A stretch of 64,000 nucleotides of DNA from Burkholderia contaminans. Lineage in GTDB: Bacteria; Pseudomonadota; Gammaproteobacteria; Burkholderiales; Burkholderiaceae. Positions 1 to 64,000 of this stretch are shown one piece after another; the stretch's first letter is position 1; every line of letters starts with the position of its first letter. The DNA is taken from assembly GCF_029633825.1 (NCBI RefSeq), contig NZ_CP090643.1, positions 1 through 64,000 of the forward strand. The letters are read 5' to 3'. A program made the translations under genes and the position numbers. The notes beneath the pieces were generated by a model, which did no database searches, had not been told where the DNA came from, and worked only from the letters and a program-made list of their open reading frames with translations.

Positions 1-257
1 TACCGTTCTTCGTGTTTCCGCCGGAGATTCGACGGGTCGTGTACACAACGAATGCCATTGAAAGTCTGAACATGCAACTGCGCAAGATCATCAAGACCCG
101 TGGTCACTTCCCCAATGACGAGGCGGCGATCAAGCTGCTCTGGCTGGCGCTGCGCAACGTGCTGGCCAAGACCGTGCGGGCCGCCTTCGACTGGAAATCA
201 GCGATGAACCAGTTTGCTATCCTGTTCGGCGAGCGATTCACGCAGGCGCGTGGATAA
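1..257 (+). CDS. IS256-family transposase, C-terminal end, cut by the window edge
   Basis: The reading frame is open from the first base and stops at TAA 255-257, so this is the last ~85 residues of a gene that starts outside the window. The stretch VVYTTNAIESLN is the highly conserved C-terminal block of IS256/mutator-type DDE transposases, and the following helix (ALRNVLAK) fits the family. The last catalytic Glu region lies upstream and is not visible. Downstream, the sequence around 281-300 (A-rich, ending GGACAGGTTC) resembles the terminal inverted repeat of IS256 elements, so the element probably ends near 300. Its other end cannot be seen. It marks the left border of the accessory segment. 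Confidence 0.9.
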   Translation, partial: PFFVFPPEIRRVVYTTNAIESLNMQLRKIIKTRGHFPNDEAAIKLLWLALRNVLAKTVRAAFDWKSAMNQFAILFGERFTQARG

Positions 258-465
258 CCTGTTGTTCAACCGCCTCGCCCACAAAAATGCGGACAGGTTC
301 ACGGAGAACGTAACCAATTGGAGTGCCTACTCTGGCAGCGGGCGTGGCTTGTAGCGCCCTGTGGTATTCTTCTTCGAGCCGTTTAGTCGGCATAACCCCC
401 CCTCCCGACCTTCGCCCTACCGCTTCCCCACCGGGAGCGTTTCGCAAGCTTCCTGCACATAAATG

Positions 466-492
466 GCTGTGATGAGGACCACTCATCACAGC
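466..492. repeat. 11-bp perfect palindrome upstream of the first leader
   Basis: GCTGTGATGAG (466-476) and its exact complement (482-492) flank a 5-base spacer. It sits 10 bases before the Shine-Dalgarno-pairing leader of the gene at 544. Similar long palindromes precede the same leader type elsewhere in the window. There is no U-run, so it is not a standard terminator. It may be an RNA processing or stabilising hairpin, or an operator. Confidence 0.6.
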
Positions 493-502
493 GTATTCGC
501 TC

Positions 503-546
503 GCTCCTTTTCGACCACCGCTAAGCGGTACAAGGAGCAAATCATG
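503..546 (+). promoter_or_regulatory. Shine-Dalgarno-sequestering nested hairpin leader (plus-strand copy)
   Basis: GCTCCTT (503-509) is exactly complementary to AAGGAGC (532-538), the ribosome binding site of the ATG at 544. Between them lie a bulge TTCGACC and a 5-bp hairpin ACCGC-TAA-GCGGT (517-529). This is the same architecture as the leaders of many minus-strand genes later in the window. Pairing is visible; regulation is inferred. Confidence 0.7.
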
Positions 547-2004
547 AATAGCAACATCGAGGGGAAAGCGCTGGAGACCGATGATTTTGTCACTCATCGC
601 AACGCTTGGCGTGATGCGCTGCTTATCGCGCTCGATAACGGTGGCTATACTGGCCAAGATGATGGGCCACTGAGTTGGGACATCTGTATCCAGGCGTTCG
701 ACGAGGCTTTCACGCTGTATGCACCGGGCTCGATTCCTGATGGCTTCAGGTCAAACCGCAAAGCTTGGCGTTTAGCGTTGACGATCGCCCGAGACCTTGC
801 CAAGGTTCAGGGACCGGATGTCGACGATAAGGCGTACTGGGAGCACGAGATTCGCGCATTCGATCGCGCGTTCGCGTCCGTCGGGATCAGCCTTGCTGAC
901 GGGAAACTGCCTGAGCTTACTGAGTTGGGCGTAGAAGACCTCCGATCTGGCGACAAGGTCGACTTGAACTCGTGCCCGTTTCTCAAGGAATCAGCTTCGG
1001 CCGACTTCGAGTTCGCTGTTGTCGAATCCGTGGAACTGGAAACCGCTGGCTGCGTCGTGGTCAGCTACGAGGACCATGCAGTTGTGGGGTATCCGGTGGG
1101 CTGTAAGCTGAAGGTTTCGTCAGAGACCCTTGGAAGCCGGAAGCTTCCGGAGACGTCTCATCATGCCGCCGGCACCGGGCCCCTCAGCGGCCAGGTCGAA
1201 GCGGCGCCAGACTTGATCGCGACTTTGGACAAGGCCGAGTCATTCATCGCCGGGTTCGAAGGCGATCAACTGCAGGACGGCATTGACGATCTGCTGCTAG
1301 AGATCCGGACCACGAAAGGGGTATTGAAAGCGCAACAGAAACAGCAGCAATCGAAGGTTGAAATGATACGGTCGGACGGTACTACGTTCCCCGAGCGCGT
1401 ACGATTCAACTGGGGCTTTCACGACGGTACGGCCGAGGCTGAACGCGCAAAAGTCCGTGACATGGAAAGCCATCAGGATCGGGCCTATGTACACGGCTAC
1501 GTCCGTGGCGTCCTGGCATGGAAGAACCTGGGCTACCGCCCCGAGTCGAGCGATGAGGCGTGGTCAGTGTACCAGGGGCATCCGCTCGTAAGTCCTGTAG
1601 CCGGCGAAGCGCTAGTAACGTTGGATATCAATTCCGATCCGGCGGTCATCGAAGCGCGCGTCGTCGCAGATTATCAGCGCATGCTGGGCAAGACCGTGCT
1701 GGTTCGGGTGGTCTCCGGCTATCGCGGTAGCGACTCGGTCGATATCAGGCTCCATCCGCCCGCCAAAGTCCGTATCGCAACGACCGAGGAGGCGAGTCTC
1801 AAGCACTGGAACGATGACTGGTGTGATCCGTACTGGGAAGTGGAGCTCGTCGAGCCTCATCGCCAGTTGGTTGGCATTCGCTCGACCTGGATTTCGGGTA
1901 GCTGCTACCACCTCAACGGGCAGCAGACGAACGCATCCGACGTCATTTCGGTAGTCAGCAACGAACCGAGCCGCCAGCCCGATTCACCGTCATCGTGCCC
2001 GTAA
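544..2004 (+). CDS. Unknown 486-aa protein with an internal N-terminal duplication
   Basis: No family recognised. The start is ATG 544, seven bases after a strong AAGGAG; an upstream in-frame GTG-type start at 463 would run through the palindrome and the leader hairpin and is unlikely. The N-terminal ~110 residues contain two copies of a helical unit (about 14-50 and 69-110), each with a RxAWRxAL core and an F(D/E)xAF end, so an ancient duplication is likely. The middle carries a small beta-rich segment (~120-190) and a short helical charged linker (~225-265). The C-terminal half is mixed. No signal peptide or membrane segment is seen. It is a single-gene unit: leader hairpin upstream, strong terminator downstream. 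Function unknown; carrying the common leader suggests it belongs to the element's core gene set. Confidence 0.75.
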   Translation: MNSNIEGKALETDDFVTHRNAWRDALLIALDNGGYTGQDDGPLSWDICIQAFDEAFTLYAPGSIPDGFRSNRKAWRLALTIARDLAKVQGPDVDDKAYWEHEIRAFDRAFASVGISLADGKLPELTELGVEDLRSGDKVDLNSCPFLKESASADFEFAVVESVELETAGCVVVSYEDHAVVGYPVGCKLKVSSETLGSRKLPETSHHAAGTGPLSGQVEAAPDLIATLDKAESFIAGFEGDQLQDGIDDLLLEIRTTKGVLKAQQKQQQSKVEMIRSDGTTFPERVRFNWGFHDGTAEAERAKVRDMESHQDRAYVHGYVRGVLAWKNLGYRPESSDEAWSVYQGHPLVSPVAGEALVTLDINSDPAVIEARVVADYQRMLGKTVLVRVVSGYRGSDSVDIRLHPPAKVRIATTEEASLKHWNDDWCDPYWEVELVEPHRQLVGIRSTWISGSCYHLNGQQTNASDVISVVSNEPSRQPDSPSSCP

Positions 2005-2021
2005 TCATCAAGCTGGAACCT

Positions 2022-2074
2022 GCCCGCCGTGTGCCCCCCCTTTCGAGGGGGATGCCGCGGCGGGCTTTTTCTTT
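2022..2074 (+). terminator. Rho-independent terminator
   Basis: GCCCGCCG (2022-2029) pairs with CGGCGGGC (2058-2065), enclosing a second CCCCC/GGGGG stem, followed by TTTTTCTTT. It lies 18 bases after the stop of the 486-aa gene. Confidence 0.85.
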
Positions 2075-3391
2075 GGTGCGCCGGGTTGGCGAAATCATGC
2101 GGTATCGCGAGCCCAAGAAAGGTGTGATGGGCCGGGCACTCTGGACGGTCATCTCGCTCGCGGCGCCAGAGCGTATGTTTTTCCATATCGTATGTTTCCC
2201 CATACGGTCTTCGCGTGCCAGGCGCCCCTTTGTCGTCATAGGCCAGGATGACTGCTCTCGCGGCAACGTGGCGGGTAGCGCGTGGGCGCGAAGCACCTCC
2301 GTCTCCGCTGCCAGATTGGCTAGGTACAGTACGTATTCATAGGCCGTCCGCGCGGTCCAGGCCGCCGGTCGGAAGAGGTTGCCCCTGAAACAGAGGTGCA
2401 GAACGATAGCGCCAATGACGCGAGAGGGCGGCTCGATGGCGCCGGCCGAGAATCCGGCCATCGGCCCGAGATTGAGCGGCTACTCAACGAGTGTCGCTGG
2501 GGGAAGAATGGGACTTATGCCCTGTAGTTATCACGGGTCGTTTGGAAGTCCGGCGACCCGTAGGAGGTGTTCAAAGCCGGGTCGTTTCAGTCGACCGCCA
2601 AGAGGTACCGCGGCCGCGCTGGAAAACGGCTGGAGGGCCGATACAGGCGCATGGGCGTTACGGCAGATGCGCCCACATACGCAAGCTTCATCCGAGGAGC
2701 CCGATCTCGGCCATCTGCAGCGGTGGCGACGAGATGCGATCGAGATGAGCTCAAACTGCGTAGGGCGAGTTTCGTTTTATGATCGTGCTATTGTGATAAG
2801 AAGGATTATCTCGATAGGCTTGATAGATTCCGCAAAAGCCCTTTGGGACGCGCTCTCAAGTGCGCTGGGGGGCGTTGTGTTCCGAATCCTGAAGCCGGTC
2901 GTTCTGAAGCGTCGGCGCCTGCGTGGCGGTGACCGGCGTGCTCGATTGCGGTGTGGATTGCGGCCGCGGATTCCGCGTAGCTGCAGCGTCCTGCGGCATT
3001 GATCGGTTGGGCACTTGAGCGTATCGGTGCGCCTGTACTCCGGCAGGGTCGTAGCGGTGCTGCGAGCACCGTTCTTCGTTGTGAGGTGCCGTCATCAAGG
3101 ATCCACCTCAGTCAATCATTGTTCCGCGCCGCCGGCAGCCCGTACGAGCAGCTCGCGCGATTGGGATCGCAGGGCGCTGACGGAGTATGTTGGTTCGACG
3201 GACGTGCACTCTGTGTTGCGGTACATTGACGGGGCGGAACCGGTCGCGCAGCACCGCATCGTGGCCGCATTCGATGCGTCCAATCAAATGAGCTCTTCGT
3301 CGGTGTCGTCACTACGCCATCGCGGAGAAGGGCGGGGCAGCCCTGAAGGACGCATGACACAAAACCAGACCTGCAAACGGGGTATGTACGT
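2075..3391. other. 1.3-kb stretch without a supported gene
   Basis: Open frames exist on both strands (the longest about 200 codons at 2379-3002), but none has a ribosome binding site, balanced protein composition or a recognisable motif, and they overlap one another. Two sites stand out. At 2171-2205 two imperfect copies of a CGTATGTTT..CCATA unit stand in tandem, the second (2189-2206) being a CGTATG/CATACG palindrome that could bind a regulator. Around 2770-2830 the DNA turns AT-rich with a GATAA/TTATC inverted repeat (2795-2810). It reads like decayed or regulatory DNA. Confidence 0.4.
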
Positions 3392-4069
3392 ATGACGCTT
3401 GATTCAACTGCCGATGATGTCGCGGCAGCACACCTGATTTCGGCGCGGCTCGACGCAATGCACGCCGGGCCACTTCAGGTGAGCGTGACTGATGGGCCGA
3501 TCTTTGTGTTGCTAGCGATGGCCAGTGTACACGCGGGGATGCTCCGGCCGCTGGCCAGCGATTGTGATGATGCTGCTAAAGCATTGCAACGAGCCCGCCC
3601 CAACGGATATGTGCTCGCTGAGTCGACAAAAGTCAGTGGGTTCACCCCGCCACCGCGGACGTTTGTCTCTGATTACCCAGATGGTTCGGCGGCCCGCTAT
3701 GCGTATGTTCATGTCAGTGAGCGAGGCCTAGTCGAAATTGTTGCTGGGGAGCTTGCCGACAGTAGACGTCAATTGGTCGGGCTCGGTGGAATCGAGCAAT
3801 CGATCCGGAAGTACGACGCGCTGGCGCTGCGCACCGCATTCGACGCGCTGGGCGTACGCGGTCGCATTGTGGTTACAGCGGCACTACTGGGCACACAGAG
3901 CATCAGGGTAAGGTCGCGCGAGACCGTTCCTGAACTTGACGGCATCTTGGACATTCCGTGTGTGAGAATCGTGCCACGGGCATTCGCTTCTCCCGCCCAA
4001 CTTGAGGTACAGAATCTCAACTTGATGGTTGGCGACTTGTGGGCCAAGGTGACTACGCGAGCGAATTGA
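3392..4069 (+). CDS. Unknown 225-aa soluble protein
   Basis: Composition and length look real, but I recognise no family. It is alanine-rich and mixed alpha/beta, with no signal peptide, membrane helix or metal-binding pattern. The ATG at 3392 is preceded only by a weak purine stretch (ACGGGG). The gene ends at TGA 4067-4069 and converges on the minus-strand gene at 4323, with a GC palindrome at 4282-4317 between them. No neighbour suggests a role. Confidence 0.6.
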   Translation: MTLDSTADDVAAAHLISARLDAMHAGPLQVSVTDGPIFVLLAMASVHAGMLRPLASDCDDAAKALQRARPNGYVLAESTKVSGFTPPPRTFVSDYPDGSAARYAYVHVSERGLVEIVAGELADSRRQLVGLGGIEQSIRKYDALALRTAFDALGVRGRIVVTAALLGTQSIRVRSRETVPELDGILDIPCVRIVPRAFASPAQLEVQNLNLMVGDLWAKVTTRAN

Positions 4070-4301
4070 GCTGCGATCTCGGGCGATCGACCGCAGAAAA
4101 ACGGGTTGAGGTTCTTGAGCTGTTGTCGCTAACCCGGGAAACTTCTCGGGGCGAACCACGACTGAAACAGCATTGCGACTACTTGTCGGCGCGGTAGATG
4201 CGTTCCGACAGGCAATGTGGGTTGCGAGTGAGGTCCCCGGCTGGGCGCCAAGAGTTCGACGGGGCGTCGCGGAACTTGTCGGGCCCGCACGGCACCATTG
4301 A
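4066..4301 (+). pseudogene. Possible small frameshifted gene after the 225-aa gene
   Basis: A TTG codon overlaps the preceding stop (TTGA) and opens a frame that reads a helical segment (EKRVEVLELLSL) before stopping near 4197. From about 4160 another frame continues with a protein-like helix (LRLLVGAVDAFRQAMW) and stops at 4301. Together they look like one small protein split by a frameshift, but there is no ribosome binding site and the case rests on composition alone. Confidence 0.2.
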
Positions 4302-4317
4302 CGCTGCGGTGCGGGCC
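4282..4317. terminator. GC palindrome between convergent genes
   Basis: GGCCCGCAC (4282-4290) pairs perfectly with GTGCGGGCC (4309-4317). It lies just before the stop of the minus-strand gene at 4323 and downstream of the plus-strand gene, so it could serve both directions. No U-run. Confidence 0.4.
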
Positions 4318-4322
4318 TGAGC

Positions 4323-5849
4323 TTATGCCGCCGTTGGAGGTTTCTTTTGCTTGAGGTACCGGTCAAGGAAAGCCTCGAGACTTCTGCTCCGGGGAAAGGC
4401 GTTCCGCACTTGAGCGGCTAAAACGACGCCCGAATCGAGGAGGCGGGCCACGCCGTCCTCCCAACGCGTCATCAGGTTGTCGTTGAGAAACGCCTCGACC
4501 TTCTCGAAAGTCGATAAATCTCCGATTGGCTCGCGGTCCGCCACGTAGAGGTCTGCGGTTATCACGACTCTGTCTTTGACAGGAATTGGCACGGTGGCGG
4601 CAATGGCGACCACGCGCGCTAGCAACGAAGCCTCCTTATCAGTCCCGCCGCCAGCGCGCATCGTGCTCATGAAGACGCTCATCACATCCGCGCCATGCGT
4701 CCCGGATATCAGGAGCGCGTCTTCACTGTATTCCAACAACAGTTCCGGCTCGGTGTAGCTGGGATGGTAAATCAGCCGGCGGAAGCCTTGTGCATAGGCG
4801 CTTTCGATCGACGGCAAGAAGGGCAATTGGCGGATCGCTTCAGGGACATCCCAGTCCTTCGACGGCGTCGACCGGTGGCGAGCCATGATGCGGGCAGCTG
4901 GGCCGACGTGCTCAGTCAGCGGCAACGAGGCTGCAACGAGGTCTACCGCGGAATGTTCAGCGATGACCGCAGACCCGAACAGTAGCAGCCCAGCCTTTCG
5001 ATGCGCCAGAGCTTCACGTAGCGGATCGAGGAGGGCTGGTGGCAATCTGAGGGTGGTATCCGCGCTCATAACCGAACGGGCGGTCGGCCAAGCACCCGAA
5101 AACGACTTGCGCGCCTGCAAATAGCCGTCGTCGGAGACATCACCAATCAGTGCCGATTCCTCGTCCAGGTGGCCCTCTCTTGATGTCACCATGAGGCGGA
5201 CGTCCTCGTGGAGAGTGTCTGGCGATGGAGTGTCTAGGAGCACTGCAACTCGGTGCCCCGAATCCAGGACGTACCGACACGCCGTTACCAAGCGGCTTGC
5301 GGTGTCGTCCCAAGACTGCTGGTCGACGTCGAGCGGACCAACAACGAGTAACGTTCCGCTGGGTACGCGTTCTAGGCCGGTCGACCAGAGGCCGTATTCT
5401 CCCAAGTCGATTGCCCCTGGCCATCCACTCCCTGCGCGCTCAGCGTAGAGCAGCGCACCGTCGGTCGCTTCCTCGTACTCTTCGAGTAGAGCCTCGATCG
5501 CCTTCTGAGAAGTCGTGATATAGACGCCGGGAACTGGCCCAGCCGGCCAGATTTGCGTGGAGCTCCGGGCTACAATGGCGTCTGGCGGGGAGAGGGCTAC
5601 GAGCAATTCCTGTGGCGACATGTCGACCGCGTAGCGCTTACTGAGGCGGAATGCCAAGCGGCGTGTCGAGTTGGTGTCAAGCTCAGTAGCGGCTACGCGT
5701 TCCGGGAATGCCATCACCTCCGGCCAGTTGCGAAGACCTGGCAGCGCAGCAATTAGGTCGAGTGCCTGGCCGTGGCCAAGGGCGGGGTGCGTAGGCTGCA
5801 AGATGCCGCGGACGAGCCCGGCCAGCAGCTTCAACTGCTGAATATCCAT
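4323..5849 (-). CDS. Unknown 508-aa protein with a Glyoxalase_8-like N-terminal motif
   Basis: The start is ATG 5849, with GGAG seven bases upstream; a longer frame to 5906 lacks a ribosome site. The first ~45 residues (helix ending HGQALDLIAALPGLRNW) match the N-terminal helix-turn segment that plasmid and phage proteins share with the Glyoxalase_8-related family (pattern H-x-Q-A-L-x-x-I-A-x-x-x-G-x-x-x-W). The remaining ~450 residues are not recognised: long alpha/beta stretches, no transmembrane helix, no clear catalytic motif. The gene stands alone between a terminator-like palindrome and a 300-base gap. The family resemblance says little about reaction; no glyoxalase catalytic pattern is visible. 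Confidence 0.55.
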   Translation of the reverse strand: MDIQQLKLLAGLVRGILQPTHPALGHGQALDLIAALPGLRNWPEVMAFPERVAATELDTNSTRRLAFRLSKRYAVDMSPQELLVALSPPDAIVARSSTQIWPAGPVPGVYITTSQKAIEALLEEYEEATDGALLYAERAGSGWPGAIDLGEYGLWSTGLERVPSGTLLVVGPLDVDQQSWDDTASRLVTACRYVLDSGHRVAVLLDTPSPDTLHEDVRLMVTSREGHLDEESALIGDVSDDGYLQARKSFSGAWPTARSVMSADTTLRLPPALLDPLREALAHRKAGLLLFGSAVIAEHSAVDLVAASLPLTEHVGPAARIMARHRSTPSKDWDVPEAIRQLPFLPSIESAYAQGFRRLIYHPSYTEPELLLEYSEDALLISGTHGADVMSVFMSTMRAGGGTDKEASLLARVVAIAATVPIPVKDRVVITADLYVADREPIGDLSTFEKVEAFLNDNLMTRWEDGVARLLDSGVVLAAQVRNAFPRSRSLEAFLDRYLKQKKPPTAA

Positions 5850-6153
5850 TGCTTTCTCCAGGGCGGTCAATCCGGTGCACGCTTTGCGAACCGCCCATAA
5901 AGACAATGAATATTAAATGGGGAAGGTACGGCTCAAAACATCGTCTTCGTCATGCCCTCAGGGGCGCGTGCGGCAGGCGACGACAGCCTACTTTGCACTA
6001 TATCAGGAAGGTCAGGAGGGCGGCGAGAGGATCGGTGCATTCCTGCCAAAGGGCTCTGGGCGAGATCGCATGGAGTACCGATGCATACGTACTGGTGTGC
6101 TATAGACCGCTGTTGTGCGGCAGGCGCTCTGGCAATCGCTTGGTTACACACTG

Positions 6154-7257
6154 TCAATACCGCATGGAATCGAAATTTGGTGGGAAAGGCTCGAGCCTGC
6201 AGCGCTTCAGCCAAAGCTTCACGTTCTTGATATCCTCGAATGAAAGAAGGTCCTGCTCGATGGCTCGGATGTGTTGTCGAAGCTCCAGAATGTTACCTCC
6301 GAGGCTGCGCAGTACCGTGTCCGGGGAAACTGGGAAAAATGGATCGATGCCGTAGGCGGAACGAAAGGCCGACTCGACATGCACGATCTCCTGGTCGAGT
6401 TCCCGAATCTGCTCCTTCAGGATCACGCTGTAGTGTTTCAGTCGCTCCTCGCTCATGCTGTTTAGGGCATGCTGGTCGATATGTTCGAGCTCGAGTTGTA
6501 GTTCCAGGAGCTGCAGCAGGTTTTTTTTCCGGTATGCCTCGTTCACGCGCTGCATTAGACCGGTCTTGCGTTCCCGCTCCCGCTCATCAGTTTCGCGGTC
6601 CGGGTGCAGTTCGCTGGCAAGCTTTCGGTAGATCTCGCGAATCGACAGACTGATTTTTGCCTGCTGCTCCTGTACACGGGCTTCGGCGGCCTGTTGTCGG
6701 GATGATTTTTTCCGCTTCGCGCGCCGGGCATCCCGTTCCAACTGGGCTTGACGCATGTGGGCGTCGGCACGCTGCAACAGGTCGTCTGGGGAGTTCGGGT
6801 CAAGATCGTCCCCCAGATCGACCCCGAACACCGCCTCGAACATGGACCTCATTCCGTCGACTTCAGCAGCAACTTGGCTGTCGTAGCTTGTTGGACTGTA
6901 CTTATCATGGATGGCCTTCAGTTCCTTGCTCTCGCCATCATCTTCGCCGATCAAGTCGCCTGCCAGATCGACGATCACAAGCGCAACCTTCTGGCGCTCG
7001 GCCTTAGTTAGTCGAGCATAGGCCTCGTCGAGACAATGCACCATCCTGATCTCGAGGGTAGTTGCGGTTTGCTGAAGCGGGAGAAGCTCATTGACATATT
7101 GCTGCTGGAAGACGGGTGTAACTAATTCCCAGGAGCGAAGCCGCTCGCGGCGCTTCTCGATCTGTCTAATTGCTGAGTTGAACGCTCTTTGCCCTTTCGA
7201 CAAGGGTGCCTTGTTGTGACTGAAAGCAACGGTGACGGACCGCGATGTCTTAGTCAT
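6154..7257 (-). CDS. J-domain (DnaJ-like) protein, 367 aa
   Basis: Residues ~203-262 form a J-domain: a helix LSIREIYRKLASELHPDR carries the invariant HPD tripeptide (218-220), followed by a lysine/arginine-rich helix and an NEAYRKKN helix. J-domains stimulate the ATPase of a partner Hsp70 (DnaK). There is no G/F-rich or zinc-finger region, so this is a specialised (class C) co-chaperone. The N-terminal 200 residues are helical and charged, with a basic coiled-coil stretch (~165-200) just before the J-domain; the C-terminal ~100 residues are again coiled coil. No Hsp70 is encoded nearby, so it would use the host's DnaK. GGGAA stands a few bases before the start. Confidence 0.75.
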   Translation of the reverse strand: MTKTSRSVTVAFSHNKAPLSKGQRAFNSAIRQIEKRRERLRSWELVTPVFQQQYVNELLPLQQTATTLEIRMVHCLDEAYARLTKAERQKVALVIVDLAGDLIGEDDGESKELKAIHDKYSPTSYDSQVAAEVDGMRSMFEAVFGVDLGDDLDPNSPDDLLQRADAHMRQAQLERDARRAKRKKSSRQQAAEARVQEQQAKISLSIREIYRKLASELHPDRETDERERERKTGLMQRVNEAYRKKNLLQLLELQLELEHIDQHALNSMSEERLKHYSVILKEQIRELDQEIVHVESAFRSAYGIDPFFPVSPDTVLRSLGGNILELRQHIRAIEQDLLSFEDIKNVKLWLKRCRLEPFPPNFDSMRY

Positions 7258-7460
7258 GGGGAAATTCCCGCTGAAGGCCAGTGAAGGCGATGCTGGCGAG
7301 CATTTTACCCCGACGGCTCAACTGACCGGGCTCAATCCCAGTCGCCGGCCCTGGTGGGTTGCTGTTTGCTGGCCTCGGCGAGCACAGCACGCGTCGTATC
7401 GAGGGACGCTTTGCCGATCATCCCAACCCGCCAAGTGATTGACCAAGCCTTCAGCTCACA

Positions 7461-9020
7461 TCATGTCGGCCGGGCTGGGGCGTGTGCCTCAGCGACCTGG
7501 CAAGGTGCTCCTCCGACGCATTGGCGCGTTTTCGCTTCCGGAGCGAGCGGGCTGAGCTTCGCGAGCATCTGCGTGTATCCCTCTCCGACAATGTGCCGCA
7601 CTTTCATGTCGACCACTTCAACAGGCAGGGTTGTGTTGTCTTTCCCGATCGCCTTTTGAATTGTACTGCACACCTCTTTGTAGCAACTGCATGTCGGCGG
7701 CCTGTTTAACACATCATAGAATGCGATCGCGTCGCTGAAGCCGATGTCCGCGAGCTTATCGGCACTGTCGCCAAAGTGGCGGCGAACAATAGCCTGTGCG
7801 CCGAATCGCAGGATGAGCCCGAACGGTAGCCCGGTACGAATGGCCAGGACGATCGGATCCATGTACGCAACCTGTTCGATCGAATATACCCCCTCCGAAA
7901 GAAATCCAACGACGAGTGGGGACGTCATGCCCGAGAGTTTGAGCAACTGATCGCCTTGCTCGTCGACAAGAGTAATGCTGAGCTTCGTTAAGGCGAATCG
8001 TCGAATGACTTTCAACAACACGTCGATCGGCAGCAGCGCAACTGCGAAGCTTAGGCTTGCGGCGGTAGCCACCCCCGCAGCCGCGAGAGCAGTGCCTGCG
8101 GCAGCTGCAGACGCGCCCGTAACGCCGGCGGACGCCCCCACGGCCACCGCCGCAGCACCGGTGACCGCGGCAGGTGCGCTCGCGGCCAGGGCGGATACGG
8201 CGGCCGCACCCGTTCCCGCGGCAGACGTACCTGCTGCGCCTGCGAAAACCTCTGCGATCGGTATCGCGAGAAATTGGCGCAGTCCGTACCAGTACATGTC
8301 GGACACGTTCAGCGACCGACGTCGAATTGCCGTCACGGAATCCGCGACGGTAAACATGTATGCGCCTGAAAGAGCACTGATCACGACCGGTGCAGGAGCA
8401 TTGCCGATATGCAAGAAGCAAGCTTCGGCCGACGCCGTACAGCTAATTTCGAGCGTAACGAGGAGCGAATTGATGTAGGTGATGATCAGGATGAACAGAA
8501 ACGGCGCAATGAATGCACCCAACCCGTATTGATCGAGGTAGATGCGCCGAAAAACATTTTCGGTATAGGGCCTCGCTGCGTCCTTCAATATCGTCCAATC
8601 TTTTTCTCCACCCTTGTCCACCAGCATCTGGCTAGCACGTTCATTGAAATCTACTCCGGCGTCTTTATAATCCCGCAAGGCCTCCAATAACCGCGTTGAC
8701 CAGAAACGCTGAAGGTACGCAAAGAGCGCATCGTCTTTCAAGCTATTCCGAAATTCGCCGTAGCGGTCATACCACCCATGAGTCAGAAAGTGGATGAACG
8801 GTGCCATTACAAGAAATGTTGATAAGGCACCCAACGGCACCGCAGTGATCGCTTGCGACGGCAGAAATACCAAAAAAGCAACCAGGCCGACCAGATTGAC
8901 CCCCGCGACGACGCCCCAGAGCAATCTTAGGCGGGTGCCTGGACGACCCGTCGGCTTTTCCCATGCCAATTTGTTTCGGCTGGCCCGATCTGGCGCATCA
9001 CCCACCGCAACATCTGCCAT
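7461..9020 (-). CDS. Unknown multi-pass membrane protein with a long Ala/Gly-rich segment
   Basis: Taking ATG 9020 (GGGGGA upstream) gives 519 residues. The frame stays open to 9407, and an AT-rich in-frame extension could encode a further hydrophobic N-terminus, so the start is uncertain. About four hydrophobic helices are seen: roughly residues 32-55, 58-81, 168-192 and 212-233. A run dominated by alanine, glycine, valine and threonine (~264-330) is unusual and may be a membrane-inserting or flexible segment. The C-terminal 150 residues are soluble and include a Cys cluster (CSCYKEVC). No family recognised. It is a lone gene. Confidence 0.6.
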   Translation of the reverse strand: MADVAVGDAPDRASRNKLAWEKPTGRPGTRLRLLWGVVAGVNLVGLVAFLVFLPSQAITAVPLGALSTFLVMAPFIHFLTHGWYDRYGEFRNSLKDDALFAYLQRFWSTRLLEALRDYKDAGVDFNERASQMLVDKGGEKDWTILKDAARPYTENVFRRIYLDQYGLGAFIAPFLFILIITYINSLLVTLEISCTASAEACFLHIGNAPAPVVISALSGAYMFTVADSVTAIRRRSLNVSDMYWYGLRQFLAIPIAEVFAGAAGTSAAGTGAAAVSALAASAPAAVTGAAAVAVGASAGVTGASAAAAGTALAAAGVATAASLSFAVALLPIDVLLKVIRRFALTKLSITLVDEQGDQLLKLSGMTSPLVVGFLSEGVYSIEQVAYMDPIVLAIRTGLPFGLILRFGAQAIVRRHFGDSADKLADIGFSDAIAFYDVLNRPPTCSCYKEVCSTIQKAIGKDNTTLPVEVVDMKVRHIVGEGYTQMLAKLSPLAPEAKTRQCVGGAPCQVAEAHAPARPT

Positions 9021-9595
9021 TTCATCCCCCGGTCTATATTTTGCTTGGCTTGAGGGTGTTGTCTTTCGAATTTCAACGTATCCATAAATAGTATTGGCGA
9101 CAAACCCTACAATTGGCTTTAAAAATGCAAAAAATCGTCCCCATTTCACCGCTGCTTCCAAGAAAATCGGTAAGTGTGACGAATGTGGCCCATCTGATCT
9201 GGGAGCGGGCCGTGTCTCGGAGACAAAATGAATTCGACTGGCACGCCATTCCGCGTACGCGGAGACTACGGGGGTCTCATGGAGCAGAGAGGAGAAATTA
9301 GGACGTTGACGATTCGAAATGCACAGCCGACGGAGTTGTGTGCGAGATGCCGTCCGCGCCGTCGGGTGACTACGGTGGTTTATGACAGCGGCTGCGATTC
9401 GCGGCACAGCACGGAGTTCTTCCGGATCGAATTGCCGTTCAGCGATCTCAGCAGGTCAATTTTAATTTGACATAATTAACATTATCGGCGGGATTGGTAC
9501 GTTTGCTTGCGTTGCGTTTTCTGGCGTCTCATCGACGGTGGATCAAGGCTCATGGCGCGAATCCGCGCAACAGAAACCGGCCGTCGAGCGGCGCA
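9021..9595. other. 575-base stretch upstream of the membrane-protein gene
   Basis: It may contain an N-terminal extension of the membrane protein (minus frame open to 9407). Near 9455-9487 the DNA is strongly AT-rich with GTCAA/TTGAC (9455-9471) and TAAT/ATTA inverted repeats, plus a TTGACA hexamer at 9467-9472 readable as a -35 box. A promoter or operator here is plausible. I see no other gene. Confidence 0.35.
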
Positions 9596-9835
9596 TCAAT
9601 CCGATCCCGCGGGGTCATCGAAAAATGACGGACCGCTGATGGACTCTGCGACCACGAAGCGATAGCCAAAGTCGTCGTCATGCACCGATCCGCACTGATC
9701 GCCCGCGCGAAGCCTCGCGATCGCCGTTTCGAGCTGGTCGATCAACGCTGCGCGGTTGCTATGGCGTGTGCCTTGAACTTGTACCGTAATCTGCTGAAGC
9801 GGATACGCTTGCTCGATCCATTCTGGCGAAGCCAT
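9596..9835 (-). CDS. Unknown small acidic protein, 79 aa
   Basis: ATG 9835 has AAGGAG nine bases upstream and is preferred over the longer frame to 9970. The protein has a regular helix (~29-43, ALIDQLETAIARLRAG) between two short strands and an acidic C-terminus. It has the look of small conserved plasmid or island proteins, but no family is recognised and no partner is adjacent. Confidence 0.6.
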   Translation of the reverse strand: MASPEWIEQAYPLQQITVQVQGTRHSNRAALIDQLETAIARLRAGDQCGSVHDDDFGYRFVVAESISGPSFFDDPAGSD

Positions 9836-10194
9836 TTGTTTCTGCTCCTTACCTGTTTGTCGAGGTCGCGCAACGGCGCGCCCCATGTACCAAGAATCAG
9901 TCAATTTGGTTGTAGTGGCTAGATAGAAATGTCCGCTTTGGGGTTCGCGGAACGGCTGGAACTGACCCACGGCAGATACCGCGCCACTTGTTGCCCGGCA
10001 GCCGGACCGTGGGCCAGCCGGGCTGGTTTCCAGTCACAAATCGCGTCCAAGAAACCACCGCCTCGATGCCGGCGCGGCAGATCGCGCACTCGCGATCAGA
10101 CAGGCAGGCATTCGACGGCGACTTGACGCGTCGGCAAGCCTCGCGGACATCGCGGCTCACTGCGACAGCCGTCCGGATCTTTCTGGAAGAAAGT
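9836..10194. other. 360-base stretch between a small gene and the NACHT gene
   Basis: Open frames on both strands lack ribosome sites. A small CTTTC/GAAAG stem (10179-10193) follows the stop of the NACHT-type gene on the minus strand. Nothing else is supported. Confidence 0.3.
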
Positions 10195-13100
10195 CTAATT
10201 CTTGACGCGTGAGCGCCTTGCCTCCGGCTCCGGGCTCGTGCCTCGCTTACTTGTCTGTCTTGAGGATATTTTCTCCGAATTCTTCTGCCCGCGGGGCTTT
10301 CTCCTCACCCGTTCGTGTTGGGCTTGTCTCGCGCAGCTCGAGACATCAATGACCGCGACTTGGGGATACGGACCCGAGGCTGACGCCTGTCGTAACCGCT
10401 GAGCATGATCCTTCAACCGCTCTACAACTTCCGCAAAACTCAGGTGGCGGCGGTCGAGCAACTTCCAGCCCACGGGGCGCGGCGTCTGGTGGACGAGAAC
10501 CAGCAGCCCCTCCCGACAGTCCCGGGCGCGCAGATATTGCCCGCATAGCTGCGTTTCGAGGGCCGCTTCCAGTTGCGTGAGCGTCCATGTCTCCGCCACC
10601 TTGATCTCTACAGGGACCTTGGCAGCTGTTGCGCGCGCCGTGAGGACGATATCCGGCTTTTTCGCGTCAACCGTCTCGGGCTCGCGCTCGACCGAATACG
10701 ACCAGCCCTGGGTGAGACGCATGCGATCAGCGAGCCATGCTTGCACCGCGGCTTCGTCGGGAAGTGCACTCAAAGTCGAACCTTGTGCGAAGTCCGCGTG
10801 CAGCAGGTCGTGCTGGAGATCCTCGAGGCGCTGTAGCGCGAGCATCTGCAACTCGCGCCCTGTTGCGGGTACCCTCTCCCAGCGGCGTTCGAAGAGCAGT
10901 GCGTCGCCGCCAGCCCATGCGCTCATCTCCGAATCGAGGGCGGCCCGATCACGTTCCAACATTTCCAGACGCGCCTTGCGCACCGGGAAACCCGGCTCGG
11001 TCTCCAACTGTCGAAGCGCGTCATAGGTGGGACGCCCCGGAGTCTCTACCAGCCGCTTAAAGGCACCCGAGCGAGCTTCCTCGGCGTTATCGCGAAGATT
11101 CGGCGAGTAGACGCCCCCGTTCACACGATCGTTGTCCTCTTCCATGCGAACGGTGCGATAGGCCAAGATCACAAGTCGCAGGAGGGTCGGCATGTCGAGT
11201 TCGACGGCACGGCCAGGCGTCAACGAAAAACGTGAGCCAAATATCTGCGGTAGCACAGGCTCGACGAGAGCCGTCTTGCCGTCCTCGTCAAGCGTGGCGA
11301 GCTTGTCGACCAGCGCCTGTGTTGCGCCCGGCGCGTCGATCGCACAAGCGAAGCCGAGGTACTGTGCCGCGGTTGAAGAATCGACGACCGCTCCAAACCG
11401 TTCGATCGAGAGCGCGTATGCGCGCGGCAACATCTCAGCATTCAATCCCCGAAGCGCGATGGACAGGAGCGGTCGAAGCTGGGCGGGCCCAAGATCGTCA
11501 CGGGATTCGACTTCCCCCCAGACTGGGCCTGCGATTACGCGGGCCACGCTTTCGGGCCCGCGGTCGATGTAGTCGAGCGTGGGGCGGTGCGTCTCACCCG
11601 GGGTGTCGATCTCGCTGAGCACCTCGGTCATCAGCACGTCCCGGACAGGTGTGGGCCATGCGTTGGCGAGGCTTTCGATCCAGGGCGGTAGCTCGTTGAT
11701 TTCAATGGTCGCGTATTCGGCCGCGCGTACCGCTTCCTCAGCGCTCAGGTGGTTCGCCCATGAAGGGTCCTTCGCCGCTTCGATCGAGACTGCGGCGATG
11801 CCCAGCAGGTCCAGTTGCCCGATCATGTTTCGGTGTCCCAGAGTCCGTGCGCTTCTCAGGTCGGGCCGACGCTCGCGCCACACGCGGCGTGCCGCTTCGG
11901 CAAATGCGCAAGCAACCTTGTCCCCGGCGAGTTCCGCCAGCGGCGCCACGCTGCTAATCACGTAGCGATTGCGCTCCCGGTTTGCTTCGCGCAGGAGTTG
12001 CCAGAGGTCAAACAGCGCTTGGCTGACCTGGCCCGGCGCAGGTGGGAGGAGCTTGCCCAGTGGCTCCGGATCGTTGCGCAGCGCCTCAACAAAGTTGACC
12101 CAACTGTCCTCTCGCTCCGCGCGTTGCCGCTCGCTTTCTGCTTTGGCTTCCTCGAGCCGCCGCATGCTTTCCTCGAGTTCGGGCGAGTAAGCGGGAGGGC
12201 TCAACCATTCGTCGACCACCGCACGCATCTCGGGGCATGCTGTGGCGGCGCCTTCGATGCGAGCAAGGATGGCGTCAGGACGCCCTTGCCCAGCCCACAG
12301 ATCCATCGCAGCGCTTGCCGCGAGGCGCCGTTCACTTGGCGACTCGCGTGACGGACCGTCCGCCATCAGCCACTCCAGATCGTCCGGCCGCAGACCCGAA
12401 CGCCAGCCCGCGTACGCCATCTCGTGCAAGTTCTCGGGGCGTCTGCCTTGGAGAGTCCTGCTGGCCGACAAGGTCTGCGCCGCGCGCCAGAACGCGGCTC
12501 GCCGGCGTTCCGTGCTCTCGTGCAGTCGCCGAACGGCTTCGTCCAGCTTATCGTTGCGACTGCGTGGCATGCCGAGCGGCTCGCTGAAAAGCAGCACAAC
12601 GTCGATGGCGGCATCTGGTGCTTCGTCTGGCCCGGACATAGCGAGCCGGCGATCCGCGGCGGCCGCCAGCAGCAGATTGAGAGTGTCGCATCCCTCGCCG
12701 GGCTGCATGCCGTCGCGGGGGGCCGTGCAGGCATCAAGGTTGAGCAAGCCGCGTATAAGTCGGTCCAGATCCCTTGGGCTCGTGATCCGTGCTGCAAGGC
12801 TCGCACAAGACCATTTCAGGCTGTGCCCGCTGTCGTCGTCGACCTGCAGGGCGCCTGACGCGAACATGCCGACAAGGTCGTCGATGCTGATGAAGTCCGG
12901 AAAGAGAGCTTCGATGGCGGACGCTAGTACTTCGATTGGCACCGCTTCGGCTCGGCACTTGATGTGTTCCGCGTAGGCGCGGCGCTGGCTGTCGTCGCCC
13001 GCTGCCAGCAACGCTTGCCCGGCGAGATACAGGGTGCCCTGATCGCTGAACGAGCCGTACGCTGCGGATGAGGCAATATCAGCACATTCGCTCAAGGCCC

Positions 13101-14676
13101 CCAGCGAGATGAGTGTGAGGACCAGCTTCCTGACTTCGACATGGGCCGAGTGGAGTTGCCATAGCTCGTGCAATGTTTGTGCAATGTCTGGCTGGGCAAA
13201 TCGGGTGAGGTTGCTCGTTCTGAGCAGGGGCACCTCCTGTCCTGCAAGGTACTGTGCCGCAAGTGCCCATAGAGCCTTGCCACGGGTCGAACTGGACAGG
13301 CTTGCGGGGTCGCCTGCAGCAAACATCAATGCCGGGTCCCGGCGCACGACCTCGCGTGCGACATCGTTGTCCCAGATGCTGAGCCACGCAGCGGTCTCCT
13401 GCATGGACGGTCGGATCAGATCCAAACCGTAAGTCTGCGCAAATAGGAGGTCTTGAAGCTGGCGGCCGGACAGGTTGGTGCGCCGCAGACGCAGCAACCA
13501 TTGAGCGGCGAGGTAGCTGCGCACAACGCCCTCGTTGTCATTGTGCAGGCGCGCCCGGCCGAATGCTGCGGGGTCAAAAACGGCTCGGCTCAACAGCGCC
13601 ACGCGCTCCCTGCTTGACCAGTCCTGCAGCACGGCGTCGATCGTGAGCGTATCCTCCGCGCGCGCGTCAATGGCGCCCGAGTCGGGTATGGCGATTGTCT
13701 GCTTGCGGCCGAACACGAGCGCGGCACCCACTCGCTCGAGGCCTTGAAAGGCGTGCTCCGCGTTCAAGGAGTCGTGCCGCCGGCGATCGGGGTCCGTCTC
13801 CTGCAGTCGCTCGCGAAGGCTCTCTGCCACCATGTCTGCGAAGCTGCCGAGTCGGCCATGGGTACGCCAGTACCGCACCAGCCAGTCCAGGTCCAGCGGT
13901 CGCCGCGCGATCTCGAGCACGTTAGCATTCCGAAGGGCCGTCAGAAAGACCTCGACGTCCTCGACGCCCTTGCTTGTGGCATATAGATGCATTTGCTCAT
14001 CATCAAGCGGGGCCATGAGAACGATTAGCGGCACTTCCTTTTCAGGTGCAGGCGGGCGCTTCTCGTGGTCGAGCAGGCGGCGAATCAACGTCCGCAACTC
14101 GGGTTGCTGCACCTCGGCTTCCGGAATCGGCAACGCGTTAGCCAGGCGGTCCGTATCACGTTCGTACTCCCACTCCGTGTGTCGGCCAGAAAGCACGATG
14201 AAGGCCCGATCCTCGTGGCCAAGGATACCGTCGGCGATTTTCCGCAGGGCATTGTCGAGACGAATTTTTTCCAGCTTGGCCTCGTCAATCGAGTCAATGA
14301 AGAACCACGCGGGATCGTCACATTCCCGCCACTGCTGCAGTCGCGCGCTATTGGCGATGCCCAAGGCGTCGTCGAGCCCTGCTTGCGCGACTTCCTGGAG
14401 CGTTGCGCGGAAAGCCAGCTTCCCTTGCCGGGTCAGGAGGTCGGCCTGTCGCTCGAGTTCAACCGACTTGCCACTGCCCGCCTCCGCAAGGATCACGACC
14501 CGTCGCCGCCGAAGGATGTCGCTCCACGCAAGCAAGCCGTCTACATACCATGGCCACCACCGCACCAGCTCGGCGGTCGAGTCCTTGTCCCAGATGTGAA
14601 AGCGGCGGCGAAGCTCGATCGAATCCATGGTCATCCAGTCAGGTCTGCGGGGCGTGGCGGTAGGGGTCGGCGCCAC
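10195..14676 (-). CDS. Giant NACHT/STAND-type P-loop NTPase with C-terminal PD-(D/E)xK-like nuclease domain
   Basis: The 1493-residue protein has a Walker A motif AEAGSGKS at 64-71, a Walker B WFFIDSIDEAK at 124-134 and a sensor-like VLSGR at ~161-165, as in NACHT/AAA STAND NTPases, signalling switches that oligomerise on sensing. The ~900 residues that follow are helical, repeat-like and typical of a sensing region. Near the C-terminus, KPD (1340-1342) followed by E-I-K (1357-1359) and a helix with Gln forms a PD-(D/E)xK nuclease core. The last ~45 residues are basic and disordered. GTG 14676 gives the longest frame without a good ribosome site; ATG 14634 or 14628 are alternatives. It overlaps an integrase remnant at its 5' side and sits near a trypsin-like protease gene, a setting common for anti-phage systems. 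Defence function is inferred. Confidence 0.7.
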   Translation of the reverse strand: MAPTPTATPRRPDWMTMDSIELRRRFHIWDKDSTAELVRWWPWYVDGLLAWSDILRRRRVVILAEAGSGKSVELERQADLLTRQGKLAFRATLQEVAQAGLDDALGIANSARLQQWRECDDPAWFFIDSIDEAKLEKIRLDNALRKIADGILGHEDRAFIVLSGRHTEWEYERDTDRLANALPIPEAEVQQPELRTLIRRLLDHEKRPPAPEKEVPLIVLMAPLDDEQMHLYATSKGVEDVEVFLTALRNANVLEIARRPLDLDWLVRYWRTHGRLGSFADMVAESLRERLQETDPDRRRHDSLNAEHAFQGLERVGAALVFGRKQTIAIPDSGAIDARAEDTLTIDAVLQDWSSRERVALLSRAVFDPAAFGRARLHNDNEGVVRSYLAAQWLLRLRRTNLSGRQLQDLLFAQTYGLDLIRPSMQETAAWLSIWDNDVAREVVRRDPALMFAAGDPASLSSSTRGKALWALAAQYLAGQEVPLLRTSNLTRFAQPDIAQTLHELWQLHSAHVEVRKLVLTLISLGALSECADIASSAAYGSFSDQGTLYLAGQALLAAGDDSQRRAYAEHIKCRAEAVPIEVLASAIEALFPDFISIDDLVGMFASGALQVDDDSGHSLKWSCASLAARITSPRDLDRLIRGLLNLDACTAPRDGMQPGEGCDTLNLLLAAAADRRLAMSGPDEAPDAAIDVVLLFSEPLGMPRSRNDKLDEAVRRLHESTERRRAAFWRAAQTLSASRTLQGRRPENLHEMAYAGWRSGLRPDDLEWLMADGPSRESPSERRLAASAAMDLWAGQGRPDAILARIEGAATACPEMRAVVDEWLSPPAYSPELEESMRRLEEAKAESERQRAEREDSWVNFVEALRNDPEPLGKLLPPAPGQVSQALFDLWQLLREANRERNRYVISSVAPLAELAGDKVACAFAEAARRVWRERRPDLRSARTLGHRNMIGQLDLLGIAAVSIEAAKDPSWANHLSAEEAVRAAEYATIEINELPPWIESLANAWPTPVRDVLMTEVLSEIDTPGETHRPTLDYIDRGPESVARVIAGPVWGEVESRDDLGPAQLRPLLSIALRGLNAEMLPRAYALSIERFGAVVDSSTAAQYLGFACAIDAPGATQALVDKLATLDEDGKTALVEPVLPQIFGSRFSLTPGRAVELDMPTLLRLVILAYRTVRMEEDNDRVNGGVYSPNLRDNAEEARSGAFKRLVETPGRPTYDALRQLETEPGFPVRKARLEMLERDRAALDSEMSAWAGGDALLFERRWERVPATGRELQMLALQRLEDLQHDLLHADFAQGSTLSALPDEAAVQAWLADRMRLTQGWSYSVEREPETVDAKKPDIVLTARATAAKVPVEIKVAETWTLTQLEAALETQLCGQYLRARDCREGLLVLVHQTPRPVGWKLLDRRHLSFAEVVERLKDHAQRLRQASASGPYPQVAVIDVSSCARQAQHERVRRKPRGQKNSEKISSRQTSKRGTSPEPEARRSRVKN

Positions 14677-14699
14677 CGGGGAGCATACCGTAACGTTGC

Positions 14700-15362
14700 G
14701 TTACCGCGACGACCACCGCTTCCCGGCGCCACGAGGAAATGGCCAGCGGTTGACCAAAACGGTCCTGAACACCATGCGCAAGCCATTCGGATCTCCAAAG
14801 TCGCAAGTGGACGGATGGGTCACTTCTTCCGACGTCTCGGGGAAGATGGGCACGATCAGTGGTGGATAGAGATCCTTGGCAAGGGCGAGAGAGATCGAAT
14901 CGTTCCGGTTTCTGCGGACCTGGTCAGCGAGCTTCGACGTTACCGAGAAGCGAATGGTCTTTGTCCCCTTCCCTCGCGCTCAGCCGAAACGCCGCTTTTG
15001 ATCCCATTCAGAGGCGCTAATCGATGCCTCCACCGCTCCGCAGTATATGACGCCACCAAGGGCGGGTTCTGGGCGCCGCGGCGTGGTTGCGCTCACGAGG
15101 CCCGGAGCTCGGCGATCGCGCGGATGCGCTTGATCGGGCGTCAGCGCACTGATTGCGCCACACGGCCGGTTCGCACAATGCGGATGGTGGCGTAGACCTA
15201 CGTACCGTCAGAGACAATCTCGGGCACGCGTCATTGACGACCACAAGCTTACATCTGCATGAAGGCGACGACGTTCGCCATCGCGAAACGGTAGTACGCC
15301 ACACGATGAAGTGGGACGAGCGACGCACTGCGGTCGCGCCCAACGATCCGACAGTCCCGTGA
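14700..15362 (+). pseudogene. Broken tyrosine recombinase (phage-type integrase) remnant
   Basis: Two frames carry consecutive pieces of one integrase. The first (to about 15060) reads WWIEILGKGERDRIVPV and continues with the strand-helix unit that precedes the catalytic block. The second (from about 15153) reads LRHTAGSHNADGGVDLRTV and LGHASLTTTSLHLH, the conserved C-terminal boxes. Reading shifts frame between them. The nucleophile Tyr expected in TTTSLYLH is His, so even a repaired frame would lack the catalytic residue. The N-terminal part has been lost or overwritten by the 5' end of the NACHT gene. It is a scar of an earlier mobile island. Left boundary approximate. Confidence 0.7.
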
Positions 15363-15449
15363 CACCGGGTCTCGGACCTTGGAGAAGTGCCGGCTGCGAC
15401 GCAGTAGGCCTCGGTCTCGTCCTGCAGAGTGCATTTCGGCCGCCTCCTT

Positions 15450-16367
15450 CTATTGCTCGATTCCATACTCCCGGACAGCTGGCCAGGAAGAGTAAATGTA
15501 TTCGCGCAGCATAGGGAAGTCGTGGGCGATCAGCGCGAGATGATTCCCTATCAACGACACGCGGGAAAATTTGTGGCGCAATCCGTCATCAGTGGCGGTT
15601 GCCTCTTGCCGGGAACCTACGTGGGTCCCAATCAGTTTGACGGCGGACGGTTCCCACTCCGGGCGATTCATATGGGTAGCCCACCACCCCCCTCCGCTTG
15701 CGCCGTGGAAGTCGCAAAGAGTCACCGGCTCATGTTCGGCGGTCAGCGTGTTCACATTCTCTTGTTGGGGAATCCACAAGTGGATCTCGCGACGGGTCTC
15801 CGGCCCGCGTACAAGGGTGCTGGGCGGTGCGTGCGATCCACCCGCCATAGTCGTCGAATACACCAAGAGTGAGGAGCCGGTCGCCTCGTCCTTGCGGCCA
15901 TACATCGCCTCTGGATAGCCAGCCAACGCGAAGAAATCTGCTGCTGCCTCGTGTTCGGCAGGGGATAGAACTTCAACGGATCTCGCACTCAGAAAACCAC
16001 GATTGCCGGCCTCGATACTCACTGCCTGCGCCGGGGACACCTGAAAGTAGCCAAAATCGCCCCGCGCTTCGGAAATGATGTAGCGTTGGCTTACCGGCTC
16101 GAACAGGAATCGATGTGGATAGTCACGAACACCGATGGCGGTCATCGGAAAGTCGCCCCTGACCGAATGGCCTGCAGTGACGACGAAATGAAGGTCGCCG
16201 AGTTTTAGGAGGACTCCGGATCGGGCGTCGTCGGGGTACGGTGCACCTCCACGGAATCGAAGGATCGGAATGGTGAATGGCTGAAGTCGGGCATGCAACT
16301 CCGGACCATGTGCGATCGGCCCATCATGTGCGGTTATCAGTACCTTCGGTTCTTCGGGAGTCGCCAC
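15450..16367 (-). CDS. Trypsin-like serine protease, cytoplasmic, 305 aa
   Basis: The catalytic triad of the chymotrypsin fold is visible: His67 in VVTAGHS, Asp104 in RGDFGYFQV and Ser224 in GASGGGWW. No signal peptide is present, so it would act inside the cell, unlike DegP-type or secreted trypsins. GTG 16367 follows AGAGGA at good spacing; this ribosome site can fold with AGAGAA just upstream into a small stem. Trypsin-like domains without export signals are known as effectors or processing partners of STAND-type NTPases, and one lies ~0.8 kb downstream on the same strand, though a dead integrase separates them. Partnership is inferred. Confidence 0.7.
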   Translation of the reverse strand: MATPEEPKVLITAHDGPIAHGPELHARLQPFTIPILRFRGGAPYPDDARSGVLLKLGDLHFVVTAGHSVRGDFPMTAIGVRDYPHRFLFEPVSQRYIISEARGDFGYFQVSPAQAVSIEAGNRGFLSARSVEVLSPAEHEAAADFFALAGYPEAMYGRKDEATGSSLLVYSTTMAGGSHAPPSTLVRGPETRREIHLWIPQQENVNTLTAEHEPVTLCDFHGASGGGWWATHMNRPEWEPSAVKLIGTHVGSRQEATATDDGLRHKFSRVSLIGNHLALIAHDFPMLREYIYSSWPAVREYGIEQ

Positions 16368-16762
16368 GGGTTCCTCTGCAATAGAGAATCGGTGAAAGCT
16401 AAATTTACCAGACCTTCCGATTCGACAGCATCAACAAGAGTGGATAGCCGACGCCGACGTAGCCCTCGCATTCAATTCTCGACGGACGCCTCCTACTCCG
16501 GGCTAGGATGCGCACCGCGCCTGCATTTGGGGGTGTTGATCGCTGATTGGTCAGATGGTGCGGAAGCAGATCGTGAAAGCGTGACAGCCTTTATAGATGC
16601 GGCTCAGCGCATCGACGCATAGCATCAGTCCACAACCTTATGCACAGTTTCTGTGGACAAGTCGCAGGACAATGACTCACACCGTCAGGTCGCTTGGCGC
16701 GACGGGTTGCATCTTGAATGGTCTGCGCGACGATAGACGGACGTCATCCATTGGAGGCAACC
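16368..16762. other. 395-base stretch with two DnaA-box-like sites
   Basis: No supported gene. TTATGCACA (16638-16646) and, inverted, TGTGGACAA (16652-16660) resemble DnaA boxes (TTATNCACA) and stand 5 bases apart. This alone is weak evidence for an origin or DnaA-regulated promoter. The small gene at 16763 lies downstream. Confidence 0.3.
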
Positions 16763-17065
16763 ATGACCCCGGAACAGATTGCCCTGCAGGCCATTCGCGA
16801 ACGAAACTCCCAGCTGGAAGCACTTTGCGCGCGCGCCGGCGCTGCTCTCTATCAAGGGCAAGCATCCCGCCCCGAAGAAGGATACAAGTGCGCCATCTCC
16901 CGCCAAGCGCGCGTCTTCCGGTTAGATGACGGCAAGATCATCGTCGAGGGAGTGCAGATCTGGCACAAGCGATTCCAGACGTCTAACCGGATGTACTTCG
17001 AGGTAGACGACGAGACGGCCGCGAAAGGCGTGGCAAACGAATTTCTGGCACGCCCCTTCCTCTGA
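16763..17065 (+). CDS. Unknown small protein, 100 aa
   Basis: ATG 16763 has GGAGG six bases upstream; the longer frame from 16718 lacks this. The N-terminal third is a helix (EQIALQAIRERNSQLEALC), followed by a beta-rich domain with alternating aromatic and charged residues. No family recognised. It is a single gene on the plus strand with gaps of almost 400 bases on both sides. Confidence 0.6.
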   Translation: MTPEQIALQAIRERNSQLEALCARAGAALYQGQASRPEEGYKCAISRQARVFRLDDGKIIVEGVQIWHKRFQTSNRMYFEVDDETAAKGVANEFLARPFL

Positions 17066-17452
17066 ACCGACACGGGTTCTGCAATCAATGACCACGTCAA
17101 CGGCTTTCTCTTGACGCGCATTTTGTAGGGCCCGGCGTCGCATCTGCCTCCGATGCCCACCTTGGGATCAGCGGCGAAGCGTCTAGTGGATCGCCCCGGG
17201 TGACGGAGATCGTCGCCGCCCCGACTGACTAAGTAAGTTGCAACACCGATTTCGTGCCCTACAGGGCGTAGAGCGCCACATCGCGCATCGGGAAATCTCA
17301 GTGTGTCGGCGATGCGGATCTGAACCGTGGGCGATCTCCTAGCTACCAGGCGACGATCTATCGCGATGGTCTGCGCCGAGCGGCGCATTCCCGCACTTGA
17401 CTCCCGATTCTAGGCCCTAAGCTGTACTTATCCCTGACTCGAGACTAGCCAT
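17066..17452. other. 387-base intergenic stretch
   Basis: Only overlapping shadow frames. No terminator with U-run, promoter or repeat can be supported. It must contain the promoter of the methyltransferase operon that begins at 17453. Confidence 0.3.
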
Positions 17453-19090
17453 ATGTCCTTCCACTGCGAAGTTGATTCTGTCGCTGCGTTCTTTGCACCC
17501 GTCTCTGTTGACATCTTCGACGCGCTTATCGCCGAGTACAACGGCCATCGCGCGAAGATCAATGAACTAGCCGACCTGGTCTTTGGAAGCGGGTATCGGA
17601 CTGCGGTTGCGGCCTTCATCGAAGGGAACGCCGGCGACGAGAAATTGCACCGGTCTATCTACGTCGACAAGCTTTTTGCGGCCGATGGGGCAATCAAGGC
17701 GCTCAACAGCCAGTACTGGAAGCAGGCGCTGGCCTTAACGGACGTATACGAGCTTATGCCGCAGGCACGCAAAGACGCCTGGAACGAAGACATTCGAAAG
17801 ATGACGACCCCCGACTTCACGGATGCAGCTGTCCGCCCGACGATTGTCGGTCTGCTGAACATGCGCGCTCAGTTTTTGGCTGAGAAGGTGGACGGTGTAT
17901 TCCGCGGTTTGTCGGGACAGCATGTAACGAACTCACCGGAGGCATTCGGCCGACGACTCATCATCGCCGGTGTACTCGACAGCTATGGGCACGTGGACCA
18001 CTCGAAAGCCGGGTTGGTCCATGACCTACGGTGTGTTGTTGCCCGTTTCATGGGCCGCGGAGATCCGAATCGCAGCCTTACGTTCGAGTTCCTCGAGCAG
18101 ACTCGAACGAACCCCGGGAGTTGGCTTGCAGCGGACGGCGGCGCGCTTCGCGTTCGAACTTACAAGAATGGGAATGCGCATATGGAGGTTCACGCCGAAA
18201 TGGCATGGCGCCTGAATTCGATCCTTGCGCATTTGTACCCAACCGCAATTCCTTCCCAGTTCCGCCAGAAGCCAAAGCGGCAACCGAAGGTGTACACGCA
18301 GCTACTTCGCCCGCTGCCCTTCCCTATCCTGGAGCTTCTTGCTCGGTGTTTGTCAACGCTGCGTTATGCGAAAGGAAACTACATTTGGTTTGACCATGAC
18401 AGCATCTCTAGCCCCCACCTCGAAGGTGCAATTTGTGCGCTGGAATCGGTCGGTGGTACCCGCGACTCTGAGCGCCGGCATTGGGTCAACTTCGCCTACC
18501 CACCGGAGACGGTGCTACGCGAGATAGTTGCGACCGGGTGTCTGCCGGATCAGGCAACTTTTCAGTTTCACCAAACGTCCGAGCGACTCGCTAAGGATGC
18601 TGTCGCATGGGCAGAAGTCGGGGATTCGGACCGAGTTCTTGAGCCGAGCGCTGGTCAGGGAGCAATTGCCGCCCATCTGCCTGCAGCGCGTCTCCAATGC
18701 GTTGAGCTCTCGAGCTTGCATTGTGCTGTTCTTCGAGCTCGCGGATTCACCGCCGACGAAGGCGACTTCATTGCGTGGTCCGACGCGGCCGCTCAGCGCG
18801 GACGACTGTTTGACGTGGTTGTGATGAACCCGCCGTTCTCCGATGGACGGGCACAACTGCACGTCGAGCGCGCATATCGGTTACTGGCGCCTGGTGGCAG
18901 GTTGGTTGCGGTAGTTCCGGGCTCGCTCAACGGTAGGCAGTTTCTGTCTGGAGTCGAGATCGAGTATTCGCGTGCCTATGAGTCGGAATTCGAGACAGCA
19001 AGCGTGTCGGTCCTGCTGATGCGAGCACGGTGCCCGGGCATCGCGGAGTGCAGTCCCTCAAGTGACGCAACGATGCAGGAGGCAGCATGA
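17453..19090 (+). CDS. DUF4942-type domain fused to a SAM-dependent DNA methyltransferase
   Basis: The C-terminal ~150 residues form a class I methyltransferase: SAM-binding VLEPSAGQGA (395-404), an acidic strand end (QCVEL), and the catalytic NPPF (459-462) of amino-methylating enzymes, most likely adenine-N6. The N-terminal ~280 residues match the DUF4942 domain that precedes such methylases on plasmids and phages and probably binds DNA. ATG 17453 has no clear Shine-Dalgarno. The stop overlaps the start of the next gene by four bases (ATGA), so the two are translationally coupled. Orphan methylase (no restriction gene seen); a role in protecting the element's DNA or in a larger modification pathway is inferred. 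Confidence 0.8.
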   Translation: MSFHCEVDSVAAFFAPVSVDIFDALIAEYNGHRAKINELADLVFGSGYRTAVAAFIEGNAGDEKLHRSIYVDKLFAADGAIKALNSQYWKQALALTDVYELMPQARKDAWNEDIRKMTTPDFTDAAVRPTIVGLLNMRAQFLAEKVDGVFRGLSGQHVTNSPEAFGRRLIIAGVLDSYGHVDHSKAGLVHDLRCVVARFMGRGDPNRSLTFEFLEQTRTNPGSWLAADGGALRVRTYKNGNAHMEVHAEMAWRLNSILAHLYPTAIPSQFRQKPKRQPKVYTQLLRPLPFPILELLARCLSTLRYAKGNYIWFDHDSISSPHLEGAICALESVGGTRDSERRHWVNFAYPPETVLREIVATGCLPDQATFQFHQTSERLAKDAVAWAEVGDSDRVLEPSAGQGAIAAHLPAARLQCVELSSLHCAVLRARGFTADEGDFIAWSDAAAQRGRLFDVVVMNPPFSDGRAQLHVERAYRLLAPGGRLVAVVPGSLNGRQFLSGVEIEYSRAYESEFETASVSVLLMRARCPGIAECSPSSDATMQEAA

Positions 19091-20247
19091 AGGCCCCAAC
19101 CTCTCTTCAAGTTACGGTATCTCCGGAGGTTGAGCAGCTGCTGCTCGCAGGTGCCGCATGTGCGGTGGGTGTCTCCGGCGGAAAGGATAGTCAGGCCTGC
19201 GCCTTGGCGGTCGACGCGTATCTTAATCGGATCGGCCACACGGGTCCGCGGGTTCTCATACACGCCGACCTAGGTCGAGTCGAGTGGGCCGACAGTCTGC
19301 CGGTATGCGAGAAGCTGGCGCAGCATCTCGGTTACGAGTTGATGGTTGTGCGCCGCCAGGCCGGCGATATGCTTGCTCGTTGGCAAGGACGCTGGAGGGC
19401 GAACCTCAAGCGCTATCGCGAACTCTCATGTGTGAAGCTCATTTTGCCTTGGAGCACTCCGGCAATGCGGTTTTGTACTTCAGAGTTGAAGACCTCTGTA
19501 ATCGCTTCAGAACTGAAGAAGCGATTCCCGTCGACGCCGGTCGTGAACGTCACGGGTGTCCGTCGCGAGGAAAGCACTGCGCGAAGCAAGATGCCCGTCT
19601 GGGCGCCAATGCAGAAACTTCAGCGGCGAAATCTTGAGGGCGTTTCGTGGAACGCAATTATCGATGCGCCGAAAGGGGCCGTGCTCGACGCGATTCACGA
19701 GGGCGGACTCGTGCTACACGAAGCGTACACGAAATACAACACGTCACGAGTGTCATGCGTCTACTGCATCATGAGTTCAGAGAGTGATCTTCGAGCGGCC
19801 GCTACATGCGTAGACAACGCACCGCTACTTCGAGAGATGGTCGATCTCGAATGCGAGTCTACCTTCGCCTTCCAAGGGGACAAGTGGCTTGCGGACGTCG
19901 CACCTCACCTTTTGACTCGGGAAATGTGTGAGCGTGTGGAGGCTGCGAAGGTGGCTGCGGACAAGCGGCGCACAGCGGAGGCGCGAATTCCCAAGCATTT
20001 GCTATATGTCCGTGGATGGCCGACGTTGGTTCCGTCGATCGAGGAAGCAGACCTCATTGCGTCGGTTCGACGCGAAGTGGCGGCAGCACTGGGTATCGAC
20101 GTCCAGTGCGTTACCGGTCCCGAAGTCCGCGAACGATATGAAGCACTTTTTTGTAAACACGAAGCGAGCCACTCGATCGGTTCAGGAGAAGACCATACGG
20201 TCGAGGGCTTAGTGCAGATGAATTTCGAGTTCGACCTAACGATTTAG
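19087..20247 (+). CDS. PP-loop ATPase of the PAPS-reductase/DndC-like family
   Basis: SGGKDSQA (30-37) is the pyrophosphate-binding PP-loop, and GVRREES (~157-163) matches the G-x-R-x-E-E/S motif of PAPS reductases and DndC-type proteins. Cysteines at 115, 130, 224 and 227 are placed so that they could hold an iron-sulfur cluster, as in DndC and some PAPS reductases. Family members activate sulfate or, in Dnd/Ssp systems, support sulfur insertion into the DNA backbone. Here the gene is translationally coupled (ATGA) to a DNA methyltransferase, which suggests a nucleic-acid substrate rather than assimilatory sulfate reduction. No DndA/B/D/E homologue is seen. Reaction uncertain. Confidence 0.75.
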   Translation: MKAPTSLQVTVSPEVEQLLLAGAACAVGVSGGKDSQACALAVDAYLNRIGHTGPRVLIHADLGRVEWADSLPVCEKLAQHLGYELMVVRRQAGDMLARWQGRWRANLKRYRELSCVKLILPWSTPAMRFCTSELKTSVIASELKKRFPSTPVVNVTGVRREESTARSKMPVWAPMQKLQRRNLEGVSWNAIIDAPKGAVLDAIHEGGLVLHEAYTKYNTSRVSCVYCIMSSESDLRAAATCVDNAPLLREMVDLECESTFAFQGDKWLADVAPHLLTREMCERVEAAKVAADKRRTAEARIPKHLLYVRGWPTLVPSIEEADLIASVRREVAAALGIDVQCVTGPEVRERYEALFCKHEASHSIGSGEDHTVEGLVQMNFEFDLTI

Positions 20248-20361
20248 GTCTGGCGCCTATTCACTCGGCACGAAGGCTGCATCGTTGATGCCGTTGGTGT
20301 CTCGGCCGTATCGTCTGGGGCCCCGCTAGACCGAATGTCGTACCTAACGGGCTGCCCCTGA

Positions 20362-20649
20362 TCACTGGGGCGTGGCTGACGATGCGTCCATGGCGGCGAG
20401 AATCAAGTGCTGCTCAGTATCACGCGCCATTGCCTCAAACTCTTCTCTTGTCAAAATTCGCTGTCCGTCGAAGGTCCCCTGCTCGCGAAGGTCAGATTCG
20501 TACTTACGCGCGGACGCCATCACGAACGACAGAACGTCTGAGATGGTCTTGAGCTCGCCGGTCTCGATCGCTCGCCGAATGTCTACCGACTCGTACATTC
20601 GTCCCGCAAACTCGTGCGTCACTTCGTAGGTTAGGAGGGGCTTCGTCAT
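20362..20649 (-). CDS. Unknown small protein, 95 aa
   Basis: ATG 20649 lies eight bases after AGAGGA. The protein is mostly helical and acidic, with no membrane segment. It sits between the convergent end of the PP-loop gene and the divergent TPR gene. No family recognised; an accessory or antitoxin-like protein cannot be excluded, but no toxin partner is adjacent. Confidence 0.55.
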   Translation of the reverse strand: MTKPLLTYEVTHEFAGRMYESVDIRRAIETGELKTISDVLSFVMASARKYESDLREQGTFDGQRILTREEFEAMARDTEQHLILAAMDASSATPQ

Positions 20650-20910
20650 TGTGAATCCTCTGACTCATGGTCGGCTGGTTGGCGGTTGCGTCCGCGAGCA
20701 TTTTCCGCAAACTCGCGAGTGAGCAATCGGTGCATCACAGTAGCCCAGCGGCGCTCGGGCGATTACAGTACACGGCGCCCTCCCCGTAGAGAAATCGGAA
20801 AAGTACGGTTTTCCGGTCGAGTTTTGGACACCAGGTCGGTCGGCCACAACCGAAAATGCAAATGCACTTTTTGCGTGACCAATCTTCCAGTTCCTGCAAG
20901 GAATCTGTCC

Positions 20911-21708
20911 ATGCTTCGACCGATTCGCCGTTCCCTTCTTCCGATTGCCCTCTTCGGCCAATGCGTTTTAGCGCATGCGGAGCCGTCCGTGACCGACGTC
21001 GACGCGGCAATCAAAGCCGGCCAGTACATCCAGGCCGAGCAGTTGGTCAAGGAGGCAGCTCCGAATCATCCTGGTAGTCCGCGGATTCACTACATGCTTG
21101 CCCAGGTCCTGTCGCGACTGCCTGGACGCGAGGAGGAAGCGCGCCAGGAGTATCAGCAGGCGATGCGTCTAAATCCGCAACTCCCATTCGCCGATACGAT
21201 CGAGATCAACGCGCTGCAGGAACGCCTTCGTCTGAACGAGCCGGCTCATCCCCCGGAAGCTATGCCGCAAGCGCCTATGCAGCTCCAGCAAGCGCCTGCG
21301 CCGTCAGCGACCCAGCAAGCGCCGCTGCCTCCGGGGCCGAAGGTCGTTCCGTTCAGACCTCATCTGCAACAGCCGCAGCTCGGCTTGTACGATCGCGGCA
21401 TGCTCTTCATTCAGGAAAACAACATTGCCGTCGCAGCTGTCGTTGGGGTGCTTGCCGTGGTGTTGATCGGCTGGTCCTTCGTGGGCCGGAAGAAGAATGG
21501 TGATGGCTCGCGGAAGAAGAAAGACAGGAAGTCGTCGCGCCGCCGAGAGCCAACGGTGCCAGCGGACGAAGCCGGGCAAGAGGCAGAAACGTTTGAATAT
21601 CGCGATGGGGTAGCGCCGCAGCACGACTCGGCGGAGCGGCGCGACGTCCCGGGAGAGTGGACCCCGCAACATCAGCACGACGACGAGCGCGACGAATTCG
21701 TCCGATAG
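20911..21708 (+). CDS. Exported TPR-containing membrane protein, 265 aa
   Basis: ATG 20911 follows AAGGA; TTCC just before can pair with GGAA of the ribosome site. Residues 1-23 are a signal peptide ending A-H-A. Residues ~25-110 form about two tetratricopeptide repeats (PRIHYMLAQVLSRL, then EYQQAMRLNPQLPF). A Pro/Gln/Ala-rich linker (~115-155) leads to one transmembrane helix (~170-192, IAVAAVVGVLAVVLIGW) and a highly charged cytoplasmic tail. So the TPR region faces the periplasm. Likely a scaffold in an envelope complex; partner unknown. Confidence 0.7.
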   Translation: MLRPIRRSLLPIALFGQCVLAHAEPSVTDVDAAIKAGQYIQAEQLVKEAAPNHPGSPRIHYMLAQVLSRLPGREEEARQEYQQAMRLNPQLPFADTIEINALQERLRLNEPAHPPEAMPQAPMQLQQAPAPSATQQAPLPPGPKVVPFRPHLQQPQLGLYDRGMLFIQENNIAVAAVVGVLAVVLIGWSFVGRKKNGDGSRKKKDRKSSRRREPTVPADEAGQEAETFEYRDGVAPQHDSAERRDVPGEWTPQHQHDDERDEFVR

Positions 21709-21726
21709 GACGATGACCGACGCCCC

Positions 21727-22785
21727 TCAAACCGGAACATATCCCGTATGGGCCGGAGTGATTCGCAGCAAGCGCAGGATGTTGCGGGGATTCTCGATGC
21801 CAAGCAGACGTGCCACGACGTCAACGGACGCACCATTCAGAAGTTGCCGACGAGCGTACGTGTTGCGCAGCACTCGCGGCCCCATGTCGTTTCCGTGAAA
21901 TTCGATAGCTTGGAGTACCTTCCGAACCTCGAGATATACCCGGGTGGTTGACAGGGCGCCTCCACCCTTCCCCGGAAATGCAACCTCTGGATCAGCTCCG
22001 CTCGGCCCGCCCCCCAACTGGCGTTCCTCAACCCACTCGCGAATTGCGGCGACGCTGGACTGCGCAAGAGGCGCGCGGTAGTGGTCCACGTTATTCTGAG
22101 GAACACACTCGAACGACGGTACCGCGTCGTCGAAGATGAACTGACTTAGGCGAGCATTGCTTGCCTGTCCAGACGTGATCCCGCTTCCACTGAGCAACAG
22201 CAGCAGCGCCCTATTGCGGCGGCCGGCCCAGCTTGAGGTGTCCATCACGTTGAGCAGGTAATCCTGCAGTCGAGCGTCGACCTGGTCTGGCAGACAGACG
22301 AGCTGGGGACCAGTATCGCGTCCCGGCAATCTGCGCGTCCCGGCAAACACGGGATTCTCGGTGCGGTACCCTTCGACAACGAGGTGATTCATCACGTCGT
22401 CAATCAGGTCGGAGTGCCGTTTGAGCGTCGAACGAGTGGCCGGGCGGCTACTGGCCGGCGGCGGGCTTCCAGCACATCCAGGTTCATACGGGTTGCGGCC
22501 CTCGAGAGACGCCAAATACGCCTCAATGACATCGGGACCTGCCGAGAGGACCGATGAGCCACATGTTTTGAGAAACGTCGCGAACCGGTGGAACATCGCG
22601 GCGTATTGCCGCTGGCTCCTTTCCGAATACGGGAGATCGCCTTTACTGGTCGCGACTTCCACCACCCACCCTTTGAAAGCTTTCTCTGGATCGCTTTGCC
22701 ACTCGGCACGGGACGGTGCGCGGACGCTCTTGCCACACCCGTCACCACCAGTGCGATTGCCAGCATTCAGGCCTTGTTGATTCAT
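21727..22785 (-). CDS. Tyrosine-recombinase-fold protein with degenerate catalytic residues
   Basis: The fold is that of phage integrases/XerC: an N-terminal SAM-like DNA-binding domain (~35-145) and a C-terminal catalytic domain (~165-352). The key residues have drifted. Box I reads LLLLLSGSGITSGQ where family members have G-L-R-I-S-E, so the first Arg is missing. Box II reads PRVLRNTYARR, keeping Arg but with His changed to Asn. The LGH box reads LLGIENP and no Tyr is found at the nucleophile position. It is probably not a recombinase but may still bind DNA. ATG 22785 has GGGGAG and lies behind a Shine-Dalgarno-pairing hairpin of the common type. Confidence 0.65.
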   Translation of the reverse strand: MNQQGLNAGNRTGGDGCGKSVRAPSRAEWQSDPEKAFKGWVVEVATSKGDLPYSERSQRQYAAMFHRFATFLKTCGSSVLSAGPDVIEAYLASLEGRNPYEPGCAGSPPPASSRPATRSTLKRHSDLIDDVMNHLVVEGYRTENPVFAGTRRLPGRDTGPQLVCLPDQVDARLQDYLLNVMDTSSWAGRRNRALLLLLSGSGITSGQASNARLSQFIFDDAVPSFECVPQNNVDHYRAPLAQSSVAAIREWVEERQLGGGPSGADPEVAFPGKGGGALSTTRVYLEVRKVLQAIEFHGNDMGPRVLRNTYARRQLLNGASVDVVARLLGIENPRNILRLLRITPAHTGYVPV

Positions 22786-22820
22786 CACCGCTCCCCGATT
22801 GAAGCCTATTGGCGGGAGCG
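22783..22820 (-). promoter_or_regulatory. Shine-Dalgarno-sequestering nested hairpin leader
   Basis: On the minus strand CGCTCCC (22820-22814) is exactly complementary to GGGAGCG (22795-22789), the ribosome binding site of the ATG at 22785. A short GCC/GGC hairpin (22804-22813) sits directly between them. Unlike the other copies it lacks the U-rich bulge. Confidence 0.6.
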
Positions 22821-23016
22821 TAATGGAAAAGGCCTTTGTTTACAACTGCTTGGTCGGCATGAAAGTTGCCGCCCTCCTTCTGGTGGCTGGTGTTTGGCCC
22901 GAAGGGCCGTCCAGCTGGGGAGTAAGGCGCCAGCCGTATATTAACTTCCTCTCGCTAGCTTGCCCGGCGGGCGCGGCCAGTTATCCTCCAAATATCTCCG
23001 TATCCATGGTGGTCGA

Positions 23017-23475
23017 GTGAGTCCCCGTTCCGCGCTTCAGATCGTTTCTCTCCATACCCATGTGCCAGCTTGCCTGGTCGATAGGCAGGCGCCGACATCG
23101 CTGCCCCCTTTCCTTTCCTGGGGGCTCGTGTTTGAGCTCAGCGTAAGCGGACCTGGTGGCGGGGCCGCCGAGATGGGGCGTACGAACCTACCTGGTGACG
23201 GCACCCTGTGGCCTGCACACGGGCTACCCTGGGGCCCGGACTCCGAACACGCCTGTGAGCTTGCTCGGCGCGTGGTGACGCTTCTACGACCCGATTGGAG
23301 AGCGTCGTTCTGGTCAAACGAGTTCCTTGAGGAGGTAGTGACGGACTTCGCTCGTTGCTTTCTCATCCCGGCGCCCGTCTCGGGTGGCCACGTATCTCGG
23401 GGCGAAATGAACCGCTGGCTCGAGTCGCAAGGGCTTTCCGTGCGGCCGTTGCTGACGTCCATTGCCGTCGCGTAG
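23017..23475 (+). CDS. Unknown protein, ~152 aa, start uncertain
   Basis: The C-terminal ~100 residues look like a real protein (a helix with FWSNEFLEEVVTDFARCF, then a turn and EMNRWLESQGL). The start is unclear: GTG 23017 has no good ribosome site, and the frame extends further to 22960. No family recognised. It precedes the PRTase-CE-like gene by 130 bases on the same strand and might be its partner. Confidence 0.4.
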   Translation: MSPRSALQIVSLHTHVPACLVDRQAPTSLPPFLSWGLVFELSVSGPGGGAAEMGRTNLPGDGTLWPAHGLPWGPDSEHACELARRVVTLLRPDWRASFWSNEFLEEVVTDFARCFLIPAPVSGGHVSRGEMNRWLESQGLSVRPLLTSIAVA

Positions 23476-23607
23476 ACGGTTGGATAGACGCTTCGTACCG
23501 GCAGGTCTACGTGGGTGGGGAGCTAATTGTGGCGTGCTCCGGCTAGCGCAGTCGGCGGACGGGTGTTCCGGTGGCCAGCATGCGGCTGCATGCTTTAAGC
23601 TCTGTCG

Positions 23608-25455
23608 ATGAGCTCAAAACTTTTCCCCAAAATAGACCACACGACCGTTGCCGACACGATCGGCCGGACCCACTACCTCAGTCTTCCGTGGCATTTCATA
23701 TCAATCTCGGACCTGAAGGTCCAGGTAGACGCGACGAAACCCTCTGTTCCCCGAGGGCAAACGTTTCGGAAATGGAGGGCCATCCGCGCCGGCTCAAGCC
23801 GGTTGATCGTAGACGTGCCGGATGAGATCAAGCGGTTCCATAAGCTGGATCTCTACAGTGACTACGTCCTCGGGCTTCGGGCATCTGACGTCAAGCCCAA
23901 GCACCTGACGGAGCTATTTCGGCGCTTTCGGGAGTATGTCGCCAAGGATGTATACCCGCAGCCGGGACAGGCGGCGCCGCATGGTACGTGTTCGCTGCTC
24001 TTGGCCCCGATACTGAAGTGGAGAAGCATTGCACCGAAGGTCGGCACCGAACTCGTCAATATTCTTGAAGACGTGATCGATGCAACATCGACCCGGCTTC
24101 GCTCCGACTATAGCGCCGACCTACTCGCATACCAGAACTTCCTCTTTTTCACCTACTTAGTCACGGCGCAGGTCGTGGAGGTTGGCGTTAGCGCAGCGAC
24201 CGGCTCCAGACTCCTGAATGCGTTCCGGCACACCGGTCCTGGCAAGTGGGCGTCGACGAGATCAAATGTACGAGTGCAGTTCGCCGCCCTCATGTTGGCA
24301 TTCCTTCAGCGGTTCTATGACCTCGACAAGCCATTCGGCACCAAGCTTGGATTTAGTCATAACGTCCTAGCTGACCTTCGAGAGGTCTTTCACGATGCGG
24401 GAAACTCTGAGTTCGAAGCAGAATTTGCGCCGTCTCAGTGGGTCTTCCGTTGGATGGTCGACAAATTGGACGCTGAGGTCTTCAGTACCATGCGGCGAGC
24501 GGAAATCTCGGGTCTCGCTGCGTTGAGCTACGTCGAACAGAACCTAGTTGTTGAGCTCGTCAGGAGATTTTCAGAATACAGAGTCCCGATCTCAGTAGAG
24601 AGTGCGACGAACTTTATCCTACAATTTGGAAGTACTCAGCGAATCCGCGGCGCAATTCGGCTGCTGACACATGTCAAATTCTATCGCCTCTGGGAACTTG
24701 CTCAGTCCGTTGAGCGTCTCCTCACCGCGGAGCTCAACCGATCGGGTGGAGAAGAGCTTGTGATCTCCGCATTTGGAGAGCACACGGGAAGCGCAGCGAT
24801 CATGAACTATCTGGTGGCGCACTCTGCCCTCGCGAGTTCGGTAAAGTTCGAGCCAAACCTCCCCGCTGCGCTCGCAGCGACGCCATCTAATGGGTCTATC
24901 TACATAGTCGACGATTGTTTGTTGAGCGGAACGCAAGGCCTCAATACGCTCGGTGACCTGATGGGCACGCGAGTGACAAAAAGCCACCACACCGTGCACG
25001 CCCAGAAGCTGACGGCGAGTGACAAGCGGCGCCTCAGGAATCGGAACTTGCGGTTTACGTACGGCGTCGCAATGGACGACGGAATGACCCGCTTCGCAGG
25101 AGAAGAGTATGCGGCAGTGGGCCTCGACCCGGACCGTGCCAAGGTGCTCTTCGGCACCATCGAGCCGGTTCGCTCGAGGATCTTCGACCCCCTTGGTCCG
25201 GTCGGCTGGCTCAATGAAGATGAGCGGGATGAGATGAAGGCTTTCTGCGAGGACGTCGGCTACCGCATTCTCGAGCGTCGGTCGACGGCAAAAGGCTGGT
25301 CGGACCAGCGCCGTCGCGAAAGTGCACTTGGGTTCTCGGACAGACAGCGCTTACTTGTCTTCCCGTACAACGTGCCCAAATCAACCCTGACGCTGTTGTG
25401 GGAGCGATCGTCGGGCGACTTCCATTGGAACCCCCTGTTCCCAGGCTTTGACTGA
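23608..25455 (+). CDS. PRTase-CE-like protein, 615 aa
   Basis: Residues ~340-500 form a phosphoribosyltransferase-like domain. The signature IYIVDDCLLSGTQ (431-443) has the VDD...SGT pattern of the PRPP-binding loop in type I PRTases, and the preceding helix RIRGAIRLLTHVKFY fits the 'PRTase-CE' family described in prokaryotic conflict systems. The first ~310 residues are a helical domain I do not recognise; the last ~110 include an FPYN turn common at the end of this family. No membrane segment. ATG 23608 lacks a strong ribosome site. Such proteins are predicted immune effectors or sensors; activity unknown. The location in an accessory block fits that. Confidence 0.6.
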   Translation: MSSKLFPKIDHTTVADTIGRTHYLSLPWHFISISDLKVQVDATKPSVPRGQTFRKWRAIRAGSSRLIVDVPDEIKRFHKLDLYSDYVLGLRASDVKPKHLTELFRRFREYVAKDVYPQPGQAAPHGTCSLLLAPILKWRSIAPKVGTELVNILEDVIDATSTRLRSDYSADLLAYQNFLFFTYLVTAQVVEVGVSAATGSRLLNAFRHTGPGKWASTRSNVRVQFAALMLAFLQRFYDLDKPFGTKLGFSHNVLADLREVFHDAGNSEFEAEFAPSQWVFRWMVDKLDAEVFSTMRRAEISGLAALSYVEQNLVVELVRRFSEYRVPISVESATNFILQFGSTQRIRGAIRLLTHVKFYRLWELAQSVERLLTAELNRSGGEELVISAFGEHTGSAAIMNYLVAHSALASSVKFEPNLPAALAATPSNGSIYIVDDCLLSGTQGLNTLGDLMGTRVTKSHHTVHAQKLTASDKRRLRNRNLRFTYGVAMDDGMTRFAGEEYAAVGLDPDRAKVLFGTIEPVRSRIFDPLGPVGWLNEDERDEMKAFCEDVGYRILERRSTAKGWSDQRRRESALGFSDRQRLLVFPYNVPKSTLTLLWERSSGDFHWNPLFPGFD

Positions 25456-25580
25456 GGAGGCTTAACGATCGCGGCGAGATCGCGTGCGACGCGTCAAAGC
25501 GCGATTCATCGCTGCACCTAGGATGCGGGTCAATTGAGAGTGCAAGTCGTATCGACTGCGGCTGGTCGGGAGGATCCGCC

Positions 25581-25616
25581 AAAAAAAGCGGCCACCCCAT
25601 AACACTGGGGGGCCGC
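25581..25616 (-). terminator. Rho-independent terminator of the primase gene
   Basis: On the minus strand GCGGCCCCCC and GGGGTGGCCGC form a GC stem followed by TTTTTTT (25587-25581). It ends 20 bases after the primase stop and also separates it from the convergent PRTase-CE gene. Confidence 0.9.
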
Positions 25617-25635
25617 CTACTCGAACGTCGCATCA

Positions 25636-26796
25636 TCACGCTGCCTGACGAAACGTCCCCGTCTGCTGGCGCAGACGCTCCTTTTGTTCCCTTCTCGCTG
25701 CACGATCGGCGAGACGCTTCTCACGACGGTCGTACTGCAGTTTCCAGATGTCACAGAAATCGACACCTTCCTGAACTGACGCGATCACGTTGACTCGCTT
25801 GCCCATCGCCCGCAACTTCTCGGCCAGTAGGCCCGCATGGTACTCGCCTGGGCGGATCTTCACGACTTCACCTTCCCGCTCGTCGCCCTTCTTTGCTCTC
25901 TTCTCTTGCTCGCGATCCCGATCTGCGTAGATAAAGATGGTGTCGTATTTGCTCCAGTCGAGGTCCGCACGGCCGAGATTGCCACAGTCCAGCATGCTGC
26001 GTACTTCGATTCGATTCCCGTACTTGGCCACAACGGCAAAGCCCGTTTCTGCACCTTCAGTCAGCGCCAGCGTGCGCGAAACGGCGTTGTTGAGCCGAGT
26101 CGAGCCACCAGCCGGACCATCTGGTGATGACATTTGCTTCTTCGCGGCCGGCTTCCCCTTCGCATCGACGAATGGAACCTTCTCGCCGTCGGGCGTCAGG
26201 TAGATTCGTTGAAGCGTCCGGGCCGTCTTGTCGCCGGCGGCAACCAGCCGCTGCAACAGCACCGGAAACTTCCCCATATCTCTTCCATCGTGCCCCCGGT
26301 ACGTCAACCCGGGGTGATGTCGGACATCTGGGCCAAGCCAATCCAGCTGTAGGCCGGGCACGCGGTGACATAGATACTTCCAGACTGGGGAGTCCTCCGT
26401 GATCGGAAGGCTCTGCTCCCACGTATTGCGAAGTTCAGCACGCAGTTGCTCGGGGCTCTTCTCCTTCCGCACGCGTACCTTCGGGACAAAGGTAGAGGGC
26501 GCCTTACCCTGGTTGTAACGCTTTGTCGCTAGCTCGTAAAAAATCTCGGCGATGGGCTTGCCGGTGACTTCGTGAATAACTCCAAGAAGGTTCCCGCCGG
26601 TATCGCATTTTGCGCAATACCAACCGGATCCACCCTTTCCCCGACGATCCCAAATTACTCGGAACGTCGAACTACCGGTGCAGAACGGGCACGGTCCCCA
26701 CTTACCGCTAAGGATCTTCTCGTCTTGCACGTAATACGGCAGCACATTCTTCCAGTCGATCGAATCAACGTCGACTCGCTCTTTCGAATCGTTCAT
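25636..26796 (-). CDS. DNA primase: zinc ribbon plus TOPRIM domain
   Basis: Four cysteines (36, 39, 61, 64) make a CHC2-type zinc ribbon that recognises template DNA. The TOPRIM domain follows, with its conserved Glu in LTEGAET (245-251) and the D-x-D in FIYADRDRE (288-296) that bind the catalytic metals. There is no helicase domain, so it is a plasmid/phage-type stand-alone primase of 386 residues. A basic C-terminal helix ends the protein. ATG 26796 follows AGAGG and lies in the common nested-hairpin leader; a longer frame to 26880 would run through that leader. It stands next to ssb on the same strand but as a separate unit, consistent with the element's own replication. Confidence 0.85.
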   Translation of the reverse strand: MNDSKERVDVDSIDWKNVLPYYVQDEKILSGKWGPCPFCTGSSTFRVIWDRRGKGGSGWYCAKCDTGGNLLGVIHEVTGKPIAEIFYELATKRYNQGKAPSTFVPKVRVRKEKSPEQLRAELRNTWEQSLPITEDSPVWKYLCHRVPGLQLDWLGPDVRHHPGLTYRGHDGRDMGKFPVLLQRLVAAGDKTARTLQRIYLTPDGEKVPFVDAKGKPAAKKQMSSPDGPAGGSTRLNNAVSRTLALTEGAETGFAVVAKYGNRIEVRSMLDCGNLGRADLDWSKYDTIFIYADRDREQEKRAKKGDEREGEVVKIRPGEYHAGLLAEKLRAMGKRVNVIASVQEGVDFCDIWKLQYDRREKRLADRAARREQKERLRQQTGTFRQAA

Positions 26797-26835
26797 GGTG
26801 TATGCCTCTTGCCAACGAATGGCGGATAGAAAGGC
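26794..26835 (-). promoter_or_regulatory. Shine-Dalgarno-sequestering nested hairpin leader (primase)
   Basis: On the minus strand GCCTTT (26835-26830) pairs with AGAGGC (26809-26804), covering the ribosome site (one G-U pair). Inner hairpin GCCA/TGGC at 26811-26823, bulge TCTATCC. Confidence 0.6.
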
Positions 26836-26854
26836 TGAAGACTCACCATGAGCC

Positions 26855-26924
26855 TTCCTGATGGATGCCGAGGCGCACATCAGGAAAGCCCCCGTAGGGG
26901 CGATCCGCGGTCGAACCAGACCGC
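26855..26924. repeat. Three consecutive hairpins between ssb and primase genes
   Basis: TTCCTGATG/CATCAGGAA (26855-26886), GCCCC/GGGGC (26888-26901) and GCGGTC/GACCGC (26907-26924) follow the ssb stop on the minus strand. None has a U-run directly behind it. They may end or process the ssb transcript. Confidence 0.5.
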
Positions 26925-26977
26925 TCTCATTCTGACCGGTTTTTACCAGCGAAAAAATTACTTAGGATTCCATGTGG

Positions 26978-27523
26978 TTAGAACGGTATATCATCGTCCA
27001 TCTCATCGAATCCACCAGGAATGCCGCTTGTCGACGGTCGGATCCCCTGCTGCGATGCGGCACCCCCACGTGACTGCCGAGCGTAGTCACCGCTTGCCGG
27101 CTGTTGCTGTCGCGTGGAACGCGATGAACCGCGCTCGCTGCCGCCGTAGCCGCCATCATGGTCCCCGTCGCTTTCGCGTTGGTTGTTCGGGCGGCCGCCG
27201 AGCATCTGCATTTGGTCAGCGACAATCTCGGTCGAGTAGCGATCCTGGCCGTCTTGCCCCTGCCATTTCCGCGTGCGGATGCGGCCTTCGATGTAGACGG
27301 AAGATCCCTTTTTCAGATACTGGCTGACGATCTCCGCAAGGCGGCCAAAGAAGGCGACACGATGCCACTCGGTGATCTCTTTGAAGTCGCCTGATGCTTT
27401 GTCCTTGTAGCGATCGGTCGTCGCGAGACGAATGTTCGCGACCGCGTCGCCGCTCGGCAGATGTCGCACTTCCGGATCTGCGCCGAGATTGCCGACGAGG
27501 ATCACTTTGTTCACTGATGCCAT
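26978..27523 (-). CDS. ssb: Single-stranded DNA-binding protein
   Basis: The first ~110 residues are a standard bacterial SSB OB-fold (start [43 protein letters not shown]). A Gly/Ser/Gln/Arg-rich linker leads to the acidic tip DDDIPF that docks replication and repair partners. At 181 residues it has normal length. GGAGGAG precedes ATG 27523. The leader has a 6-bp hairpin GGTCTC/GAGACC (27537-27552); its CTCCA can alternatively pair with the TGGAG of the ribosome site, so two mutually exclusive folds are possible. It coats single-stranded DNA during replication and repair, and likely serves the element together with the adjacent primase. Confidence 0.97.
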
Positions 27524-27573
27524 GCCACTCCTCCATGGTCTCTCTGGAGACCGCGCGTAAGCCTTCCTTAGTC

Positions 27574-27602
27574 GAACCGGGCAGCGGATGCTGCGCCGGT
27601 TC
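27574..27602. repeat. Long palindrome upstream of ssb
   Basis: GAACCGG-GCAGC / GCTGC-CCGGTTC form a 12-bp stem with one bulged base and a 4-base loop. It follows the stop of the gene at 27626 (minus strand) and precedes the ssb leader. No U-run. Confidence 0.55.
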
Positions 27603-27625
27603 CTCCAGTACTTCTTCCGAAACGA

Positions 27626-28807
27626 CTATCGACGTGCTCTGTCGACAACTTGAAAGTCATAGATGTTGCGCTGCTTTCCCGTGCGGACCCCCGCTCTGGT
27701 TACCCAGAACTGTTGCCTGCCACGTTTCAAACTGATGGTGTCGCCGAGGCGAACCATATTGTTCTCAACATGTTGGGCGAGTTCATAGCCTCTGAACTGT
27801 TGCTCATCGCCGTTTCCATCTTTCAATGTGATCGCGTAGATCTGATACGGCTTCTTCTTCTCCGGCCTCACTACGACCTCGCCGAGAGTTACGACCTTTC
27901 CAACGGCACGACGAGCGCCTCGAAAGTCAACCGGCCCTTCCTCGAGCTCGTCGCCTCCTGACGCGCGCGTATCCGGTAGAGGTGGCGGCGGATCGCGCTG
28001 GATCGGTGGTTGAGCGCGCGGTGCGGCTACGCTTTCAGCTTCCGCTACCGGAGGGGCCTCCGACGTCGGACGGTGATTCGATGCTTCTGAACTGAGTTCG
28101 TCGAAACACGGAATGTCCATCCAGTTGGGGGCTTCCTCGTCGACCAGCGGCGCCGGGCCTGGCCCCCGTGAAGGAGGCTCGGTCCGTTGCGCCGGTGTCG
28201 GCTCAGTCGTCTCCGACTGCGTTACGGGCCGCGACTCAGTCTTTCGACCGGGCCCGCGTCGCCGCGCTGCAGCCAACTCCCTGCGGGTGAACTCGATCGC
28301 TTCTTCCAGAGTGAATGCGACCCCTTCGCTTGCGGCCATGCTGCGAGTGAACGCGGAAAGCGGCCTGCGCACCCGGCCGAGCTCGAGGCGTTGGATCTCG
28401 TTCTCCGCGAGATACACGGAGAAGCGATATTGCTTGCCTGAGAGATCCGCGATCGCGTGCCGGTCGGCAACTCGAATCGAGGGCTTCTTCTGCCAGATCG
28501 TCTCCTTCACCTCCGCGGCGGCCGCCGTAGGCGCAGGACGTTCACCGGTCGAGCGTCGAATGACGCGCGCCGGCGGTTCGTCCGCTGCATCCTTCAGCTT
28601 CGAAGGAGCTGGCTCAGTGCGCACCGTGGCCTCTGCTTGCTTTGGCTGGCTCACTGCCATCCTCTCGGTCCTGAGCGAACGAACAATGCCACGGAGGGCG
28701 ATGAACGTCAGCTTCAGTACCTTAAAGACGACCAGCAATCCGACCGGCAGCACGTTCAAGACCCCAATATGCGGGTCCGTCACGCGCGTGTTGGTGCTTT
28801 CTGTCAT
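27626..28807 (-). CDS. Unknown membrane-anchored protein with C-terminal relaxase-tail-like domain, 393 aa
   Basis: One hydrophobic segment (~15-40, VLPVGLLVVFKVLKLTFIAL) near the N-terminus would anchor it in the inner membrane. A Pro/Glu-rich, low-complexity middle (~55-110 and 205-285) separates a small folded domain (~115-195) from a C-terminal beta domain (~300-390). That last domain (GKVVTLGEVVV, then YELAQHV and LGDTISLKRG) is reminiscent of the small domain found at the C-terminus of many plasmid relaxases and polyvalent proteins. GGAGG stands ahead of ATG 28807, which overlaps the stop of the upstream gene by four bases, so the two are coupled. Function unknown; a DNA-associated role at the membrane is speculative. 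Confidence 0.5.
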   Translation of the reverse strand: MTESTNTRVTDPHIGVLNVLPVGLLVVFKVLKLTFIALRGIVRSLRTERMAVSQPKQAEATVRTEPAPSKLKDAADEPPARVIRRSTGERPAPTAAAAEVKETIWQKKPSIRVADRHAIADLSGKQYRFSVYLAENEIQRLELGRVRRPLSAFTRSMAASEGVAFTLEEAIEFTRRELAAARRRGPGRKTESRPVTQSETTEPTPAQRTEPPSRGPGPAPLVDEEAPNWMDIPCFDELSSEASNHRPTSEAPPVAEAESVAAPRAQPPIQRDPPPPLPDTRASGGDELEEGPVDFRGARRAVGKVVTLGEVVVRPEKKKPYQIYAITLKDGNGDEQQFRGYELAQHVENNMVRLGDTISLKRGRQQFWVTRAGVRTGKQRNIYDFQVVDRARR

Positions 28808-29580
28808 TGATTCCTCCAGCCAGTTACATCGACGTAGTCTTCGAGCTTTCGCTCACATTTGAGCAAAAAGCCGTCGTTTCCCAGGGCTTGGATCGTACGG
28901 AGCAATCCGCCGAAATGGCCGTGGAGACAGCGAGCCGCGACTCGCCTGATCCACTCGGCATCCCAACCCAACCGTTCGCAGACGAAATCAAACGGCACCA
29001 GTACGTCGACTACAATGGCGCCATCAATGACCTGCTCGGGGCACGCGGATTGAAACGCGTAGATCCACTGCATGGCGTCGTAGATGCGTAGCTCGTCCTG
29101 GTCCTTTCCCTCGAAACCGAAGAGATCCGGGCCAGTGTCCGCGACGACATTTCGACGCTTGACGATTGCTCGTAGGTCGTTCCACATCAGGTTGCCCATC
29201 AACTTACACATCACCAGTTCGGGACCATCCGTCTCCTCAATGCGGCAAAGGAGGTTTTCGAATGAACCGGCGACTTGTGTGTCGTCTATGTCATCGTCAC
29301 CGGCAACCTCCGTGCGACGAATCGTCGGTTGGAGGTCAGTCGGCGTCGCCTTTTCGTACATGCGCCGGCGTGCGTCACGCATTAGCACGTCCCACACACT
29401 CTGCGCTGCCTTTACGACGCGCGGAACACTCCCACGTTTCACCGATTTGCCGAGCGGACGATCAGCGAGCTCTTCCGTTTCGTTGCCCGGCCACACGTCA
29501 ACCAGTGGACACGGATCGACGATGGGGGACAACGCCACCGACGGGGGAGCCGCTACGTCTCCAAACAATTCCAGGTTCAT
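28804..29580 (-). CDS. Unknown soluble protein, 258 aa
   Basis: ATG 29580 has GGGGAAG and the common nested leader; the frame to 29646 would read through that leader. The protein is acidic and mostly helical, with a conserved-looking central stretch (VMCKLMGNLMWNDLRA) and a C-terminal helical domain. No signal peptide or catalytic motif. Its stop overlaps the start of the 393-aa membrane-anchored gene (coupled pair), so the two products may work together. Confidence 0.55.
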   Translation of the reverse strand: MNLELFGDVAAPPSVALSPIVDPCPLVDVWPGNETEELADRPLGKSVKRGSVPRVVKAAQSVWDVLMRDARRRMYEKATPTDLQPTIRRTEVAGDDDIDDTQVAGSFENLLCRIEETDGPELVMCKLMGNLMWNDLRAIVKRRNVVADTGPDLFGFEGKDQDELRIYDAMQWIYAFQSACPEQVIDGAIVVDVLVPFDFVCERLGWDAEWIRRVAARCLHGHFGGLLRTIQALGNDGFLLKCERKLEDYVDVTGWRNQ

Positions 29581-29624
29581 GATGCTTCCCCTATGCCTCA
29601 GAAAGGCCGAATAAAACTGGGAAG
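29578..29624 (-). promoter_or_regulatory. Shine-Dalgarno-sequestering nested hairpin leader
   Basis: On the minus strand CTTCCC (29624-29619) pairs with GGGAAG (29590-29585) at the ribosome site. Bulge AGTTTTATTCG, then inner hairpin GCCT/AGGC (29595-29607). Confidence 0.7.
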
Positions 29625-29660
29625 CGAGGCCGGAGCCTTTCCCCAACCGAGTGGCTGGGG

Positions 29661-29680
29661 AAAAACCCGGGAGGGTTTTT
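29661..29680. terminator. Bidirectional terminator after the Rad50-like gene
   Basis: AAAAACCC (29661-29668) and GGGTTTTT (29673-29680) form a stem with U-runs in both directions, directly after the stop at 29691 on the minus strand. A second TTTCCCCA/TGGGGAAA stem lies beside it. Confidence 0.8.
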
Positions 29681-29690
29681 CGAGGGAGGC

Positions 29691-32117
29691 TTAAAGATCG
29701 GCTACGTTAATCACGTAGTCGGCCAACCCTTGGATTTCTTTGGAATGGGTCACGAAATACTCTCGCGAGTACTTCCCGCGCTCGATGACGCGACGCTTCA
29801 GAAGCACAAGCTGGCGCTTCTTTTCTTCGTCAAGCTGACCATCCGTCTCATCAGAGAACAGCGTGTCGGATCGGAATCCCGACGCACCCGCTAGATAGAG
29901 CGCAACAGCACGCATCAAGCAGTCGTTCACGTAGACGCCCTGCCCGCAACTTAAGCGTTGGACGGGCTTCTCTCTACCATCGTCTCCGTCCAGGACCATG
30001 ACCTCAAATCCTTCGCGCAGAGCACCAGAGCGCAGAGTTCGTTGCGTTTCAAAGCGCACCGAAAACCGTCCTCCGTAGCAGATGCCCAGAAGGTCATTTG
30101 CGATTTCCGCAATTCCAGGTCCAGCGTCGTCAATCGAGAAAGCGACCAGGCCGTCACGTCCAAGTGCTTGGGACGCGAGTTCCCAGTTCTCGATCTCCTG
30201 TCCCAGCCTATCGGCGGCGTGTTGTAGAGGTCCAAGTTCTGCTACCCCAGCATCCGCTCGACCGATGCGTTCGTGCACCTTGAGGGACTCGGACCGCAAC
30301 CGCGCGATCTCGTGCCCGACTCGATGCACCTGTGCCTGAGCTTCCGAAAGAGCCTTCTCGGCGCTTTCACGGACGGAGGCGTCTGCACTTGCCGGCAACT
30401 TCAGTAGATGGGCTTGGTAGCCCGCCACGGAGCGTTGGCACGCTTGCTGAACCTGCTCGATTGAGGCCTCTAGGGACTTCGTGACTGACTCGATCTCTGC
30501 CTTGGTGACTGGGCGACGAGCCACGAGGTTGTTCAGCGATGACTTCCTCGAGTTAAGGAATTGGACAATCCCAGCACGAGACGCCTTCGCGTCATCGACC
30601 AATTGCGACCGCGACGCGACTGGAGCGATGCGATCCAAACTTCGAATCACTGCCTCCAAATCATGGACTACTGTCGCATCCTGAGATTCGAGAGCGTCGA
30701 GCTTGCCTACTTCAACGCCAGCTGCCCTAAGCTCGCTATTGATCGCAGCGTACTGCCTGCGGTGGTTGGCCAGGATGACTGAGACTTCGGTCAACCGTTC
30801 CCGCGCGTCACGAGCATCCTTCAGCAGTTCACACCTGGCGGCGAGATTCTGTCCAGCGCACGGCACGCGGTCTGCTAGCCCGGCTACTGTCTTCAGGTGC
30901 GCTATGCGCTCACCTGCGGACTTCCCTTCCGTTGCGACCTTGGCAAGATCCACCGAGAGCCCCATTGCCTTCGTCCGGTACGGGCGAAGGGAGACGACTT
31001 GCTGACGGATGCCATCGAGACGGCCGGTCAATTCCACTCGTCTGGACTGCAGCGGGCCGACTTGGCCAACGGCGTCGCGAACAACCTTCTCTTCAGCAAT
31101 TCGCGAGTCGATCACCAGCAGCCTTGCCTCGGCGTCCGAGATCTCGTTCTGAAGCGTTTGAATGGCTACTTCCGCTTCTGCCTCTCGTTGCTGGTGGGAG
31201 GCAACCTGTTTGGCGGCGACACCTCGAAGTTCTGACACGCGGGCGGTGGCCCGGTGACTCTCGCTTTCGATAAGGTCGAGCAACTGCTTGCGTTGCGCCT
31301 CTGCTTGCAGGGCACCGGCTGCCTCGGACTCGAGCTGTACGATCCGCGCCCGGGCTTGTTGTAACCCATGCTCTGCCCGAGCAAGCGCCGCCTCCTGCAC
31401 CTGGGTTTCACCAACCAGGCGGCGGGCCTCTTCCCTTGCAGTAGCGGCGGCCGCTCGGATTTCCGCGCCGTCCCGGATGCGCGCCTGAACGTCTGCAAGC
31501 GTATCGCGGAGAAGGTTGGCAACCTCGCCAGCGGTGGCACTGTCACGAAGAAGCTCGTCGTGGCCCAGCCATGCGCTAAGAAGGGACTTCACATCAGCGT
31601 GCTCATAGTCGCCCAGGAGCTTTCGACGCTGCGCCGCAAAGTGCGTTGTGAAGAATACTTCCGGCCGGCCGAGGATCACTTCGATGCAACGATCGTAGAC
31701 AGCGGCGCTACCGTCTGCGGTGGTGCCATCCAACAGCACTACCGGCACCCAGTTGTCGCCGTCCTTGCGATGGAGGAAGGCCTGCTGCGTTCGAGTCTTC
31801 CCGGTGACACGAAAGACGAGGTCAGAACGGTATGTGACACCATCGTGCGACCAGTCGAGTTGCTTCTGTGCGAGGGGTTCCGCAATCTCGTCCCAATACG
31901 AAAACGAAGTTGGCCTGAGTCCGACACACCGAGATGGCATGAGTCGGTACGGATGCAGGTTATCCAGGACCGTCGTCTTCCCCTGCCCGGTCATGCCCAC
32001 CAGTGCAACAAGCGTTGCCCATTCGGGAATGACCGACAGATCAAGGGTGATTTGAGATTTTCCACATCCGGAAAGAATCCCGGCGAACCCCCTCAAAAAC
32101 AGCCATGAGGGTTGCAT
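29691..32117 (-). CDS. Rad50/SbcC-like ATPase, 808 aa
   Basis: ABC-type ATPase halves flank a long coiled coil. Walker A is GMTGQGKTT (41-49). The C-terminal half has the signature LSCGQG (722-727, normally LSGGQ), Walker B LFSDETDGQ (753-761) and the switch His in VTHSKE (~791). Coiled coil spans ~200-640. At its tip C420 and C429 (PCAGQNLAARC) replace the usual C-x-x-C zinc hook with a wider spacing. Rad50-type proteins tether DNA ends and drive the nuclease Mre11; an Mre11-like gene lies at 34501-35850 on the same strand. The protein is shorter than E. coli SbcC (~1050 aa), as in phage gp46-type enzymes. ATG 32117 follows GGAG in the common leader. Confidence 0.85.
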   Translation of the reverse strand: MQPSWLFLRGFAGILSGCGKSQITLDLSVIPEWATLVALVGMTGQGKTTVLDNLHPYRLMPSRCVGLRPTSFSYWDEIAEPLAQKQLDWSHDGVTYRSDLVFRVTGKTRTQQAFLHRKDGDNWVPVVLLDGTTADGSAAVYDRCIEVILGRPEVFFTTHFAAQRRKLLGDYEHADVKSLLSAWLGHDELLRDSATAGEVANLLRDTLADVQARIRDGAEIRAAAATAREEARRLVGETQVQEAALARAEHGLQQARARIVQLESEAAGALQAEAQRKQLLDLIESESHRATARVSELRGVAAKQVASHQQREAEAEVAIQTLQNEISDAEARLLVIDSRIAEEKVVRDAVGQVGPLQSRRVELTGRLDGIRQQVVSLRPYRTKAMGLSVDLAKVATEGKSAGERIAHLKTVAGLADRVPCAGQNLAARCELLKDARDARERLTEVSVILANHRRQYAAINSELRAAGVEVGKLDALESQDATVVHDLEAVIRSLDRIAPVASRSQLVDDAKASRAGIVQFLNSRKSSLNNLVARRPVTKAEIESVTKSLEASIEQVQQACQRSVAGYQAHLLKLPASADASVRESAEKALSEAQAQVHRVGHEIARLRSESLKVHERIGRADAGVAELGPLQHAADRLGQEIENWELASQALGRDGLVAFSIDDAGPGIAEIANDLLGICYGGRFSVRFETQRTLRSGALREGFEVMVLDGDDGREKPVQRLSCGQGVYVNDCLMRAVALYLAGASGFRSDTLFSDETDGQLDEEKKRQLVLLKRRVIERGKYSREYFVTHSKEIQGLADYVINVADL

Positions 32118-32155
32118 TTGCGATCTCCATGCCGCGGCGCGGCTATTCAGAAATC
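32115..32155 (-). promoter_or_regulatory. Shine-Dalgarno-sequestering nested hairpin leader (Rad50-like gene)
   Basis: On the minus strand GATTTCT (32155-32149) pairs with GGAGATC (32128-32122) with two G-U pairs. Inner hairpin GCCGC/GCGGC at 32131-32143. Confidence 0.6.
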
Positions 32156-32335
32156 AGCGTGGTGTGCTTCCGATGGGATCGACGCAGAACCATCGCGCAT
32201 GCCCTGGAGCATGGGGAATTGGCTTCTGCGATTTGTCATGATTGCCGCCAGCGCGGCCGTATGTCGCTAACGATACACGAGGTTGGATCTGGCTTGCAAG
32301 GAACCGGCCTAGGTAGCGACGCTAGCCGACCGAAA

Positions 32336-32349
32336 GCGCCTTTCGGCGC
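32336..32349 (-). terminator. Hairpin after the 155-aa gene
   Basis: On the minus strand GCGCC-GAAA-GGCGC (32349-32336) has a GNRA tetraloop and is followed by TTTC. It begins 15 bases after the stop at 32364. Confidence 0.5.
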
Positions 32350-32363
32350 TGCGGTTTCCGCCG

Positions 32364-32831
32364 TCAAGCTAGCGTATGCTTCACCGGTTGGCCGTCGATG
32401 AGGTAGACGGCAGTAGTTTCCTTGTACGTATGATCGCCCGCGTCGTCACTTGCGAGGCATCGCGCATCATCAAGGGTTTTGGCAGACACGCGAACAACTC
32501 GCGAGCCGAAACTGACGCGCGTGACGCGCATCTCGAACTCCTGCTCTGGAATGTCGCCGCCCGCAATCTCAGTCACCTCGACGGCGGCAATTGTGCCAAC
32601 GACCTCGATCTTGATGGTCTGGGGATCAGGGATTTCGATGAGCCGGAAACTGACATTGGAGAGGCCAGTGTCCTCCCCGGTAACCATCTCAGCGAGCCAG
32701 CCCTGGAGATCGGTACCGGACATCGCGAAGATGTCCTCGAAGTCCGCTTCGATAACCGCGACGACTCGGTTGTCAGCGGAGATGGGGACGATTTCCCCAT
32801 TTGGGAACTGGACATATCGGCTATTGCACAT
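32364..32831 (-). CDS. Unknown beta-rich protein, 155 aa
   Basis: ATG 32831 follows AGGAG within the common leader. The protein is acidic and beta-rich, with regularly alternating hydrophobic residues (VVAVIEADFEDI, IKIEVVGTIAAVEVTEI). No signal peptide, membrane helix or catalytic pattern is seen. It is an independent unit between its own leader and a hairpin, upstream of the Rad50-like gene. Function unknown. Confidence 0.6.
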   Translation of the reverse strand: MCNSRYVQFPNGEIVPISADNRVVAVIEADFEDIFAMSGTDLQGWLAEMVTGEDTGLSNVSFRLIEIPDPQTIKIEVVGTIAAVEVTEIAGGDIPEQEFEMRVTRVSFGSRVVRVSAKTLDDARCLASDDAGDHTYKETTAVYLIDGQPVKHTLA

Positions 32832-32874
32832 TCATGGTTCTCCTCTTGCCCGTCAGGGCGGTGATAAAGGAGGA
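32829..32874 (-). promoter_or_regulatory. Shine-Dalgarno-sequestering nested hairpin leader
   Basis: On the minus strand TCCTCCT (32874-32868) pairs with AAGAGGA (32847-32841) with one G-U pair, burying the ribosome site. Inner hairpin GCCC/GGGC (32848-32859) stacks directly on it; bulge TTATCACC. Confidence 0.75.
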
Positions 32875-32976
32875 CTGCGGCTGTGGCGAGGGCGCTACCT
32901 CGGCACAGCTGCAAGGTGTGCTGGTGGGAGGAATCGAAAGCCCCTTTAAAGAGGGACTTTCGATCTGTTGCGTGGT

Positions 32977-33129
32977 TCAGCTCAGTTCCTCGACCTTGAT
33001 GCAGACCCAGGAGCCGTCAACAAACACTTCCGTGAGCTTGCAACCGTTGAGGTGGATTACGGAACGCAGCGGCGTCGTGCTGATGATCTGACGGGCCGGC
33101 GTGTTGCGGATTTGATTTTGCGAATTCAT
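32977..33129 (-). CDS. Unknown 50-aa protein
   Basis: ATG 33129 follows AGAGGA at good spacing within the common leader; the frame to 33171 lacks a ribosome site. The peptide starts with a polar, Gln/Asn-rich segment and ends in a small beta-rich unit (LTEVFVDGSWVCIKVEEL). The presence of a full leader supports it as a real gene. Function unknown. Confidence 0.55.
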   Translation of the reverse strand: MNSQNQIRNTPARQIISTTPLRSVIHLNGCKLTEVFVDGSWVCIKVEELS

Positions 33130-33168
33130 CGATGTCCTCTTAGCTGCCTGAAAGGCGTAGAAAAGAGG
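33127..33168 (-). promoter_or_regulatory. Shine-Dalgarno-sequestering nested hairpin leader
   Basis: On the minus strand CCTCTT (33168-33163) pairs perfectly with AAGAGG (33141-33136). Bulge TTCTAC, inner hairpin GCCT/AGGC (33146-33156). Confidence 0.75.
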
Positions 33169-33310
33169 CAATCGCTACAGGTCGGAGCGATTTTCATGAG
33201 CCGCAAGGGCACAGGAAAATCGAATAGGCTTCAACCCCGAGATTCGTTGAGAAGGACGCAGGCGGATGCGCGTCTAGTGCATTTCGAAGTTGGTCGGTCG
33301 GCGGTGAGGT

Positions 33311-33350
33311 TCGTACAAGGCGAGCCGGAAATCCGGTCTGCCTTGTACGA
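33311..33350. repeat. Long palindrome with nested hairpin
   Basis: TCGTACAAGGC (33311-33321) and its exact complement (33340-33350) enclose a second stem CCGG/CCGG (33325-33336). It follows the stop at 33361 on the minus strand and lies upstream of the leader of the 50-aa gene. Confidence 0.65.
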
Positions 33351-33360
33351 GTTGCCAGGC

Positions 33361-33699
33361 CTACTGAGCGAGGCGCGGGCCATTGCTGGTTGCCACGATC
33401 TTCACGGTAGCGCCAATTGCAGGTTGATGGTCGTTGTCGACGGTGACTTTATACCAGAGCCCATCGTCACCACGCACTCCGACCTCGACAGGGCCAGGAG
33501 TGGTTGCACAGACGACGAGGTCCGGGAAGCTCGAATTGGACGTAGGTGCGAGGCTAACGCGCACGACGGTACCAGAAACGCGCTTCGAATTATCTTGATT
33601 GACTTGTTGTGCGATGGCGTTGCCACACATGATGGCGCCGGCTGCAGCGATGAAAACTGCGATTCCGGTACGGATGTTGCGCTTGAGGTTGGCGTTCAT
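33361..33699 (-). CDS. Small exported protein, 112 aa
   Basis: Residues 1-30 are a signal peptide (basic start, hydrophobic AVFIAAAGAIMCGNAIA, cleavage after A-I-A). The mature ~80 residues are a compact beta domain of OB/SH3-like appearance (VSGTVVRVSLAP, KVTVDNDHQPAIGATVKIVA). ATG 33699 follows GGGAGC in the common leader. Likely periplasmic; function unknown. Confidence 0.65.
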   Translation of the reverse strand: MNANLKRNIRTGIAVFIAAAGAIMCGNAIAQQVNQDNSKRVSGTVVRVSLAPTSNSSFPDLVVCATTPGPVEVGVRGDDGLWYKVTVDNDHQPAIGATVKIVATSNGPRLAQ

Positions 33700-33740
33700 G
33701 ATGAGCTCCCGAATGCCTAAAGAGGCGATTGAAAAGGAGC
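33697..33740 (-). promoter_or_regulatory. Shine-Dalgarno-sequestering nested hairpin leader
   Basis: On the minus strand GCTCC (33740-33736) pairs with GGAGC (33709-33705). Bulge TTTTCAATC, inner hairpin GCCT/AGGC (33715-33726). Confidence 0.7.
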
Positions 33741-33896
33741 GAGCGCGGGACGCTCAGCTTAGGCAAGTACCTTAGCAAAACACACCCGACTTCATGAAAC
33801 GAATGCAGAGATTGATGCCTGAAGAGAATGCCGATCGAACGGCTGGAGAAAGTCTATCAGAAACGACGAGAGGCGATCAAGGTGAAACATCGACCA

Positions 33897-33915
33897 CCCC
33901 CCCTTTAAGGGGGGG
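33897..33915. terminator. C7/G7 palindrome after the nuclease gene
   Basis: CCCCCCC (33897-33903), TTTAA, GGGGGGG (33909-33915), following the stop at 33942 on the minus strand. Very stable hairpin without a U-run. Confidence 0.5.
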
Positions 33916-33941
33916 CGGTTCGACATTGAGTTGAAGTTGAG

Positions 33942-34616
33942 TTACGACGCCGGGTCCGATTCGCGCCAGAGGCGTTGCCATGCTCCGGTAAATGTGGCGG
34001 CCATCTGCGGCGAGTTTCGGAACACACACGCGTTCTCAGCGTGCTGTTCCGACGCGGCTGCCTTCGTAAAGTTGAAACTACCGGTTTCGACTGCGGTTCC
34101 GTCTAGCACCAGAAACTTGTGGTGCAGCATCTGCAGACGATTGTCGAACCGGACAGCGACCCCGCTTTCCATCAGCATTCGAACCTTTGAGGCTGGCTTG
34201 CGATTCTCAGTGGCATCTGCCACGACTGCAACCTTCACGCCTCGGTCATGCGCAGCGATGAGTGCTCGTGCGATGGGTAGGGACGTGAAAGCGTAAGCCG
34301 CCACGAGGATCGTTGCGTCATTCCCAGGGCGCGTCCGGACCTCGTTGATCGCTCGGATCACACGGGAACTCGCGCCGCCTTCCGGCGAGAAGCCGCAGTC
34401 CCACGTCGCCCCGGGTTCAAACGCATGTTGCTCAGATACTCCTTCGCCAACGTCACTCTGGTACTTCGCGCGAGTGAAGTGGTTTACCTGCTTCGGAGCC
34501 CTAGTGAGCAAGTGCTCGACCGGACGTAGGAGCGAGTCCAGAGTCTGCGCCTGCGCGGGAACCCATGACATTGCCAGTGCCATCGCGATGGTCACGAGAG
34601 AGACTTTCTGCTTCAT
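33942..34616 (-). CDS. Secreted phospholipase D-type nuclease (Nuc family)
   Basis: Residues 1-23 are a signal peptide ending A-Q-A. The single HKD motif HHKFLVLDG (165-173; His166, Lys167, Asp172), followed by the GSFNFT block (179-184), identifies a PLD-superfamily endonuclease like Nuc of IncN plasmid pKM101, which acts as a dimer in the periplasm. ATG 34616 follows AAGGA. Unlike its neighbours, it lacks the nested hairpin leader. Its first 116 bases overlap the 3' end of the Mre11-like gene in another frame. Plasmid-borne Nuc proteins accompany conjugative systems; a role in degrading incoming or extracellular DNA is inferred. Confidence 0.85.
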   Translation of the reverse strand: MKQKVSLVTIAMALAMSWVPAQAQTLDSLLRPVEHLLTRAPKQVNHFTRAKYQSDVGEGVSEQHAFEPGATWDCGFSPEGGASSRVIRAINEVRTRPGNDATILVAAYAFTSLPIARALIAAHDRGVKVAVVADATENRKPASKVRMLMESGVAVRFDNRLQMLHHKFLVLDGTAVETGSFNFTKAAASEQHAENACVFRNSPQMAATFTGAWQRLWRESDPAS

Positions 34617-35850
34617 GAAAAATTTCCTTTATGAGATCTGTTGCGATTGATTTAGCGCTGCCCGAATGAAGCAAACGAACTCGAGGTACGACGAGCGATG
34701 GATCGTTTCCAGTCGAGTCGCACCACTTTTCTACTTTCTCCGCCAATGTCGGCAAGGTCGAAATGCCGCTGCAGCGTTGCCGCTGGGATGAAAGCAGGTG
34801 CGGTTCAATGCGCACCTCCGCGGCACGCGTCAAAGCGAGTTCGATGGCCTGCTTATCGACTGTCGAGGCGATCTCGGCGTCAATGGAATACCGAACCCTA
34901 ACGAACTTGCCAACGCAGCTCCCGGCCTGCTCTGAAAGCCAGGTCATATCCGGCGCCCCTTCAAAGATGAGGTCGACCATCTCGCGGGCCGGCGTCTCGT
35001 GGAACACGAAATCGCAGGTGCTTGGCGCAACCGTCCATAGGAGAAAGCCCTTCTTTCCTTCTTCGCCGTAGTGGAAGCGCCCGATGGACCCTGGGTACGC
35101 CACGCGTTGAACAAACTCGGCGATGACTCGCTGCCAGGACTGGTGGCGATGCAGGTGTCCAAGCATCGTTGCGCATGCCTGTGCTGCATACAGGCCGCCA
35201 AGCGAAAACTCATGGTCCTTACCCGCCATAGGCACGCCGTGCTCAGTCATCGAGCCGCTCACCGTGCCGTGTCCAACCAGGACGGTAGGAACACCGGCGG
35301 CGCGCGCTGCGAGGTTCTGCTGGGCGAACATTCCTTGCATCAGTCCCGCAAGCACATCACCCATTGCATCTGATACGTGCTGGGCGCCTACCGAGGAAAC
35401 AAGGTCGGCCTTGTTCACGGTTGGAATGCACGACACGAGCAGACGCACGCCATCAAGCGGATCGCCGGCCGAGAAGCACCGCCACTGGTTTCCCACCAAC
35501 GCCACCTGCCCGATCCGGTCGACGGTCTCAACAGGAAATTTGCCTCCGGCGAATCTGTAGATCGCAAGCATCCCCGGGTAGTCGTGCAAGAACGTGCCCT
35601 GCAAGATCAACACAGGGCAGTGGTCCGCAAGACGTCTGATTGCCCCCATCAGCCGAAGAAGCGCGGTCGAGTGGGCGTCCTGCTTATGGTCAGTCAAGTC
35701 CCCAGAGATGATCGCAAGATCGACGCCTTCGCTGATCACCCTCGTTACTGCATGGTCGAAGCATCTGTCAGCCTCGACCAAATTCCCGTTTGAGTAATGC
35801 AAGTCGCTGAGATGAGCGACTCGTACGCTGCCCTCCTGTTCCTGGTTCAT
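34501..35850 (-). CDS. Mre11/SbcD-like metallophosphoesterase, 449 aa
   Basis: Calcineurin-like phosphoesterase motifs appear in order: DLH (16-18), SGDLTDH (49-55), QGTFLHD (84-90) in place of the usual GNHD, VGHG (192-195) and GHLHRH (231-236). It is the nuclease partner expected for the Rad50-like ATPase at 29691-32117, although five genes and 2.4 kb separate them. The GNHD Asn, a metal ligand in Mre11, seems absent, while His89 and Asp90 remain. The last ~38 residues are translated from DNA that encodes the signal peptide of the next gene, a long same-strand overlap that suggests the original stop was lost. ATG 35850 has GGGAG in the common leader. Confidence 0.8.
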   Translation of the reverse strand: MNQEQEGSVRVAHLSDLHYSNGNLVEADRCFDHAVTRVISEGVDLAIISGDLTDHKQDAHSTALLRLMGAIRRLADHCPVLILQGTFLHDYPGMLAIYRFAGGKFPVETVDRIGQVALVGNQWRCFSAGDPLDGVRLLVSCIPTVNKADLVSSVGAQHVSDAMGDVLAGLMQGMFAQQNLAARAAGVPTVLVGHGTVSGSMTEHGVPMAGKDHEFSLGGLYAAQACATMLGHLHRHQSWQRVIAEFVQRVAYPGSIGRFHYGEEGKKGFLLWTVAPSTCDFVFHETPAREMVDLIFEGAPDMTWLSEQAGSCVGKFVRVRYSIDAEIASTVDKQAIELALTRAAEVRIEPHLLSSQRQRCSGISTLPTLAEKVEKWCDSTGNDPSLVVPRVRLLHSGSAKSIATDLIKEIFHEAESLSRDHRDGTGNVMGSRAGADSGLAPTSGRALAH

Positions 35851-35890
35851 GAGTGCTCCCGATTGCCACTACGTGGCTGATAAAAGGGAG
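35848..35890 (-). promoter_or_regulatory. Shine-Dalgarno-sequestering nested hairpin leader (Mre11-like gene)
   Basis: On the minus strand CTCCC (35890-35886) pairs with GGGAG (35860-35856), extendable by a G-U pair. Bulge TTTTATCA, inner hairpin GCCAC/GTGGC (35865-35877). Confidence 0.75.
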
Positions 35891-35902
35891 TTCAACAGCT
35901 TG

Positions 35903-35950
35903 CCGATGTCCCGATTCGAGGACATCGGGAAGCCTCCTCTTTCGAGGAGG
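35903..35950. repeat. Two adjacent palindromes upstream of the Mre11-like leader
   Basis: CCGATGTCC/GGACATCGG (35903-35928) and CCTCCTC-TTTC-GAGGAGG (35933-35950; GAAA tetraloop on the minus strand). They lie after the stop at 35976 of the upstream minus-strand gene. Confidence 0.6.
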
Positions 35951-35975
35951 AAACCCACGGCGGACGCCGTTTCCG

Positions 35976-37400
35976 CTAACAGTGCGCGCCTTGAGCCATG
36001 GCCGCACATGCAGCTTCCATGGCAACAATGCCTTGACGCTCGCTATTTGCGAACAGTTGCGTGATGTGCGCGATGAGATCGCGCATCTTCGGGAAGCTAC
36101 GTTCCCAGTTGCCGAGGATATGCTTGGCGTACACGTCGAACAGCTCTTGCGGGATCCGATAGTCCACAGCCAGAAGACGGGACTCCAGATATACGTCGGC
36201 GTTCTCCTTGTACCGGGTCAGCGCAGTGATGCCTTCCACGGCCTTCCCAAGGAGATCCACACTCTTGTCCCAGCCGGCGCCGTACTTGTGGTCGAGATAT
36301 CGAAGGGCGAGCTCCCTGCTGCATCCCCCCGTCCGAAAGATCTCTTCAAGCGTACGCTGCAGCTGCGAAATGCGATCGGTGGCGACGGTGGCACCGTCTT
36401 TGTCGACCACTTCTGCAGATCTGCTGGTCACAGCTTCGGGGGCGTCATGGTTGATTGGAGCTTGCGATAGCCAGGCAACTGGTGCGATCTGCTGCGCCAG
36501 ATTTCGGCCCTGGTGTAGCATCGAAGCGATGTCAATAGCGGGGACAAGCCGCGGCACCCATTGCAAACCGACCTTGCGCTTACCATCGCCGTCGAAATAC
36601 GCGCGCTCCTCCTGAACCTTGGTGATGTAGAAGACCGGCTTGTCCGGATCCTTAGGATTGAAGTTCGGGATGTGGCCGAGGGTGTTTCGGATCTGGTCGA
36701 GCGTTGACCAGATGTTCTCGGCCGCATACTCCGAGCTCGTTTCCATTGCTACGACACCCAGTCCGACCACCCCGGGAATGTAGAACTTCAACGTCCCTCG
36801 AAACTGACATTGGCCGGCCTGAAACTGCTGGCATGTCCGCGGCTCGCATAGTGACCGTACCGTCCAATCTCTCGGCGGCAGTCGCTTCACTCCCGCGCGG
36901 CGCTGCTCAGCAACCTTCTTCGGATCGAGGTCCGGAAGAACTTCGCAAACGCGATCGCCGTTGTCGTTAAACGCTGAGCGGTAGCGGTCCTTTCCACTGT
37001 TGCTTTCGAAGCGATGGGGAAAGAAGTCAAAGAGCTCGTTGCTGTGAAAGAACACCGGGAACATCCGAAGCTCACGCGCCCCGTTCACGGTTTCGCCGTA
37101 CAGATCCAATATCACCTTAGGCAGGATCGGCATCACGAAGTCGTCAATCGACAGATGGAATGCCTGGGTATTAACTGGGTACATCGGGTTTTTCAGCCCA
37201 GTCGCAGCCGTGATCTCCTTCTCGATCGCGGACGCGCGACGTTGCTGGGCCAAACCGTCCTTGTAGATCTTTACAGCGGTTTCGTTCTGCTTTGCGGCGG
37301 CCGTCAGGACTTTCGTCCCGCACCGGATCTTTCCGGATGCTCGCGGTCCGGCGAAATTCGTCGTGGTGCGCTCCGAGAGTATCGACTTTGTCGGTTTCAT
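35976..37400 (-). CDS. Cys-containing protein resembling recombination-directionality-factor/'hydrolase or metal-binding' family, 474 aa
   Basis: The central block has four cysteines (around residues 152, 186, 191 and 199, in C-E-V-L-P and C-E-P-R-T-C..GQC) followed by GTLKFYIPGVVGLGV, a pattern I associate with plasmid and phage proteins annotated as RDF-like or metal-binding. The N-terminal ~70 residues are basic and disordered; the C-terminal 150 are helical. ATG 37400 follows AAGG; the upstream DNA carries a short GGACG/CGTCC hairpin (37416-37427) as in the other leaders, but only a weak pairing partner for the ribosome site. A DNA-processing role is inferred; catalytic activity is not evident. 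Confidence 0.4.
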   Translation of the reverse strand: MKPTKSILSERTTTNFAGPRASGKIRCGTKVLTAAAKQNETAVKIYKDGLAQQRRASAIEKEITAATGLKNPMYPVNTQAFHLSIDDFVMPILPKVILDLYGETVNGARELRMFPVFFHSNELFDFFPHRFESNSGKDRYRSAFNDNGDRVCEVLPDLDPKKVAEQRRAGVKRLPPRDWTVRSLCEPRTCQQFQAGQCQFRGTLKFYIPGVVGLGVVAMETSSEYAAENIWSTLDQIRNTLGHIPNFNPKDPDKPVFYITKVQEERAYFDGDGKRKVGLQWVPRLVPAIDIASMLHQGRNLAQQIAPVAWLSQAPINHDAPEAVTSRSAEVVDKDGATVATDRISQLQRTLEEIFRTGGCSRELALRYLDHKYGAGWDKSVDLLGKAVEGITALTRYKENADVYLESRLLAVDYRIPQELFDVYAKHILGNWERSFPKMRDLIAHITQLFANSERQGIVAMEAACAAMAQGAHC

Positions 37401-37572
37401 GGTTGCTGCCTTCCTGGACGTGCGTCCGTTCGGGTTATCGATGGCAAAGTGCCTTTTCGATCCTCATGCCAGTGCTGGCGATTGATGGAAGGCGTGCGAA
37501 GAGCGCACGGCGATGGCGGTGCCATTGCCGTACATGGGAAGTTGCTGATGCGTTGCGATGAGGGTCAGGAAG

Positions 37573-37593
37573 CGACGGCCCTAGGGGCCGTCG
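37573..37593. terminator. 9-bp palindrome after the methyltransferase gene
   Basis: CGACGGCCC (37573-37581) and GGGCCGTCG (37585-37593) with a 3-base loop, 19 bases after the methyltransferase stop on the minus strand. No U-run. Confidence 0.55.
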
Positions 37594-37611
37594 TCCTGGA
37601 ATCTGAGTCTA

Positions 37612-38496
37612 TTAGGCGAGGCCCCAAACGCCCCGCTCTTCGGACTTGAAGTCCGGATAGATTTGCAGCGTCTGGCGGATCTTCTCCCTCCAGTTGCTGT
37701 TGGTGTTGATTCGATCAGTAGACGCCGAGACGGCATCATAGATCGCCGCAAGCGGTGCAGTACCGCCGAGGCCCATGAGGACCGATCGGACGATGTTTCG
37801 CCACGTTCCTTGAAGCCTTGCCTTCGCTTGACTGGCCATCGCACCCAACACCGCAAGGACCGTCCCAGTCTTTCGGCGGAACAGTACGATGTACTCGTGC
37901 ATGATGAACGGCAGGTCCAGCTTGCCGTAACTCTTGAACGAGCTCGACGCATTGTGCTGCGCCTTAATGAGCACGCCGGCGAGTTCCTGTGCGGGGAGCC
38001 GCGCGATGATCTCCGCCTGGTACGAGGTGTATACGCCATTTCGACGCCAGTCCCCGATAATGCAACCGTAGTAGCCGCCCGGCAAAGTCGCTTCACGTTG
38101 GTTGAGCATCGCGAGATGCATTTTCTGATGGAAGTCTTCGTCATCGGCGCAGCGTGACAGATCATCCGGGTGCGCTTCGGTTCCCCACACAATGCCGCTG
38201 TACTCTATCAGTCTGTGGTATGGCGGATGGGACAGGACAAGATGCCCAGGTTCACCGGTAACTCCCACAATTGAATCGCGCAGGATGTTGAAACCCTGGT
38301 GCAGGTCCAGTCCATAGGCTTTGATACCCATCTCGGTCGCGACTTCAATGCTGGTCCCGGATCCCATCATCGGATCGATAAACACAGCGTGCTCGACGCG
38401 GCCGAGAAGCTGTTCGAACAGTCGCCGGTAGACATGGCCGCTGCAGTTGCCGCGCCATTTCGCGTTGCCCCAGGGACCGCGCTCGGGAAACGACAT
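37612..38496 (-). CDS. DNA amino-methyltransferase, 5' end split off by an IS21 insertion
   Basis: FIDPMMGSGTS (~39-49) is the SAM-binding motif and LSHPPYH (~88-94) the catalytic S/D-P-P-Y-type motif of the N4-cytosine/N6-adenine methylases of beta or gamma arrangement. The frame now begins at ATG 38496, which lies inside the 8-bp target duplication of the IS21 element. The natural start with its ribosome site and leader is stranded at 41210 on the far side of the IS: joining the two flanks restores M-S-I-M-S-F-P-E. No Shine-Dalgarno precedes the remaining ATG, so expression is probably low unless the IS supplies one. Apart from the first three residues the protein is complete. Confidence 0.8.
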   Translation of the reverse strand: MSFPERGPWGNAKWRGNCSGHVYRRLFEQLLGRVEHAVFIDPMMGSGTSIEVATEMGIKAYGLDLHQGFNILRDSIVGVTGEPGHLVLSHPPYHRLIEYSGIVWGTEAHPDDLSRCADDEDFHQKMHLAMLNQREATLPGGYYGCIIGDWRRNGVYTSYQAEIIARLPAQELAGVLIKAQHNASSSFKSYGKLDLPFIMHEYIVLFRRKTGTVLAVLGAMASQAKARLQGTWRNIVRSVLMGLGGTAPLAAIYDAVSASTDRINTNSNWREKIRQTLQIYPDFKSEERGVWGLA

Positions 38497-38500
38497 GATG
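38493..38500. repeat. Target-site duplication, left copy
   Basis: ACATGATG directly before the IS21 left end, identical to 41198-41205 at the right end. Confidence 0.9.
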
Positions 38501-38598
38501 TGCGGATTTCGGTGATGGTGATCAGGCGTTTCGGCGAACGTGATCAGTTTGGAAGGTGGTGTTGCGCGGTCAATGGATTATAGCGAAGGTGATCACGA

Positions 38599-39348
38599 TC
38601 AGGATGCGGAGGACTGCTTGGCGTTGGTCTTTCGCATCGACTCGCCCTTCAACGGCAGCTTGTGGGCCTGATGGACGAGCCGGTCGAGGATCGCGTCGGC
38701 GAGCGTCGGGTCCTGAAGCCAAGCGTGCCAGTGTTCCAATGGCAGTTGGCTGGTAATGATCGTGGAGCGCGTGCCAACGCGATCGTCGAGCACTTCGAGC
38801 AGATCGTTTCGGGCACCCTGATCGAGATCCTGCAGCCCCCAGTCGTCGAGCAGCAGGACGTCCATCTTGGCGAGCTGCGCGAGCCGCCGCGTGAAGCTGC
38901 CGTCGCCGTGAGCGATCTTCAATTCCTCGAACAGCCGGGCAACGCGGACGTACATCACGGAGAAGCCTTGTCGGCAGGCCTGCTGACCGAACGCGCACGC
39001 AATCCACGTCTTGCCTGCGCCGGTCGGCCCCGTCAGGATGAGGTTCTGCGCGTTACGGATCCAGTCGCAACCGGCAAGTGCGGCGACGACGCTCTTGTCG
39101 ATGCCGCGGCTCTGCCGGTATTCGATGTCCTCAATGCAGGCCTGGGGATTCTTGAGTTTCGCAGACTTCAGCAGCCGTTCGAGCCGCCGGGTATCGCGCC
39201 AGGCGAGCTCGCGCTCGACGACCATGCCGAAGCGCTCTTCGAACGACAGGCTGGTGCTGGCGGTCAACGCCGTTTGTTCCTCGAACGCGCGGGCCATGCC
39301 GTCGAGCTTCAGGGACTTGAGCTGGGTTAAGGTTTGCTGCATCAACAT
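38599..39348 (-). CDS. istB: IstB helper ATPase of IS21
   Basis: The 249-residue AAA+ ATPase carries Walker A GPTGAGKT and Walker [13 protein letters not shown], which fit IstB. IstB assists the transposase by binding target DNA. ATG 39348 follows AAGGAGG, 15 bases after the istA stop, so it is the second gene of the IS operon. Full length. Confidence 0.97.
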
Positions 39349-39363
39349 TGCGACCTCCTTGGG

Positions 39364-40914
39364 TCAGTGGTAATACTCGGGCCCGCGCACGTTCTCGTGA
39401 TCGGGCGAATGCCATTCGGCGGGCGGAATCGGGAGCATCGGCTGTCGGTCCAGGCCGGATTCGAGGATCGACAGCACGGAGCGGCGGGTCGGTGAGCCGA
39501 TCACGAGCGCCCGCTGGCAGGCGGCTTCCAGCCGTTCCTTGCCGTACTTGCGCGAGAGCGACAGCAGTCCGAGACAGGCACGGTACCCCATCTCGGGATG
39601 GGGCCGGTTGGTCAACAGATGTTTGACGATCGCCTCGGCACCGGGACCGACCGAGGCGCCCCAGTTCAACAACCGGCCTGGCGTCCATTCCATGTGGGCG
39701 CGGTGCGCCGCCGGCATATGCTCAGGCAACGTCGTATGCTTGTTCCGGAGTCGGCTGCGGGCGTGGGCGGCAACGCGCTTGCCGCGGTGCAAGATCTCGA
39801 CGCCGTGGCGCGTCACGCGGGCATAGACTTCCTGGCGCACGAGGCTGTGCGGGACGCTGTAATAGTGGTGATCGACTTCGACGTGGTAGTCGATGTTGAC
39901 GCGGCACTTCACGAAGGTCGCGATCTCGTATCGGCGTGTCGGCAACGGGCGCAGCGCCGGGCGGTCTAGCCGCTCGAACCATTCGCGGCGGTTGCCGTCG
40001 AGCTTCTTGAACGGACGCCGGTTCAGGTCGGTGATCAGCTTGCCGATCGCCTTGTTCAGCTCGGCCAGGCTGTAGAAGCGGTGGTTGCGCAGCCGTGCGA
40101 GGATCCAGCGCTCGACGATCTGCACGCCGACCTCGACCTTCGCCTTGTCCTGCGGCTTGCGCGGCCGCGCCGGCAACATGGCGGTCGCGTAGTGGTTCAC
40201 GAAGTCCTGCGTGGTGTTGCCCAGCACCGGTTCGTACCGGTCCGCCTTGGCGATCAATGCCTTGGGGTTGTCGGGCACCAGCAGCTCGGGGACACCGCCG
40301 TAGAATTCCAACGCGTCGATCAGGCTGCCGATCCAGTCGGGCATGGCCTCCGAACGCGTCGCACATGCATAGGTGTAGTTCGAGGCGCCGAGGACGGCCA
40401 CGAACACGTGAGCCTTGAACGCGATGCCGCCGTCGCGACCGAGGATCGGCACAGTTTGCCCGGCGAAGTCGGCGAACAGCTTCTCGCCGGCGCGGTGTTG
40501 CTGGCGCATCGAGCGCTTCAGCGCCGCAGCCCAGTCCTTGTACCGCTGGCAGAACTGCGTATAGCGATAGGTGCGTTGGCCTGGGTGAGCCTCGACGTAC
40601 TCCTCCCAGAGCAGTTGCAGCGTCACGCCCTTGCGGCGCAGGTCGCGGTGCATCGCCGCGTAATCCGGTTCGACCCGGCGGGTCGGGACCGCGGTTTCCT
40701 CCGGCAGGTCCAACCTGATCTCGAGCTCGTCGTCGGCGAGCGGTTCGACGGTAGCCCAGTCGAGGCCCGCCGCGCTCGCGCGGGCGGCGTATGCCGAGAT
40801 GGCGCCGACGCTGATGCCGATCGCGCGGCTGATCTGGCGGTGCGACAGGCCGCACGCCCACTTCAGCCGCAGTACTTCCTTCAGTTTGCGCATGCTCATC
40901 CGATGTGCCGGCAT
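39364..40914 (-). CDS. istA: IstA transposase of IS21
   Basis: The 516-residue DDE transposase has an N-terminal helix-turn-helix (HRQISRAIGISVGAISAY), the first Asp in LFADFAGQTVPI, the second in LVPDNPKALI and the Glu in KVEVGVQIVERW, followed by a Mu-type C-terminal beta domain. ATG 40914 follows AGGGGA; a TTG one codon upstream is less likely. The gene is intact, so the element should be mobile. Confidence 0.97.
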   Translation of the reverse strand: MPAHRMSMRKLKEVLRLKWACGLSHRQISRAIGISVGAISAYAARASAAGLDWATVEPLADDELEIRLDLPEETAVPTRRVEPDYAAMHRDLRRKGVTLQLLWEEYVEAHPGQRTYRYTQFCQRYKDWAAALKRSMRQQHRAGEKLFADFAGQTVPILGRDGGIAFKAHVFVAVLGASNYTYACATRSEAMPDWIGSLIDALEFYGGVPELLVPDNPKALIAKADRYEPVLGNTTQDFVNHYATAMLPARPRKPQDKAKVEVGVQIVERWILARLRNHRFYSLAELNKAIGKLITDLNRRPFKKLDGNRREWFERLDRPALRPLPTRRYEIATFVKCRVNIDYHVEVDHHYYSVPHSLVRQEVYARVTRHGVEILHRGKRVAAHARSRLRNKHTTLPEHMPAAHRAHMEWTPGRLLNWGASVGPGAEAIVKHLLTNRPHPEMGYRACLGLLSLSRKYGKERLEAACQRALVIGSPTRRSVLSILESGLDRQPMLPIPPAEWHSPDHENVRGPEYYH

Positions 40915-41197
40915 CAACCTGTCCCCTAAAAAGGATCAAGGCTAACGCCCGTCGTTGATCACATGCGCAACACCACCGCCGAGCCGGAACGGCTATCCCG
41001 TTTCGGTCGCGTGATCAGCTGTTTCGGTTCGCTGATCACTCATTCCGGGAACGTGATCACCCGCTTCGGCAAGATGATCGCTCGTTTCGGAAACCGGTGA
41101 TAAGTGATCACCTTCGACCGAAACGACCGATCACCATCAATCGGAACCACTGATCACGTTCAACCGAAATCGCTGATCACGCTCGCCGAAATACGCA

Positions 41198-41205
41198 ACA
41201 TGATG
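41198..41205. repeat. Target-site duplication, right copy
   Basis: ACATGATG directly after the IS21 right end. Confidence 0.9.
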
Positions 41206-41254
41206 CTCATAATTTATCTCCAGTCAATGCCAGTTCAGGCGTGAAAAACCGGAG
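41206..41254 (-). promoter_or_regulatory. Stranded leader and start codon of the split methyltransferase gene
   Basis: On the minus strand CTCCGGT (41254-41248) pairs with ACTGGAG (41224-41218; one G-U pair), with bulge TTTTCAC and inner GCC/GGC stem (41229-41240), then seven bases and ATG 41210. This is the common leader. The reading frame breaks at the IS boundary after ATGAGCATCATGT, so it now starts a nonsense or fusion peptide into the IS. Confidence 0.75.
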
Positions 41255-41322
41255 TGCCGAGGGCACGGCCATACTCGAAGCATGGGCGTGCATAGGGGCC
41301 GCGCGAAAGCGGGTTGGGAAGT

Positions 41323-41346
41323 TGGACCTGCCGAATGGCAGGTCCA
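41323..41346. repeat. 10-bp palindrome after the 44-aa gene
   Basis: TGGACCTGCC-GAAT-GGCAGGTCCA, perfect stem. It lies between the stop at 41391 (minus strand) and the stranded methyltransferase leader. Confidence 0.6.
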
Positions 41347-41390
41347 CAGAGGGCCACGTCTATCCTACCGTGACTTTTAATTGCAGGGGT

Positions 41391-41525
41391 TTAGTCCGCA
41401 AGGTGCGGCTTCGACCCCAGCCCGAGAACGCCCATGATGGCGCGGGCAACGGGCTTGAGCGGTTCGGACAACTCGTGCGCAAAGTCGACCAACTCGTCGA
41501 CAAACGCTTTCGTGTACGTGCTCAC
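41391..41525 (-). CDS. Unknown 44-aa protein (very short gene)
   Basis: GTG 41525 is preceded by a near-ideal AAGGAGG six bases upstream, and the frame stops at TAA 41391-41393. The peptide begins VSTYTKAFVDELVDFAHEL and ends GSKPHLAD: an amphipathic helix, then a hydrophobic stretch (ARAIMGVLGLG). It lies 29 bases after the stop of the 97-aa membrane protein, most likely in the same transcript, and before a palindrome. Too short for homology-based judgement; the ribosome site is the main evidence. Confidence 0.55.
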   Translation of the reverse strand: MSTYTKAFVDELVDFAHELSEPLKPVARAIMGVLGLGSKPHLAD

Positions 41526-41554
41526 GCTTTTCCTCCTTCAGAGTTGTGGACCTG

Positions 41555-41848
41555 TCACGCAAACCGCTTCACGAACCTTTTCAGGCCGCGAATGCCAACC
41601 CAGAGGGCGGCGGCTACGTGCAGGGCGAGCATCATGAGATGAAACGCGAACAGGACATGTGCCTGCAGCGGATCATGGGTCACTTGCTCCACGCCGTCGA
41701 AAACCCGGCCGAGGAGCAAGGCAGATGCACCGATTACGAGAGAGAGTGCAGAGATAAGGACCACGTCCGCCAGAAAGCGTACGAACACAATCAGCCCCTC
41801 GTCCACTGACTCTCGGATTTCTTCCCTGAGCTGATGATCCTTGCTCAT
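41555..41848 (-). CDS. Small two-helix membrane protein, 97 aa
   Basis: ATG 41848 has GGGAG upstream. Two hydrophobic helices (~24-47 FVRFLADVVLISALSLVIGA and ~66-88 HVLFAFHLMMLALHVAAALW) are joined by a polar loop, with a basic C-terminus (GLKRFVKRF) that would stay in the cytoplasm. A second in-frame ATG at 41896 lies between the leader hairpin and this start. The gene opens a run of tiny membrane proteins here (41391-42832). Function unknown. Confidence 0.65.
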   Translation of the reverse strand: MSKDHQLREEIRESVDEGLIVFVRFLADVVLISALSLVIGASALLLGRVFDGVEQVTHDPLQAHVLFAFHLMMLALHVAAALWVGIRGLKRFVKRFA

Positions 41849-41926
41849 TGACTTCTCCCGATTTAGGTTGCTCCAGTCATGAAAACCACCTGACATGATG
41901 CCGGTGAACGGCTGGAAAAACTGGAG
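41846..41926 (-). promoter_or_regulatory. Variant nested hairpin leader with upstream in-frame ATG
   Basis: On the minus strand CTCCAGT (41926-41920) pairs perfectly with ACTGGAG (41877-41871). The inner hairpin GCCG/CGGC (41900-41912) follows bulge TTTTCCA. Here the paired GGAG lies 22 bases before ATG 41848, which has its own GGGAG, and an in-frame ATG (41896) falls inside the loop. Confidence 0.55.
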
Positions 41927-41935
41927 CCCGAGTGG

Positions 41936-41961
41936 GCAAGGACAAGAGATCCTGTCCTTGC
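41936..41961. repeat. 9-bp palindrome upstream of the variant leader
   Basis: GCAAGGACA (41936-41944), 8-base loop, TGTCCTTGC (41953-41961). Confidence 0.6.
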
Positions 41962-42076
41962 ACTCCCGAGGATTTCGTGGCGATGCGGAAAGTACGGTTT
42001 GCCGACGTCCACATCTGGGTGCAGCGAGCAACATCCCCCGGGGAATGTTGCTGCTACACGTAGTTGCAGGTGAAAG

Positions 42077-42262
42077 TTACTTGGTCGCCCAAAGTTCAAC
42101 GCGGGTTGCCATGCGATAGACCTTGCCATTCAATTTTGCAAGAAGACGGAACCCATAGCGCAAGAGGCGGAACGAGAGCACGGTCGGAACGATTGCGAGG
42201 TTGATGATTCCGAGTGAGGGATGAATGCACTTAAAGCGACGGGGCTTTTGTTGCTGGTTCAT
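42077..42262 (-). CDS. Unknown 61-aa membrane-associated protein
   Basis: ATG 42262 follows GGAG in the common leader. A Gln/Lys/Arg-rich start is followed by a hydrophobic segment (IINLAIVPTVLSFRLLRYGF, ~20-39) and a basic tail. Likely a single-helix membrane peptide. Part of the cluster of tiny membrane proteins. Confidence 0.6.
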   Translation of the reverse strand: MNQQQKPRRFKCIHPSLGIINLAIVPTVLSFRLLRYGFRLLAKLNGKVYRMATRVELWATK

Positions 42263-42303
42263 GATGATCTCCTGGTGCCGTAGCGGCGCATAAAACTGGA
42301 GAT
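42260..42303 (-). promoter_or_regulatory. Shine-Dalgarno-sequestering nested hairpin leader
   Basis: On the minus strand ATCTCC (42303-42298) pairs perfectly with GGAGAT (42272-42267). Bulge AGTTTTATGC, inner hairpin GCCG/CGGC (42277-42287). Confidence 0.75.
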
Positions 42304-42329
42304 TCTTCCCTGGCACATGTCGTACCTGG

Positions 42330-42393
42330 TGCGGATGGTGCATCCGCAGCAAGGACTGCATGAGTGAACTTCCGCCACCCAGAGGGGGCGGAA
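42330..42393. repeat. Two palindromes between the 61-aa and 141-aa genes
   Basis: TGCGGAT/ATCCGCA (42330-42348) and TTCCGCC/GGCGGAA (42370-42393). The second follows the stop at 42407 on the minus strand and may act as its terminator. Confidence 0.55.
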
Positions 42394-42406
42394 AGTCCGT
42401 TTTCGA

Positions 42407-42832
42407 TTAGCGACGTCTCGTCTGCAAGCCGGATTTAAGGAATGCAGCGATTGCAGCACCCATCAGGCAAAGAACGGAAGACGCCGGGACGATTACGAAG
42501 AGGATGAAAAGGCCGATCCCCTGCCAGACGCCACCGATGGAAACCGAGCGACCTGAAAGGGCCTCGGCCATTCGCCCCCACATGGACAACTTGGCGGCGT
42601 GAACCGTCGCAAAGTAGCCGTCGAGAGCAGCTTGGCCGCCGATCTGGTACAGCTCGACCCATCCATCAGATTCGAGAGCGTGTCCGACACACCAGAACCC
42701 GATCCCGATTGCGCAGACAAGGGCAAACGGAATCCACATTCCATTGCTGAACTCCGACATCGCCGAAGCAAATGCGGAGGTCACACGGTCGAGGTTTGAC
42801 GGCGTAGCGTAGATCGATTTCGCATTCATCAT
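42407..42832 (-). CDS. Small membrane protein, 141 aa
   Basis: Start at ATG 42832 or the adjacent ATG 42829, with GGAG just upstream. Two hydrophobic helices (~34-52 WIPFALVCAIGIGFWCVG and ~105-130 GIGLFILFVIVPASSVLCLMG) flank a polar, helical loop of ~50 residues; short basic tail. Architecture is similar to the neighbouring 97-aa protein. Function unknown. Confidence 0.65.
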   Translation of the reverse strand: MMNAKSIYATPSNLDRVTSAFASAMSEFSNGMWIPFALVCAIGIGFWCVGHALESDGWVELYQIGGQAALDGYFATVHAAKLSMWGRMAEALSGRSVSIGGVWQGIGLFILFVIVPASSVLCLMGAAIAAFLKSGLQTRRR

Positions 42833-42873
42833 TTACTCTCCATTGCCGAATCGGCGCGTAAAAACTTGGAGAG
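42830..42873 (-). promoter_or_regulatory. Shine-Dalgarno-sequestering nested hairpin leader
   Basis: On the minus strand CTCTCCA (42873-42867) pairs perfectly with TGGAGAG (42842-42836). Bulge AGTTTTTACGC, inner hairpin GCCG/CGGC (42845-42855). Confidence 0.8.
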
Positions 42874-42898
42874 CGGAGGAGGGTCTGAGGGCAACCCG

Positions 42899-43149
42899 TC
42901 CTTTCCGGACAGTCGGTCGGGGAAGGACTCCGATGGATTGCAGATCGTGGTGGGAAGACCCGATAGAGCCTTCCCTGATCGCGATTGACGTTGATGCCAA
43001 CGTGATGAGAATCACGTCGGTCAAATCTCTGGCGTACCGGGCGGATATCCGGACCGAGGTCGCGGGCAGCGGCGACGGGGCGAGAGAACCAGATTCAGCT
43101 TGCGATTGATGATTTTCCGGTCGTGCCAAGAAGGCGCGTAAAAACCGGG
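42899..43149 (-). pseudogene. Probable decayed small gene behind a preserved leader
   Basis: The leader half CTCCCGG (43149-43143), bulge with TTTTTACGC and inner GCC/GGC stem (43125-43135) are intact, but the partner ribosome site reads CCGGAAAA and the expected ATG reads ATC. Downstream one frame gives NRKLNLVLSP and stops at ~43020; another gives a hydrophobic peptide (RDLTDVILITLASTSIAI). Together they look like a small membrane protein that lost start, ribosome site and frame. A GTCCTT/AAGGAC stem (42898-42928) would have followed it. Confidence 0.35.
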
Positions 43150-43284
43150 AGGCGTGACTTCAGCCACTTTTGCAACCTAGAAGTTGCAGAAATTGCTGAT
43201 GCGCCGAGGGATCTGTACTTGCTGCCGCCAGTGCGGCGAAAGTCATTCTACGTACAGCAGCCCGATCTTGCAAACCAAAATTGC

Positions 43285-43317
43285 GAGGAAGGGGCCATCT
43301 TGCAAAGGCCCCTCCTC
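43285..43317 (-). terminator. Hairpin after nrdA
   Basis: GAGGA-AGGGGCC pairs with GGCCCC-TCCTC (11-bp stem, one bulged A, 10-base loop), about 55 bases after the nrdA stop. A short TTTT lies further on. Confidence 0.6.
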
Positions 43318-43369
43318 GTTTCATGCTTTCATTGCTCCTACATCCTCAACTGCCCCGATCAGCCCGTCT

Positions 43370-46177
43370 CTACTGGCACGCTTCGCACTCGTCGAAGCCA
43401 GGATCGCCGGGACGCATCGTACAGACGGGACCCGCGGGTTCGTCGTCCGCGAGGACGTTCGCGATTGCAACGGCATTGAGCTGGCCAGTGAACCGGCCAG
43501 TCGATTTTTCTACATGCGTCGCTGCCTGCGTTCGCAGGTAGTAGGTCGACTTCAGTCCGCGCAGCCATGCAAGACGATACAGCTTGTCAAGTTTCGGACC
43601 ACTCGGATCTTCCATGTACTGGTTCAACGACTGGGCCTGATCAATCCAGACTTGCCGCCTGGCCGCACATTCCACGAGCCATGTCGGGTCAATCTCGAAG
43701 GCGGTCGCGTACAATGCACGCAGGTCCGCCGGAATCCGCGAGATCTTCGCCAACGAACCGTCGAACTGCTTCAGGTCCATAACCATCATCGGATCCCAAA
43801 GCCCTGCTTCCCTCAGATCCCTCCACATCCGCCGATTCACAACAGTGAATTCGCCGCTCAAGTTCGACTTCACATAGAGGTTCTGGTAGGCCGGCTGGTA
43901 TTGCTCTGAGGCCACCATGATGTTAGCGATGGTGGCCGTTGGCGCGATCGCCACACAGTTCGAGTTGCGCATGCCGTGTTTCCGAATCTCCTCCTTCAGA
44001 TCAGACCACTCTTGAGCGAGGCGAACCGTGATTTCGAACCCGATGGACACACTGCGCTCTTCCTCGAGCATCCGTACCGATTCGTGCGGAAGAATCCCCC
44101 GATCCCACAGAGACCCCTTGAACGACGAGTACGCGCCACGTTCCTTTGCTAGCTCGTTGGACGAGCGGTAGGCGAAGTAGGACACCAGCTCCTGGACTTC
44201 GCTGGACAGCTCGACCGCACGGTCGGATGCGTACGGCACGCGCATTTCCTGCAGCAAGTCATGGAACCCGACGACGCCGAGGCCAACCGGGCGATGCTTC
44301 AGGTTTGCGTTCCTCGCCTTTTCAACTGCGTAGAAGTTGAGGTCGATTACGTTGTCCAGCATTCGCATTGCGGTGCGAATCGTCTTCTTAAGCTTCGCGC
44401 GATCGATCTGCGCGACGCCGCCCTCGCCTACCACCAGATGCTTTGACAGGTTCACGCTGCCCAGGTTGCAGACCGCGATCTCCGTCTCGCTGGTGTTGAG
44501 CGTGATTTCCGTGCACAGGTTCGAAGAATGCACGACACCCACGTGCTGCTGCGGCGAGCGAATATTGCACGGGTCCTTGAAGGTAATCCAGGGATGTCCC
44601 GTCTCGAAGAGCGTGTTCAGCATGCTGCGCCACAGTTGAACCGCCGGCAACTGCTTGTGCAACTTGATCTCGCCCCGCGCGGCGGCCGCCTCGTATGCGA
44701 CATACTTCGCCTCGAAGACCTTGCCGTAGCTGTCGTGAAGGTCCGGAACGTCCGACGGCGAGAAGAGCGTCCAGCTACCACCCTCTTCCACGCGCTTCAT
44801 GAACAGGTCCGGAATCCAGTTCGCCGTGTTCATGTCGTGCGTGCGACGCCGATCATCGCCCGTATTCTTGCGCAACTCGAGAAACTCCTCGATGTCGAGA
44901 TGCCATGTCTCGAGATATGCGCAGACAGCACCCTTTCGCTTCCCGCCCTGATTGACTGCGACGGCCGTATCGTTCACGACCTTCAGGAACGGCACGATGC
45001 CTTGGGACTTGCCGTTCGTGCCTTTGATATGCGATCCGAGGGCGCGCACGTTCGTCCAGTCATTGCCGAGCCCGCCGGCGAATTTCGATAGCAGAGCGTT
45101 GTCCTTGAGCGAATCGTAGATGCCTTCGAGATCGTCCGACACCGTTGTGAGGTAGCAGGACGACAACTGCGGTCGGCGGGTTCCGGAGTTGAACAGTGTT
45201 GGCGTCGACGACATGAATTCCAACGAGCTGAGGACGCGATAAAACTCAATCGCTCGCTCCTCGCGCTCAATCTCGTTCAGCGACAACCCCATCGCCACTC
45301 GCATCAAGAGCCACTGCGGTAGCTCCACTCGAACCTCCCCGATGTGCAACAGGTATCGGTCGTAGAGCGTGCTGATCGCCAACAGATCGAACTGTGAGTC
45401 TCCCCCAGGATTGATCGCTTCGGCCAGTCGCGCGAGGTCAAAACGGCCAAGCCGCTCGTCGAGAAGCTCAGCGTCGATAGCCTTTCGCACGTATCCCTCG
45501 AATGCGTCTCGGTAGTACGCGACGGTGTCGGCCGGCGGGATCTCCCTGCCAGCAACCTCCTGGAACAGGTCACCGATCATGAGGCGGGCCGCGAGCCACG
45601 ATGCGTCCGGGTGCGTTTCGATTCGCTGACGCACCTCCAGCTTGACGGCGGAGAATAGCGCGTGCATCGGCATTCCCTTGTACCCCTGCTTCAGGGCTCC
45701 CTCAGCTATTTCTTCGAGTGGCGGTAAGTCCAGACCCACTGCGTAGGGCGCCAGCAAAGCAACGATGGTGCTGACTCCAACTACCGTAGATTCACCGTCA
45801 ACCCGGACCACCTCCCGCGTGAGGTCGCAGGTCGCTCCCGTCGGCTGTCGCTGCTCTTTATGCTTCTCACGGTAGACGATATAGGCACGTGCAAGTCCGT
45901 GGTCAATCCGCATTAGGGCAAGCTCGACGTGGTCTTGAATGTCCTCAATAGGGATACTTCCATCTGGCTTCCGTGCGATCCGTTCGACCACCGTATCGGT
46001 CACCGAATCGACCAAATCGCGGTCAGCCTGGGACAGTTGCAACGCCCCTTTCCCCTTCAGTCCACGCACATCCAGCGTGTTGTTAAGCACGGCGGCACGG
46101 ATCTTCGACGGATCAAAGGCGACCGCATCCCCGTTCCGCTTGACGACGGTCTTACTGATGACCTGTTCCGATTTCAT
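43370..46177 (-). CDS. nrdA: Class Ia ribonucleotide reductase, large subunit
   Basis: The 935-residue enzyme reduces ribonucleoside diphosphates to deoxyribonucleotides. An N-terminal ATP-cone (~8-100, VVKRNGDAVAFDPSKIRAAV) provides allosteric control by ATP/dATP. The catalytic barrel shows LSSCYLTTVSDD (first active-site Cys), SNLCTEITLN (Asn, radical Cys, Glu) and AVCNLGSVNLS (second Cys). The C-terminus DECEACQ is the redox Cys pair that regenerates the site. ATG 46177 follows TTGGAGG. The leader has a GACGC/GCGTC hairpin (46196-46208) but no evident partner for the ribosome site. It is the last gene of an nrdB / ATP-cone protein / nrdA cluster, supplying dNTPs for replication of the element. 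Confidence 0.97.
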   Translation of the reverse strand: MKSEQVISKTVVKRNGDAVAFDPSKIRAAVLNNTLDVRGLKGKGALQLSQADRDLVDSVTDTVVERIARKPDGSIPIEDIQDHVELALMRIDHGLARAYIVYREKHKEQRQPTGATCDLTREVVRVDGESTVVGVSTIVALLAPYAVGLDLPPLEEIAEGALKQGYKGMPMHALFSAVKLEVRQRIETHPDASWLAARLMIGDLFQEVAGREIPPADTVAYYRDAFEGYVRKAIDAELLDERLGRFDLARLAEAINPGGDSQFDLLAISTLYDRYLLHIGEVRVELPQWLLMRVAMGLSLNEIEREERAIEFYRVLSSLEFMSSTPTLFNSGTRRPQLSSCYLTTVSDDLEGIYDSLKDNALLSKFAGGLGNDWTNVRALGSHIKGTNGKSQGIVPFLKVVNDTAVAVNQGGKRKGAVCAYLETWHLDIEEFLELRKNTGDDRRRTHDMNTANWIPDLFMKRVEEGGSWTLFSPSDVPDLHDSYGKVFEAKYVAYEAAAARGEIKLHKQLPAVQLWRSMLNTLFETGHPWITFKDPCNIRSPQQHVGVVHSSNLCTEITLNTSETEIAVCNLGSVNLSKHLVVGEGGVAQIDRAKLKKTIRTAMRMLDNVIDLNFYAVEKARNANLKHRPVGLGVVGFHDLLQEMRVPYASDRAVELSSEVQELVSYFAYRSSNELAKERGAYSSFKGSLWDRGILPHESVRMLEEERSVSIGFEITVRLAQEWSDLKEEIRKHGMRNSNCVAIAPTATIANIMVASEQYQPAYQNLYVKSNLSGEFTVVNRRMWRDLREAGLWDPMMVMDLKQFDGSLAKISRIPADLRALYATAFEIDPTWLVECAARRQVWIDQAQSLNQYMEDPSGPKLDKLYRLAWLRGLKSTYYLRTQAATHVEKSTGRFTGQLNAVAIANVLADDEPAGPVCTMRPGDPGFDECEACQ

Positions 46178-46431
46178 GGAAACCTCCAAAAATATGACGC
46201 TGCGCGTCGTTGTAAAGCGGTCGGAACGTAAATGGCGTTGTTACTCGGCAAGCAGCGCTTGCGGGGTAATAGCGGAAGGGAGTGGCGGTCCGACGAGCAG
46301 CTGGATACTTCCAGCTGCAGCGTCTTCTCGCGATTTCGATGGGGGAATTTCAGAAGGGTACTTCTCGTCGCTTCAGTGCCACCCGGCGGCCCGTGAAACT
46401 GCGCTACCTCACCGCGCGACTGAGCAACCGG
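46178..46431 (-). other. 254-base intergenic region before nrdA with palindromes
   Basis: GCAGCTGGA-TACT-TCCAGCTGC (46297-46318) is a perfect 9-bp stem, and AGAAG/CTTCT stands near 46350-46365. Both lie between the ATP-cone gene stop and the nrdA leader. I see no NrdR-box pair. Such separation suggests nrdA is transcribed or processed independently of the upstream genes. Confidence 0.4.
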
Positions 46432-47073
46432 TCACGTACGGCCGGCTCGTTTCCCGTGATCTCGAAGCGGCTCAAGCCCCGCCCCGACATGCATGATTGC
46501 CATTTCAATGAGATTGGTAACGTAGTCAGCTTCGACGATGTCACCCGAGTACCGGCCGACGCGCACTGCGATCGCGTGGGCAATCTGGTCGACCATTTCC
46601 GACCCGACCGGCATCAAGCTCAATGCGCCCAGCTCCTTCATCTCCTGCTCGTCCTTCGTGACCGTGTCGACGGCTGATCGAACCTGAGAAGGATCATAGG
46701 GGGTGACGGTGCCGTCCATCGACCTGACGAGTTTCTGCGAACTCGACTTGGCTCCTTCGATACGCGCATATGAGACGCAACCGAAATCAGCGGTTGTGAG
46801 CAGCTCCGCGCGGTAACCACTTCCGTCAAGTGCTACGGCCTTTGCGCCTTTGTATTCCGGCTTCAGCACATAGTAGGCGTGGTAGTCCTCGCCGGGCTTC
46901 TCGAACCCAGTCTCCTCACAGACGTCGTAGTACATGGGAACGTTGTTGCACTTCGCCATGCCCATGTTTTTACCCCAAGGCTCGTCCTTTGCGCTCCCCC
47001 AAAACTTGCAGGTCCCGCAGTTACCGGTTGCGATACCCGAGGCTTGGGCCACTTTATTCGATGTGTTTTCCAT
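46432..47073 (-). CDS. Zinc-binding plus ATP-cone protein in the nrd cluster, 213 aa
   Basis: The N-terminal half has C19-G-T-C22-K-F-W-G, then C42, C52 and C99 (DFGCVSYARIEG), a pattern of small metal-binding domains of the 'CGTCKFW' type. The C-terminal half (~115-200) is an ATP-cone: KLVRSMDGTVTPYDPSQVR, helices, then AHAIAVRVGRYSG. ATP-cones bind ATP/dATP in RNR large subunits and in the repressor NrdR, which also joins a zinc ribbon to an ATP-cone. This protein differs from NrdR in length and zinc motif, so it may be an analogue: a nucleotide-sensing regulator or RNR partner. ATG 47073 follows GGGAG. It lies between nrdB and nrdA, and nrdA keeps its own ATP-cone. Confidence 0.65.
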   Translation of the reverse strand: MENTSNKVAQASGIATGNCGTCKFWGSAKDEPWGKNMGMAKCNNVPMYYDVCEETGFEKPGEDYHAYYVLKPEYKGAKAVALDGSGYRAELLTTADFGCVSYARIEGAKSSSQKLVRSMDGTVTPYDPSQVRSAVDTVTKDEQEMKELGALSLMPVGSEMVDQIAHAIAVRVGRYSGDIVEADYVTNLIEMAIMHVGAGLEPLRDHGKRAGRT

Positions 47074-47122
47074 ATTCAAGATTCTCCCGTAGTGACGCAA
47101 GATGGTCATTTCAAAACGGGGG
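47071..47122 (-). promoter_or_regulatory. Nested hairpin leader, weaker copy (ATP-cone gene)
   Basis: On the minus strand CCCCCGT (47122-47116) pairs with ACGGGAG (47090-47084) with one mismatch. Inner stem TGAC/GTCA (47093-47108) has an 8-base loop; a TTTT follows the first arm as in the others. Confidence 0.5.
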
Positions 47123-47195
47123 TACGGTTTCCTACCGTGGTACTTGGCAGCGGACCGCTGGCAAGTAAGGTATGAAGTTGGCGCTGGCAGACGGG

Positions 47196-47214
47196 TGCCG
47201 GCGGGATGCCGGCA
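47196..47214. terminator. 7-bp palindrome after nrdB
   Basis: TGCCGGC-GGGAT-GCCGGCA, 30 bases after the nrdB stop on the minus strand. A CAGCGG/CCGCTG stem lies farther on. No U-run. Confidence 0.5.
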
Positions 47215-47244
47215 GCCACGTCTTTCAACGGTTATGAAGCGAGT

Positions 47245-48354
47245 TTACTCCCACAAGAGTGCGCCGCCCGTCTGGTAGTCAATGACGCGCGTCTCGAAGA
47301 AATTCCGTTCCTTCTTCAGGTCGATCATTTCGCTCATCCACGGGAACGGGTTTTCCTCGTTCGGGTACAGTGGGTCGAGGCCGATCTGAGCGCATCGTCG
47401 ATTGCAGATGTACCGCAGGTATCCCTTGAACATTGGTGCGTTCAAGCCCAGCACGCCGCGCGGCATCGTATCCTCCGCGTACGCGTATTCCAGGCCGACC
47501 GCTGTCTGGAAGAGGTCACTGATCTCCGCGCGGAAGTCAGTGTTCCACAGCTCAGGATTCTCGAGTTTGATCGCGTTGATCAGGTCGATGCCGAAGTTGC
47601 AGTGCATCGACTCGTCGCGCAGGATGTACTGATATTGCTCTGCAGCACCGGTCATCTTGTTCTGGCGGCCGAGCGCGAGGATCTGCGTGAACCCGACATA
47701 GAAGAACAGGCCTTCCATGATGCAGGCGAACACGATCAGCGACTTCAGCAGCTTCTGATCCGCTTCGAGCGTACCGGTCTTGAAGGCCGGATCCGTCAGC
47801 GTGTGGATGAACGGGATCAGGAATTCGTCCTTCGCGCGGATCGACGTGACCTCGTGGTACGCGTTGAAGATCTCGCCTTCGTCGAGACCGAGCGATTCGA
47901 CAATGTATTGGTACGCGTGCGTGTGGATCGCCTCTTCGAACGCCTGGCGCAGCAGGAACTGCCGGCATTCGGGCGCCGTGATGTGGCGGTACGTGCCGAG
48001 CACGATGTTGTTCGCCGCGAGCGAATCGGCCGTCACGAAGAAGCCGAGGTTGCGTTTCACGATGCGGCGCTCGTCCTCGGTCAGACCGTTCGGGTCCTTC
48101 CACAAAGCGATGTCGCGGGACATGTTGATTTCCTGCGGCATCCAGTGGTTCGCGCAACCGGCCAGATACTTTTCCCACGCCCACTTGTACTTGAACGGCA
48201 CCAGCTGATTGACGTCAGTCTGGCCGTTGATGATGCGCTTGTCGGCGATGTTCACACGCGCCGAGCTGCTCGCGCCGGCCGGATTCCCATTTTGGGTGGC
48301 GGGTACGACATGCTCCGAATTCGCCAGTGTCTCGTCCCAATTAAGTGCTGTCAT
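47245..48354 (-). CDS. nrdB: Class Ia ribonucleotide reductase, small subunit
   Basis: The 369-residue ferritin-like protein provides the tyrosyl radical. Iron ligands and the radical Tyr appear as Asp110 (FVTADS) and E141-x-x-H144-x-x-x-Y148 ([10 protein letters not shown]); the second ligand set is in [11 protein letters not shown] and [10 protein letters not shown]. The C-terminus ([11 protein letters not shown]) has the usual peptide that docks to NrdA. ATG 48354 follows CGGAG within a nested leader; the frame to 48417 reads through it. Order nrdB first, nrdA last with an extra gene between is unusual for proteobacteria (normally nrdAB). Confidence 0.97.
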
Positions 48355-48406
48355 GATGAACTGCTCCGTAGGTTTTGCGCCTGGGCGCGATTGAAAAGCG
48401 CTACAG
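48352..48406 (-). promoter_or_regulatory. Nested hairpin leader (nrdB)
   Basis: On the minus strand CTGTAG (48406-48401) pairs with CTACGG (48371-48366, one G-U pair), covering the start of the ribosome site. Bulge CGCTTTTCAATC, inner hairpin GCGCC/GGCGC (48377-48388). Confidence 0.55.
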
Positions 48407-48741
48407 GAATCGGCCATTGGGGCTACCGATGCTGCAGAGGTTTTCGCTAACGCTACGGGTTCAGCCAGGATGGGGATATGCGCTCGTTAGCGCATCTGAT
48501 TGCGGAGTCCAACCGAAACACCGGTCACTCGCTTCGGGAAAGGTGATGTACTTCGAGAATCTGATGCCGACAACTCGGCGTATGTGGATCATAGTCGACC
48601 ATCCGGAGAACTGCAAATCACGAAAGATTAGGCGAAAGTCGCGGCATTCGAACCGAACGCGCGGAACACGACGGGGAGAATCCGGAAAGACACTTTGGCC
48701 GCGCGCCGCGTGCTGTAAGAACTCTAACCGGACGACTAGCC
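48407..48741. other. Divergent intergenic region upstream of nrdB
   Basis: About 335 bases between the nrdB leader and the plus-strand gene at 48742. It should hold promoters for both. I see no clear -35/-10 pair or NrdR boxes; overlapping frames here are not convincing. Confidence 0.3.
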
Positions 48742-49314
48742 TTGAATACCGCCGATCAGTCCCAGCAGGAGGCTTTCTGGGCCGACGTGCCTCTCACGAC
48801 CCCCAAGAACCTCGACCGTATCGAGGCGATTCGCACCAACGTTGCGTCGCGTATTGAGATGCGGGTTCACTCGCCGCTCATCCGTCGATGGGTGGACCGA
48901 GAATTCTATTTTGTCTCGGAGCGACTCTTTATCCGCAGTCGCGGATTGAAAACACGTGAGGCAACGGCCAAGGCGCTCCCCGGCCTGGTGCAGGACCTGA
49001 AGTACGCGTCTCTCGGCCTCCAGATCGACGCCGAGGCGTACGATGGCGAACTGAACGAGGCAATCTCGCGGAAGACGCGCTTCGATCTGATCCTTGTGTT
49101 GCCGATGCTATCGACGCTCTACCGAGAGTTGCAGCGCGCAGATCTGGCTATCGCGCAGTTGTACATGTCTGAATACAACAAGAAGATCACGTACGAGCAG
49201 CGCGAAGCAATGCTGCAGCCGCTTCACTTAGCGCTCGTTGCGATCAAACAGCACGCCATGGGCATCGTGCCTAAGACCATGGCAGAGCTTGCTGATGAGC
49301 TTCAAATCAGTTGA
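48742..49314 (+). CDS. Unknown helical protein, 190 aa
   Basis: The frame starts at TTG 48742 without a clear ribosome site; an internal ATG at residue 40 is the alternative. The protein is all-helical and mixed-charge (DLILVLPMLSTLYRELQRADLAIAQLY), with no membrane segment or signal peptide. No family recognised. It is one of few plus-strand genes in the core region, divergent from nrdB. Confidence 0.6.
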   Translation: MNTADQSQQEAFWADVPLTTPKNLDRIEAIRTNVASRIEMRVHSPLIRRWVDREFYFVSERLFIRSRGLKTREATAKALPGLVQDLKYASLGLQIDAEAYDGELNEAISRKTRFDLILVLPMLSTLYRELQRADLAIAQLYMSEYNKKITYEQREAMLQPLHLALVAIKQHAMGIVPKTMAELADELQIS

Positions 49315-49541
49315 CGGTACTGATCCCAGCTTTCTGCGGTCGAAATGGGTCGGGTGCTCGTCGCCACGGCCCCGCAGGTGAATCACACGGATTGTGCTCT
49401 CAGTGGGTCGTGCGTAGCGCGTCATGGCATTGCTGCGTTGCGCGAACTAGGTCCCGTCGTGGGCGGGCTCAGAAGGCGGGCGTGCCCAATCTTGAGAGTC
49501 CCGCCGCGAGATCTCGCCGACCTCCCCACGTCCTTCGGCGG

Positions 49542-50027
49542 TCAGGAGGACAACGCTACCCAATGGTGTTTTCGGCACATAAGCGTGTTGCCGTCGATGT
49601 CGATCGTCAGGTAGCCGTTGAGATCGCATTTCGCCTGTGCCTTGGCGGCCGAAGGCGACACGGGTTTCTCAACCGTTCGGTTGGTTGCGTCGGAATCGGT
49701 GCCAGCTCCGGCCGGCTGGACTGCGGGCAGTTTCGTGAGGGCGGCCAGAATCCGAACGTTTGTCGCATTCAGTTCGTCTAGCTTACGAATGATTCGATCA
49801 CCATCCCCTTCCGCAACGTACTGCCAGGTTGCCGTGCCGTTCGTACTGATGTCCGAGCACTGCATCAAATGGTCATTGCCATCGTAAGCCATTGGCGGAC
49901 GGGAGCCCGCACCAGTACTGCAATGCGTGCCAGCGATGGGCTTCACGACCGGGGGCTTCGACACCTCCTGCGCTTGTGCCACTGAAAACATACAGATGGT
50001 TGCAATGACGGCACTGATCTTCTTCAT
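49542..50027 (-). CDS. Small exported protein, 161 aa
   Basis: Residues 1-19 are a signal peptide (ISAVIATICMFSVAQA, cleavage after A-Q-A). The mature part contains two Cys pairs (HC...QC near 36-57 and KC...MC near 133-151) that may form disulfides, around an Ala/Pro-rich linker. Each Cys pair encloses a GxxxxxDGNxLxxC-like strand, so the two ends may be a duplicated small domain. ATG 50027 has GAGG and a CAACG/CGTTG hairpin upstream. Periplasmic; function unknown. Confidence 0.65.
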   Translation of the reverse strand: MKKISAVIATICMFSVAQAQEVSKPPVVKPIAGTHCSTGAGSRPPMAYDGNDHLMQCSDISTNGTATWQYVAEGDGDRIIRKLDELNATNVRILAALTKLPAVQPAGAGTDSDATNRTVEKPVSPSAAKAQAKCDLNGYLTIDIDGNTLMCRKHHWVALSS

Positions 50028-50293
50028 TTAATTCTTGCCTCAACGGGTTGTCGTTGCTGAGTCGCGGGATTTAACTGGTGCCGCACAACGCGCGAGAGTC
50101 CGTGTGCCTACTCCGCAGCTGAGTGGGCACTCGTAGCTTAAGGCAAGGATCAACGTGATTAAGTACGATACCGCCCGCTATTCGCGCCTGTTTGTCGCTG
50201 CCGCGTGCAATCCCGACAATGTGACGCGGGACTAGACCGCCAACCCTTGAGTGCTGCCGCGGGCTCATCTGGGCATACCGAGGTCCGACAACG

Positions 50294-50740
50294 CTACCCG
50301 AAGAAAATCCGAATAATGCGTGCGAGGCGAGATCCCATTCCCTGGCGGCGGCCGGTTCGTTTCCGTGGGGCTTGAGCGGACTCGCCAGCAGCAGGCGGCT
50401 GGACACGGAAGCGTGCACCAGACGCAATGTAGGCGCTAGCGGCGGAAACCGGGATCCGAGTCTCAGGGGGAAAGGTGGAGAGAGGCAGACGTTCGCGCGA
50501 GAACACCGCCGCCGCGGCCTCTATGTCTCGATCCAACTCCTCGTCGAACATCCGGGATAGCGCGAGACTCTCGGGCCGCCGTGTCACTCCATGCGGCACG
50601 TTGTGTAGGGAATCGGCCAAGTCGTGGATGGCAGCCATCGTGCTTGCAGAGACTGGCTGTCTTGCCAACCGTCGAATCTCGACGAGTGCAGCCTGAGTGA
50701 TCGCCAATGCGGAAATCTGCTTTTCGGTCAACTTAACCAT
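50294..50740 (-). CDS. Unknown protein, 148 aa
   Basis: ATG 50740 starts a frame with a helical domain (LTEKQISALAITQAALVEIRRL, then a second helix and an acidic helix ~73-90) and a basic, Arg-rich C-terminus ending RIIRIFFG. The ribosome site is weak. It lies 43 bases after the helicase stop, so it is probably the third gene of the helicase transcript. No family recognised. Confidence 0.5.
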   Translation of the reverse strand: MVKLTEKQISALAITQAALVEIRRLARQPVSASTMAAIHDLADSLHNVPHGVTRRPESLALSRMFDEELDRDIEAAAAVFSRERLPLSTFPPETRIPVSAASAYIASGARFRVQPPAAGESAQAPRKRTGRRQGMGSRLARIIRIFFG

Positions 50741-50783
50741 AGTCTGTCTAGAAATTGCGTCCGGACCGGGATCTGTCGCCACG

Positions 50784-52682
50784 TCACGCGGCCGCGAGGT
50801 CTGGATCCGCGTCCACTGGATCCACAATCCGTTCGATTCCGCTTTCCTTCAAGAATCCGCTCGGGGGCTTCCCGCCACCCGTGGATAGCATCAGGTCCTT
50901 GCGCGCGCGCGTCATCGCGACGAACATCAAGCGCCGCTCCTCTTCTAGCGTACCGTCCTTAGCCGGAAACACCTCGTCTTCCGCACCGACGATCCATACG
51001 AAGTCGAACTCGAGCCCCTTTGAGCCGTGGGCCGTCATTAGCTCGACCACCTTGGGGGCGTCTTCGCCCTCTTCCTTCTTCGCCTCAGGTTTGCTCTGGG
51101 CAATCTTGATGGCCTTCAGGCGATCCTGTACGGTCTGGGCCAGTATTCCTTGTTCCGGATCAGCTCGGCGCGGCATGAACATGTCTCGTGCGATTTGCAG
51201 AACGTTTTCGCTTCGCTTATCGGGTGCATACGAGGTCAGCCACTCGCAAATGCCGTACACCAGCAAAGTGTCGGCGCCGGCGGCCAGTGACGATTGCCAA
51301 CCGGTGAAGGTCCTGACGAACGCTCTCCACTTTTCCTTGACGGAGTCTTCCACCTTCGCTCGGTCGAAGTCTTCGGCCTGACCAATTACGAACGCCCCTC
51401 GGAAGAGTTTCTCGAGCTTGACGATGCTCTGCTCGTCCACCTTGCACCAAGATAGAAGCTGGTCAATCACCTTCTTCTCGGGCTTCACGACCGCCTGGAC
51501 GGCCGCGCTGAAAATCATCACTTCGACACTGTTCAGGATCGATTCACCAGGAGGTCGGCGATAGGGTATCCCGAGAGTTTGCAGGCGAGCCTCGACCTCA
51601 TCGAGGCGGCGGTTGTTTCGTGCGAAGATCGCACACGGCTGGCGGCTGGTACTTGCTGTCAGCGCCTGGCCGGCGTAGACAGCGGCGGCGTGCGCCTCTT
51701 CCTCGCGAGTCTTGAAAGTCTTCCATGCGGTCTTGCCGCCGGCACCCTTGATTGCGACCAGGGTCTTGTCGACGCGATCAAGGTTGTGATTGATGACCTT
51801 CGTGGCCGCGCCGACGATCTCGGCGTGACTGCGATAGTTGTTTCCGAGCATCAATCGCTCAGCATCGAAGCTGCGCTCGAACAACAGCATGCCCTCGTAG
51901 CCGAGGGCGTTTCTGAAACCGTAAATCGACTGATCATCGTCACCAACGCCAGTCAAAATGACGTTCGCGCGAAAGTGAGCTGCAGCCATGTCGAACTGCG
52001 GTTTGTCGGTGTCCTGGTATTCGTCGATAAACAGCCGCGTTACGTCGAGCGGCGGAACCGCGCCTGAATCTAGGCCCGCGTTGGTTTTGAGTAGGATGTC
52101 CTGGAAGTCGATGACCTTCTGGCGGGTCATGATGTCGGTGTAGATCTGGGTCAGCTGCTCGTGCCGGAGCTCAGTCGCCGGTCGTCCCGACTTGACATGC
52201 TCGATGATACGGCTGGCGTCTTCGAGCTTGATATCCTCGATTGCGAGCTCAGATAGTGCGCGGTGAATGAAGCTACGGCGCAATCCTTCTTTGACGATCT
52301 TCCATTTCGTCTTGCCAAATGGCCACGGGCGACCAGCGATGATGTCGCGGCCAAACACCACGTCTCGCCCATCGACAGCGAGGTTGGGGAACGACATTAG
52401 GTTCATGACGGAGTGGAAGGTACCGACTAGGAGCCGTGGAGCGGCAGCCCTGCCGGCAAGCGAGATGGTCCGCGCTCGTAGCTCGAGGGCGGCTTCTCGC
52501 GTGAACGTGACCGCGGCGATCCGCTCGTTTGGATCCTGTAGGGCCGCCGCGATCTTGCGCGAGATGGTGTTCGTTTTACCAGACCCCGGACCCGCGATGA
52601 CGAGGCAGTGGCCGTTGCAGTTGGCCACTGCCATCTGCTCGTCGTTCAAGGGAGCGAGGATTCGCGCAATGGTGTCGTTCAT
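50784..52682 (-). CDS. UvrD/Rep-type superfamily 1 DNA helicase, 632 aa
   Basis: All helicase motifs appear: Walker A AGPGSGKT (30-37), motif Ia VTFTREAA, Walker B FIDEYQD (218-224), motif III GDDDQSIYGFR (247-257), motif IV NYRSH, motif V THGSKGLEFD-like (MTAHGSKGLEFDFVW) and motif VI VAMTRARKDL. It translocates 3'-5' on single-stranded DNA and unwinds duplexes. No n-terminal nuclease or C-terminal RecB-type domain is fused. Its start overlaps the stop of the 292-aa gene by four bases (ATGA), so they are translationally coupled. Likely replication or repair helicase of the element. Confidence 0.93.
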   Translation of the reverse strand: MNDTIARILAPLNDEQMAVANCNGHCLVIAGPGSGKTNTISRKIAAALQDPNERIAAVTFTREAALELRARTISLAGRAAAPRLLVGTFHSVMNLMSFPNLAVDGRDVVFGRDIIAGRPWPFGKTKWKIVKEGLRRSFIHRALSELAIEDIKLEDASRIIEHVKSGRPATELRHEQLTQIYTDIMTRQKVIDFQDILLKTNAGLDSGAVPPLDVTRLFIDEYQDTDKPQFDMAAAHFRANVILTGVGDDDQSIYGFRNALGYEGMLLFERSFDAERLMLGNNYRSHAEIVGAATKVINHNLDRVDKTLVAIKGAGGKTAWKTFKTREEEAHAAAVYAGQALTASTSRQPCAIFARNNRRLDEVEARLQTLGIPYRRPPGESILNSVEVMIFSAAVQAVVKPEKKVIDQLLSWCKVDEQSIVKLEKLFRGAFVIGQAEDFDRAKVEDSVKEKWRAFVRTFTGWQSSLAAGADTLLVYGICEWLTSYAPDKRSENVLQIARDMFMPRRADPEQGILAQTVQDRLKAIKIAQSKPEAKKEEGEDAPKVVELMTAHGSKGLEFDFVWIVGAEDEVFPAKDGTLEEERRLMFVAMTRARKDLMLSTGGGKPPSGFLKESGIERIVDPVDADPDLAAA

Positions 52683-53557
52683 GCAGCGGCAGCGTTGGAT
52701 CCGTTGGCGGCGTTGCCCTTCTTCTCACCCGGCTTCGCGCCGGCTCGGCGGGCCAGCGACTGGTTCACGTGAGACGCAAAGCCGTAGACCTTGCCGACGC
52801 CCTGTTTCGCGAGCAGTTGACGTTTGCCGGTCTCGCCATCGCTGATGAGCTCATTCCATTCGAGGCTGGCCATGAGCTCGAGCGACTGATCGTACTTCAT
52901 CACCCCTTTCAGCATCCTGATGCCGAGGCGGGATCGGAACACTGCATTCATGTTGACGGCGGGAACGAGAACCTCCGGCTGGACCCAGGGCAAGCCGTCG
53001 CCTTTGATATGCGCCTGGCCCTCGGTCACAAGCATCGTGACCCGCCCGAGTTCCAGCTCTGCATCGTGGAAGAACTCGTCGATCAGCGTTTTCAGTTGTT
53101 CCTCGAGCTCGCCGGATCGCTTCCCGAGGACCATCTCGCCATACCGCTGGAGATTGTGCGCGCAGTAGTCGATCGCACCGAGATATCGCTCGAGCGCTGA
53201 ACCGACAACCCGATCTTTCACGATGATTTGTTGTTGGACCATCGCGATCCCTGATTGGGCGGTAGTGAGCGACTTCCGGCCCTTTTCGCGCTGTGCCGCT
53301 GCCTTTTTCATCAGGCGCGCGCGTGTGGCTTCCGGATTCTCGTCTTCACTTACCGCGCTCGCTTTCGGCTGGGCGCCCTCGGAGCCAGGCTCGGTCGACA
53401 TCCCGGCGGCAGCATCGAGGTCGCGAAGAGCCGCTTCGGCCTCGAGCTCTGCTGCCGTCTTCGGGGGCGGAGCCGCGTCGTTTGCATTTTCTTGACCGCC
53501 GAGGCCGGCGGACACAATCTTGCTGATACTGCCGGGCTCGATGCTATCGGCGCTCAT
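52679..53557 (-). CDS. DUF1845/ICE-type conserved protein, tentative, 292 aa
   Basis: The N-terminal ~100 residues are Ala/Glu-rich and disordered. The remaining part is a helical domain (LERYLGAIDYCAHNLQRYGEMVL, then RLGIRMLKGVMKYDQSLEL and the C-terminal GKVYGFASHVNQSLARR). This layout recalls the DUF1845/TIGR03761 proteins of integrative conjugative elements, some of which act as regulators, but the match is by eye only. It starts the helicase operon. A GGAAG/CTTCC stem lies upstream of the ribosome site GTGAGGT. Confidence 0.4.
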   Translation of the reverse strand: MSADSIEPGSISKIVSAGLGGQENANDAAPPPKTAAELEAEAALRDLDAAAGMSTEPGSEGAQPKASAVSEDENPEATRARLMKKAAAQREKGRKSLTTAQSGIAMVQQQIIVKDRVVGSALERYLGAIDYCAHNLQRYGEMVLGKRSGELEEQLKTLIDEFFHDAELELGRVTMLVTEGQAHIKGDGLPWVQPEVLVPAVNMNAVFRSRLGIRMLKGVMKYDQSLELMASLEWNELISDGETGKRQLLAKQGVGKVYGFASHVNQSLARRAGAKPGEKKGNAANGSNAAAA

Positions 53558-53640
53558 ACTTACCTCACTCTGTTGGAAGTCCCGATAGCTTCCCGCCGGC
53601 CGCTCGACATCCCGGGTGGAATATCAAGTCGTCTCCGCCA

Positions 53641-53940
53641 TTATTCGGCACGCACCATGCTTCGATTGGGATCCTCGTTCACCAGCTCTAATTGGACGTC
53701 GATATACTCCACGTCGCTTGCGTAGGCTTGCGTAGTGGGAGGTAGACGCCGGACCACTAGGCGCATCTCGTCAACCAGTGCAGGTGTCGGTGTCTTTGCC
53801 CATCGGATCGCATAGCGGAAAGTCGCTCGGCGTCGCGTGGTATCGATCGAATTGCCGAGATCGCGCAGTTCGACAGGCTTGTTCTTGTGGCGGAAGCCCA
53901 TGGCAACCACCATTTCCTTTACATTCGACTCGAGGCTCAC
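53641..53940 (-). CDS. Unknown small protein, 99 aa
   Basis: The frame opens at GTG 53940; ATG 53913 is an alternative. A basic first third (GFRHKNKPVELRDLG) leads into an alpha-beta unit with strongly alternating residues (EYIDVQLELVNED). No signal or membrane segment. It lies 83 bases upstream of the helicase operon on the same strand and may belong to that transcript. Confidence 0.5.
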   Translation of the reverse strand: MSLESNVKEMVVAMGFRHKNKPVELRDLGNSIDTTRRRATFRYAIRWAKTPTPALVDEMRLVVRRLPPTTQAYASDVEYIDVQLELVNEDPNRSMVRAE

Positions 53941-54219
53941 GTAATTCGCTCAGATCGTGGACGGTCCCGCTACTCTAGCTGGACTTCTCCTAAGGAGATG
54001 TGCGAATGCTGAGTGACTTCTGACACGAGAACGGTCACTCCGATGTCGAGCCCAGACGCACTCGAACACGCACTGTATTGTCGCAATGGAGGAATTGCAT
54101 TCTCGGCGATGAATACTTGGGCAACCCCGCGATCCGATGAATGCAAGGAGCGCGAATGTAGACTCTAAGGCGCTTTCATTCGATCCGACTGCTGATGGTT
54201 CCCTCACTACGCTCCCGGG

Positions 54220-55392
54220 ATGCCACTCAGATCCCGGAATAAGATTGTTCACCCCGTTGTCCTTCTGGCCGTCATGTTCGGCTGCGGGGTACAGTTCGGC
54301 CGGCCGCCGTTTGCAACGGCAGGCTACATTGCTCTCCCCTTGATTCTCTGGTGTTTGCGCGGTCTCGGAAGTCGGTCACTGACGTACCTGTTCAGCTGGT
54401 ATCTGGGCGCGCTTACCAGCGTAGCGGTGGGGGTAATCGACGTCGGTGCTGGCGCTCCGATGGCGCTGACAATTTGGCTCGCCCTTTCTCTGCTTTCCAC
54501 GCTCTGTACCGCCCCGGCTTTCCGGCGGGATGTGACCGCGATGGAACGTGCGGCGTGGGTGTTTGTTCCGCTATCGCTTCCGCCGTTTGCTTTGTTCGTT
54601 CCCGTACCGCCGAGCGCCGCGGCCGGCTGGTGGTTTCCATCCAGTGGTGCTCTCGGGCTACTTGTCCTGATATGGGCAGCCGCCTCACTAGTGAAGGCAG
54701 TCAGGGAGGCGACCTGGCGCCCGGTAGTGATCCCTGTACTCATTGCTGCTTGCCTAAACATCCATGCGTGGGTTGTCGCTGCGCCCGTCACAGGCGTAGT
54801 GCCCATTAGCCTTGCCGTTGACCAGCCGCCCTCCGACTTCGATGGATCGATTCGAGCAGCGCTGCGCTATGGACCCATCGTGCGTGATTTTGCGAGACAG
54901 GCCAAAGCGGCTGGTGAGTCCAGCCCAACCATATTGCTCCCTGAGAACGTCCTAGGCGCGGTATCGTCCGGCCTCGTAAAGGCGCTGGACATGCCACCGG
55001 ATGTGCGCCTGGTAGCTGGAGGCTCTGGGAAAGTGCCGTGGGCGGACCACCTTCAGAAAGGTGTTTGGGTTTTGCCGGACCGAACCTTTTACCCCGCAAT
55101 CCAACCTATCCCCCTTATCGAGGAAGGCCTTAGGCCGCATTGGAGTGCTATAGGACACACTGCGAAGATTGGTGATATCCGCTACACGCTAGTCGTGTGC
55201 TACGAGTCGGTGACCGCACTACCCATTTACCATTTGCGATACGGGACCCCCATTCTTCTCTTAGGGAACGGGTGGTGGGACCGTCACGGAATCATGCGCG
55301 TCGAGGTGTCTCTCGCGCGTGCGTGGGCAAGATTGTTCAATGCCCCGATCGCGATCTCACGAGGACTTCCACTTCTAGGAAAGGCTCCGTAA
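54220..55392 (+). CDS. Membrane nitrilase/apolipoprotein-N-acyltransferase-like protein (TraB-like)
   Basis: The N-terminal ~195 residues hold about six hydrophobic helices; the C-terminal part is a periplasmic carbon-nitrogen hydrolase domain with the catalytic Glu in ILLPENVLG (Glu242) and Cys in VVCYESV (Cys327). The Lys between them is not obvious (Lys280 in LQKGVWV is the best candidate). Lnt transfers an acyl chain to lipoproteins; shorter versions of ~400 residues on conjugative plasmids are known as TraB and affect transfer. The last Lnt domain helix is missing, as in those. No good ribosome site before ATG 54220. First gene of a plus-strand cluster of envelope-type genes. Confidence 0.6.
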   Translation: MPLRSRNKIVHPVVLLAVMFGCGVQFGRPPFATAGYIALPLILWCLRGLGSRSLTYLFSWYLGALTSVAVGVIDVGAGAPMALTIWLALSLLSTLCTAPAFRRDVTAMERAAWVFVPLSLPPFALFVPVPPSAAAGWWFPSSGALGLLVLIWAAASLVKAVREATWRPVVIPVLIAACLNIHAWVVAAPVTGVVPISLAVDQPPSDFDGSIRAALRYGPIVRDFARQAKAAGESSPTILLPENVLGAVSSGLVKALDMPPDVRLVAGGSGKVPWADHLQKGVWVLPDRTFYPAIQPIPLIEEGLRPHWSAIGHTAKIGDIRYTLVVCYESVTALPIYHLRYGTPILLLGNGWWDRHGIMRVEVSLARAWARLFNAPIAISRGLPLLGKAP

Positions 55393-55449
55393 TTCCGTAA
55401 CCTTTCGCGAGCCACGTTCGAGGTCATCTCACGTATCGTCACACTCATC

Positions 55450-56787
55450 ATGAGTGAAGCGATCCATCCGAGCGTCGTAGCGAAACGACCTTCCGTCACG
55501 GCGGTAAGGACGGGGCCGTTTGTCGTTCGCCACCTCGCGCCTGGGAAACCATACCTTCAGTTCCGTGAAGGTCGATACTTCCTCGTCCAGCCACGAGACT
55601 TGGACGAGATTCCGTATCTGCCATTCGGTGACCGGCTTCGCTTTCGCATCAATCAATGGTTAGTTTCCCGCCACGCTACGTGGCATGTTCCCCCACTACG
55701 GTTAGCAAGTGTCTCACGGAGGCTCTTCCGACGCGACCGCGCCTCTCGCGTGACAGCGTCAACCGCGCCCCGAGCCTCTCTGAAATTGAGCCCAGGACGG
55801 CTTCGCGCGAGCGTCGTGGCTGTTTCAAAGTCGGTAGGCCGGCTTACGCTGATTGCTGCCTTCGCGTTCTTAGCGCTGATGGGGGTCACGCGATTTGTTC
55901 ACGTCGACACGGCAACGGTGCTTCGCTCCGTTCACTTCGGAATTCCGCATTTCCTGACGCCGTGGCGTAGCGCGGATGACCCGATTGATCTGGCGTTGAG
56001 CAGCCAGCCGAGCGCGTATCCCGCAATACCTTACTCGCCGAGCGTTACACCGAGCACATTCGTCGCTCCCGGTTCCGAGAGCAGCTCCGAGCACGCGCAC
56101 CAGGATGCGCACCTCGTCGACGACGCTGCGAAGGGCTGGATACCCCTTCCAGGCGGTGGTCCCTTTCCGATGAACATGCCGACCTACGGGGACGACGTTC
56201 AAAAGGGTCCGGTCCATCTCACGATTCATCCGCCGACCTTCAGCGCGCCTTCTGATCGAGGTGAAGAAGAAGGAAACGGTGACGCGGTGACGTTGCTCGG
56301 TACTCCACCTTCGCAGGCTCAGGTCCTCGCCGCTCCAGCAGCCGAACCCGAGCAGTCGAACTCGCAGGCGAAGAAGAGCGGGCCTCGGGTCCTTCCCGTA
56401 CATAACGCCCGCGAGTCGGCACCTGTACGGCCAAGCAGTCGCCCCGCAGCGCAACCCCAAACAGCGGAGCCACCACCGCCGGCGAACAGGGACGCGGTCG
56501 ATGTGCAGTTAATGCAGGCAGTGCCGAAGAGCCAACCGGCGGCGCCGGCGCCGGCCGCGGCGGATTCAGAACAGCAGGTGCCGCAACAAGATCCAACGAG
56601 CACTGGCCCCGTTGCCCCCAAATTCAATGTTGTCACGAAGAACGGTGACGCATTGGTCGTGGTTGAGCACGGCCAGATGAAACAGGTTTCTGTCGGACAG
56701 ACATTGCCCGACGGTTCGACGCTGCTTTCCGTTCAACGACACGGTGGCGGCTTCTCAACCTCCCGCGGCAACTATGTCGCTTACTGA
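55450..56787 (+). CDS. Inner-membrane protein with long Pro-rich periplasmic region, 445 aa
   Basis: A basic cytoplasmic N-terminal domain (~1-125) precedes one transmembrane helix (~131-148, TLIAAFAFLALMGVTRF). The periplasmic part is long and Pro/Ala/Gln-rich (~190-385), like TonB- or secretion-type spanners, and ends in a small beta domain (NVVTKNGDALVVVEHGQMK, then VGQTLPDGSTLLSV) resembling the C-terminal domains of PilP/GspC-type proteins. Probably an envelope-spanning connector of a transfer or secretion machine. The neighbouring bactofilin starts 16 bases later. Confidence 0.55.
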   Translation: MSEAIHPSVVAKRPSVTAVRTGPFVVRHLAPGKPYLQFREGRYFLVQPRDLDEIPYLPFGDRLRFRINQWLVSRHATWHVPPLRLASVSRRLFRRDRASRVTASTAPRASLKLSPGRLRASVVAVSKSVGRLTLIAAFAFLALMGVTRFVHVDTATVLRSVHFGIPHFLTPWRSADDPIDLALSSQPSAYPAIPYSPSVTPSTFVAPGSESSSEHAHQDAHLVDDAAKGWIPLPGGGPFPMNMPTYGDDVQKGPVHLTIHPPTFSAPSDRGEEEGNGDAVTLLGTPPSQAQVLAAPAAEPEQSNSQAKKSGPRVLPVHNARESAPVRPSSRPAAQPQTAEPPPPANRDAVDVQLMQAVPKSQPAAPAPAAADSEQQVPQQDPTSTGPVAPKFNVVTKNGDALVVVEHGQMKQVSVGQTLPDGSTLLSVQRHGGGFSTSRGNYVAY

Positions 56788-56803
56788 AGACCAGGAGCAA
56801 CCT

Positions 56804-57316
56804 ATGAGCGCAGCTCAACAGCACGAATCCCAAGGCGTGGCGTATCTCCGCCGCCCGGAACAGCCGCAAGAAGAGGCTCCCCAGACGGCGCGGTCGCGCG
56901 GCCGATCGCCGATCTCGCATCTGCGAGCGATGTTCGATCGTATCATCGACACCTTCGCCACCGACGCCGACGGCGTCTTCTACGTCGACCACGACAAGCA
57001 CAATATCCGCTCGACGTTCTCCGGTGACTTCGAGCTCGAGGGCACGATCAAGACGCGCGCCGGTGCACTGTTCAAGGGCAAACTGAACAGCGCAGGCTCG
57101 TTGATCAAGTCGGAGGGCACCGTTGTGATCGACGTCGACGCCGAAATCGCGATCGACATCGAATGCGAAATGCTGATCGTGCTGGGCAAGCACACGGGCA
57201 AAGCGAAGGTCCGCGGTACGCTCGTCAACGTGGGGGTGATCAAGGGGGAGTACGAGTACGGCGCGCTCGAGTCGCTCGGCACGATCGAAGGGACGATCGT
57301 ACAGATCGGCGAGTAA
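56804..57316 (+). CDS. Bactofilin (polymer-forming cytoskeletal protein)
   Basis: ATG 56804 follows AGGAG at good spacing. After a disordered N-terminus (~1-60), residues ~62-165 form the right-handed beta-helix typical of bactofilins, with a 15-17-residue period and repeated G-x-hydrophobic steps (GDFELEGTIKT, GKLNSAGSLIKSEG, VRGTLVNVGVIKGEY, GTIEGTIVQIGE). Bactofilins polymerise without nucleotide and scaffold envelope machines. Presence on a mobile element, next to envelope-spanning proteins, suggests it positions a transfer or envelope complex. Confidence 0.85.
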   Translation: MSAAQQHESQGVAYLRRPEQPQEEAPQTARSRGRSPISHLRAMFDRIIDTFATDADGVFYVDHDKHNIRSTFSGDFELEGTIKTRAGALFKGKLNSAGSLIKSEGTVVIDVDAEIAIDIECEMLIVLGKHTGKAKVRGTLVNVGVIKGEYEYGALESLGTIEGTIVQIGE

Positions 57317-57331
57317 CCGACGGGCGCCAGG

Positions 57332-57565
57332 GTGTTCTACACAGGTCTCTTCTCGCCATGGTCGCGCCGAGCCGCGACCATGGCGGTCTTGATCTGGTGG
57401 GCATGGCTCAGTTGGGAAAGTCGCGCGGTCTTCCAGGATGTCTCTGATAGGACTGGCGCAACGCGAGCGGTCGCTGAGCTAAAGTGCGTCGTCAAAAATG
57501 GAGCAAGCGCAGTCGCTACATGCTCCGAACTCACCACAAAGTCAAACCTCCAGAGGCAAAAATGA
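57332..57565 (+). CDS. Small membrane protein, 77 aa
   Basis: GTG 57332 begins a peptide with one hydrophobic helix (~17-30, MAVLIWWAWLSWES) and a periplasmic tail with two Cys (KC...TC). Its stop overlaps the next start by four bases (ATGA), which supports it as a real, coupled gene. Function unknown. Confidence 0.55.
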   Translation: MFYTGLFSPWSRRAATMAVLIWWAWLSWESRAVFQDVSDRTGATRAVAELKCVVKNGASAVATCSELTTKSNLQRQK

Positions 57566-57855
57566 GTCGCAACTGGGAAGATGTTTATGCGAATCTCGGC
57601 GACGCGACCGATTGCCTTCGTGACGCCGTCCGCACTATTCGAAAGGAGATCCCTCGCGCAGCCGCAGGAAGTGCCCGGGGCGTGCCGACGGTTGATGTCC
57701 AGGCAAGCTTGGAACAGCGGGTCGCGTCCGTCCTCCAGATCATTAGCCAGATCGAACAAGACCGGACAGACTTCTACGTTTCCCATTCGCCGGCAGTTCG
57801 AAGCGCTTCGTCGCCCACAAATTTCTTGTTCGGCGCCCCGCCTTCCGAAGCATGA
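57562..57855 (+). CDS. Unknown small soluble protein, 97 aa
   Basis: ATG 57562 overlaps the previous stop, and its own stop overlaps the next start (57852), so three genes are translationally coupled. The protein is mostly helical (DATDCLRDAVRTIRKEI, then LEQRVASVLQIISQIEQDR) with a short Ser/Pro-rich end. No family recognised. Confidence 0.6.
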   Translation: MSRNWEDVYANLGDATDCLRDAVRTIRKEIPRAAAGSARGVPTVDVQASLEQRVASVLQIISQIEQDRTDFYVSHSPAVRSASSPTNFLFGAPPSEA

Positions 57856-58373
57856 GCGGTCGCCGCGCCTTGATTGAGTCTCTCGGAACACACGTTTTCC
57901 TGCTTGGCCCTCACGGGTGCGGGAAGAGCACTGTTGGGCGCCGGCTCACTGCTCGGGGATACATCCATCTGAGCGTCGGGCTGATTGGGAGGCTTGCACG
58001 GCGCGGAGCCAGGCCGGCCGATATTCCACTTCGGCTTTTGCAAGTAATGGCACGTCACGTGCCAGGGGAAGCGCTCAACCCACAGGCGGCGACCGAAATC
58101 CTCGATTACGCCAGGAGCTTGGACAAGGTCGTGATCGACGGCTTCCCCGCGAATATTGAGCACCTTGCGTTGCTCGACGACATCGAGCGGTGGCAGTTTG
58201 TCTACGTGCTCACGCCGCGGCAAATCAGGGAGCAACGCCTTTTGGCGCGTGCGGATACGACGAAGCGCGCGTGGACGCCAGGCCTCAAGTCGTCTCGCGA
58301 CGAACTGCTCCCCGATCTATGTCGCCACCTCCGATCACAGCGGCAACTTTCCCAGCTTTCGAACGCCCGGTAG
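57852..58373 (+). CDS. P-loop kinase, adenylate/shikimate-kinase-like, 173 aa
   Basis: The first motif is a P-loop LGPHGCGKST (18-27). A VIDGFP strand end (~93-98) matches the adenylate-kinase-type acceptor motif, and an Arg-rich lid (TPRQIREQRLLARAD) follows. It would transfer phosphate from ATP to a nucleotide or small molecule. The length is shorter than adenylate kinase (~215 aa), as for gluconate or shikimate kinases. It is translationally coupled to the gene before and overlaps the EAL gene after it by 55 bases. Confidence 0.65.
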   Translation: MSGRRALIESLGTHVFLLGPHGCGKSTVGRRLTARGYIHLSVGLIGRLARRGARPADIPLRLLQVMARHVPGEALNPQAATEILDYARSLDKVVIDGFPANIEHLALLDDIERWQFVYVLTPRQIREQRLLARADTTKRAWTPGLKSSRDELLPDLCRHLRSQRQLSQLSNAR

Positions 58374-59482
58374 GCTCAGTTCTGGAATCATGGTTTAGGC
58401 CAGTCCCGGCGCTGGGGCAGGCATCTCCATCCCGCACATTGAGAGTGACCTACGTGACGCCCTCCTCCTTCGTCGACCAGCAATCTCGTGGCAGCACTCA
58501 ACTTATCGAGACCCTTCTCGAGTACGCGTTGAAATACGCTGCTCGCAATGGGGAGCCTCGAGATGGCCGGTGCTGGGATGCCATCACCTCGGCAAAGAGG
58601 TTCCTCGAGGGTGCGCCATCCGATCACATTCGCATCGGTGTCGGCAACAGTGATCGTGCCTGGTTGGGGCTCCCGCGCGACCTTCTAGAAGGCATCTCTG
58701 CTGGGGAGTTCACAATCCAGTACCAGCCAATCTGGGGCATATCCACCCAAACCGTCATCGGCGTTGAAGCACTAGCGCGTTGGCATCATCCGGTACACGG
58801 GAGCATCCCACCATCCACTTTCGTTCCGACTGCTGAACGTACCGGCGCAATCCATGCATTGGGTCGATGGATACTAGCGGAAGGCTGTAGGCAGATGCGA
58901 TTGTGGGAGAGCGAAGGCCTATGCATCCCGTACTTGTCCGTGAACGTCTCTCCTTTGCAACTGATTCGTGAAGGCTTTGTAGCGGGGGTCGATGACGCAA
59001 TCAAGCGGAGCGATTTGCCCTACTCGCGACTCGCACTCGAGGTCACCGAGGGGGTCAGCCTCTCACATCACGAAGTAGTTGCCACCCAGGTGATTCAGGA
59101 GCTTCGATACCGTGGCATCCGAATCATGATTGACGACTTTGGCACGGGTTTCGCAAGCCTGAGCTACTTGCAACACCTTCCTTTCGATGCAGTCAAGATC
59201 GACCGGCGATTCGTCGGGAAACTGCCCGCTTCGCGAAACGATCGAGAGATCATCAAGGCGATCGTCGACCTCTCCGGCCGCCTCGGGATGAACGTCATTG
59301 CGGAAGGCGTCGAAACACGCGAGCAGGAGGCTGCTTTGATCGAGGTAGGTTGCGATCAGATTCAGGGATGGCTGATCAGCCCCGCCCTATCTCCCGTCGA
59401 TTTGCAAGAGCGATGTTCAAGCGGCCAACTCGCGACGGCGAGGCAATTATTCTCAGCTGTAGTTCGTACCGAGGCAACCTAG
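58319..59482 (+). CDS. EAL-domain cyclic-di-GMP phosphodiesterase
   Basis: Residues ~125-380 form a full EAL domain: GVEALARW (148-155) with the name-giving motif, then NVSPLQL, LEVTEG, IDDFGTGFASLSYL, VKIDRRFV and VIAEGVE. Metal and catalytic residues all look present, so it should hydrolyse c-di-GMP. The N-terminal ~120 residues are not a recognised sensor. The start is uncertain: ATG 58319 overlaps the kinase gene; the frame extends further to 58190. In this cluster it may couple envelope or transfer functions to c-di-GMP. Confidence 0.85.
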   Translation: MSPPPITAATFPAFERPVGSVLESWFRPVPALGQASPSRTLRVTYVTPSSFVDQQSRGSTQLIETLLEYALKYAARNGEPRDGRCWDAITSAKRFLEGAPSDHIRIGVGNSDRAWLGLPRDLLEGISAGEFTIQYQPIWGISTQTVIGVEALARWHHPVHGSIPPSTFVPTAERTGAIHALGRWILAEGCRQMRLWESEGLCIPYLSVNVSPLQLIREGFVAGVDDAIKRSDLPYSRLALEVTEGVSLSHHEVVATQVIQELRYRGIRIMIDDFGTGFASLSYLQHLPFDAVKIDRRFVGKLPASRNDREIIKAIVDLSGRLGMNVIAEGVETREQEAALIEVGCDQIQGWLISPALSPVDLQERCSSGQLATARQLFSAVVRTEAT

Positions 59483-59857
59483 GTCCGCCTGGCAGCACTT
59501 GTGTCTCCAATTCCAGTGAGAGAATTGAGTGTGCGCCCGAGTTTCGGATGCTTCCGCACCTGGCTAAGCCGTTGTGGTCTTTTGCGACACCGCCGCGAAG
59601 AATGGTTATTCGTGCTGTGCGATGTCAATTAAAGCATTCGGTTTATGTGTCGATAACATTGAAGTCGCACGCTGTCCGAGCGGCGACACGGCCCTTGGCC
59701 GGTTGTAGGTTTTGGTGGGGTGTTCGGTCGCCCTGCTTTACGACGCCCGAAATGCAAAGCGCCCGAAAGGGGGATCTAGTCCGGCAGAACGCAGACTACT
59801 ACTTCCGTCGATTAGGGCCGTCGCGCGACCACTCGAATTTCGCAGCCGGAGCACGCC
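59483..59857. other. 375-base stretch after the EAL gene
   Basis: No supported gene; overlapping frames lack ribosome sites. It probably holds the end of the operon and a promoter for the 101-aa gene, but no terminator or promoter box is clear. Confidence 0.3.
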
Positions 59858-60163
59858 GTGAACAATGCATTCCCCGCTTTTGCCACTGAGTATGCTGAAG
59901 ACAAGGCAATCGTCCCAGCGGTGGCCTCGTGTGTACACTTCTTGCCGGCGAGCGATGATCGACGCTTTCCGGTGCGCGTTACTAAGAGGACGGTCGCCGG
60001 CGTCAAGCTACCGTGGTATGAAGTCGAAACCTTCCACGCCAACGTAGCGCGGTGGGTGTATCGGGAGTCGGCGACTGACATCGATGTTGCTGTCGACGCC
60101 GCGAACAAGACCAGGCTGATGAATGACTCCCCCGAGGATGGAGACGAGGAAGAGGATTCGTGA
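59858..60163 (+). CDS. Unknown small acidic protein, 101 aa
   Basis: GTG 59858 follows GGAG at seven bases. The protein begins with a short helix, has a beta-rich middle (FPVRVTKRTVAGVKLPWYEVETF) and ends in an acidic tail (SPEDGDEEEDS). No membrane segment. Not recognised. Confidence 0.55.
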   Translation: MNNAFPAFATEYAEDKAIVPAVASCVHFLPASDDRRFPVRVTKRTVAGVKLPWYEVETFHANVARWVYRESATDIDVAVDAANKTRLMNDSPEDGDEEEDS

Positions 60164-60603
60164 CTGCCTTGATGCTGCGACACTCAGGTGGTGGCCTCAA
60201 TCTGACGAGCCAGCCGGTGCGCTCCTAGTCGGCGTGCGCCAGCTGGCTGGCCTGCGAGATCATTGGTTTGCGATCCGCCTGGCCCCAGCCACCACTACAT
60301 AAAAGTGACTTCGAAGTACCCTCGGGCTCGAGTGGGCCAGGCGGCCGTTCACCCAACCGTTCATTGCTCTGTGAACCTATCGGCCGCGCTCATCGCGGCG
60401 ACGCGGTCGCTCCATTCCCTCGGCGCTCTGCCTAAGAGGCGCTACGAGATCGGTATCCACGAACCGTCGTTACAGCTTTCTTCCAGATTGCGTGCAAGCG
60501 CGATGAAAAGGAGAGTGAGCAAATGCTCAGCAGGGACTAGCGGCCCGGCGAAACGAGCGAGGGGATCCCTCCGCGCCTTTGGGGCGGGAGGGAAAGTGGT
60601 GGT
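60164..60603. other. 440-base stretch with a GC-rich hairpin
   Basis: A plus-strand frame at 60263-60607 is not convincing. CCCTCC (60567-60572) and GGAGGG (60587-60592) form a stem just after the stop of the DUF932 gene (minus strand) and may end its transcript. Nothing else is supported. Confidence 0.35.
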
Positions 60604-61593
60604 TTAGGATTGCACGAGGTCAAGCAGTTCCGTGACAACGTCATCCTTCAATCGCGCCCCGGTGCCGAACCATGCATTGTTCAGCCGGGTAGCACTGCTG
60701 TGTGCCTTTCGTTCGAAGTCGACATACTGAGTGACCGCGTTGACCAAGCCCCAAGCGGTATTGCGGACGCCAGACATCTCAGCACCGCGACCTGAACCGT
60801 TGAAGAGCTCCATGATCTTCTTGTAGCCCCGGGTTTCGGTCACCGCGGTCGATGCGGTTGCCGCTTGATGTTGCGCAAGCACACCCGCCAGTACGATGCC
60901 CGCCTCCGCGCTTCCCATCCTAGCGCCGGAGAGCGTCTTCATCCGGGTGACGAAGTTGCTCCACGACTGGTCGGCAAGCAATCCGAGTTGGGACTTCACG
61001 AGATCGGGATCGAACTCCGAGTCGTGCCGGATGCGAATATGACTTTCGAGATCACGATTTAAGGCGAGCCGGAGCGTATTGTTGCAAACCACACGCGTGC
61101 TGGTGTACGTCGCAGTGGTTGCGATCGATCCGTCGTACGACGTCGCAAGGAGCAAGTACCCCTTAACTTTGTCGCCAGGGACGATCTGTTCCTGCAGACC
61201 GGTGTTTGCCAAGACCCAGATCATTCTTCCTTCCCGCAGCGATCCGGCCGTTTCGATTTGGAATCCTGCGTGCTCGGTGAGCCCTCGAAAGAATCCGAGG
61301 ACCGAGTCGGGTTGAACGACGCGGTACTTCTTCGTCACAACTGACAGGCCCTTCTTGTTGTCGCTGCGTACGAGTACGTCGTGACCATCAAGTTTTCCCG
61401 GTTCGCCAGCACCGTCCTCCGTGGTGTCGAATCGGACCGGCCGACGCTCGATCGACCACTCGAGGCCCGCGTCTCGGCGCCACTGCTCGATCGGAGCATT
61501 GGGCTGGACTTGCTGCCCCAAACCGTGCCAGGGCGTTTCTCCCGCGAAAGCCATTTCAGCGCGGCCAGCTTCGGTGATCGTGATGTTATGCAT
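60604..61593 (-). CDS. DUF932 protein (plasmid/phage-type), 329 aa
   Basis: The start region ETPWHGLGQQV and the blocks VVTKKYRVVQP and NTGLQEQIVPGD, ending in a helical C-terminus with GSGRGAEMSG and DFERKAHSS, match DUF932 proteins (phage LGT_TIGR03299 type) found on large plasmids and phages. Biochemical role unknown; they are often near replication genes. ATG 61593 follows GGAG; a GGGC/GCCC hairpin (61615-61626) precedes it as in the common leaders, though no strong partner for the ribosome site is seen. Directly upstream is a strong terminator, so it is an independent unit. Confidence 0.8.
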   Translation of the reverse strand: MHNITITEAGRAEMAFAGETPWHGLGQQVQPNAPIEQWRRDAGLEWSIERRPVRFDTTEDGAGEPGKLDGHDVLVRSDNKKGLSVVTKKYRVVQPDSVLGFFRGLTEHAGFQIETAGSLREGRMIWVLANTGLQEQIVPGDKVKGYLLLATSYDGSIATTATYTSTRVVCNNTLRLALNRDLESHIRIRHDSEFDPDLVKSQLGLLADQSWSNFVTRMKTLSGARMGSAEAGIVLAGVLAQHQAATASTAVTETRGYKKIMELFNGSGRGAEMSGVRNTAWGLVNAVTQYVDFERKAHSSATRLNNAWFGTGARLKDDVVTELLDLVQS

Positions 61594-61631
61594 TGATGTT
61601 CTCCAGAGTTGCTTGGGCGTTTGCCCGTCAG

Positions 61632-61667
61632 AAAAAAAATGGCAGCGCACCGTTTCCGGTGCCTGCC
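61632..61667 (-). terminator. Rho-independent terminator upstream of the DUF932 gene
   Basis: On the minus strand GGCAG-GCACCG, loop GAAA, CGGTGC-G-CTGCC, then ATTTTTTTT. It ends the transcript of the small gene at 61712. Confidence 0.9.
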
Positions 61668-61711
61668 ATGTAGATCTATTACTGTCGACGATCCAAACGA
61701 ATCGCCAGGGA

Positions 61712-61951
61712 CTACCACTCGACCTCGAGTTTGGCGACGTCATCGATCTTCACAATTCGAGTTTCACCGCTGGGGTCGGCGCGATCCAGATGCCAAAGGT
61801 CGAGGGCTACAGACTCGTCGGCCACCAGGTCGCTTTGCGACGCTCCCAAGACGGCACCTCGAAGGTCTTCACCGGAGCGAAGGCAAAGGCGGATCAAGTA
61901 GGCATCTCCTGTTGCGTCCGCTCTACGGATTGCTTCGGCAACGGTTGTCAT
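61712..61951 (-). CDS. Unknown small acidic protein, 79 aa
   Basis: ATG 61951 overlaps the stop of the upstream gene (ATGA), so translation is coupled. The protein is compact and alpha/beta, very acidic (DLRGAVLGASQSDLVADESVA, then KIDDVAKLEVEW). No family recognised. A terminator follows directly. Confidence 0.6.
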   Translation of the reverse strand: MTTVAEAIRRADATGDAYLIRLCLRSGEDLRGAVLGASQSDLVADESVALDLWHLDRADPSGETRIVKIDDVAKLEVEW

Positions 61952-62331
61952 GAAGTCACAACCGCGGCCGCGGGCGGCTTGGCGGAAACTTGCGGCGCCA
62001 AAGTGAGCTGCCCCGGGAAAGGGCCTTCGGTGATCTTCGGGAGAACTTGAACCAAGACCCGCGATACTCCGAACGGCTTTCCGTCTGAACCGGTCACTTT
62101 GCCCTTGAGGACAAGCGTCTGGAACTCGCAGATTGCAACGTCGTCGCTTTGCGCTTTGATTTCTCCCTCTGCGATCGCCGAGGGCGCATATTCCGGTGCC
62201 AACGAGCCCGCACGCCAGAAGTACTCGGGCGACGCATCAGACTCACGACGGACGAAGAGGCGGGCCTCCAAGGAGGCGCATTGCGTCCGGATGATGCACA
62301 GCACGTAGGCGGAGCCAATAGCTATTGCCAT
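61948..62331 (-). CDS. Membrane-anchored small protein, 127 aa
   Basis: The N-terminal ~20 residues (MAIAIGSAYVLCIIR) are hydrophobic enough for a membrane anchor or uncleaved signal. The rest is a beta-rich domain (AICEFQTLVLKGKVTGSDG, SRVLVQVLPKI). A CCGACCC/GGGCCGG hairpin (62354-62372) upstream and a short TTCC/GGAA pairing at the ribosome site make a weak copy of the common leader. Coupled to the following 79-aa gene. Confidence 0.55.
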   Translation of the reverse strand: MAIAIGSAYVLCIIRTQCASLEARLFVRRESDASPEYFWRAGSLAPEYAPSAIAEGEIKAQSDDVAICEFQTLVLKGKVTGSDGKPFGVSRVLVQVLPKITEGPFPGQLTLAPQVSAKPPAAAVVTS

Positions 62332-62397
62332 GATGATGTTTCCAGGATAGAGACCGACCCAGGACGGGCCGGTTGTTGCGGGAAGAGTCCGAGGGAT

Positions 62398-62862
62398 TTA
62401 ATGCAACCGCACTTCGATCGAGCGCGGCGTGCAGAGAGCACGTAGGAGCATGTGAAGGACGGCGCGACGTTGCTCGAGGCGTGGACCACCAATGCAGTAG
62501 TCGACCAGGTTCAATTCGCTGTCGGTGATGACCGTGCCGTAGATGATCTGGGAGCTCGATGTCTTCCGGTGAAACTGGAAAACTCTCGCCTCGTCGGAAT
62601 CGAACTGCGGCGAGTTCAGGATGGTTCGCACGATGAAGTCCGGATACTCGAACTGACACTGCGTTCTGAGTTCGCGGAGATCGCGCTGTTGCAGCTGCCC
62701 GACGTCAAACACTTGGCCGGGAGAGTTGATCGGATCGCGGCACCGGTGCCTGGCGGACACGAACTTCGTGACCTGCCCCGGGCCTACAACCTCTTTCACT
62801 TGAATGACTTTCAGGATCCGTTCGTACGAACGGTTCCCGATATCAGGAACGGGAATTTCCAT
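62398..62862 (-). CDS. Unknown protein, 154 aa
   Basis: ATG 62862 follows GGAGG at ideal spacing; a GTG four codons upstream is the alternative. The protein starts with a strand-rich segment (MEIPVPDIGNRSYERILKV) and ends with a helical basic region (LEQRRAVLHMLLRALC). No signal, membrane segment or catalytic pattern. First gene of a minus-strand run; divergent from the AAA+ gene. Confidence 0.55.
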   Translation of the reverse strand: MEIPVPDIGNRSYERILKVIQVKEVVGPGQVTKFVSARHRCRDPINSPGQVFDVGQLQQRDLRELRTQCQFEYPDFIVRTILNSPQFDSDEARVFQFHRKTSSSQIIYGTVITDSELNLVDYCIGGPRLEQRRAVLHMLLRALCTPRSIEVRLH

Positions 62863-62931
62863 TTCGTCCTCCACTTTTCACTTGATGCCGCCAGCGCGGC
62901 TGCTAGAAAGAGGACGCCATCCAATGGATGG
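62860..62931 (-). promoter_or_regulatory. Shine-Dalgarno-sequestering nested hairpin leader preceded by a palindrome
   Basis: On the minus strand CGTCCTC (62916-62910) pairs perfectly with GAGGACG (62871-62865). Bulge TTTCTAGCA, inner hairpin GCCGC/GCGGC (62887-62900). A CCATCC/GGATGG palindrome (62917-62931) abuts the outer arm. Confidence 0.75.
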
Positions 62932-63070
62932 ATGACCGAATCTTACCTGAAGTGGTTGTGCGTGCAAACTCTCGTGCCGAGGGAGCCGGGTTGTTCCGAT
63001 TGTGCAACTGGCCCTCAAGTTCATACGAATGCATGCCGTTACCATTCACATAAGGGTTGCCTGTCGCCGA

Positions 63071-63111
63071 TTTGCATTTGGCGGAATGACCGGACAATCA
63101 AGATATGCAAA
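63071..63111. promoter_or_regulatory. Inverted TTTGCAT repeat in a divergent promoter region
   Basis: TTTGCAT (63071-63077) and ATGCAAA (63105-63111) lie 27 bases apart between the divergent genes at 62862 and 63152. A possible operator; weak. Confidence 0.25.
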
Positions 63112-63151
63112 CGGTATGGCAATCAGGCCTGCCGTGATTTGAGAGGTGAAT

Positions 63152-64000
63152 ATGAATCCGCTTCTGCCGCTGGTGGCCGCCGGCTGGCTGATCCGTCTCA
63201 TCGGCATGTGCATCTGGGTCGTAGCGCTTTCGCACGTTCCTCACGGAGGCCTGGCATCACCGACCGACATCGACAAGCTCACGTTCGCGACGATCGTTGT
63301 CCCGCTGCTCATCACCCTTCCGGATTTCTACAAGCCGTTGAAGTTCGTGTTCGCATATGTTCTGGTGACGGTCGGCGCTTATTCTGTTGCGACGCTTCCC
63401 CACGCTGAGTGGTCGAACATGCTCACGCTGTGGGGCGTCTGGACATTCGCCGTGTTCGCCCATCCGAGGATTCGGCCGGTACTGCTCAATCTCAGAGCGC
63501 CTGGTTTCGGCGGTGTGAAGCGCTCCCAAGAGCCGCTCCGGTCCGCGGCCCCGGCTGCTCAGTCACAGGGCAAGGCTCCGCCCCCTGGACAGAACCAACC
63601 TGCACAGCCGCCGGAGCCGTCCTACGACTTCTCGGATTGCATGAGGACACCTCGCTACAAGTTCGCCGACGTGGTGGGAATGGCGGACACGAAGGCCCGG
63701 CTGCTCTCGGCCGCCAAGGACGTCACCGCTGCGCGCGCTAACCCGCGGAACGGCATTCTGGTGTTCGGCGACCCGGGCAACGGCAAGACGATGTTTGCTG
63801 AAGCGCTGGCAGGTGAGCTCAACGTCCCATTCTTTTCGATCGCATATGGTGACGTCGCGTCGAAGTGGGTCAACGAATCCGTCCAGAAGGTAAAGGCGGC
63901 GTTTGCGGCGGCGCGTAAAGAGGGAATCGGCGTCTTCTTCATCGACGAAATCGATTCGTTCCTCAAGGACCGGGGAAGCGATGGCTCTCACCATATGGAT
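63152..64000 (+). CDS. Membrane-anchored FtsH-like AAA+ ATPase, cut by the window edge
   Basis: ATG 63152 follows GAGAGG; the frame is open to the window end (283 codons seen). Hydrophobic helices at ~9-28, 45-58, 64-83 and 92-104 form an N-terminal membrane part. A Pro/Gln-rich linker (~125-158) leads to the AAA+ core: FADVVGMADTKARL (171-184, as in FtsH), Walker A GDPGNGKT (206-213) and Walker B VFFIDEID (261-268). FtsH-type enzymes unfold and, with a zinc-protease domain, degrade membrane proteins; whether the HEXXH protease is present lies outside the window. Four rather than two membrane helices distinguish it from housekeeping FtsH. Confidence 0.8.
   Translation, partial: MNPLLPLVAAGWLIRLIGMCIWVVALSHVPHGGLASPTDIDKLTFATIVVPLLITLPDFYKPLKFVFAYVLVTVGAYSVATLPHAEWSNMLTLWGVWTFAVFAHPRIRPVLLNLRAPGFGGVKRSQEPLRSAAPAAQSQGKAPPPGQNQPAQPPEPSYDFSDCMRTPRYKFADVVGMADTKARLLSAAKDVTAARANPRNGILVFGDPGNGKTMFAEALAGELNVPFFSIAYGDVASKWVNESVQKVKAAFAAARKEGIGVFFIDEIDSFLKDRGSDGSHHMD

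Follow-up and report, generated by a model that had tools for sequence, protein, structure and literature searches.

A covarying leader RNA that pairs the ribosome binding site of many genes on one family of megaplasmids

Introduction

Hundreds of genes with no known use ride on megaplasmids, and how a host copes with that burden is poorly understood. The window analysed here, a stretch of 64,000 nucleotides (positions 1 to 64,000 of NZ_CP090643.1) from a Burkholderia contaminans plasmid of ~0.4 Mb, contains genes whose leaders appear to bury their own Shine-Dalgarno (SD) sequence in a nested hairpin. An earlier note, made by reading the window alone, listed 16 such leaders and proposed that they form one translational switch. 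This raises two questions: whether the leaders belong to a single RNA family, and what may act on it.

Leaders in the window

The nested SD-burying hairpin, termed HP2, is real. Applied to 1227 ATGs, a rule-based scan picked out 22 nested arm-and-hairpin leaders at the threshold used, compared with one in mononucleotide-shuffled leaders and six at an equal number of random positions. The layout that had been seen directly is thus above chance. The first list was nevertheless too generous. Scanning the window with covariance model R2, filters off, supported seven of the 16 leaders and left one borderline (Table 1). Five others (32117, 26796, 62862, 29580, and 22785) stay undecided, with E-values of only 1.6 to 4.5, not stronger than stray matches in the same list. 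The last three (41848, 48354, and 47073) are unsupported, as their ribosome sites gave no R2 match. The leaders of 544, 35850, 33699, 32831, and 42262 match R2 by construction because all five are in its training set. The smaller model R1, built from six sequences including two window leaders, is weak on 29580 (E 1.0) and 26796 (E 3.6), neither of which is in its training set. The same 5' order had been described for every listed gene; by eye, 22785 departs from it, with a longer unpaired stretch on the 3' side. The 155-aa gene starts either at 32831 or at an ATG 4 bases upstream.

The window holds a small part of the family, which reaches far outside it, across much of the ~0.4 Mb plasmid. 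The first reading also missed an upstream hairpin (HP1), a 5'-terminal hairpin (HP0) with its promoter, and the RNase III of the plasmid family.

Table 1. Leader features located in the window
Feature	Gene start	Positions	Strand	Evidence and remarks
Extended -10 promoter (predicted), TGG-TATTCT	544	362..370	+	Upstream of the gene; positional information before 55 copies of the 16-nt element
HP0, 5'-terminal hairpin, AGCCGTTTAGTCGGCA	544	377..392	+	At predicted +1; exact match
HP1	544	466..492	+	11 pairs, mismatch-free copy; folds, letters, family statistics
HP2, nested, SD-sequestering	544	501..539	+	R2 E 2.7e-8 (training set); R1 E 1.1e-4 (untrained)
HP0	33699	33829..33844	-	Exact match
HP1 core, GCTAAGG..CCTAAGC	33699	33757..33776	-	Folds, letters
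HP2	33699	33704..33742	-	R2 E 2.4e-7 (in R1 and R2 training sets)
HP1	35850	35897..35934	-	One C.C mismatch
HP2	35850 (calcineurin-like phosphoesterase)	35854..35893	-	R2 E 4.1e-8 (in R1 and R2 training sets)
HP2	155-aa gene	32838..32875	-	R2 E 5.1e-6 (training set); R1 E 0.06 (untrained)
HP2	42262	42267..42304	-	R2 E 1.2e-5 (training set); R1 E 0.027 (untrained)
HP2	42832	42836..42874	-	R2 E 0.013; unpaired 5' stretch longer
HP2	41210	41216..41257	-	R2 E 0.041
HP2-like, borderline	33129	33135..33170	-	R2 E 0.18

Structure and covariation of HP2

In HP2 an anti-SD arm pairs with the ribosome site, enclosing a fixed internal loop and a GCC..GGCA stem; GGAG lies in the outer stem. Six leaders of similar geometry served as the seed, in place of early MAFFT alignments in which the inner stem was wrongly positioned. 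Built from the plasmid to which the window belongs (as in B. contaminans NZ_CP073663), a covariance model gave 173 matches in 1.39 Mb, four of which are sites read again on the opposite strand; the best 150 were analysed. In 146 of these 150 a start codon lies 1–7 nt downstream and opens a reading frame of at least 30 aa, a criterion passed by 506 of 3000 random positions.

Across the 150 rows, 89.4% of HP2 pairs are paired, a percentage inflated by the use of the structure to choose the matches. The alignment contains 133 double-sided pair changes, compared with 39.6 ± 5.2 after shuffling, and none of 500 shuffles was as high. Between genes, both sides of the outer arms and of the inner stems vary, and the arms do so between orthologues as well. 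The leader is retained in 43 of 50 orthologue pairs; for the 35850 phosphoesterase and the 42262 gene it is retained in orthologues on all four plasmids of the family described below. The claims that the arms change together, and that one element-wide RNA family pairs the ribosome site, are therefore borne out, with compensating changes.

Several unpaired positions are fixed, namely T at 99, 93, and 81%, A at 76%, and the A after GGC at 98%, which goes beyond what plain hiding of the SD needs. HP2 is thus an SD-site structure with fixed unpaired bases common to several genes, as in a multi-gene translational operator.

Upstream hairpins and promoter

HP1 lies upstream of HP2, often with a C.C mismatch, and was found in 74 of the 150 leaders versus 46 of 600 random 60-mers; by the rule used it is absent from the other 76. 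HP0 is a hairpin of 16 nt, nearly invariant and near-palindromic, located where transcription is predicted to start. Strict copies number 55 on the four family plasmids and 0 on five other plasmids. Within two mismatches HP0 is present in 58 of 144 leaders and lacking in 86, and all six stem changes among its variants preserve pairing, five of them as G-U. Sequence thus shows which parts make up the leader and in what order, that HP2 covaries, and that it is conserved in orthologues.

Distribution over replicons and genomes

The earlier note had suggested running a covariance model against the replicon and its relatives. In that search 166 of the 173 matches fall on four related megaplasmids, from Burkholderia, Paraburkholderia, Cupriavidus, and Pandoraea, while 1.10 Mb of control DNA (from host chromosome and two other plasmids) gave 0. 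In the window's 9.4 Mb genome there are at least 29 matches at E≤0.1, and 29 of 29 are on this plasmid. Match counts from the many-genome searches are lower bounds because only some first-look candidates were scored (109 per genome for the relatives, 16 for a set of 398 genomes). Among 60 genomes searched as relatives, two weak single matches were seen besides those of the window's own genome, and one of three genomes chosen by SbcC yielded two, at E 0.24 and 0.68. Fourteen whole plasmid records besides the window's own were selected by SbcC (six), primase (three), or the product of the 544 gene (five); clear matches occur only on the Cupriavidus sp. USMAA2-4 plasmid (two), with another record at E 2.86.

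A pattern scan, insensitive enough to catch only five sites on the B. contaminans plasmid, returned 35 stretches on genome contigs, where by our own estimate ~14 are expected by chance. Eight lie on a P. fungorum contig, two on C. necator plas2, and 25 are single. On viral contigs a pattern scan returned three stretches, whose whole records gave one R2 match (E 0.0071). Judged from these sequence searches, HP2 is nearly confined to one plasmid family.

SD pairing in general is moderately in excess on the window's plasmid, at 44 of 230 called genes (19.1%) against 7.4% when shuffled. The host chromosome does not generally show it: one of 84 called genes there has an SD helix of at least 6 bp against 6.7% shuffled, a rough yardstick given how few genes the home-made caller recovers. 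Nor is it a habit of all megaplasmids, as five others are near the shuffled level (6.0–10.0% versus 6.5–7.8%). The fraction of genes with an SD pairing probability above 0.8 separates replicons poorly (0.296 on the window's plasmid versus 0.252 shuffled).

Genes that carry the leader

The leaders had been proposed to govern replication, repair, and nucleotide genes together. The seven supported window leaders do not bear this out: one serves a phosphoesterase (34504–35850, Pfam), one a gene annotated as a methyltransferase in the public record, and the other five genes have no Pfam match. The nrdB (48354) leader has no R2 match in the window scan and that of the primase (26796) reaches only E 1.9, although the leader of a remote primase homologue, encoded by a Cupriavidus plasmid, is clearly matched (E 8.5e-4).

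A plasmid-borne RNase III

All four plasmids carry an RNase III gene (rnc), intact in three and interrupted in B. contaminans, where an integrative element splits it and the leaders persist. In the P. fungorum product both an RNase III and a dsRNA-binding domain are present, and it scores above the TIGR02191 cut-off; the other intact copies share 88 and 85% identity with it. A close homologue (E≤1e-80) occurs in four of 398 family genomes, exactly those with at least 13 leader matches, a co-occurrence confounded by the backbone that the four plasmids largely share. Among the plasmid records, only NZ_CP073663 has an RNase III more than 60% identical. On three of the four plasmids, that of Pandoraea being the exception, the gene with the best R2 match is the first leader gene downstream of rnc or its 3' piece, at a distance of 267–1016 nt. 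The plasmid family itself encodes an RNase III, in keeping with an RNase III-controlled leader of the lambda cIII and N type. Clear leaders, singly or in pairs, were also found on the USMAA2-4 plasmid and in one further genome (G779), where a close rnc was not seen. No paper using the phrases plasmid-encoded or plasmid-borne RNase III turned up in a literature search.

Proposed mechanism and alternatives

On balance, we think it probable that the leaders are a plasmid-family translational operator, and that the genes with HP2 are controlled as a translational regulon through one common trans-acting RNA-binding factor. Many of the genes would be transcribed from a sigma-70-like extended -10 promoter of their own, and the mRNA is predicted to begin with HP0, followed in about half of the leaders by HP1 with its 1x1 mismatch, mostly C.C, and last by HP2, whose anti-SD arm would pair the ribosome site. 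By default, HP2 would keep translation low. A factor recognising the unpaired UUU...AAC and the A after GGC may then open or lock HP2, giving joint control of the gene set. The leading candidate is the RNase III that the plasmids themselves encode, which might bind or cut the leader.

Candidate factors of other kinds were considered. CsrA/RsmA control was rejected, as a CsrA family protein was found in none of the four host genomes (a control search was positive in three of 14 genomes) and GGA does not lie in a hairpin loop. When plasmid copies were compared, ProQ/FinO and cold-shock proteins were each rejected as the common plasmid factor, with the former's gene on only one of four family contigs (G804:C9) and the latter's domain on only one (G743:C8). 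A long complementary RNA was not found on the element, where GTTGAAAAGGAG and TTGAAAAGGAG occur only as the antisense of leaders and 9-mers are scattered.

A doubtful but serious alternative is that the hairpins merely damp translation, setting it low and uniform and stabilising the mRNA 5' end with no dedicated factor. This would lower the cost of many cargo genes, and it agrees with the SD predicted closed at all temperatures, with the finding that the four plasmids share no ProQ, CsrA, or cold-shock gene, and with the failure to find a long complementary RNA. However, it does not account for internal-loop bases and an A after GGC conserved in unrelated genes, or for the recurring HP0 and C.C-mismatch HP1, which hiding does not need.

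That the plasmid rnc is itself a dedicated switch, cutting or binding HP1 and HP2 to alter SD access or mRNA life in the manner reported for lambda cIII, is unlikely. The three intact copies, their presence in exactly the genomes rich in leaders, and the best match downstream of rnc on three plasmids all speak for it. The shared backbone explains the co-occurrence equally well, however, while the interrupted B. contaminans copy and the scattered leaders lacking this rnc count against it, as does HP1, which at some 11–14 pairs is short for a classical RNase III site. A bolder form, in which a divergent plasmid RNase III reads the leaders as a private post-transcriptional regulon and switches dozens of genes independently of the host, we regard as possible but doubtful.

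A family of RNA thermometers in which HP2 melts with temperature, one of the options first raised, is very improbable. Thermometers typically have a buried SD and a U-rich stretch, as seen here, but nearest-neighbour folding of 59 full leaders predicts the SD ~97–99% paired at 20–60 °C (unpaired fraction 0.011 at 20 °C and 0.028 at 60 °C), most of the U's fall within the internal loop rather than opposite the SD, and the conserved unpaired bases are left unexplained. A shared trans-acting factor fits this closed SD and these conserved bases better. DNA-level operators or recombination sites that resemble hairpins are more improbable still, for although near-palindromic HP0 at the predicted +1 is a possible place for an operator, the two-sided changes in HP2 arms and inner stems, the pairing preserved in HP0 variants, and the position of HP2 tied to the start codon all count against this reading.

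The covarying common leader has practical uses: one motif would predict co-controlled genes across four genera, and the covariance model is usable for annotating true gene starts on these plasmids. Should a plasmid-borne RNase III read the leaders, we know of no earlier plasmid-wide regulon of that kind.

Comparison with known systems

The statement that no described family has this layout still stands. Rfam covariance models matched nothing in the window at E≤1 and, in three family loci (60 kb), gave only Atu_Ti1 at E 0.71, below its gathering score; a literature search found no description of this leader family. DUF3085 RNA (RF02959) is described as a cis-regulatory RNA upstream of a gene on a betaproteobacterial megaplasmid (L051). 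HP2 resembles it in replicon type and, by eye, in an SD-pairing hairpin, but sequence and structure differ and it has no window match at E≤1.

In FourU and ROSE thermometers an anti-SD arm likewise pairs the SD in the leader, whereas in HP2 the U's are mostly in the internal loop and no melting is predicted at 20–60 °C. Phage RegA and coat-protein operators are short structured SD sites with fixed unpaired bases that serve several genes. HP2 shares all of these traits; the plasmid leaders differ in having more copies, spread over several megaplasmids, in the addition of HP0 and HP1, and in a binding factor that is so far a candidate only. Translation of lambda cIII and N is RNase III-dependent, with leader structure controlling access to the ribosome site. 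Those leaders involve one or two genes and a host enzyme, whereas the plasmid leaders involve dozens of genes per plasmid, a common motif, and, as a candidate, an RNase III borne by the plasmid itself.

A leader family on a B. contaminans megaplasmid

The window comprises bases 1–64000 of contig C4, within a 9.44 Mb genome of 7 contigs, and is 100% identical at 28000–38000 to the B. contaminans plasmid NZ_CP073663.1 (395,748 bp). This plasmid encodes conjugation-type, partition, replication, and DNA-metabolism genes along with many small genes of unknown function, and is typed as 'non-mobilizable' by MOB-suite although conjugation-type genes are present. A rule-based scan of the window found an outer arm on the Shine-Dalgarno sequence (SD) together with an inner hairpin at 22 of 1227 ATGs; shuffled leaders gave 1 such case and random positions gave 6. 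A simple pattern search of the whole plasmid revealed many further copies beyond the window. Rfam gave no match to the window at E ≤ 1.

A covariance model of the SD-sequestering hairpin (HP2) built from six sequences, R1, hit the B. contaminans plasmid 28 times at E ≤ 0.25, and these hits were used to build a second model, R2 (28 sequences, 11 pairs). Across the host genome, all 29 R2 matches at E ≤ 0.1 and 18 of 19 R1 matches at E ≤ 10 lie on C4. R2 had no match in 1.10 Mb of control DNA taken from the host chromosome, pBN2, and an Azonexus plasmid.

An earlier note listed 16 window leaders, named here by gene start, as sharing one 5' order of anti-SD arm, U-rich bulge, GC hairpin, ribosome binding site, and ATG. 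This order is visible in most of them. With filters off, R2 supports seven (five of which are in its training set), leaves one borderline and five neither way, and does not support three. R1 detects three of the five without having been trained on them. The leader of the ribonucleotide reductase small chain (48354), also on that list, finds no support from R2; the plasmid has its own large and small chains of this enzyme. The gene behind the 41210 leader stops after 16 codons and adjoins an IS21 pair; at the corresponding place, the public plasmid carries an ORF of 180 aa. The shortening is probably due to IS insertion.

Coordinates of features discussed in the text
Feature	Record	Position	Strand
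IS21 pair	Window	38602–40917	
Shortened 41210-leader gene	Window	41160–41210	
Ribonucleotide reductase, large and small chain	Window	43373–48354	
Split rnc piece (outside window)	C4	76478–77011	
Split rnc piece (outside window)	C4	86988–87221	
Split rnc piece	NZ_CP073663.1	9986–10516	
Split rnc piece	NZ_CP073663.1	around 395509–395748	
Sigma-70-family factor	NZ_CP073663.1 (L003)	14421–15101	
Single HP2	L253	12351–12390	-
Single HP2	L255	10047–10085	+
sbcD RNA (RF01757)	L027, pMOL28	1962–2116	
sbcD RNA (RF01757)	L028, pBcn842-1	1440–1577	
sbcD RNA (RF01757)	L031, Robbsia plasmid	60–204	

Distribution

R2 matches at E ≤ 0.02 occur in at least 10 of 398 Burkholderiaceae genomes, with up to 16 candidates scored per genome so that counts are lower bounds. 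Four genomes have at least 13 matches, each set on a single contig: the host genome, G804:C9, G743:C8, and G505:C11, the latter three apparently Paraburkholderia fungorum LMG 16225, Cupriavidus necator UYPR2.512 plas2, and Pandoraea terrigena, respectively. The coupling-protein gene of the other plasmids is 92–94% identical to the B. contaminans copy, a common backbone which makes the four one plasmid family. In a 1.39 Mb set of these plasmids and four 20-kb stretches of other genomes, R2 found 173 matches at E ≤ 0.3, 166 of them on the family plasmids. Two further contigs, probably from Cupriavidus, each carry a single HP2. As their upstream DNA is very alike and holds no HP0 (a hairpin described below) within the 110 nt examined, the leader may also spread singly.

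HP2 structure and covariation

HP2 was analysed in the best 150 of the 173 R2 matches. The outer arm CUCC/GGAG is almost invariant, GGAG being the SD, and the flanking pairs vary on both sides (UA, GC, AU, CG), with the outermost pair unpaired in 97 rows. The fourth inner pair is CG in 40, GC in 17, UA in 15, and AU in 13 of the 150 rows. Both-sided pair changes (133 cells) exceed those in shuffles (39.6 ± 5.2). Covariation is 0.191 versus 0.066 in shuffles, none of 500 being as high, and shifting the partner by 1–3 columns gives ≤0.060. Pairing percentages are biased upward because the rows were chosen with the structure. Unpaired bases are also kept, with T at 99, 93, and 81% in the U stretch, A at 76% of AAC, and A at 98% after GGC.

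In 146 of 150 rows, an ORF of ≥30 aa has its start codon 1–7 nt past HP2 (at 4 nt in 92), compared with 506 of 3000 random positions; GGAG sites in general have an ATG at such a distance in 889 of 9504 cases. The coding start behind HP2 is itself biased, with ATGAA and A's at +10/+11. When 32 B. contaminans leader genes were compared with the other three plasmids (>35% identity over half the length), 43 of 50 orthologue pairs had the leader. Their arms and inner stems differ in a paired fashion, such as inner GUCC/GGAC in one leader and GCCC/GGGC in its orthologues. The leader structure is well supported.

Upstream hairpins

Of 41 B. contaminans leaders, 27 fold better than shuffles (z < -1.5) over the 48 nt preceding HP2, as do 4 of 60 random sequences. 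HP1, a stem of ≥9 pairs with one 1x1 mismatch, is present in 74 of 150 leaders, and such a stem is found in 46 of 600 random 60-mers. Of the 74 leaders, 48 have C.C as the mismatch, and in 51 HP1 is placed 5–8 nt from HP2. Across the 41 leaders, the 70 nt that adjoin HP2 on its upstream side showed no position-fixed word.

Further upstream, k-mer enrichment identified the word AGCCGTT-N3-TCGGCA (HP0). Neither HP1 nor HP0 is mentioned in the earlier note. Strict copies number 55 on the family plasmids and none in the 1.6 Mb searched of five other plasmids. Forty lie <420 nt before a leader gene, 37 of these at 116–194 nt, and 58 of 144 leaders have HP0 with ≤2 mismatches. Pairing is kept in all six stem-change variants. 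As a sigma-70-like extended -10 with a trace of a -35 lies directly upstream, HP0 would form the 5' end of the mRNA at a predicted start site.

Related leaders on other megaplasmids

By eye, other Burkholderiales and Rhodocyclales megaplasmids carry a different leader of similar plan, a CCC..CGGGG hairpin followed by an SD-pairing hairpin such as CTGCTTC..GGAGCAG, at about a dozen genes on pBN2 and several on the Azonexus plasmid. Bulk SD pairing on such plasmids is at or slightly above the shuffled rate (21/225 vs. 7.4% and 16/160 vs. 6.6%). This dialect was seen in records L048, L051, L027, L028, and L030, once adjoining a DUF3085 RNA. The Rfam RNAs DUF3085 and sbcD are present on such megaplasmids, the latter upstream of an sbcCD-like cluster on the three plasmids tabulated; sbcD RNA has no match in the window. 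No account of the HP2 leader was found in the open-access papers searched, and a 2017 survey of 224 RNA motifs was covered to the extent that Rfam includes it. The SD-hiding HP2 leaders are a genuine family, undescribed within the literature searched.

Predicted function and candidate readers

Folding of 59 full leaders predicts the SD to be 97–99% paired at 20–60 °C. With the anti-SD arm removed by truncating the RNA at 28 or 16 nt ahead of the SD, the predicted unpaired fraction rises to 0.33 and 0.56, respectively. These predictions make repression of translation by default likely and an RNA thermometer, one of the switches suggested earlier, unlikely. We infer a switch mechanism, and the conservation of unpaired bases across unrelated genes points to a common reader. 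A search for a long RNA complementary to CTCCTTTTCAAC found none. CsrA is absent from the four family-plasmid genomes, and ProQ and a cold-shock domain each occur on one of the four family contigs, neither being common to all. Separately, a 226-aa sigma-70-family factor is conserved on all four plasmids and matches no ORF in five other plasmids.

Ribonuclease III is among the ORFs common to the family plasmids and without a match in the five others. The P. fungorum copy has RNase III and dsRNA-binding domains above the NCBI cut-off, and is 88% identical to that of C. necator, 85% to that of Pandoraea, and 51% to the host chromosome's own enzyme. ILADAFEA is kept in the plasmid enzymes, as is HNERLEFLGDS with a single F replaced by L in Pandoraea; both regions have a catalytic role. 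A search of the 398 genomes at E ≤ 1e-80 finds the gene in just the four that have at least 13 leaders. It is intact on three family plasmids; in B. contaminans, catalytic and dsRNA-binding pieces lie ~10 kb apart, flanking an arsenic-resistance (ars)/integrase/GmtX element. The best R2 match belongs to the next leader gene downstream of rnc, or of its 3' piece, in all family plasmids except that of Pandoraea. The plasmid RNase III is a hypothetical reader of the leaders, put no higher since the four plasmids have much else in common. A precedent comes from phage lambda, in which cIII translation is promoted by RNase III binding (PMC3328962).
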